DNA of 21,109 nucleotides from an uncultured Desulfobacterales bacterium (GTDB taxonomy: Bacteria > Desulfobacterota > Desulfobacteria > Desulfobacterales > JAFDCJ01): positions 1-21,109 of the forward strand of contig CALZJV010000171.1 of the NCBI GenBank assembly GCA_945787595.1. The letters run 5' to 3'. Made by a program: the position numbers and the translations under genes. Shown piece after piece: positions 1-21,109 of this stretch. The notes beneath the pieces were generated by a model, which was not told the origin of the DNA, did no database searches, and was given only the letters and a program-made list of their open reading frames with translations. How positions within the stretch are numbered: the first letter of the stretch is position 1; the number at the start of each line of letters is the position of its first letter.

Positions 1-1055
1 TCTCCAAATACGACCACTTCGTCTTCAAGCGCCACCCCCGAAATTGCGCCCACATCCAGCATGGTCAGGTCCATGCATACCCGCCCCACGATGGGGACTC
101 TGCGGCCGTGCACCAGCATGTGACCCCGGGAGGACAACAAACGATTGAAGCCATCGGCATATCCGACGGGGACTGTGGCAATGGTGGTGGGATTTTTTGT
201 CTGGAAAGTGATTCCGTAACTGACATTAAAACCGGCTGCTACCCTTTTTAAATGGATGATTTTACTTTTCAACGTCATCACCGGCTTCAGGTCGACGTTG
301 CTCTTATTGACTTCATCCGAGGGGTGCAGACCGTAAGTAGCGATACCCGGACGAACCATATCCAGATGAGAATCCGGCATGTCGATCAGAGCCGCACTGT
401 TGGCAGCATGCCTTAAGGGGGGTTGCAGCCCCTCCTTTTGAAGGCGATTGAGAAGATCCATGAATCGATTCAGCTGCAAGTTTGCATAAGATTTTTCGGC
501 ACTGTCGGCCGTAGCAAAGTGGGTGAAAATACCTTCCACGGTCAACCCGGGCAGCCGGGTGATGGCGTCAATTTCGCCTACTGGATTTTGTACCGGGATA
601 TCATCCGGGGTGTTGTTGATGGCATCCAGCAAAAAGCCGAGTCTTCCCATGCCGCTGTCCACCTTAAGGTGGACTGTGATTTTTTTCCCTCGTCGGGCTG
701 CTTTTTCGGATAAGGCCCTTGCTGTCGAAAGCGAATAGACGGATTGAATGAGGTCATGCTCGATTAGTATTGGTGCAAGGTCCGGCGAACTGTACCCAAA
801 AATTAAAATCGGGGCCTCGAGACCGGCTTCCCGCAGGGGCACGGCTTCATTGATTCTGGCGACGCCTAAATATTGCGCCCCGTTTTGCAGTGCTTCACGG
901 GCAACCTCAACGGCCCCGTGGCCGTAGCCGTTGGCTTTTACGACCGCCATCAGGCGGGCAGGCGGCCGGGTGATGCGTTTCAGCTCCTTGATGTTGTGAG
1001 CATAGGCTTTCAGGTCAATTTCAGCCCAGGTTATTGGATTGTCCAAAATTTTCAA
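1..1055 (-). CDS. alr: Alanine racemase, C-terminus off the left edge
   Basis: PLP enzyme interconverting L- and D-alanine to supply D-Ala for peptidoglycan. The minus-strand frame is open from 1055 to the window edge (351 codons plus two bases) and has no internal ATG before the active-site region. The PLP-lysine motif AVVKANGYGHG has its Lys at residue 40; VSYGITF carries the catalytic Tyr region and VGRVCMDLTMLDVG follows near the edge. Only the last few dozen residues are missing by family length. The start is a TTG at 1055-1053 that shares two bases with the lipA stop (TTGA), preceded by AGGAAG seven bases upstream inside lipA, so translation is probably coupled to lipA. The next in-frame ATG (the M of LMAVVKANGYG) would remove the first beta strand. 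Function is firm; the start is very likely. Confidence 0.95.
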   Translation of the reverse strand, partial: MKILDNPITWAEIDLKAYAHNIKELKRITRPPARLMAVVKANGYGHGAVEVAREALQNGAQYLGVARINEAVPLREAGLEAPILIFGYSSPDLAPILIEHDLIQSVYSLSTARALSEKAARRGKKITVHLKVDSGMGRLGFLLDAINNTPDDIPVQNPVGEIDAITRLPGLTVEGIFTHFATADSAEKSYANLQLNRFMDLLNRLQKEGLQPPLRHAANSAALIDMPDSHLDMVRPGIATYGLHPSDEVNKSNVDLKPVMTLKSKIIHLKRVAAGFNVSYGITFQTKNPTTIATVPVGYADGFNRLLSSRGHMLVHGRRVPIVGRVCMDLTMLDVGAISGVALEDEVVVFG

Positions 1056-1936
1056 TCTTTTACTTCCTGAAACAATTCCCTGGCATGATAAGAGCTTCGC
1101 ACCAACGGCCCGCTGGCAACTTCCGCGAAGCCCATTTGGAGTGCGGTCTTGCGCCACTCCTCGAATTCTTGCGGCGGTATATAGCGATTGACCGGCAAAT
1201 GGTCTTTCGAAGGCTGCAAATACTGGCCCAGGGTCAGCATGCGGCAGCCTGCTTTAAGCATGTCTTCAAGGGTACGGCTGATTTCAGACCGGTCTTCTCC
1301 CAATCCGAGCATGAGCCCGGACTTGGTGAGCAGTTCCGGGTCGTATTCATGGGCACGTTGAATCAGGTCGAGAGATCGCCGGTAATCCGCCTGGGGACGA
1401 ACTTCCGGATACAATCGCGGGACTGTTTCAATATTATGATTTAATACATCGGGGAGTGCATTCAAAACCGTTTCAAGGGCTTTATGACTTCCCTGAAAAT
1501 CCGGTATCAGAACTTCCACGCAAACATCAGGTATTTGTTGACGAATTTTTTCAATGGTTTCGGCAAAGATGCCGGCACCGCCATCCGGCAGGTCGTCCCG
1601 GGTAACGGAGGTCACGACGACATATCTCAACCCCATTTTCCGGGCAACGCTTGCGACCCTGGCGGGTTCCTCCGGGTCGGGCGGCTCCAGGGGACCTTCG
1701 GTCACCGCGCAAAACCGGCAATTGCGCGTGCAGCGGGAACCCAAAATCAGAAACGTTGCCGTATGGTGTGAAAAACATTCCCAGATATTCGGGCACCCGG
1801 CTTCCTGGCACACGGTGTGAAGCCGGTCTTTGCGGATCATCCCCTTGATTTTTTCAAAATCAGGGCCGGAAGGCAGTCGCTGTTTCAGCCAATCCGGTTT
1901 GCGGAGAGTAACGGGACTATTTGATTGATGCTTCAT
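1052..1936 (-). CDS. lipA: Lipoyl synthase (radical SAM)
   Basis: Inserts two sulfur atoms into protein-bound octanoyl groups, here most plausibly on GcvH encoded in the same cluster. The 294 residues match the family length. The auxiliary iron-sulfur cluster cysteines C43, C48 and C54 (CQEAGCPNIWEC) and the radical SAM motif C69-x3-C73-x2-C76 (CTRNCRFC) are both present. The C-terminal RSSYHA contains the conserved Arg-Ser-Ser that contacts the auxiliary cluster. The ATG at 1936 gives the normal N-terminus, but no clear Shine-Dalgarno sequence precedes it. It follows lipB after a gap of 320 bp and overlaps the start of alr. Identification is secure. Confidence 0.97.
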   Translation of the reverse strand: MKHQSNSPVTLRKPDWLKQRLPSGPDFEKIKGMIRKDRLHTVCQEAGCPNIWECFSHHTATFLILGSRCTRNCRFCAVTEGPLEPPDPEEPARVASVARKMGLRYVVVTSVTRDDLPDGGAGIFAETIEKIRQQIPDVCVEVLIPDFQGSHKALETVLNALPDVLNHNIETVPRLYPEVRPQADYRRSLDLIQRAHEYDPELLTKSGLMLGLGEDRSEISRTLEDMLKAGCRMLTLGQYLQPSKDHLPVNRYIPPQEFEEWRKTALQMGFAEVASGPLVRSSYHARELFQEVKD

Positions 1937-2256
1937 AATTCAGTGTGTTTGGCATTTGTCGGTTGAAACTGTGGAATGGAATTCGGCCCGATGGATGCGT
2001 GTTACTATTGTTAGAGACCCATTAGGGCACTTTAACCGGGAATCCCTGGCCCAGACCTGATTTCAAGAAGTTGTATCCACGGCAGATGTTTTTAATAGCA
2101 GAGGGTTGATCTCCTTGATAACGGCCTTCGCACTCTCCGAGGCGTAGGCTACGAGCCGGAGGCCAGGGCGGGCGTGAACGTTGAATCTCTCAACCTGGCT
2201 TTCAGTTTGCCAAAAACCAAATATTAAGCATTAAACCCCTAAACATCAACGATTTT
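1937..2256. other. Non-coding gap between lipB and lipA
   Basis: This 320-bp stretch lies inside the minus-strand gcv-lip cluster. No convincing gene was found on either strand. It holds the short palindrome at 2135-2161 and AT-rich, weakly repetitive sequence just after the lipB stop (about 2200-2256). No intrinsic terminator with a U-tract is visible, so read-through from lipB to lipA is possible, though lipA could also have its own promoter here. Confidence 0.6.
2135..2161. repeat. Short palindrome, copy A (CTCCG..CGTAG/CTACG..CGGAG)
   Basis: CTCCG (2135-2139) and CGTAG (2143-2147) pair with CTACG (2149-2153) and CGGAG (2157-2161), separated by three-base mismatched bulges. The same two-step stem occurs at 3226-3266 with a longer loop and a shared right flank (GGCC). 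There is no U-tract, so it is not a standard terminator. It may be a small dispersed repeat or an mRNA-stabilising hairpin. Confidence 0.6.
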
Positions 2257-3063
2257 TTAGCTTTGATTTTGCAATTGTTGCTGCAGGTGGGAAAAACTTG
2301 CTGCGGTTAGCTGAAGGTCCAGAACGGCTTCGAACTGCTTTTTTACAGTGGCACTTACTTCATTCATGGACAATTCACCGTCCAGCTCCTGCTGCATGGA
2401 TGTCATGCAGACGCCTTGAAGGCCACAGGGCTGGATATAGGAAAACGGGGTTAAATCGAGATTGACATTTAATGCCATACCATGAAAACTGATGCCTTTT
2501 CGAATGGCAAGGCCGATACTGCCCATTTTGTTATTGCCGACCCAGATTCCACGGTTGGCGGGGTTACGTTCTGCTGCAATGCCCCAGGTTCGGACCGTGG
2601 CAAGCATGATGTCTTCCAATATTTCGACAAAATCGACGACACCGAAGCTGCGTGCTTTCAGGTCCACAATGGGATAGGCGACCATCTGGCCGGGGCCGTG
2701 AAACGTGATATCTCCGCCGCGTTCGACATGCACAATGGGGATACCGGCGGTCTTTAGAAATTCCTCGGACACCAACAGATGCTCCAGGCCGCCGCGGCGA
2801 CCCAGGGTGAAAACGGTAGGATGTTCCAGAAACAGGATGATATCCGTATCAATGATTCCGTTGATCCGGGCGGCAACGATGTCACTTTGAAGCTTCCATG
2901 CTTCCTTGTAATCCATCAGGCCCAGGTCGACGGCGTAACATGTAGGCAGGTCGGTTGTGTGTTGATCGTTGTCCGTTGTGAAAACGCCTTTAACCGCCGA
3001 TTGATGATCTAAGTTGTCGGGATTTATTTTACCAGGCATTGTTGTCATTGTTATTTTCGTCAT
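2257..3063 (-). CDS. lipB: Octanoyltransferase LipB, start uncertain
   Basis: Transfers octanoate from acyl carrier protein to the lipoyl domain lysine, the first step of lipoate assembly. Numbering from the ATG at 3063: RGGDITFHGPGQ with H122, NNKMGSIG with catalytic K179, and IQPCGL with catalytic C213. At 268 residues it is about 45 residues longer than usual. Homology-like sequence begins near CYAVDLGLMDYKEAW (residue 42 on); the preceding residues (for example TDNDQHTTD) are encoded by a 7-bp tandem array. In-frame ATGs lie at 3063, 3048 and 3039; none has a clear Shine-Dalgarno sequence. No ATG, GTG or TTG falls between 3039 and the conserved part, only a CTG at residue 39. The function is firm but the N-terminus is not. 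Confidence 0.92.
   Translation of the reverse strand: MTKITMTTMPGKINPDNLDHQSAVKGVFTTDNDQHTTDLPTCYAVDLGLMDYKEAWKLQSDIVAARINGIIDTDIILFLEHPTVFTLGRRGGLEHLLVSEEFLKTAGIPIVHVERGGDITFHGPGQMVAYPIVDLKARSFGVVDFVEILEDIMLATVRTWGIAAERNPANRGIWVGNNKMGSIGLAIRKGISFHGMALNVNLDLTPFSYIQPCGLQGVCMTSMQQELDGELSMNEVSATVKKQFEAVLDLQLTAASFSHLQQQLQNQS
2950..2979. repeat. Degenerate 7-bp array inside the lipB 5' end
   Basis: On the minus strand the units read ACAACGG, ACAACGA, TCAACAC, ACAACCG. Their period matches the arrays found between genes elsewhere in the window. It codes for the low-complexity part of the lipB N-terminal extension, which suggests that intergenic-type sequence has been taken into the reading frame or that the real start lies downstream. 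Confidence 0.55.
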
Positions 3064-3145
3064 TCGAATTTGTTTCGTGCTTCGGATTTCGGTTTTAAAT
3101 GGTCGAGCAAATTGTCTTCGCCCCCTTCCAGGGGACTTCCTTAGG

Positions 3146-3164
3146 CCTCCCGTACCACGGGAGG
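3146..3164. repeat. Perfect 8-bp-arm hairpin upstream of lipB
   Basis: CCTCCCGT (3146-3153) and ACGGGAGG (3157-3164) form a perfect stem with a three-base loop. It lies in the gap between gcvPB and lipB, about 80 bases before the annotated lipB start. No U-tract follows on either strand, so a structural or mRNA-processing role is more likely than termination. Confidence 0.55.
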
Positions 3165-3225
3165 AGCGTTCACGCTACCGTTCTTTCATCATTCATTCTG
3201 CCTTGGGGCGGATCATTCCGCATTC

Positions 3226-3266
3226 CCTCCGGGGCGTAGGCCCCTATGGTCCCTACGGGCCGGAGG
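3226..3266. repeat. Short palindrome, copy B
   Basis: Left arm CCTCCGGGGCGTAGG (3226-3240) pairs with CCTACGGGCCGGAGG (3252-3266) except for two central bases; the loop is 11 bases. It has the same core as copy A at 2135-2161 and a similar flank. It lies just downstream of the gcvPB stop. No U-tract is present. Confidence 0.65.
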
Positions 3267-3269
3267 CCG

Positions 3270-3297
3270 CATTCGTCCTTCATCCTTCACCTCATCC
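3270..3297. repeat. 7-bp array at the gcvPB stop codon
   Basis: On the minus strand the gcvPB stop (TGA at 3294-3292) sits at the start of a short array with unit TGAAGGA twice, then CGAATGC. The array begins at the end of the coding sequence and runs into the palindrome at 3226-3266. The same arrangement is seen at livM and the two binding-protein genes. Confidence 0.55.
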
Positions 3298-4749
3298 TCT
3301 CAAACACGGCTTACGGGCAGCCGCCGTCTCATCCAGTCTTCTTCGACGGCATTTTTTCGGCGCCGCATGCAAGAGCTGCGGGTTTTCCTTGGCTTCTGCC
3401 GCAATGGACTTTATGGATTCGATGAAAAGATCGATGTCTTCTTTGGATTCGGTTTCCGTGGGCTCGATCATGATGGCTCCCGGAACCACCAGCGGAAAGT
3501 AAATGGTGGGCGGATGAAATCCATAGTCCATCAGCCGTTTGACGATGTCCAGAGTGGTTACTTTGTGCGCCTGCTGTCGCTTGTCGGAAAATACGCACTC
3601 ATGCATGCAGGGGCGATCATAGGGCAGGTGAAAGGTTCCCTTCAATCGTTCTTTGATGTAATTGGCGTTTAAGACCGCCAGTTGGCTGACTTTCTTCAGA
3701 TTTTTAGCACCCATACTTAAAATGTAACTGTAGGCCCTTATCTGAACGCCGACATTGCCGTAAAAGGCATGAAGCTTTCCGATGGATTCGGGAAAATTTT
3801 CTGAAAGAAGATAGCGGCCTTTCTTTTCAACGACACGGGGTACCGGTAAAAAAGGTGCCAGTTGATTCTTGACACAGACCGGACCTGATCCCGGCCCACC
3901 CCCGCCGTGGGGCGTTGAAAAAGTCTTGTGAAGATTTAGGTGAAGCACATCAATGCCGATTTCGCCCATGTGAACGATACCCATGACGGCATTCATGTTG
4001 GCCCCATCGCCATAAACAAGACCGCCTTTGGCATGCACGATGTCGGCAATTTTTTTAATGTTATCCTCAAACAGCCCCAGGGTGTTGGGATTGGTTACCA
4101 TGATGCCGGCGGTTTCTTCATCCATGACGTCGGCCACATCTTCAGGCGCCAGGACCCCTTTTTCATTGGATTTTATGGGTACCGGCCGGTATCCGCACAG
4201 AGCGGCACTGGCCGGATTGGTTCCATGGGCCGTATCCGGCACAATGATCTTTGAGCGCGGCGCCCCTTGACTCTGATGATACGCATAAAATAGAAGCATC
4301 CCGGTAAGCTCTCCGTGGGCGCCGGCGGCCGGCTGAATGGTGGCGGCGTCCATGCCGGTGATCTCCACCAGGAAGCGTTCAAGATCATACATGAGTTTGA
4401 GGATGCCCTGGGATAGATTCGGCGGAAGCATGGGGTGTGCTGCGGCAAATCCCGGCTGGGCGGCCTGTCTTTCATTGGTTTTAGGGTTATATTTCATCGT
4501 ACAGGAGCCCAGGGGATACATACCGCTGTCCACCGCGAAATTCCATTGGGACAAACGGGTATAATGGCGGACGATATCTACCTCGCTGAGGTCAGGAAAA
4601 TTGGGGCCTTCTCCAAGCAAATCTTCAGCTACAGGATAGGACTCAATGTCTCGTCGCGGCAGAGAAAATCCGCATCTTCCCTCTTTTCCTTTTTCCCAGA
4701 GCAGTGGTTCATTGAGTATCAGGCCGGTGGTGCCTGGATATTCTTTCAT
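3292..4749 (-). CDS. gcvPB: Glycine dehydrogenase (decarboxylating) subunit 2
   Basis: PLP-binding half of the two-subunit P-protein. With GcvPA it decarboxylates glycine and passes the aminomethyl group to lipoyl-GcvH. The internal aldimine lysine is in LNLHKTFSTPHGGGGPGSGP, K275 of 485 residues. SCTMKYNPK and DTAHGTNPASA are also typical of the family. The start at 4749 is chosen because GGGAGGTC sits just upstream; a longer frame back to 4815 adds 22 residues with no such site. The C-terminus keeps RRLDETAAARKP, but the segment before it (PKKCRR) differs from the usual TTPVRR, and the last codons run into a 7-bp array, so the end may be slightly altered. It follows gcvPA after a 168-bp gap. 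Confidence 0.96.
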   Translation of the reverse strand: MKEYPGTTGLILNEPLLWEKGKEGRCGFSLPRRDIESYPVAEDLLGEGPNFPDLSEVDIVRHYTRLSQWNFAVDSGMYPLGSCTMKYNPKTNERQAAQPGFAAAHPMLPPNLSQGILKLMYDLERFLVEITGMDAATIQPAAGAHGELTGMLLFYAYHQSQGAPRSKIIVPDTAHGTNPASAALCGYRPVPIKSNEKGVLAPEDVADVMDEETAGIMVTNPNTLGLFEDNIKKIADIVHAKGGLVYGDGANMNAVMGIVHMGEIGIDVLHLNLHKTFSTPHGGGGPGSGPVCVKNQLAPFLPVPRVVEKKGRYLLSENFPESIGKLHAFYGNVGVQIRAYSYILSMGAKNLKKVSQLAVLNANYIKERLKGTFHLPYDRPCMHECVFSDKRQQAHKVTTLDIVKRLMDYGFHPPTIYFPLVVPGAIMIEPTETESKEDIDLFIESIKSIAAEAKENPQLLHAAPKKCRRRRLDETAAARKPCLRG

Positions 4750-4830
4750 GTTTTGACCTCCCAACCAGCATAAACTGGATATTTGAAAGTTCGTAATCAT
4801 TAGCCACAAAGACACGAAGGCACAAAAAAG

Positions 4831-4914
4831 GTGTCAGGTTTCAGGTGTCAGTGTTCAGGTTTCAGGATTTTCCAACTCGCCTTCCTGACACCCGAAACCT
4901 GACACCTGAAACCT
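4831..4914. repeat. Inverted pair of 7-bp arrays between gcvPA and gcvPB
   Basis: Units GTGTCAG and GTTTCAG alternate from 4831 to 4866; their reverse complements (CTGACAC, CTGAAAC) run from 4884 to 4914. The 31-bp arms 4836-4866 and 4884-4914 are nearly complementary around a 17-base loop, giving a long imperfect hairpin. The right end lies four bases from the gcvPA stop. The same units recur at 7839-7996. Confidence 0.85.
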
Positions 4915-4917
4915 ATA

Positions 4918-6246
4918 CTATTTTATTTTTTCTACCAATTCGTCCATATCTTCTTTGCTGATGGTTTCCGTGACACACAGCAGATAATGATTGGCCAGTT
5001 CAGGATAATAACATTCCAGCGGTAAACCGGCGATGATTTTATCGGCGATCAGGCCTTCATGGGTTTTTAAAGAGCCTTCGCCGAAATCAACGACAAATTC
5101 ATTAAATGTCGGTTGTTCAAATGGGATGGCAAATCCGGCGCGGCGCAGCTCTGCCTTGAGGTATTCGCACTTGTCGTAATTCAGCCGCGCCAGTTCTTTT
5201 ATGCCGGATCCGCCCAGGGCGGACATGTACATGGCCGATGCCAGGGCACACAAGCTGTGGTTGGTACAGATGTTGGATGTGGCTTTTTCTCGGCGAATAT
5301 GTTGTTCGCGGGTAGCCAGGGTCAACACAAAACCGCGTTTTCCGTCCGCATCAACGGTTTGGCCCACCAACCGTCCCGGCATGTTGCGGACATATTTCAT
5401 CCGGGCGGCAAACATACCCAAGGCCGGTCCGCCGAAGGAGCGTGGTATTCCCAGACTTTGGCCTTCTCCGGCCACGATGTCGGCGCCTTGGCTGCCGGGA
5501 TTCTTCATCATGCCGTAAGCAAGGGGCTCGCTGAAACCTACAACAGCGAGCGCCTTTCTTTGCCGGGCGATGTCCCCCATGGTCTTAAGATTTTCAATGC
5601 AGCCGAAAAAATTGGGAGACTGAACAGCCACCGCTGCCAGATCATCCAGACCGTCGAGAGGAGTCGGATCGGTGGTACCGTCCGGCAGATAGGGAAGTTC
5701 CACGATCTCATAGCCGGTAGGGGCAAGATATGTTTTGATCACCCGGCGATAATTCGGATGGAGCAATCTTGATACCGCTACAGTTTTTTTCCGTGAAATT
5801 CGTATGGCCATCAACAGGGCTTCCGCCAGGGCGGAAGCACCGTCGTACTGTGAGGCATTTGCCACTTCCATGCCGAGCAGCCGGGCGGTCAGGGTCTGAT
5901 ATTCAAAAATGGCCTGCAAGGTTCCCTGGCTCATTTCCGGCTGATAAGGGGTATAGGACGTCACGAATTCCGAGCGGCCCAGTAGATGCTTTAGGGACGC
6001 CGGAATATAATGCTCATAGCTGCCGGCACCCATAAACACTTTGTATGCGGGCGAGACCGCCATGCTGCTGCAAAGCGTGTCGATGTGCTCGTCTAATTCC
6101 CATTCGGTCAAAGCCTCCGGCAGGTTAAGCTCGCAGTTGCAGTGGCAATCGTCGGGTATGGTTTCAAAAAGATCGTCCAGGGACTTCACACCCACCGTCC
6201 TCATCATCTCATCGATATCCTCTGATGTATGCGGCAAGTATCGCAT
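4918..6246 (-). CDS. gcvPA: Glycine dehydrogenase (decarboxylating) subunit 1
   Basis: N-terminal-type half of the split P-protein of the glycine cleavage system, acting with GcvPB. At 442 residues it has the usual subunit 1 length. Recognisable stretches are RYLPHTSEDI at the start, GAGSYEHYIPASLKHLLGRSEF, SYTPYQPEMSQGTLQAIFEYQT and the C-terminal TNHSLCALASAMYMS. The ATG at 6246 has AAAGGA eight bases upstream. It starts five bases after the gcvH stop, so the two genes are almost certainly cotranscribed. The pair GcvPA/GcvPB, rather than one fused GcvP, is common in anaerobes. No disruption is seen. Confidence 0.96.
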   Translation of the reverse strand: MRYLPHTSEDIDEMMRTVGVKSLDDLFETIPDDCHCNCELNLPEALTEWELDEHIDTLCSSMAVSPAYKVFMGAGSYEHYIPASLKHLLGRSEFVTSYTPYQPEMSQGTLQAIFEYQTLTARLLGMEVANASQYDGASALAEALLMAIRISRKKTVAVSRLLHPNYRRVIKTYLAPTGYEIVELPYLPDGTTDPTPLDGLDDLAAVAVQSPNFFGCIENLKTMGDIARQRKALAVVGFSEPLAYGMMKNPGSQGADIVAGEGQSLGIPRSFGGPALGMFAARMKYVRNMPGRLVGQTVDADGKRGFVLTLATREQHIRREKATSNICTNHSLCALASAMYMSALGGSGIKELARLNYDKCEYLKAELRRAGFAIPFEQPTFNEFVVDFGEGSLKTHEGLIADKIIAGLPLECYYPELANHYLLCVTETISKEDMDELVEKIK

Positions 6247-6251
6247 AATTA

Positions 6252-6650
6252 TTATCCTTTCAGGGATGCTAAATAAGCGTCTTTGGTCATCAGGCCGTCC
6301 AATTCGGCCGAGTCATGCGGCTTGACCTCGATCATCCATCCGTCGGAATAGGGCGTGTTGTTGATCAGCTCGGGGGAATCTTCCAGAGCACCATTGACAG
6401 CGACAATTTCACCGCCAACAGGCATGTACAACTCCGAAACGGCCTTGACGGATTCTACAGTGCCGAATTCAGCGCCCTTGTCAAAGGTTTCACCAACATC
6501 GGGCATTTCTACAAAAACGATGTCTCCCAGCTGATCCTGGGCATAATCGCTTATGCCAACTTTGACATTGTCTCCTTCGGCATTGGCCCACTCATGACTT
6601 TCTGCATAGCGAACATTATCGAGCAAGATTACATCGTTAATATCCTTCAT
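6252..6650 (-). CDS. gcvH: Glycine cleavage system H protein
   Basis: Small lipoyl carrier that shuttles the aminomethyl group between the P-, T- and L-proteins and is the likely target of LipB and LipA encoded downstream. The 132 residues match the family. The lipoylation site is K69 in GTVESVKAVSEL, within the usual FGTVESVKA context, and the N-terminal SHEWA is conserved. The start is supported by a strong AAGGAGG just upstream of the ATG at 6650. It is the first gene of the minus-strand cluster; gcvT, often next to it, is not present upstream, where 344 bp of non-coding DNA separates it from the Lrp-like gene. Confidence 0.97.
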   Translation of the reverse strand: MKDINDVILLDNVRYAESHEWANAEGDNVKVGISDYAQDQLGDIVFVEMPDVGETFDKGAEFGTVESVKAVSELYMPVGGEIVAVNGALEDSPELINNTPYSDGWMIEVKPHDSAELDGLMTKDAYLASLKG

Positions 6651-6745
6651 CGCTCCTCCTTAAGGGTTGTTTAGCGTTCATTTAAAAATGACTGTTTTCT
6701 CCAAATTCTGCAGCAGAGGATTCGGCTGGCGGATCGTTTTACTTG

Positions 6746-6758
6746 AACTCACTGAGTT
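6746..6758. promoter_or_regulatory. Candidate operator palindrome upstream of gcvH
   Basis: AACTCACTGAGTT is a perfect odd-length palindrome about 100 bases upstream of the gcvH start. On the minus strand it follows TTGAGA and lies within a possible -35 to -10 spacer, although the -10 match (GTAAAA) is poor. A second palindrome, TCATTTAAAAATGA, lies at 6678-6691 in the presumed leader. Either could bind a regulator such as the neighbouring Lrp-like protein. No glycine-riboswitch-like sequence was recognised in this gap. Confidence 0.3.
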
Positions 6759-6783
6759 ATCTCAATTCTGAACGGATGCTACA

Positions 6784-6926
6784 TAGTTTCCATCCATAAA
6801 TGGTCTTTTTGCCCAATCTCGGCGTCAATCGTCGCGATTGTTTGTGCGACGTAGCCTGCTACGTCTCCGCACAACCGCTTGATTTCCTTGATCTTGAATA
6901 AAAATCCGCATTTCTGGATTGGAAAC
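6784..6926. repeat. Dispersed repeat, full copy with terminal inverted repeats
   Basis: A non-coding element whose first 98 bases (6784-6881) match 11003-11100 with four mismatches. The ends are inverted: GTTTCCATCCA (6786-6796) and TGGATTGGAAAC (6915-6926), differing by one extra base. An internal stem pairs GTGCG..ACGTAGC with GCTACGT..CCGCAC around 6844-6872. No reading frame is present, so it resembles a MITE or a REP-like element rather than an autonomous insertion sequence. Confidence 0.8.
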
Positions 6927-6933
6927 ACTATTG

Positions 6934-6973
6934 AGTGCCCAAACTGATTTTAACCGATTTATAGATGGGCACT
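6934..6973. repeat. Inverted repeat downstream of the Lrp-like gene
   Basis: AGTGCCCA (6934-6941) and TGGGCACT (6966-6973) are perfect complements separated by 24 bases. It lies 22 bases past the stop of the Lrp-like gene in its transcription direction. No U-tract follows, so it is a weak terminator candidate at best. Confidence 0.4.
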
Positions 6974-6994
6974 ACTTAAGCTTCAGAGTCGTCG

Positions 6995-7441
6995 TCAATC
7001 CAATATGTAGGGCAGCTTTAAGTTATAACTTTTGTAAACAACGAATGTTTCCACGGATTGAACATCTTTTAACTTGGACACCTCATCGGTATAAAACTCC
7101 AGCAGGCCGAAACCGGATTTTAAGAGAACCACAAGGATCAGATCAAAGCGCCCGGTAACGACACTGACGGACACAACACCGTTTAATTTGCTGAACTCCT
7201 TGCCTTTATTGACAAGGTTCATGGTTTTTAGTTTGACGCCCACCATGACCACCCGAAGCCCGGAAATGGAATCCGGGTCTACCAGTCCGGAGATTTCCAG
7301 CACCCCCTCTTCCATCAGCTTATGAACTCGTGCGCGCACGGTGTTTTCGGAAAGGGACAGCTGTTCGGCGATTTTTCTGTAAGACTTTCGGCCGTTGCGA
7401 AGATGCTTGATAATTAAGAGATTGATATGGTCAATTTTCAT
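6995..7441 (-). CDS. Lrp/AsnC-family transcriptional regulator
   Basis: A small DNA-binding protein of the leucine-responsive regulator family, usually octameric and often sensing amino acids. The 148 residues comprise an N-terminal helix-turn-helix (YRKIAEQLSLSENTVRARVHKL, about residues 21-42) and a C-terminal RAM/ligand-binding domain (about 65-140). Start ATG at 7441; the upstream site is weak. It sits between the gcv cluster, in the same direction, and the divergent branched-chain-type amino-acid importer, so regulation of one or both is an attractive inference. A long inverted repeat spanning its own likely promoter (7490-7545) suggests autoregulation. The effector is unknown. Confidence 0.9.
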   Translation of the reverse strand: MKIDHINLLIIKHLRNGRKSYRKIAEQLSLSENTVRARVHKLMEEGVLEISGLVDPDSISGLRVVMVGVKLKTMNLVNKGKEFSKLNGVVSVSVVTGRFDLILVVLLKSGFGLLEFYTDEVSKLKDVQSVETFVVYKSYNLKLPYILD

Positions 7442-7489
7442 GGTCTCAGGTGGCGCCTGTCAATCTTGTTTACGAATAGAGCTGTAAAA

Positions 7490-7545
7490 AAATTTGATGA
7501 TACTGTCAATATTTAATTTTATTTTTTACGATATCATCAAAATTT
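7490..7545 (-). promoter_or_regulatory. Inverted-repeat operator and promoter of the Lrp-like gene
   Basis: AAATTTGATGATA (7490-7502) and TATCATCAAAATTT (7532-7545) are inverted copies differing by one A, with centres about 42 bp apart, close to four helical turns. A minus-strand TTGACA (7509-7504) lies between them, with a weak TACAGC 17 bases downstream (7486-7481). The position 50-105 bases before the Lrp-like start and the helical spacing suit a multimeric regulator. Binding by this protein is inferred. Confidence 0.5.
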
Positions 7546-7778
7546 ATGTATTAAATTCTGGTTTGGCAAAAAATGCTCAATGCCGGCAAAAAAATGTCTT
7601 CATAAAGTATTGACCGGGTCATTTTTTTACGTAATTAAAGGTACAGTCAACCAGGCATAATTTTTTTTAATGAGCAGCCCGTCACCGCCCATCGACAAGG
7701 GACGATTTATGCGTCTAGCTGGTAAACGTCTTGGAAATTAAGGTGTCTCATTTTAAAACGGCGTTCATTTAATTATGA

Positions 7779-7826
7779 TATAATATCAGTATTCTAACGG
7801 GTTTAATCTGACAACCTCTTGTCAGA
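7779..7826 (+). promoter_or_regulatory. Possible promoter and hairpin before the LIV importer
   Basis: A perfect TATAAT lies at 7779-7784, with no good -35 at the usual distance. About 22 bases further on is a perfect inverted repeat, TCTGACAA (7807-7814) and TTGTCAGA (7819-7826), with a four-base loop. If transcription starts here, the first binding-protein gene has a leader of over 330 bases containing this hairpin and the inverted array at 7839-7996. The palindrome could equally be an operator. Confidence 0.35.
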
Positions 7827-7838
7827 ATAGAAACTTTA

Positions 7839-7996
7839 AGGTTTCAGGTGTCGGGTGTCAGGTTTCAGCAAAATCGCTGGCCACCGAAGCGGTCAGTTTG
7901 ATCGAAAAAGAGACTTCGGCTTTGTGGAGTTTCATGTAAGGCATCAAATGAACTAAATTCTGACACCTGACACCTGACACCCGACACCTGAAACCT
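7839..7996. repeat. Inverted pair of 7-bp arrays in the importer leader
   Basis: The left arm (7839-7868) and the outer 30 bases of the right arm (7967-7996) are reverse complements at about 28 of 30 positions. The right arm carries one more unit, starting at 7960. Units are GTTTCAG/GTGTCAG and their complements, as at 4831-4914. The unrelated sequence between the arms has no convincing gene. Confidence 0.8.
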
Positions 7997-8132
7997 CTAT
8001 TTTGTGATATTTAATTATCAACGTGCTTGTTGCCCCAAAGGAGCCACTTTTTTCGAGCGCAGTCTCGGAAAAAGCTGAGTGTCTTATTGGCTGAACTATA
8101 CCATTGGCGGTAACAAAAAAAAGGGGACAGTT

Positions 8133-9311
8133 ATGAAGGGAAAGTGGTTAAATGTAGCGATTATTGCGTCCTTTATCGTTGGGCTGGTGTTCTCTGCCTG
8201 CGGCACCAAGGAGCCTGAACCTATTAAAATCGGAATCAACGCACCGCTCACGGGGGACATTCCCAAGGTGGGTGAGGGCACCAAGTTCGCCGCCCGGATG
8301 TGGCTGGAAGATGTCAATGCGGCCGGCGGCATTGACATCGGTGGCAAAAAAAATAAGGTGGAGCTGATTATTGAAGACAACGAATCCAAGGCCGAGTCAG
8401 CCGTTAAGGCCAATACAAAGCTTATTACCGAGGATGAAGTTCTGGCCATTATCGGACCTCAGTCCTCAAAGCAGGCGGTGCCTGCCGGCGCTAAAGCCAA
8501 TGAGCTGGGCACCCCGATGATCAGCCCCTGGTCGACCAATCCCAATACGACCAGGGACCGCCCTTTTGTGTTTCGGGGCTGCTTTCTGGATCCGTTTCAG
8601 GGGCCGGTCGCGGCCAAGTTTGCCAAAAATGAATACGGTTTCACCAAAGCGGCCGTTCTCTACGATGTGGCCAGTGATTATCCGAAGGGATTGGCTGAAT
8701 TTTTCAAAGCGGCATGGGAAGACTTAAACGGTGCCGGCTCGGTCGTGGCCTATGAAAGTTTCACCACCAAAGACGCCGATTTCAGCTCCCAGCTTACCAA
8801 AATAATCAGCTCCGGCGCTGAATTCATGTTTACGCCCCAATATTACAACGAAGTGGCCTTAATCGTTCAGCAGGCCCATCAGTTGGGCTGGGATAAACCG
8901 ATTGTGGGCAGCGACAGCTGGGGTTCGGCCGAAACCGTCAAGCTCTGCGGCAAAGACTGCTATGGCTTATTTTTCAGTACTCATTATGCCGCCGCCGGCG
9001 CCAAAGGTGCAGCCGCTGAATTTATCAATCGCTATAAGAAAGCGCATGGCTATGCGCCCGATGATGTGGCCGCCCTGACCTGGGATTCCATGCATATCGT
9101 TCAAAAAGCGATCGAAGGGGTCGCTGCGCTTAGCGGTGATATCAAGAAGGATCGCAAGGCTGTACGCGATGCCCTGGCCGCAATTAAAGACTTCGACGGA
9201 ATTACGGGCGGCATGACCTTTACCGAGGATGGCGATCCCATCAAGTGTGCCGTCATCGTACGCATCAGCGATGCCGGTGAGTTTGAATTCTATAAATCCG
9301 TCTGTCCGTGA
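8133..9311 (+). CDS. Branched-chain-type amino-acid binding lipoprotein
   Basis: Substrate-binding protein of a LIV/HAAT-type ABC importer (type I periplasmic-binding fold, Peripla_BP_6). The ATG at 8133 is preferred because AAGGGGAC precedes it; the frame extends upstream to 8079 without such a site. The N-terminus is a lipoprotein signal with lipobox FSAC and lipidated C23, so the mature protein should be membrane-anchored. The mature part begins EPIKIGINAPLTGDIPKVGEGT and continues through GPQSSKQAVPAG and GSDSWGSAETVKLCGKDC. The 392 residues match the family. It is the intact member of a tandem pair with the gene at 9752. Specificity cannot be read from sequence; leucine, isoleucine, valine or another amino acid are candidates. 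Confidence 0.92.
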   Translation: MKGKWLNVAIIASFIVGLVFSACGTKEPEPIKIGINAPLTGDIPKVGEGTKFAARMWLEDVNAAGGIDIGGKKNKVELIIEDNESKAESAVKANTKLITEDEVLAIIGPQSSKQAVPAGAKANELGTPMISPWSTNPNTTRDRPFVFRGCFLDPFQGPVAAKFAKNEYGFTKAAVLYDVASDYPKGLAEFFKAAWEDLNGAGSVVAYESFTTKDADFSSQLTKIISSGAEFMFTPQYYNEVALIVQQAHQLGWDKPIVGSDSWGSAETVKLCGKDCYGLFFSTHYAAAGAKGAAAEFINRYKKAHGYAPDDVAALTWDSMHIVQKAIEGVAALSGDIKKDRKAVRDALAAIKDFDGITGGMTFTEDGDPIKCAVIVRISDAGEFEFYKSVCP

Positions 9312-9386
9312 GCCGGTTGGCCCGTTGAGCCGGTTTATCCGTTATCCCGTTGGCCGGTTGAGCCGGTGGGCCTGTTGGCCGGTGTC
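9308..9386. repeat. 8-9-bp tandem array at the first binding-protein stop
   Basis: About nine units such as GTTGGCCC, GTTGAGCCG and GTTTATCC begin at the stop codon itself (the TGA is part of a GTGAGCCG unit). A related shorter array follows the second binding-protein gene at 10826-10880, and an inverted partner array lies at 9537-9600. Confidence 0.8.
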
Positions 9387-9536
9387 TCAGATCGGCATGG
9401 GACCTGATTGCAGAAGTGACTAATTCGATTTTTTCGTTCCGTCGCTTTAGGTTGGAAACTAAATGACACGCTTCGCATTTTTTTGCGTTGATGGGGTTTG
9501 TCACGATCCGCCGCGTCTGGCTTGCGCTAACCGCAT

Positions 9537-9600
9537 CCGGCCAACGGGCTTACCGGCTCAACCGGCTCAACGGGCCAACCGGCCAACCGACCAACCGCAT
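9537..9600. repeat. Inverted partner of the 8-9-bp array
   Basis: Units such as CGGCTCAAC, CGGCCAAC and GGGCCAAC are reverse complements of the units at 9308-9386. The two arrays bracket about 150 bases without a gene, so the intergenic RNA or DNA could fold into a very large hairpin. The rest of the gap to 9751 contains a TATAAT at 9722-9727 without a clear -35. Confidence 0.75.
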
Positions 9601-9751
9601 AGAACTCAAAAAATGTCGGGCGTGCTTTTTTAATTCGAATATTGAAAATCTTAAAGGTATGTGATATGCACCCTATCACTTTTTCGGATTCAAGAGATGT
9701 CGGCGGTTGAGTCCATAACACTATAATGCAAAATTTTTAGAAAGGAGGCAC

Positions 9752-10829
9752 ATGATGAAAAGAACATTACTCGTGGTAACGATCATTTCCTTTTTTATCG
9801 GGGGATTGGGGGTTTGTGGTTCTGTTATCGCTGCAGAAACCATCAGAATCGGGGTCAACGCACCGCTTACCGGCGATATTCCCAAGGTGGGTGAAGGCAC
9901 CAAATTCGCCGCTCAGATGTGGCTGGAAGATGTCAATGCAGCCGGCGGCATTGAGGTCGGTGGCAAGAAATACAAGGTAGAGCTGATTATTGAAGACAAT
10001 GAATCCAAAGCCGAATCAGCCGTTAAAGCCAACACAAAGCTGATTACCGAGGAAGATGTCCTGGCAATTGTCGGTCCTCAGTCCTCGAAACAAGCGATTC
10101 CCGCGGGCGGTAAAGCCAATGAACTGGGCACACCGATGGTCAGCCCCTGGTCGACCAATCCCGACACCACCAAAGATCGTCCTTTTGTGTTTCGCGGCTG
10201 CTTTCTGGATCCGTTTCAGGGGCCGGTGGTTGCAAAATTTATCAAAAATGAGTTCGGTTTCAAAAAGGCTGCCGTTCTTTATGACGTTGCCAGTGACTAT
10301 CCCAAGGGGCTGGCCGAATTTTTTAAGGCGGCCTGGGAAGATCTGAACGGTCCCGGCTCGGTTGTGGCCTACGAAAGTTTCACCACCAAAGACGCCGACT
10401 TCAGCTCCCAGCTGACGAAAATCAATAACTCCGGAGCTGAAGTGCTGTTTACCCCACAGTATTACAACGAAGTGGCCTTAATCGTTCAGCAGGCCCACCA
10501 GTTGGGCTGGAACAAACCGATTGTGGGCAGCGATAGCTGGGGTTCGGCTGAGACCGTAAAACTCTGCGGCAAAGACTGCTATGGCCTGTTTTTCAGCACC
10601 CATTATGCGGCGGCAGGAGCCAAAGGCGCCACGAAGGCCTTTATCGATCGTTATGCCAAAGAGCACGGCTATGTGCCGGATGACGTGGCTCCTGGCCACC
10701 ATTAAAGACTTTGACGGCATTACTGGCGGCATGACATTTACCCAGGATGGCGATCCGATCAAATGTGCCGTCATCGTACGTATCAGCGATGCCGGGGAAT
10801 TCGAATTCTTTAAATCCGTCTGTCCGTAA
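9752..10829 (+). pseudogene. Second binding-protein gene, frameshifted by a ~101-bp deletion
   Basis: A close paralogue of the gene at 8133 (roughly nine residues in ten identical by eye over the shared part). AAAGGAGG precedes ATGATG at 9752/9755. Its signal peptide differs: MMKRTLLVVTIISFFIGGLG then SVIAAE, suggesting signal peptidase I cleavage and a soluble periplasmic protein. Both copies agree up to PDDVA; here the next bases join directly to sequence equivalent to position 9173 of the first gene, losing 9072-9172. This shifts the frame and gives a stop after VAPGHH at 10705 (317 residues). The lost C-terminus, ATIKDFDGITGG to FFKSVCP, is intact in another frame and ends at 10829. The product lacks about 75 residues and is probably non-functional, although a truncated secreted protein is possible. 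Confidence 0.85.
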
Positions 10830-10880
10830 TCCGGTTGAGCCCGTTGAGCCGGTTGTACCGTTGACCGGTGTATCCGATCG
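10826..10880. repeat. 8-9-bp array after the second binding-protein gene
   Basis: Units GTTGAGCCC, GTTGAGCCG, GTTGTACC and GTTGACCG begin at the original stop (TAA at 10827-10829). The flank GATCGGCAT after the array matches that after the array of the first gene, so the duplication included the array and the two copies then diverged in unit number. Confidence 0.75.
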
Positions 10881-11002
10881 GCATTCAAGTTGTTTGCAGT
10901 AGTTGTCTACTGACAGAGAACTGCGAAGCTTTTCCTAACTCTAAAATGAAACAATAGTGAGGCGGGCCTGAGCCTATTCACTCTGAGCTCGCCTTGCTAA
11001 AC

Positions 11003-11100
11003 TAGTTTCCATCCATAAATGGTCTTTTTGCCCAATCTCGGCGTCAATCGGCGCGTTTGTTTGTGCGACGTAGCCAGCTACGTCTCCGCACAAACGCTTG
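11003..11100. repeat. Dispersed repeat, partial copy
   Basis: It matches 6784-6881 over 98 bases with four mismatches and no gaps, in the same orientation. It stops matching after CGCTTG, so the right terminal inverted repeat present in the first copy is missing. It lies about 175 bases upstream of livH in a gap otherwise without genes. Confidence 0.85.
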
Positions 11101-11275
11101 CATGGGTATGCCTTCCTGCCCCGTGGAATGCCTGTCCGAAGAAAGTTGGAGCCTAAATCTGCGGGCAGGCGTGTATTCTATCGGGCAATTTTCGCTAACC
11201 CCGGTTCATAAGATTCCAGCACAACTCCTATAGATAATCGCTTAACTCAGGTTCATAAAACCAAGGAGACCACTG

Positions 11276-12196
11276 ATGGTATTTTTTCAAAACCTGATCA
11301 ATGCATTGCAGTGGGGAAGTTTTTACGCACTCATCGCTTTGGGCTATTCCATGGTGTACAGCATTCTGATGTTGTTTAACTTTGCTCACGGGGATATTTT
11401 CATGGTCGGCGCTTATATCGGTTTCGGCGTTGCCACTACGATCGTGGCCCTCACCGCCATGGGATCTTTTGCACTGCCCGGCTGGCTGATCCTGGTTTTG
11501 ACCATTCTGATCTCCATGTTCCTGACATCTTTTGTCGGTATGTTTGTCGAACGCGTCGGCTACCGCCCCTTGCGCGATGCGCCCAGGGCATCGGCCGCCA
11601 TCACCGGTCTGATGATCGGCATCATTTTAGAAACCGGTAATCTGATTTTGCTCGGGGCCCAAAGATACAGTTTCCCATCGTTGATCGAAACAGCTACCTA
11701 TTCCTTTGGTGGGGTGTTCGTGACCAACAAAAAAATTATGATCGTGCTGGTGTCCATCACATTGTCTTTTGCGCTGCATCAGTTTATCCGCCATACGCGC
11801 TGGGGGATGGCCATGCGGGCCATGGCGTTTGATTATGGGGTCGTACCTTTAATGGGAGTGCCGCTCAATAGAATCGCTGCGCTCACTTTTGCAATCGGTT
11901 CAGGATTAGCAGCCGTAGCCGGCATTCTGTTCGGTGTCGCCTATCCGGTATTAGATCCCTACATGGGTATTCTTATCGGCTGGAAAGCTTTTGTGGCTGC
12001 AATCTTAGGCGGCAGAGGTTCGGTCGTGGGAGCCACCCTGGCAGGCTTTTTACTGGGCTTTATCGAAATGTTTGTGCCGATGGTCTTCCCGTCCACCTTT
12101 CGCGATTTAATCGCATATTCAATCATTTTACTTATTCTGGTGTTTCGACCCCATGGTTTTTTTGGCGAGCCATACAGCGCGAGGCTGAGACTGTGA
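11276..12196 (+). CDS. livH: Branched-chain amino-acid ABC permease LivH-like
   Basis: Inner-membrane permease subunit of the LIV-type importer, pairing with LivM. The 306 residues are hydrophobic throughout, in line with the roughly eight membrane segments of the family. Typical stretches are QWGSFYALIALGYSMVYSIL at the start, NFAHGD(I)FMVGAY, the ABC-contacting loop around RPLRDAPRASAAITG and the C-terminal ILGGRGSVVGATLAGFLLG. AAGGAGA lies seven bases before the ATG at 11276. It follows the broken binding-protein gene after a gap of about 450 bp and precedes livM after 388 bp of repeat-rich DNA. No defects are seen. Confidence 0.94.
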   Translation: MVFFQNLINALQWGSFYALIALGYSMVYSILMLFNFAHGDIFMVGAYIGFGVATTIVALTAMGSFALPGWLILVLTILISMFLTSFVGMFVERVGYRPLRDAPRASAAITGLMIGIILETGNLILLGAQRYSFPSLIETATYSFGGVFVTNKKIMIVLVSITLSFALHQFIRHTRWGMAMRAMAFDYGVVPLMGVPLNRIAALTFAIGSGLAAVAGILFGVAYPVLDPYMGILIGWKAFVAAILGGRGSVVGATLAGFLLGFIEMFVPMVFPSTFRDLIAYSIILLILVFRPHGFFGEPYSARLRL

Positions 12197-12203
12197 TTGG
12201 AAT

Positions 12204-12231
12204 AACGAATGACGGATGACGAATGACGAAG
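12204..12231. repeat. 7-bp array after the livH stop
   Basis: Units AACGAAT, GACGGAT, GACGAAT and GACGAAG, starting seven bases past the livH stop. The same unit follows livM (13887-13914). Confidence 0.8.
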
Positions 12232-12250
12232 TAAAGTACTACCTGGCATT

Positions 12251-12278
12251 GAATATTGAAAATTGAAGAATGAATATT
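12251..12278. repeat. 7-bp array, GAATATT type
   Basis: Units GAATATT, GAAAATT, GAAGAAT and GAATATT in exact 7-bp register. The consensus differs from the array 20 bases upstream. Confidence 0.7.
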
Positions 12279-12423
12279 TGTGGATGTCGCTTCGCTCCGT
12301 CTTTTAAAATGGAAAGAATTCATTAAATACAAAATCGTTACAAGACAGTGAATATATCTGAATACTTTTCTTTACCACGAATAATGCAACAAAATAAGGG
12401 CCTAACCCGGAACGACACGCAAT

Positions 12424-12509
12424 GCAGGGCATAAGGCACAGGGTGTTGGGGAAAATGTAAACTATTTATGTCATCTGACTTCTGACTTCTGTCATCTGAT
12501 TGATGACGG
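12424..12509. repeat. Two adjacent 7-bp arrays before livM
   Basis: Units GCAGGGC, ATAAGGC, ACAGGGT, GTTGGGG cover 12424-12451. A different array, ATGTCAT, CTGACTT, CTGACTT, CTGTCAT, CTGATTG, ATGACGG, covers 12468-12509. Each keeps a strict 7-bp period. Together with the arrays at 12204 and 12251 they fill much of the 388-bp livH-livM gap; no gene was found there. Confidence 0.75.
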
Positions 12510-12584
12510 GTGTTCTGTTTTAGGTACTCGATATACATACAAAATTGGCTGCTGCAATAGCCATTTGAGAAACAAGGACATTAT

Positions 12585-13886
12585 ATGGAATTAACGAGCG
12601 AAGGGATGTCAACCGACAAGAGACAGATTTCAAGCCAAATCCGGGTTTTTTTTGCCCAGATCCCCCTGCTCAGTTGGCTGCTGGGCGCACTGGTTGCGGT
12701 GGCGCTGGAATATTTCATCGGCACGCCCTTTGCCCGTACTTTGGGCTTGCGTAAAGCGCCGATGCTTTTCGGATTTGTTATCATGCTCAAAAAACCGGCC
12801 TTGATACACAGTGCTGTGCTGTATTTCGTGCTGATTTATTTATTACCGATCGGTGTGATTGCACGGTTGAGTGCAGCGAGCATGAACCGGCTGGCTGCCA
12901 AACTTCTCGATTTTCCTCTGATGCTCTCAGTTTTCATTCATCTGGGTGTGCTTTACGTAATTTTGCACTGGTGGTCGGACATGACCCTCTATCGGGCAGA
13001 TGTCCTCAGATTTACCATGATAGCCGTTCTGCTGACATTGAGTTTGAACATTATCAACGGCTACATGGGCGAATTTTCATGTTCGCACCCGGGATTTATG
13101 GCTATAGGGGCTTATGCCTCCTCGGTTTTTACCGTCGGCCTGTTTGCCGATGACAGACTTTTCGGAACGGCCCTGCTTCCTCAATGGATCGGTCCTTTCT
13201 TTTTCCCCATTGCTTTAATCGTGGGCGGAGTGGTTGCAGCCATTGGCGCCTTGGCGGTGGCCATTCCTTCTTTCAGAACAAGGGGGGATTACCTGGCCAT
13301 TATTTCACTGGCGTTTATGTTCATTGTAAAAAGTCTGATCGAGAATCTCGAATTTGTGGGGGGCCCCCGTGGATTGGGCGATCAGCCCGATTGGGCCAAT
13401 CGACCGGTGGTCTTCGCAACCGTTGTGCTCGGCATATGGATCATCAATAATTTTGTGCGCTCCACGCTGGGCAAAGCCTTGAATGCGGTACGTGACAATG
13501 AAATGGCTGCGGATGCCATGACCGTAAACACCCGGCGCACCAAAATTACGGCATTTTTGTTCGCTGCCTTTTGGGCCGGCGTTGCCGGTGGATTGTACGC
13601 CCACGTCCTGCGATACGTGAATCCGGGAACCTTCGGTATCCAGAAACTGGCCGAGGTTCTGGCAATGGTCTATTTCGGCGGGCTGAACTCTGTATACGGT
13701 TCCATCGTTGGTGCCTGCAGTATCAGCCTGCTCGGTGAGATCCTGCGACCGCTGGAACTTTTTAAATGGATCATCATTCCATTGCTTTTGATACTGGTAA
13801 TGATTTATCGCCCGACAGGCCTGATCGCATTCAAGGAATTTGACGTTAAAAAATTAATTCAGCCGAGAAAGAAACAACCTAAATGA
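12585..13886 (+). CDS. livM: Branched-chain amino-acid ABC permease LivM-like
   Basis: Second permease of the importer, partner of LivH. The 433 residues include an N-terminal extension with extra hydrophobic segments (about residues 27-150) before the conserved core, as in the longer LivM proteins. Core stretches are LSLNIINGYMGEFSCSHPGFMAIGAYAS, the RGDYLAIISLAF region, the ATPase-contacting loop LGKALNAVRDNEMAADAMTVN (about 300-320) and MIYRPTGLI near the end. AAGGA is six bases before the ATG at 12585; an alternative ATG at 12606 has no properly spaced site. The stop codon lies inside the first unit of a 7-bp array. The usual NxRTGRA-type core is conserved in general form, with no frameshift seen. 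Confidence 0.94.
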   Translation: MELTSEGMSTDKRQISSQIRVFFAQIPLLSWLLGALVAVALEYFIGTPFARTLGLRKAPMLFGFVIMLKKPALIHSAVLYFVLIYLLPIGVIARLSAASMNRLAAKLLDFPLMLSVFIHLGVLYVILHWWSDMTLYRADVLRFTMIAVLLTLSLNIINGYMGEFSCSHPGFMAIGAYASSVFTVGLFADDRLFGTALLPQWIGPFFFPIALIVGGVVAAIGALAVAIPSFRTRGDYLAIISLAFMFIVKSLIENLEFVGGPRGLGDQPDWANRPVVFATVVLGIWIINNFVRSTLGKALNAVRDNEMAADAMTVNTRRTKITAFLFAAFWAGVAGGLYAHVLRYVNPGTFGIQKLAEVLAMVYFGGLNSVYGSIVGACSISLLGEILRPLELFKWIIIPLLLILVMIYRPTGLIAFKEFDVKKLIQPRKKQPK

Positions 13887-13914
13887 ATGACGAATGACGA
13901 TTGACGAATGACGA
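13887..13914. repeat. 7-bp array starting at the livM stop
   Basis: Units ATGACGA, ATGACGA, TTGACGA, ATGACGA; the stop TGA at 13884-13886 is in phase with the array. An inverted partial partner (TCATTCGTCAATCATC) lies at 14121-14136, near the livG start, so the two could pair across the gap. Confidence 0.8.
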
Positions 13915-14039
13915 AATAAGGAATTTTATCAAAAAGGGTACGAGACTAATTAGTACCTATTTATTCAAATGCCATCATGTTTGCGCATGATTTATGATGC
14001 ATTGGTAGATTGTGACCTTTGCAAAGCGCTTCGGCTAAA

Positions 14040-14067
14040 GATTGACAATTTTCGATTGCAGATTGAA
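14040..14067. repeat. 7-bp array, GATTGNN type
   Basis: Units GATTGAC, AATTTTC, GATTGCA, GATTGAA. One unit departs from the consensus, but the period is kept. It lies between the inverted GACGAAT arrays in the livM-livG gap. Confidence 0.5.
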
Positions 14068-14145
14068 GGAATGCTGTCGATCAGAATAAAAAAGACAGAG
14101 CGTAGCGATACCACAAATCTTCATTCGTCAATCATCTATTTGGTT

Positions 14146-14158
14146 CCGGCTTCGCCGG
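14146..14158. repeat. Small GC-rich hairpin before livG
   Basis: CCGGC and GCCGG form a perfect stem with loop TTC, ending 14 bases before the livG start. It sits where the ribosome-binding site should be (only a weak TTAGG follows), so it could affect livG translation. Confidence 0.4.
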
Positions 14159-14172
14159 GTTAGGTATATCAC

Positions 14173-14943
14173 ATGTCAATGCTTCAAATTGAAAAAATGA
14201 CGCATTATTTCGGTGGATTAAGGGCCGTTTACAATTATGGACTTGAAATCAACCCCGGCCAGATTCGGGGGCTGATCGGTCCCAATGGTGCCGGCAAAAC
14301 AACCATCTTTAACCTCATTACCGGTATCTACCAGCCCACAGAAGGAACCATTTCCCTAGCAGGTGATAAATTAAACGGACGCTCGCCCCACGAGATTGCC
14401 TCCCTGGGAATCGGCCGGACATTTCAAAATATGCTTTTGTGGCGGCATATGACAGTACTGGAACATGTGAAAATGGCCCGTTATTCCAGACTTACTTATG
14501 GCCTGATCGGAGCATTTTTCGGTACGGCAAAACGTCACAAGGAAGAGGCCGAAAGTGAAGAGAAAGCCTATTATCTCTTAAAAATGATGGGGGTGGATCA
14601 GTTTGCAGATCAGATCGTACTCAACCTGGCATACGGCGCCCAGCGAAGAGTGGAAATGGCGCGGGCATTGGCGATGGAACCTAAGGTCCTATTTTTGGAT
14701 GAACCCACAGCCGGTATGAACCCGGAGGAACTGGTTCAGATGATGGATATTATCCGTAAGATCCATGGCGAATTGGGCCTGGCCATTTTTCTCATCGAGC
14801 ACCGTATGAAAGTGGTCATGGAGCTATGTCAGAGAATTCAGACCCTGGTCTTCGGCGAGGTGATTGCCGAGGGTACCCCGGAAGAAATCCAGAGCAACCC
14901 CAGTGTGATCGATGCTTATCTGGGCAAGGAGATGGTTGAATAA
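14173..14943 (+). CDS. livG: Branched-chain amino-acid ABC ATPase LivG-like
   Basis: One of the two nucleotide-binding subunits energising the LIV-type importer at the inner face of the membrane. 256 residues. Walker A GPNGAGKTT at residues 36-44, signature LAYGAQRRVEMARALA (the LivG variant of LSGGQ), Walker B VLFLDEP, and H-loop in FLIEHRM. The C-terminal FGEVIAEGTPEEIQSNPSVIDAYLG is typical of the LivG/LivF group. The start at 14173 has only a weak ribosome-binding site. Its TAA stop overlaps the livF ATG by one base (TAATG), implying coupled translation. The 286-bp gap before it contains only repeats. Confidence 0.95.
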   Translation: MSMLQIEKMTHYFGGLRAVYNYGLEINPGQIRGLIGPNGAGKTTIFNLITGIYQPTEGTISLAGDKLNGRSPHEIASLGIGRTFQNMLLWRHMTVLEHVKMARYSRLTYGLIGAFFGTAKRHKEEAESEEKAYYLLKMMGVDQFADQIVLNLAYGAQRRVEMARALAMEPKVLFLDEPTAGMNPEELVQMMDIIRKIHGELGLAIFLIEHRMKVVMELCQRIQTLVFGEVIAEGTPEEIQSNPSVIDAYLGKEMVE

Positions 14944-15656
14944 TGTTACTATCGGTTGAGGATCTGAGGGTATCGTACGGCAACATTAAAGCGTTGCACG
15001 GACTTAATTTTCAAATCGACGAAGGGGAGATTGTTTGCATCATCGGCGCCAACGGCGCCGGCAAAAGCACCACGCTAAAGGCAATTTCCCGTATGGTTCC
15101 GGTTGAAGCGGGGTCGAAGATGACTTATGCGGGCAATGACTTGCTGGGGTACCCCGCCGATAAAGTCGTGAGCGAACTGGGGATTTCCCATGTGCCGGAG
15201 GGCAGACGCTTATTTGAAAATCTGACGATTACCGAAAACCTTAAACTGGCCACTTTTGCCAGGAAAGATAAGGATCAGATTCAACGGGATGTCAAGCGAG
15301 TTTTTTCCATTTTTCCGCGGTTAGAGGAACGTCAAAGCCAGAAATCCGGCACATTAAGCGGCGGTGAGCAGCAGATGCTGGCTGTGGGCAGAGCCTACAT
15401 GAGCGGACGTAAGGTCATGCTGCTGGATGAACCCTCCATGGGGCTGGCTCCATTGCTAATGATGAGCATGTTCGATGCACTAAAGGAAATCAACCAGGAA
15501 GGCACTACGATTCTATTGGTGGAACAAAATGCCCGGATGGCGTTGCAATTTGCCCAACGGGGGTATGTGCTGGAAAACGGCCACATGGTGGTGGAGGGAC
15601 CTTCCGATGAACTGTTGGAAAATCCGGAGGTCAAAAAAGCGTATTTGGGTGGCTGA
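14943..15656 (+). CDS. livF: Branched-chain amino-acid ABC ATPase LivF-like
   Basis: Second ATPase of the importer. 237 residues, the normal LivF length. Walker A GANGAGKST at residues 35-43, signature LSGGEQQMLAVGRA, Walker B VMLLDEP followed by SMGLAPLL, and H-loop region LLVEQNARMAL in which Gln replaces the usual His, as is common in LivF. Start overlaps the livG stop by one base, with AAGGAG 11 bases upstream. It ends the plus-strand importer cluster; the next gene is convergent and stops 47 bases away. No clear intrinsic terminator was seen between them. Confidence 0.95.
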   Translation: MLLSVEDLRVSYGNIKALHGLNFQIDEGEIVCIIGANGAGKSTTLKAISRMVPVEAGSKMTYAGNDLLGYPADKVVSELGISHVPEGRRLFENLTITENLKLATFARKDKDQIQRDVKRVFSIFPRLEERQSQKSGTLSGGEQQMLAVGRAYMSGRKVMLLDEPSMGLAPLLMMSMFDALKEINQEGTTILLVEQNARMALQFAQRGYVLENGHMVVEGPSDELLENPEVKKAYLGG

Positions 15657-15703
15657 TTTGGATGGAGGGCAGTGTGATTGAAAAAATACCTTTCATACAC
15701 GCC

Positions 15704-16082
15704 TCAACTTTTAATCTCGAAAAGATTGCCATCATCATCTGAAATAAATGTAAGCAGTTTATCCTCTTTCGGTACCTGAACGATTTTGACCCGCAAAGTG
15801 CGGCACTTTTCGAGAAAAGTTGCAAGATCGTCGACTTCGAGACAAACATGTTCGATTCGCCTGACACTGCTTTTGCTAGGACTATCAAAGAATATCTCAA
15901 AATGAAGATATTCATTGCGATAGTTAATGATTTCTAATTCGGAATTAATGTCGAACAGGGCTTTTGAAAGGGCAGGGGGAATTGTTTTCGGCTCCGATTT
16001 TTGCAGCCCTAACAGGCCTTTTGTAGAATTTATCCGATTTTTCCTCTGAGCTGCAGGTCAGCGCTAGGTGTCGTAATATCAT
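15704..16082 (-). pseudogene. VOC/glyoxalase-fold protein gene split by one extra base
   Basis: Read with one frame change, the minus strand encodes a 125-residue single-domain VOC protein. The first frame gives MILRHLALTCSSEEKSDKFYK from an ATG at 16082 preceded by AGGGGGGTGG. The second gives GLLGLQKSEP onward to IEHVCLEVDDLATFLEKC and DDDGNLFEIKS, ending at TGA (15706-15704). The switch falls in an A4 run at 16022-16019; removing one A restores a single frame, and the total of 379 bases is 126 codons plus one. Likely metal ligands H5, E62, H78 and E122 (corrected numbering) are all kept, so selection acted until recently. It may be a pseudogene, a sequencing error or a slippage site. The enzyme's substrate is unknown. 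Confidence 0.75.
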
Positions 16083-16251
16083 TGAACCACCCCCCTTTTT
16101 TTACCAGATTTGCCTGTCGTTGCGACGAATTCAGGTGTTTAAATGTGTTTTACAGTTCGAAGGCATTCTGTTAGGCAGAACTTCATGTTCTTTGCGCCGT
16201 TCGGAAGAAAAAATTTCGTTGAAAATCCAACTAACCATTTTAACGCGCAGC

Positions 16252-16629
16252 TTAATATCTTTCACGGTAGGAGGTCCACGCAATCTCGTTTTCCCAGATT
16301 TTAACCGTCAATGCGTCTAAATTGCTTGGTTTAATTTTAGCGGAGATGGCCTTTAAAAAAATTCTGCAAAAATGCTCGATACTGGGGTTCAGACCTTTGA
16401 ACTCTGCCAACTCGTTTAAGATTTGATCCTTGAAATATTCGACGAGCTCCTCCAGATTGGTTTCAAGATCCACAATGTCGACGATATATCCATGTCGGTC
16501 AAGTTTCGGGGCCTCCAGGATAACCTCCACACGGTAGTGGTGAGAATGTCGGCGATTCTCCGGGCCCCAGTCTCCCCCGATAAGATAATGCGAGGCAATG
16601 AAGTCTCTTTGGACTGCGAGGGTATACAT
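16252..16629 (-). CDS. PTPS/QueD-family protein, PTPS-III-like (Cys replaced by Glu)
   Basis: A 125-residue tunnelling-fold protein of the 6-pyruvoyl-tetrahydropterin synthase/QueD family, acting on 7,8-dihydroneopterin triphosphate-type pterins. Zinc ligands H14 (FIASHYL), H28 and H30 (RRHSHHYRV) are present, as is a C-terminal Glu, E113 (VKIWENE), in the position of the pterin anchor. The catalytic Cys expected four residues before the second zinc His (C-x3-H-x-H) is E24 here (PENRRHSH). A Glu at this site is the hallmark of PTPS-III, which forms 6-hydroxymethyl-dihydropterin and can replace FolB in folate synthesis; a queuosine role would need the Cys. Start ATG at 16629 with GGAGC just upstream. 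It lies after the DUF4340 gene and before the VOC gene, on the same strand. Confidence 0.82.
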   Translation of the reverse strand: MYTLAVQRDFIASHYLIGGDWGPENRRHSHHYRVEVILEAPKLDRHGYIVDIVDLETNLEELVEYFKDQILNELAEFKGLNPSIEHFCRIFLKAISAKIKPSNLDALTVKIWENEIAWTSYRERY

Positions 16630-16673
16630 ATTTGCTCCGCGCTAATAGTTTAATAGAGAAGTTATGATCACAA

Positions 16674-17696
16674 TTACTCTTTTTGCGGCTTGGATTGCGG
16701 CTTTTGCAGCTCGGATGTTTCTGCCTCCGTTTCAGGCTCTTTCAGGATATTTGACGAGTCTTTCATAATGCCTTGGGCTTCGCTGTCCTGCAATAGGAAG
16801 GCATACTTGCTTGCCGAGGAAATTGCCGGATGTTTCGTTTCTTTCTCTTCGGTTTTACCGAATATGGAAAGGCTGTGTTCCAGCGAGCCTTTGAGCTGAA
16901 TGTTGATCAGGGGGGTAGTAAAATCTTCTTTGCCACGGTCTTCGATGAATGCTTCGCAGCTCAGGTCGGAAAGCTTGTTGAGAAGTTGGTCCACCGCAGC
17001 TTCATCGACGATGCGGCCATCCGGAGTTTGCCATACGGTCTCTTGGGCCACAGGCGAAACGCTTTCTTTTTTGTCGGCTGTTGGGGGTTCTTCTTTTTCG
17101 GGCAGCTGGGTCCGGTTTAACATAAAAGAATGCTTCTCATTCGTGATCTGTATCTGCTGAATGTCCGAGGGGGTGTAAGTCAATATGGTCTTATCCCTGA
17201 GATCGTCCACAGTGGTATCGAAAGTGCTTCTGAAATTTCCCCGGGCATGATAGACCCTGTCGTCGCCGGCCGGTTTTACGAAGGTGTGGCGAAAGGATGA
17301 GGCCGTCTTGCCCACATCAATGTCCCGCCTCAAACTGTCTCCCTGCCAGGCTTTAACGTTTATCTTTGTTTCTGCGGCAAGATCATAGAGGTTATAATTT
17401 TTGGACTCCGAAACCAGCGCCGTCAAGGTGAGTTTCTCGATGGTGTCCAACATATTTTTAACCTTGTCGGCATCGGCCGGATAATCCTTGGGCTCGATGT
17501 GCCAGCTGTTATCTTTTTTGTTGAGATCGATGGTGGTTTTGCCACTGGTGATCTCGAGCCTGGTGATTTCTTTTTGAGAAACTTGCGGCATTTCCGGCAG
17601 TTCGTAAAGGGTTCGATCGCCGCGGCGCATGACCAGATACACCGACAAGGCAATGATAATAGTAGCCAGTATGATATATTCTTTTTTAATCTTCAT
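16674..17696 (-). CDS. DUF4340 membrane-anchored protein of a Gld-like ABC cluster
   Basis: Unknown function. 340 residues: a short basic N-terminus, one membrane segment (about residues 8-23) and a large presumably periplasmic domain with repeated beta-rich stretches, as in DUF4340 proteins (EITRLEITSGKTTIDLNKKDNSWHIEPKDYPADADKV is characteristic in pattern). DUF4340 genes often follow GldG-like genes, as here. The C-terminal third is low in complexity and rich in Glu, Lys, Pro and Gln, ending ETSELQKPQSKPQKE. The ATG at 17696 has a weak upstream site (AGGGAAAAATAGAAG). It is separated from the GldG-like gene by 345 bp of repeat arrays. A role as an accessory of the ABC exporter is inferred from position only. 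Confidence 0.8.
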   Translation of the reverse strand: MKIKKEYIILATIIIALSVYLVMRRGDRTLYELPEMPQVSQKEITRLEITSGKTTIDLNKKDNSWHIEPKDYPADADKVKNMLDTIEKLTLTALVSESKNYNLYDLAAETKINVKAWQGDSLRRDIDVGKTASSFRHTFVKPAGDDRVYHARGNFRSTFDTTVDDLRDKTILTYTPSDIQQIQITNEKHSFMLNRTQLPEKEEPPTADKKESVSPVAQETVWQTPDGRIVDEAAVDQLLNKLSDLSCEAFIEDRGKEDFTTPLINIQLKGSLEHSLSIFGKTEEKETKHPAISSASKYAFLLQDSEAQGIMKDSSNILKEPETEAETSELQKPQSKPQKE

Positions 17697-17715
17697 CTTC
17701 TATTTTTCCCTAATA

Positions 17716-17815
17716 ACCCGTGACTCGATACTCGATAATGAAATCTCAATGCATGATAAATATAAACGCCAGCATGCCGCCAACTCTCTGCCCTATGCGC
17801 TATGCCCATTCACCC
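17716..17815. repeat. Two short 7-bp arrays upstream of the DUF4340 gene
   Basis: Units ACCCGTG, ACTCGAT, ACTCGAT cover 17716-17736. Units CTGCCCT, ATGCGCT, ATGCCCA, TTCACCC cover 17788-17815. They occupy the 345-bp gap between the GldG-like and DUF4340 genes, in which no gene was found. Confidence 0.6.
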
Positions 17816-17827
17816 GCCACCCGATGG

Positions 17828-17883
17828 CAGAAAACAGAGGACAGATTACAGAATACAGAGGACAGATGCCGGAAATCAGATTG
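17828..17883. repeat. Longest 7-bp array, eight CAGANNN-type units
   Basis: Eight consecutive units begin CAGA (or CGGA once): CAGAAAA, CAGAGGA, CAGATTA, CAGAATA, CAGAGGA and so on, with no phase slip. The first three or four bases of each unit are conserved and the rest vary. Confidence 0.85.
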
Positions 17884-17967
17884 CATAGATAGTTCATCCC
17901 CGCTACCCCGTATCTAAAAAATTCAATGAACTTCAAGTCCTCTCATTCTGCGCATAAAATCTAATCA

Positions 17968-18009
17968 ATCCAAAATCCAAAATCTGGAATCCGCAATCGA
18001 AAATCCCGT
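17968..18009. repeat. 7-bp array downstream of the GldG-like gene
   Basis: Six units begin ATC: ATCCAAA, ATCCAAA, ATCTGGA, ATCCGCA, ATCGAAA, ATCCCGT. It lies 33 bases past the stop of the GldG-like gene. Confidence 0.8.
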
Positions 18010-18041
18010 AACGCGCAACTGGGAACCAACATCACCTTGCC

Positions 18042-20249
18042 CTATTTCTGGAACATCATCTGGATATGCTTTTTTCGGGAGTGTCGCCGAAACCAAACTC
18101 CCAACCCGAAAATAACGACCAGTATCGGAAGACCGGCGATATTAAACGCTTTTACGAAAGTTTTAGTGCCGGCCCGCGTATCCTCCAGCGGATTGAAACG
18201 CTGTTCTTTGCCACGCATGACCGCAATGTCCTCCCGACCGTTAAGATAGTCGATAACATTCATGATAAACGTGGCATTGGAGCTCTGGCCCTCGGCGTCC
18301 AGCACATTATTTTTGAGCATATCGGCGGAGGCCATTACAAAGATTTTGCCGGGTTTGCCTTTGGATAGAAACTGTCCGCTGCGTTCAATCTTGGACAAAT
18401 CGATTTCGGATGGTTTTTCGACGGTTTTTTCTTCAGATTCTTTGGCGTCATTTTCAGCCTGTTTTTCATCAACTTCTTTTTCCGGCAGTGGTTTACCGGC
18501 AAAATAACTGGGAAATTCTCCTTCGATGAGATACGCCAGGGGGTAGCTCTGCATTTCGTCTACTGAAGGCGGCGGCTTGATGAACATGGGATTTAAGTTG
18601 ATGCGGCCGCGCATTTGCCAGGACTTTTCCGATGAAGAAATCAGTTTATATGGCGTCAGGGAGTTATTTTTAATATTCTCGATATTCAACTCCAGCGGTG
18701 AGATTTTCAGTGCCACCAACACTTTGATATTTTTCATAAAATCCAGATCTTTATTGATGGAGCGGTTTTTGATCAGGGGTGCATAGTATATCGGCTGGTC
18801 TCCGCCGCCAAACTGAGCCGGCATTTGCTGGCGAAAGCAGTTTTCATCCAGAACGAAGGATTGTTGTATGCGGATACCATAATGGGCCAGCAATTTCTCA
18901 AGCCCGGTATCCAGGGGAATAAAGACGGGGGCTTGGCCGGGGCTCATACCTTGCTGTCCGCCGGGCATGACCTCGTTGAAGCGATCGAGGACCAGAGCCA
19001 GGCTCTTGCCTTGCATGAGAAACTGATCGATTTGATACAGTTCGTAGTCGGAAAATTTCTCTGTAGGACGTACGATGACCATGCTGTTCAGGCTTTCAGG
19101 TATGGTCTGGTCCTTAAGATTTATGTTTTTAAAGGTGTAGGTTTGCGAAACCATGGTACGGAAATTTGCGGCGGAATCCTGGCCCTGTGGTTGCATGGGA
19201 CTAGTAGGCGAGGCCCCTGTAAGACTCAGCGTCCCGTGATCGGCAAGGTACCCGATATCTTGATTGATATCGATGAGTCGCTCTATGTTGTCGTTGATGG
19301 TTTCTTCCATTCCCGCCATGTCACTGAGTTGGTACTGGGTCCCGATAATCGGCAGCCGGATGACCTGCAACAAAGGTACGGTCAAAAACTTGTCGCCGTA
19401 TTCCATGACCAGGCCGATGGCGCCCTTTCCGGGAGGAACCTCTCCTTTGGAAAGGGCAGGCCATGACAGGTTCATGATGTTGTATTTTTGTAAGACCGTC
19501 TGCAAGGCTGCATCCTGGGTGGGATTTAGAAATTCATATTCCAATTTACCATAATTTTTTTGATTCAATTTCTTGACAACGGCTTTCATCTCATCAGGAA
19601 TTCTGGAAAGATTGCGGATGCCCATATAAGGACCAACCGATTCAAGCGAAGAAGACAAAAACAGCTTGATGCCGATCTTGTCGGGCAGGCTGAGCAGGGC
19701 GCTGATCTTGTTGTTCATCTTCTGGATAGCAGTGGTAAGTTTATATTCCAGACCCTCGGTGGAGGTAATCGTCGGAATCCGCTCGATCAAATCGCCGTGA
19801 ATTAGGACCAGGCCCATATAGGCCTTTTGAAATTTGACCTCATCTTTTTCAATGGCCTGAATCTGGATGGGATGAATACCATAGTTGCTTGCCAGTTTTT
19901 GGTTTTCCTTGGTTTCGTCCGTAACTTCCCCTTCTTCCGGGTTGACATCAAAAAAGCGGTAATTGAAAAATTTGTCGGCATGGATGGCATATTCCGCCAA
20001 AAGGTCGTGTAGGTAGCGCTCAGTGTTATTATGCGGAGAGGGGAGGTCTTTGGTAAAAAATACATTGATGGTCAGAGGTTCGGATAAAGTCTCCACGACC
20101 TTTTTGCTGGCAGCCGAAATCGAGTAAATTTTATTTTTAGTCAGATCCATTCTGAAAAACAGCGTAATGCCGGCCACGTTTACCAACACGATAATAACCA
20201 GGTAAATGATGAATTTTAGATATTTGCCCGATTTTTTCTTAATTGCCAT
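18042..20249 (-). CDS. GldG-like ABC transporter auxiliary protein
   Basis: 735 residues. An N-terminal membrane segment (about residues 12-31) is followed by a large extracytoplasmic region of the GldG/ABC_transp_aux type and a second membrane segment near the C-terminus (about 704-720). Recognisable features are MDLTKNKIYSISAASKKVVETL after the first segment, LTINVFFTKDLPSPHNN, and KPGKIFVMASADMLKNNVLD near the end. A Glu/Lys-rich linker (about 594-620) precedes the last domain. In Bacteroidetes, GldG belongs to an ABC complex linked to gliding; in other bacteria its role is not established, so the gld name is not assigned. The ATG at 20249 has AAGGA eight or so bases upstream. It follows the GldF-like permease after 104 bp. 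Confidence 0.88.
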   Translation of the reverse strand: MAIKKKSGKYLKFIIYLVIIVLVNVAGITLFFRMDLTKNKIYSISAASKKVVETLSEPLTINVFFTKDLPSPHNNTERYLHDLLAEYAIHADKFFNYRFFDVNPEEGEVTDETKENQKLASNYGIHPIQIQAIEKDEVKFQKAYMGLVLIHGDLIERIPTITSTEGLEYKLTTAIQKMNNKISALLSLPDKIGIKLFLSSSLESVGPYMGIRNLSRIPDEMKAVVKKLNQKNYGKLEYEFLNPTQDAALQTVLQKYNIMNLSWPALSKGEVPPGKGAIGLVMEYGDKFLTVPLLQVIRLPIIGTQYQLSDMAGMEETINDNIERLIDINQDIGYLADHGTLSLTGASPTSPMQPQGQDSAANFRTMVSQTYTFKNINLKDQTIPESLNSMVIVRPTEKFSDYELYQIDQFLMQGKSLALVLDRFNEVMPGGQQGMSPGQAPVFIPLDTGLEKLLAHYGIRIQQSFVLDENCFRQQMPAQFGGGDQPIYYAPLIKNRSINKDLDFMKNIKVLVALKISPLELNIENIKNNSLTPYKLISSSEKSWQMRGRINLNPMFIKPPPSVDEMQSYPLAYLIEGEFPSYFAGKPLPEKEVDEKQAENDAKESEEKTVEKPSEIDLSKIERSGQFLSKGKPGKIFVMASADMLKNNVLDAEGQSSNATFIMNVIDYLNGREDIAVMRGKEQRFNPLEDTRAGTKTFVKAFNIAGLPILVVIFGLGVWFRRHSRKKHIQMMFQK

Positions 20250-20353
20250 GGTATATTTCCTTATAGGAGTATTTCTCGAGAAGGTTGGTTTGAAAAATTT
20301 TTTTAGTACATCCCGGGCAAAAACAATTTAGCGCTTATGGGGCTGCACCCTGC

Positions 20354-21058
20354 TTAATGTTTCTCCCGTAATGCAAGATGGGCCGCGTACAGACCGAGAA
20401 AACAGACGCTCAAAAAATAAAAAACATCCCTTGAATCAATGATTCCTTTTGAAATGTTTTGAAAGTGATAATCCGCACCCAGATATGCCAAAATCCCCAG
20501 CAGGGACCGGGGCAGAAAAAAAAGCATTTTATCGATCAGCGTCAGGATAAAACAGATCGCCATGGCCGTGATAAATGCAATGATCTGGTTGCGAGTCAAG
20601 GCGGAGGCAAACAGTCCTATTGCGGAAAAGGCGGCCCCTAAAAGTACGGCGCCGATATAACCGCCCACTACCGGTCCCCAATCAAGCTGGCCCAGCGCCG
20701 CCACCGTAATGGGATAGGTGAAGGTCGGCAGCAGCATGGCGGCAACAAATGCAACTGCTGCAAAGAATTTGCCCAAAATGACATCGTTGAAAGTCACCGG
20801 CATTGTCAGCAGGATTTCATAGGAGCCGATGTTCAGTTCTTCGGACACCAGGCGCATGGTGATGGCCGGAATGACAAATGAAAAAATCACCGGTAGCAGC
20901 GAGAAAAAGTTTCTTAAACTGGCCTGGTCGAAAAGAAAAAACGTAGCAAAAAAGAACCAGCCGGTTACCAGCAGAAAAATCGCAATGACGATATAGGCGA
21001 TGGGAGAAACAAAATAGGATCTGAATTCTTTTTGAAAAATATGAATGGCCTGACGCAT
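20354..21058 (-). CDS. GldF-like ABC-2 permease
   Basis: 234-residue integral membrane protein of the ABC-2 family, with an N-terminal cytoplasmic helix (MRQAIHIFQKEFRSYFVSP) and about six hydrophobic segments. FVIPAITMRLVSEELNIGSYEILLTMPVTFNDVILGKF is the typical cytoplasmic coupling region of the GldF/NosY-like group. Its ATG overlaps the stop of the upstream ATPase by one base (TAATG), with AGGGAGA seven bases before. It forms the membrane channel of the exporter encoded with the ATPase to the right and the GldG-like protein to the left. The cargo is unknown. Confidence 0.9.
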   Translation of the reverse strand: MRQAIHIFQKEFRSYFVSPIAYIVIAIFLLVTGWFFFATFFLFDQASLRNFFSLLPVIFSFVIPAITMRLVSEELNIGSYEILLTMPVTFNDVILGKFFAAVAFVAAMLLPTFTYPITVAALGQLDWGPVVGGYIGAVLLGAAFSAIGLFASALTRNQIIAFITAMAICFILTLIDKMLFFLPRSLLGILAYLGADYHFQNISKGIIDSRDVFYFLSVCFLGLYAAHLALREKH

Positions 21059-21109
21059 TATGCACTCTCCCTGGTAAGCTCACGAAAAATAGTTTCAAGG
21101 GTTTGGGTT
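21058..21109 (-). CDS. C-terminal end of an ABC ATPase (GldA-like), cut by the right edge
   Basis: Only the last 16 residues, TQTLETIFRELTRESA, and the stop are in the window. The pattern TLExIFxxLT is typical of the end of ABC-2 exporter ATPases, and the one-base stop-start overlap with the permease gene supports cotranscription. Motifs needed for firm identification lie outside the window. Confidence 0.7.
   Translation of the reverse strand, partial: TQTLETIFRELTRESA

What the first reader, a model, noticed from the sequence alone, without database searches (positions are those of the whole stretch)
2950..18009. Unrelated consensus sequences, one 7-bp period, in most intergenic gaps
At least ten separate tandem arrays with strict or near-strict 7-bp phasing were read: units TGAAGGA, GTGTCAG/GTTTCAG, GACGAAT, GAATATT, GCAGGGC-like, CTGACTT, GATTGNN, ACTCGAT, CTGCCCT-like, CAGANNN and ATCNNNN. 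Their sequences differ but the period does not, so they are not copies of one element. Shared period with free sequence points to a process that generates or keeps 7-mers, such as slippage with a fixed step or a protein reading a 7-bp register. Short heptamer repeats are known in cyanobacteria (STRR); I know of no described mechanism for many consensus types in one genome of this kind.
Basis: seen in the sequence. Interest (0 to 1): 0.75.

Follow-up and report, generated by a model that had tools for sequence, protein, structure and literature searches.

The report
Ends of a small mobile element
The many unrelated 7-letter DNA repeats between these bacterial genes look like the ends of small jumping elements that carry, or once carried, one four-helix-bundle gene, which offers a testable answer to why 7-letter repeats are so common between bacterial genes.

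Summary
In the window's non-coding DNA, lag 7 gives 135 periodic windows against 0.15 in shuffles; lags 6, 8 and 9 give 0, 18 and 26. A 338-kb sample of a related genome gives 1399, against 0, 129 and 142.

The arrays are best read as terminal inverted repeats of small elements built around a PF05635 gene (23S_rRNA_IVP/S23, four-helix bundle). Of 114 IVP genes, 74 lie between complementary inverted arrays; control genes under the same test do so in 7 of 212, 0 of 299, 6 of 220 and 1 of 501. Period follows the IVP tree, and arm sequence follows protein similarity. In cyanobacterial plasmids one site occurs filled, eroded, gene-less and empty.

The window holds gene-less derivatives. One arm matches an IVP element of a relative at 28 of 28 bases. 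Another element keeps sub-terminal sequences of two IVP-bearing elements. About half of the window arrays have no specific IVP match.

IVS elements in rRNA and heptamer repeats are both known, and one IVS paper reports heptamers. Their general identity is, as far as ten searches show, new. How the element moves is unproven.

The parts
4829..4914 (+). Gene-less hairpin element: left arm 4829-4866 (GTGTCAG/GTTTCAG units), 17-bp loop, right arm 4884-4914
   Evidence: TRF; RNA fold -45.6 kcal/mol, z -7.9; the right arm is 28/28 identical, with the order of variant units, to an arm of the IVP element L300 in G002, and 0 of 20 column-permuted control libraries reach that score; the left arm (26/30) is reached by 4 of 20 controls
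7835..7996 (+). Gene-less element: left arm 7835-7868, inner X repeat about 7869-7935, right arm 7960-7996 (GTGTCAG units)
   Evidence: RNA fold -76.6 kcal/mol, z -9.7; left arm 28/30 to L300 with 0 of 20 controls; right arm 29/30 with 1 of 20 controls
9305..9597 (+). Gene-less element with period 8/9 arms (CCGGTTGGCCGGTTGAGCC), left 9305-9383, right 9552-9597
   Evidence: TRF; RNA fold z -8.3; right arm matches IVP arms L065 (23/27, period 9) and L228 (24/29, period 8), 0 of 20 controls each; the left piece 9359-9383 is weaker, 2 of 20 controls
10831..10860 (+). Further arm copy of the same period-9 type after the second substrate-binding gene
   Evidence: 22/24 to L228 IVP arm, 0 of 20 controls
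12200..12230 (+). GAATGAC array
   Evidence: TRF; best IVP arm match 25/31, reached by 6 of 20 controls
12248..12326 (+). Eroded gene-less element: GAATATT arm 12248-12278, left sub-terminal motif 12280-12301, right sub-terminal motif 12312-12325
   Evidence: Motif GTGGATGTCGCTTCGCTCCGTC is exact here and in L432 (G003); the IVP-bearing elements L430 and L307 have GTGGAATCGCTTCGCTCTG at the same place inside GAATATCG arms; 0 hits in the window shuffle. The arm itself is not better than controls (7 of 20)
12469..12498 (+). CTGACTT/CTGTCAT array
   Evidence: TRF; 25/30 to IVP arm L332, 2 of 20 controls reach it
13885..14136 (+). Gene-less element directly after the permease gene: GAATGAC arm 13885-13915, sub-terminal motif 13917-13930, partial right arm about 14119-14136
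   Evidence: TRF; sub-terminal motif next to the array; RNA fold z -2.9 pairs the two ends; arm match 25/30 to L333, reached by 3 of 20 controls
17723..17737 (+). Short ACTCGAT array
   Evidence: TRF
17789..17807 (-). CTATGCC/CTATGCG array, same motif by eye as the arm of IVP locus L306 in G003
   Evidence: TRF (window), output (L306 arm); too short for the detector, so not scored against controls
17828..17873 (+). CAGANNN array
   Evidence: TRF; best IVP arm 33/46 (L215), reached by 3 of 20 controls; the motif recurs at IVP locus L233
17967..18006 (-). ATCNNNN array
   Evidence: TRF; 27/32 to IVP arm L302 in G002, reached by 2 of 20 controls
3071..3096 (+). Weak TTCG-type array
   Evidence: only; degenerate
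3267..3298 (-). Weak TGAAGGA array
   Evidence: TRF (3272-3298, score 33)

Best explanation
The arrays are the terminal inverted repeats of a class of small insertion elements (median 525 bp from arm to arm, 5-95% range 432-694) built around one gene of family PF05635 (23S_rRNA_IVP, S23; a four-helix-bundle protein of about 120 residues), and of shorter copies that have lost the gene. Element lineages have their own 7-bp unit (less often 8 or 9), repeated a median of 4.7 times at the left end and, reverse-complemented, at the right end. A genome that has been invaded by many lineages therefore shows many consensus sequences with one period. Shown: arms flank IVP genes; period and unit follow the protein; one plasmid site occurs filled, eroded, gene-less and empty; some of the window's elements share arms or sub-termini with IVP-bearing elements of relatives. 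Inferred: the IVP protein recognises its own repeated unit and so holds the register; gene-less copies are moved in trans; the RNA hairpin made by the arms is cut by RNase III, which makes insertion into operons bearable (RNase III cutting of one such element in vitro is published: PMC4990558, passages). Unit number drifts by slippage or unequal exchange. The enzyme that inserts the element is unknown.
For: IVP genes: 114 with flanks. Arrays in the 300-bp flanks: period 7 in 79 (57 both sides), period 8 in 22 (12), period 9 in 11 (7), periods 4-6, 10, 11 and 13 at most 4 each, period 12 in 5; shuffled flanks (5 x 114) give 7, 3 and 4 for periods 7, 8 and 9. Inverted arms in 74 of 114; same test on control genes: 7 of 212 (array-rich G002), 0 of 299 (G004), 6 of 220 (G010, biased sample), 1 of 501 (genes of 40 relatives' stretches). 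Own arms match in 25 of 27, arms of other loci in 45 of 702. IVP loci: 75 arrays in 92.7 kb; Y1-transposase loci 5 in 87.5 kb; LivM loci 22 in 118 kb. Tree: 13 period changes, shuffled minimum 16. Arms alike rises from 76 of 1979 same-period pairs (proteins under 30% identical) to 25 of 32 (over 70%). Upstream arm richer in G than C in 69 of 72. Plasmids: 18 of 18 IVP loci fetched (of 42 records) have period 7 or 8 arrays, 15 with clear inverted arms. Empty alleles. G002: 41 matches to one gene-less core family with AACGTCC arms. Gene-less arrays match resident IVP arms at 1.93 (G002) and 3.5 (G010) per arm; medians for other genomes 0.16 and 0.38. Window links.
Against: No IVP gene is in the window and its genome is not held. 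Nine of 114 IVP genes have no array. Having some period 7-9 array nearby is not special in an array-rich genome: 129 of 212 G002 genes have one, against 101 of 114 IVP genes; only the inverted arms set IVP genes apart there. Only 49 of 160 arrays in the G002 sample have an inverted partner within 400 bp; of 126 neighbouring pairs 23 match inverted only and 12 direct only. Across 40 genomes, IVP genes per Mb against array density away from IVP genes gives Spearman 0.28, p 0.08; G019, G044, G042 and G021 have arrays and no IVP match. One relative matches G002 arrays better than the residents do (G010, 2.33 per arm). The order of variant units is not mirrored between arms in general (3 of 43 pairs at p<0.05). 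A target-site duplication is clear at one site only (GTAAT). Window arrays 12200, 12248, 13885 and 17828, and the left arm 4829, match IVP arms no better than permuted controls. The IVP tree has 105 columns and many unresolved forks.
Confidence: 0.86

Rival explanations
1. Polymerase slippage with a preferred 7-nt step creates heptamer arrays anywhere between genes; IVP genes merely sit in such gaps.
For: Slippage with 7 nt as the stretch that touches the polymerase has been proposed (earlier work as cited in PMC4679880, passages). Unit number varies between homologous copies and among strains of one published IVS (PMC4990558, passages). In array-rich G002 most genes have some array nearby (129 of 212).
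Against: Inverted complementary arms at 74 of 114 IVP genes against 7 of 212 control genes in that same array-rich genome; period changes to 8 and 9 with the IVP clade; whole-element filled and empty alleles; arrays are far rarer in several relatives.
Confidence: 0.07
2. The arrays are binding sites of host regulators or of a nucleoid protein with a 7-bp register, unrelated to mobility.
For: Heptamer repeats next to start codons were read that way in Beggiatoaceae (PMC4679880 abstract); SARP-type regulators bind heptameric direct repeats (search listing).
Against: Dozens of unit types in one genome (68 canonical units in 338 kb); the gaps beside the same permease gene hold a GAATGAC array in the window and an AAAGG-type array in L001 and L002; dispersed copies with a shared core.
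Confidence: 0.03
3. The arrays are REP/BIME-like sequences spread by a Y1 (RAYT) transposase, and IVP genes are passengers.
For: Hairpin form, intergenic place and nesting resemble REP/BIME; Y1 matches in 52 of 58 relatives.
Against: Arrays are rare at Y1 loci (5 in 87.5 kb); Y1 copy number does not track array density (Spearman 0.13, p 0.42); arms track the IVP protein.
Confidence: 0.02
4. IVP elements are immobile RNA-processing cassettes (IVS-like stems) that spread by recombination only.
For: The enzyme is unknown; one locus that looks like 23S rRNA (L376, recognised from recall) has the same kind of arms.
Against: What looks like the same element family sits at two different places of plasmids, each with empty homologues; 41 dispersed matches to one derivative in G002.
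Confidence: 0.06

Closest known systems
23S rRNA intervening sequences (IVS) with the S23/IVP open reading frame, for example the 428-nt IVS of Coxiella burnetii (PMC4990558, passages read)
   Same: PF05635-type gene inside terminal inverted repeats that form a long stem; that paper reports heptamer units GACAGAT before the S23 start codon, with unit number differing among strains.
   Different: Here the elements lie between protein genes, in operons and on plasmids; both arms are arrays; units differ by lineage; periods 8 and 9 occur; many copies have no gene.
Cyanobacterial and Xanthomonas heptamer repeats (STRR, recalled; PMC4692102 abstract, introduction and passages)
   Same: Intergenic heptamer arrays, several types in one genome, some as inverted pairs.
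   Different: That paper studied them as simple repeats and G-quadruplexes and reported that they were generally not associated with mobile elements.
MITEs (miniature inverted-repeat elements)
   Same: Short, gene-less, inverted ends, many dispersed copies, apparently eroded from a gene-bearing parent.
   Different: Ends are tandem arrays, and the parent gene is not a transposase.
Avd protein of diversity-generating retroelements (PMC10053308, passages)
   Same: PF05635 was noted there to resemble Avd.
   Different: No reverse transcriptase gene was looked for here next to the IVP genes.
IVP genes in cas operons (PMC3936711, passages)
   Same: Same gene family in cas loci; here also between cas6 and cas4 (L359, L373).
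   Different: That paper lists them as a function associated with cas loci; the flanking arms point to insertion.

Membership tests
IVS / S23 (PF05635) element | PF05635 gene between the inverted ends | tested here: met
   In relatives: 74 of 114 IVP genes. In the window itself no IVP gene was found; its copies are gene-less.
IVS / S23 (PF05635) element | Insertion in an rRNA gene | tested here: not met
   Window copies lie between protein genes and Rfam finds no rRNA; only L376 looks like 23S rRNA, by recall. Hence: works like an IVS, not an rRNA IVS.
IVS / S23 (PF05635) element | Ends form a stem | tested here: met
   z -9.7, -7.9, -8.3, -2.9 for four window elements
IVS / S23 (PF05635) element | Excision from RNA by RNase III | not testable with these tools
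   Published for one IVS (PMC4990558, passages)
MITE | Inverted ends and many dispersed copies | tested here: met
   41 matches to one core in G002; 29 copies printed with arms. Copy number in the window's own genome not testable.
MITE | Target-site duplication | tested here: inconclusive
   GTAAT at one site at about 98% identity; site B only suggestive (TTCTA); site C not resolved; sites D and E not resolvable
MITE | Parent encodes a transposase | tested here: not met
   The gene between arms at the fetched IVP loci is PF05635. In 2.94 Mb, 7 inverted pairs lie 250-500 bp apart: one holds an IVP gene, six hold only frames of 52-101 codons, which I did not search against Pfam
REP/BIME with RAYT | Associated Y1 transposase flanked by the repeats | tested here: not met
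   30 Y1 loci, 5 period-7 arrays
Cyanobacterial STRR | Short intergenic tandem heptamers | tested here: met
Cyanobacterial STRR | The published STRR consensus sequences | not tested
   Sequences known only from recall

The most novel reading that the evidence does not exclude
Most tandem heptamer repeats between bacterial genes, in all phyla, are the ends of IVP elements. The IVP oligomer reads its own 7-, 8- or 9-nt unit on the RNA (the upstream arm is G-rich on the sense strand in 69 of 72) and, like its relative Avd, hands that RNA to a reverse transcriptase in trans, so that the element spreads as a minimal retroelement whose repeat period is fixed by protein geometry.
Probability: 0.25. 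Interest if true: 0.93.

Novelty: new variant of a known kind. Interest (0 to 1): 0.82.

Why it matters
A survey of 7006 prokaryotic genomes found tandem heptamers to be the most abundant repeats between genes in a wide range of species and said there was no clear clue to their function (PMC6344855, passages). If the arrays are ends of IVP elements, that question becomes testable with one small protein and one DNA or RNA arm. It would also give the S23/IVP family, still called functionally uncharacterized in 2024 (PMC11270868, passages), a role; explain IVP genes inside cas, secretion and ribonucleotide-reductase gene groups as insertions; and offer a case in which the period of a repeat is inherited with a protein.

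Tried and rejected
Y1 transposase as the driver: rejected. Mirror copying of one arm into the other: suggested by 7835/7996, but unit order is not mirrored in general (3 of 43 IVP pairs and 1 of 37 gene-less pairs at p<0.05). A 7-bp target duplication that grows into an array: rejected because arms are inverted. Genome-wide correlation of IVP number with array density: weak. Rfam: no match in the window. Matching every window array to an IVP arm: about half succeeded, the rest no better than permuted controls. Junctions at sites C, D and E: not resolvable. The period-8/9 and X families were noted, not solved. The G010 sample was chosen around pattern hits and is biased; it is named so where used.
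Full report
WHAT WAS CHECKED. The window carries lipA/lipB-like, glycine-cleavage and branched-chain amino-acid transport genes; gene names are my reading of the ORFs. Its closest held relatives by the permease at 12585-13883 are titled Desulfosarcina sp. (L003, 92%), Desulfobacterales (L002, 88%) and an Olavius-associated delta symbiont (L001, 88%). The window's own genome is not held. In non-coding DNA lag 7 stands far above shuffles and above lags 6, 8 and 9.

GENOME-WIDE TEST IN A RELATIVE. In 20 contigs (338 kb, C1-C20) of G002, the genome of L002, non-coding hits were 1399 at lag 7, 0 at lag 6, 129 at lag 8 and 142 at lag 9, with 0 non-coding hits at those lags in one shuffle; a crude ORF picker put a further 192 lag-7 hits in coding DNA. 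The same sample holds 160 period-7 arrays with 68 canonical units, 153 of them mostly non-coding with a better gene caller; 49 of 160 have a complementary inverted partner within 400 bp, and of 126 neighbouring pairs 23 match inverted only, 12 direct only and 3 both ways. A complete relative chromosome (G004, 20 evenly spaced stretches, 400 kb) has 45 period-7 arrays.

ARRAYS BOUND DISPERSED ELEMENTS. With arrays masked, intergenic regions of G002 fall into dispersed families. One 165-bp core has 41 matches in G002 (40 of 80 candidates were scored, so this is a lower bound; two matches may be pieces of one copy) and, in six other genomes, one 28-base match. In the 29 copies printed the core is bordered on the left by AACGTCC/AACATCG units; where the print reaches past the core on the right, it mostly shows their reverse complement, sometimes after an insert.

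THE GENE BETWEEN THE ARMS. PF05635 genes occur in 47 of 58 relatives, 44 over the curated cut-off. The first 30 loci fetched already had 75 period-7 arrays in 92.7 kb, many just before and just after the gene, against 5 in 87.5 kb at 30 Y1-transposase loci and 22 in 118 kb at 30 permease loci. I then searched 15 further genomes, some titled Nitrospirae, Methylomirabilis, Chloroflexi or Spirochaetes; 13 had a match and gave 30 loci. Sixty more matches, chosen by me, were fetched. After removing identical proteins (119 left), 114 genes had usable flanks. Period assignment was 78 for 7, 15 for 8, 8 for 9, four for other values and nine none; 74 have complementary arms, 72 of them of period 7-9. 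The same test on control genes gives 7 of 212 in G002, 0 of 299 in G004, 6 of 220 in the biased G010 sample and 1 of 501 in stretches of 40 relatives. Having any period 7-9 array nearby separates less well: 101 of 114 against 129 of 212, 57 of 299, 133 of 220 and 71 of 501. The arms belong to their locus: 25 of 27 own matches against 45 of 702 foreign ones. Arms have a median of 4.7 units and elements a median length of 525 bp.

PERIOD AND UNIT FOLLOW THE PROTEIN. On an IVP tree (quick method, 105 columns) period changes 13 times; 500 label shuffles gave a mean of 22.0 and a minimum of 16. For the inverted-arm class alone it was 10 against a mean of 14.4 and a minimum of 11. Among same-period pairs, arms are alike in 76 of 1979, 37 of 787, 24 of 238, 22 of 72, 15 of 28 and 25 of 32 as protein identity rises from under 30% to over 70%. 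The upstream arm is richer in G than C in 69 of 72, so arms have a polarity set by the gene.

FILLED, ERODED AND EMPTY SITES. In plasmids 42 records hold an IVP match, 18 of them Nostoc, one of the genera known for heptamer repeats (PMC4692102). I fetched 18 of the 42 (two pairs are near-copies). All 18 have period 7 or 8 arrays beside the gene and 15 have clear inverted arms. At site A, L366 and L365 carry the element; six listed plasmids 97.5-97.9% identical lack it (two fetched: L377, L378); L379 keeps a truncated copy and L386 a gene-less one, by eye. The insertion is flanked by GTAAT on both sides, once in the empty allele. L365 and L366 differ by two units in the left arm. At site B what looks like the same element family sits elsewhere (L380, L381, L384), with homologues L382 and L383 that lack it. 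IVP genes lie between cas6 and cas4, Cmr2 and Cmr3, and two ribonucleotide-reductase genes.

BACK TO THE WINDOW. The right arm at 4884-4914 equals an arm of the IVP element L300 over 28 of 28 bases; 7835 and the CCGGTTGAGCC arms at 9552, 9563 and 10831 also beat all 20 control libraries. The other period-7 arrays scored there are reached by 1 to 7 of 20 control libraries. Element 12248-12326 carries an arm, a left sub-terminus and a right sub-terminus in 79 bp. Similar sub-termini lie inside the arms of the IVP-bearing elements L430 (G002) and L307 (G003). The left motif has 3, 9 and 0 hits in the samples of G002, G010 and G004, of which 3, 7 and 0 lie next to an array, and none in shuffles; the shorter right motif has 19, 19 and 5 hits, 11, 15 and 0 next to an array, with 5, 2 and 5 in shuffles. 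The window elements fold as hairpins. No IVP gene is in the window.

WHAT ELSE LIES BETWEEN ARMS. In 181 loci (2.94 Mb, including the biased G010 sample) 74 inverted pairs were found; 58 have gaps under 200 bp, too short for the gene. Of the seven with gaps of 250-500 bp one holds an IVP gene; the other six have longest frames of 52-101 codons, not searched further. Gene-less copies thus seem to outnumber gene-bearing ones by far.

AGAINST. See the Against line: weak genome correlation, unpaired arrays, arrays near most genes of G002, nine bare IVP genes, unmirrored unit order, one clean target duplication, and window arrays with no specific IVP match.

PRIOR ART, as far as seen. PMC4990558 (passages): heptamer units before the S23 gene of one rRNA IVS, RNase III cleavage in vitro, and earlier suggestions that IVSs were mobile. 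PMC4692102 (abstract, introduction, passages): heptamers in Xanthomonas and Nostoc, inverted pairs in Xanthomonas, generally no association with mobile elements. PMC4679880 (abstract, passages): TAACTGA repeats. PMC6344855 (passages): heptamers most abundant, no clear clue to function. PMC3936711, PMC10053308 and PMC11270868 (passages): IVP in cas loci, likeness to Avd, rRNA insertions. PMC8700078 (passages): four helix bundle genes listed; its passages showed nothing on repeats. No paper joining heptamer arrays in general to IVP genes was seen in the ten searches, which cover open-licence papers only.

HOW IT LIKELY WORKS. Shown: insertion, erosion, arms tied to the protein. Inferred: register-reading by the IVP protein, action in trans on gene-less copies, RNA-level excision. 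Unknown: the inserting enzyme.

Noticed in passing
window 6777-6881 and 10995-11100: A 106-bp dispersed repeat, 94% identical, with a palindromic core (GCGACGTAGCC.GCTACGTC) and no heptad arms seen.
   Followed up: no
window 8079-9311 and 9752-10829: Tandem copies of a branched-chain amino-acid substrate-binding gene; the second copy is split into two frames near 10690.
   Followed up: no
window about 7869-7935; L090, L094-L096, L099 and others of G002: The X repeat (CTGGCC..GGCCAG hairpin plus GAAACTTCG..CGAAGTTTC hairpin) hosts different inserts in its loop, including hairpins of the ACAGGATTA and GCAGAG types with a period near 9.
   Followed up: partly
L359, L367, L373, L360, L366, L368: IVP genes between cas6 and cas4, Cmr2 and Cmr3, two ribonucleotide-reductase genes, and in conjugation gene groups.
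   Followed up: partly
L434: A gene-less GAATGAC element between what look like two ribosomal-protein genes of G003 (my reading of the DNA).
   Followed up: no
L376 (Azospirillum lipoferum plasmid): An IVP element inside what looks like a 23S rRNA gene, with heptad arms (recognised from recall).
   Followed up: no
G019, G044, G042 and G021 samples (L428, L417, L396, L404): Period-7 arrays in genomes without a PF05635 match.
   Followed up: no
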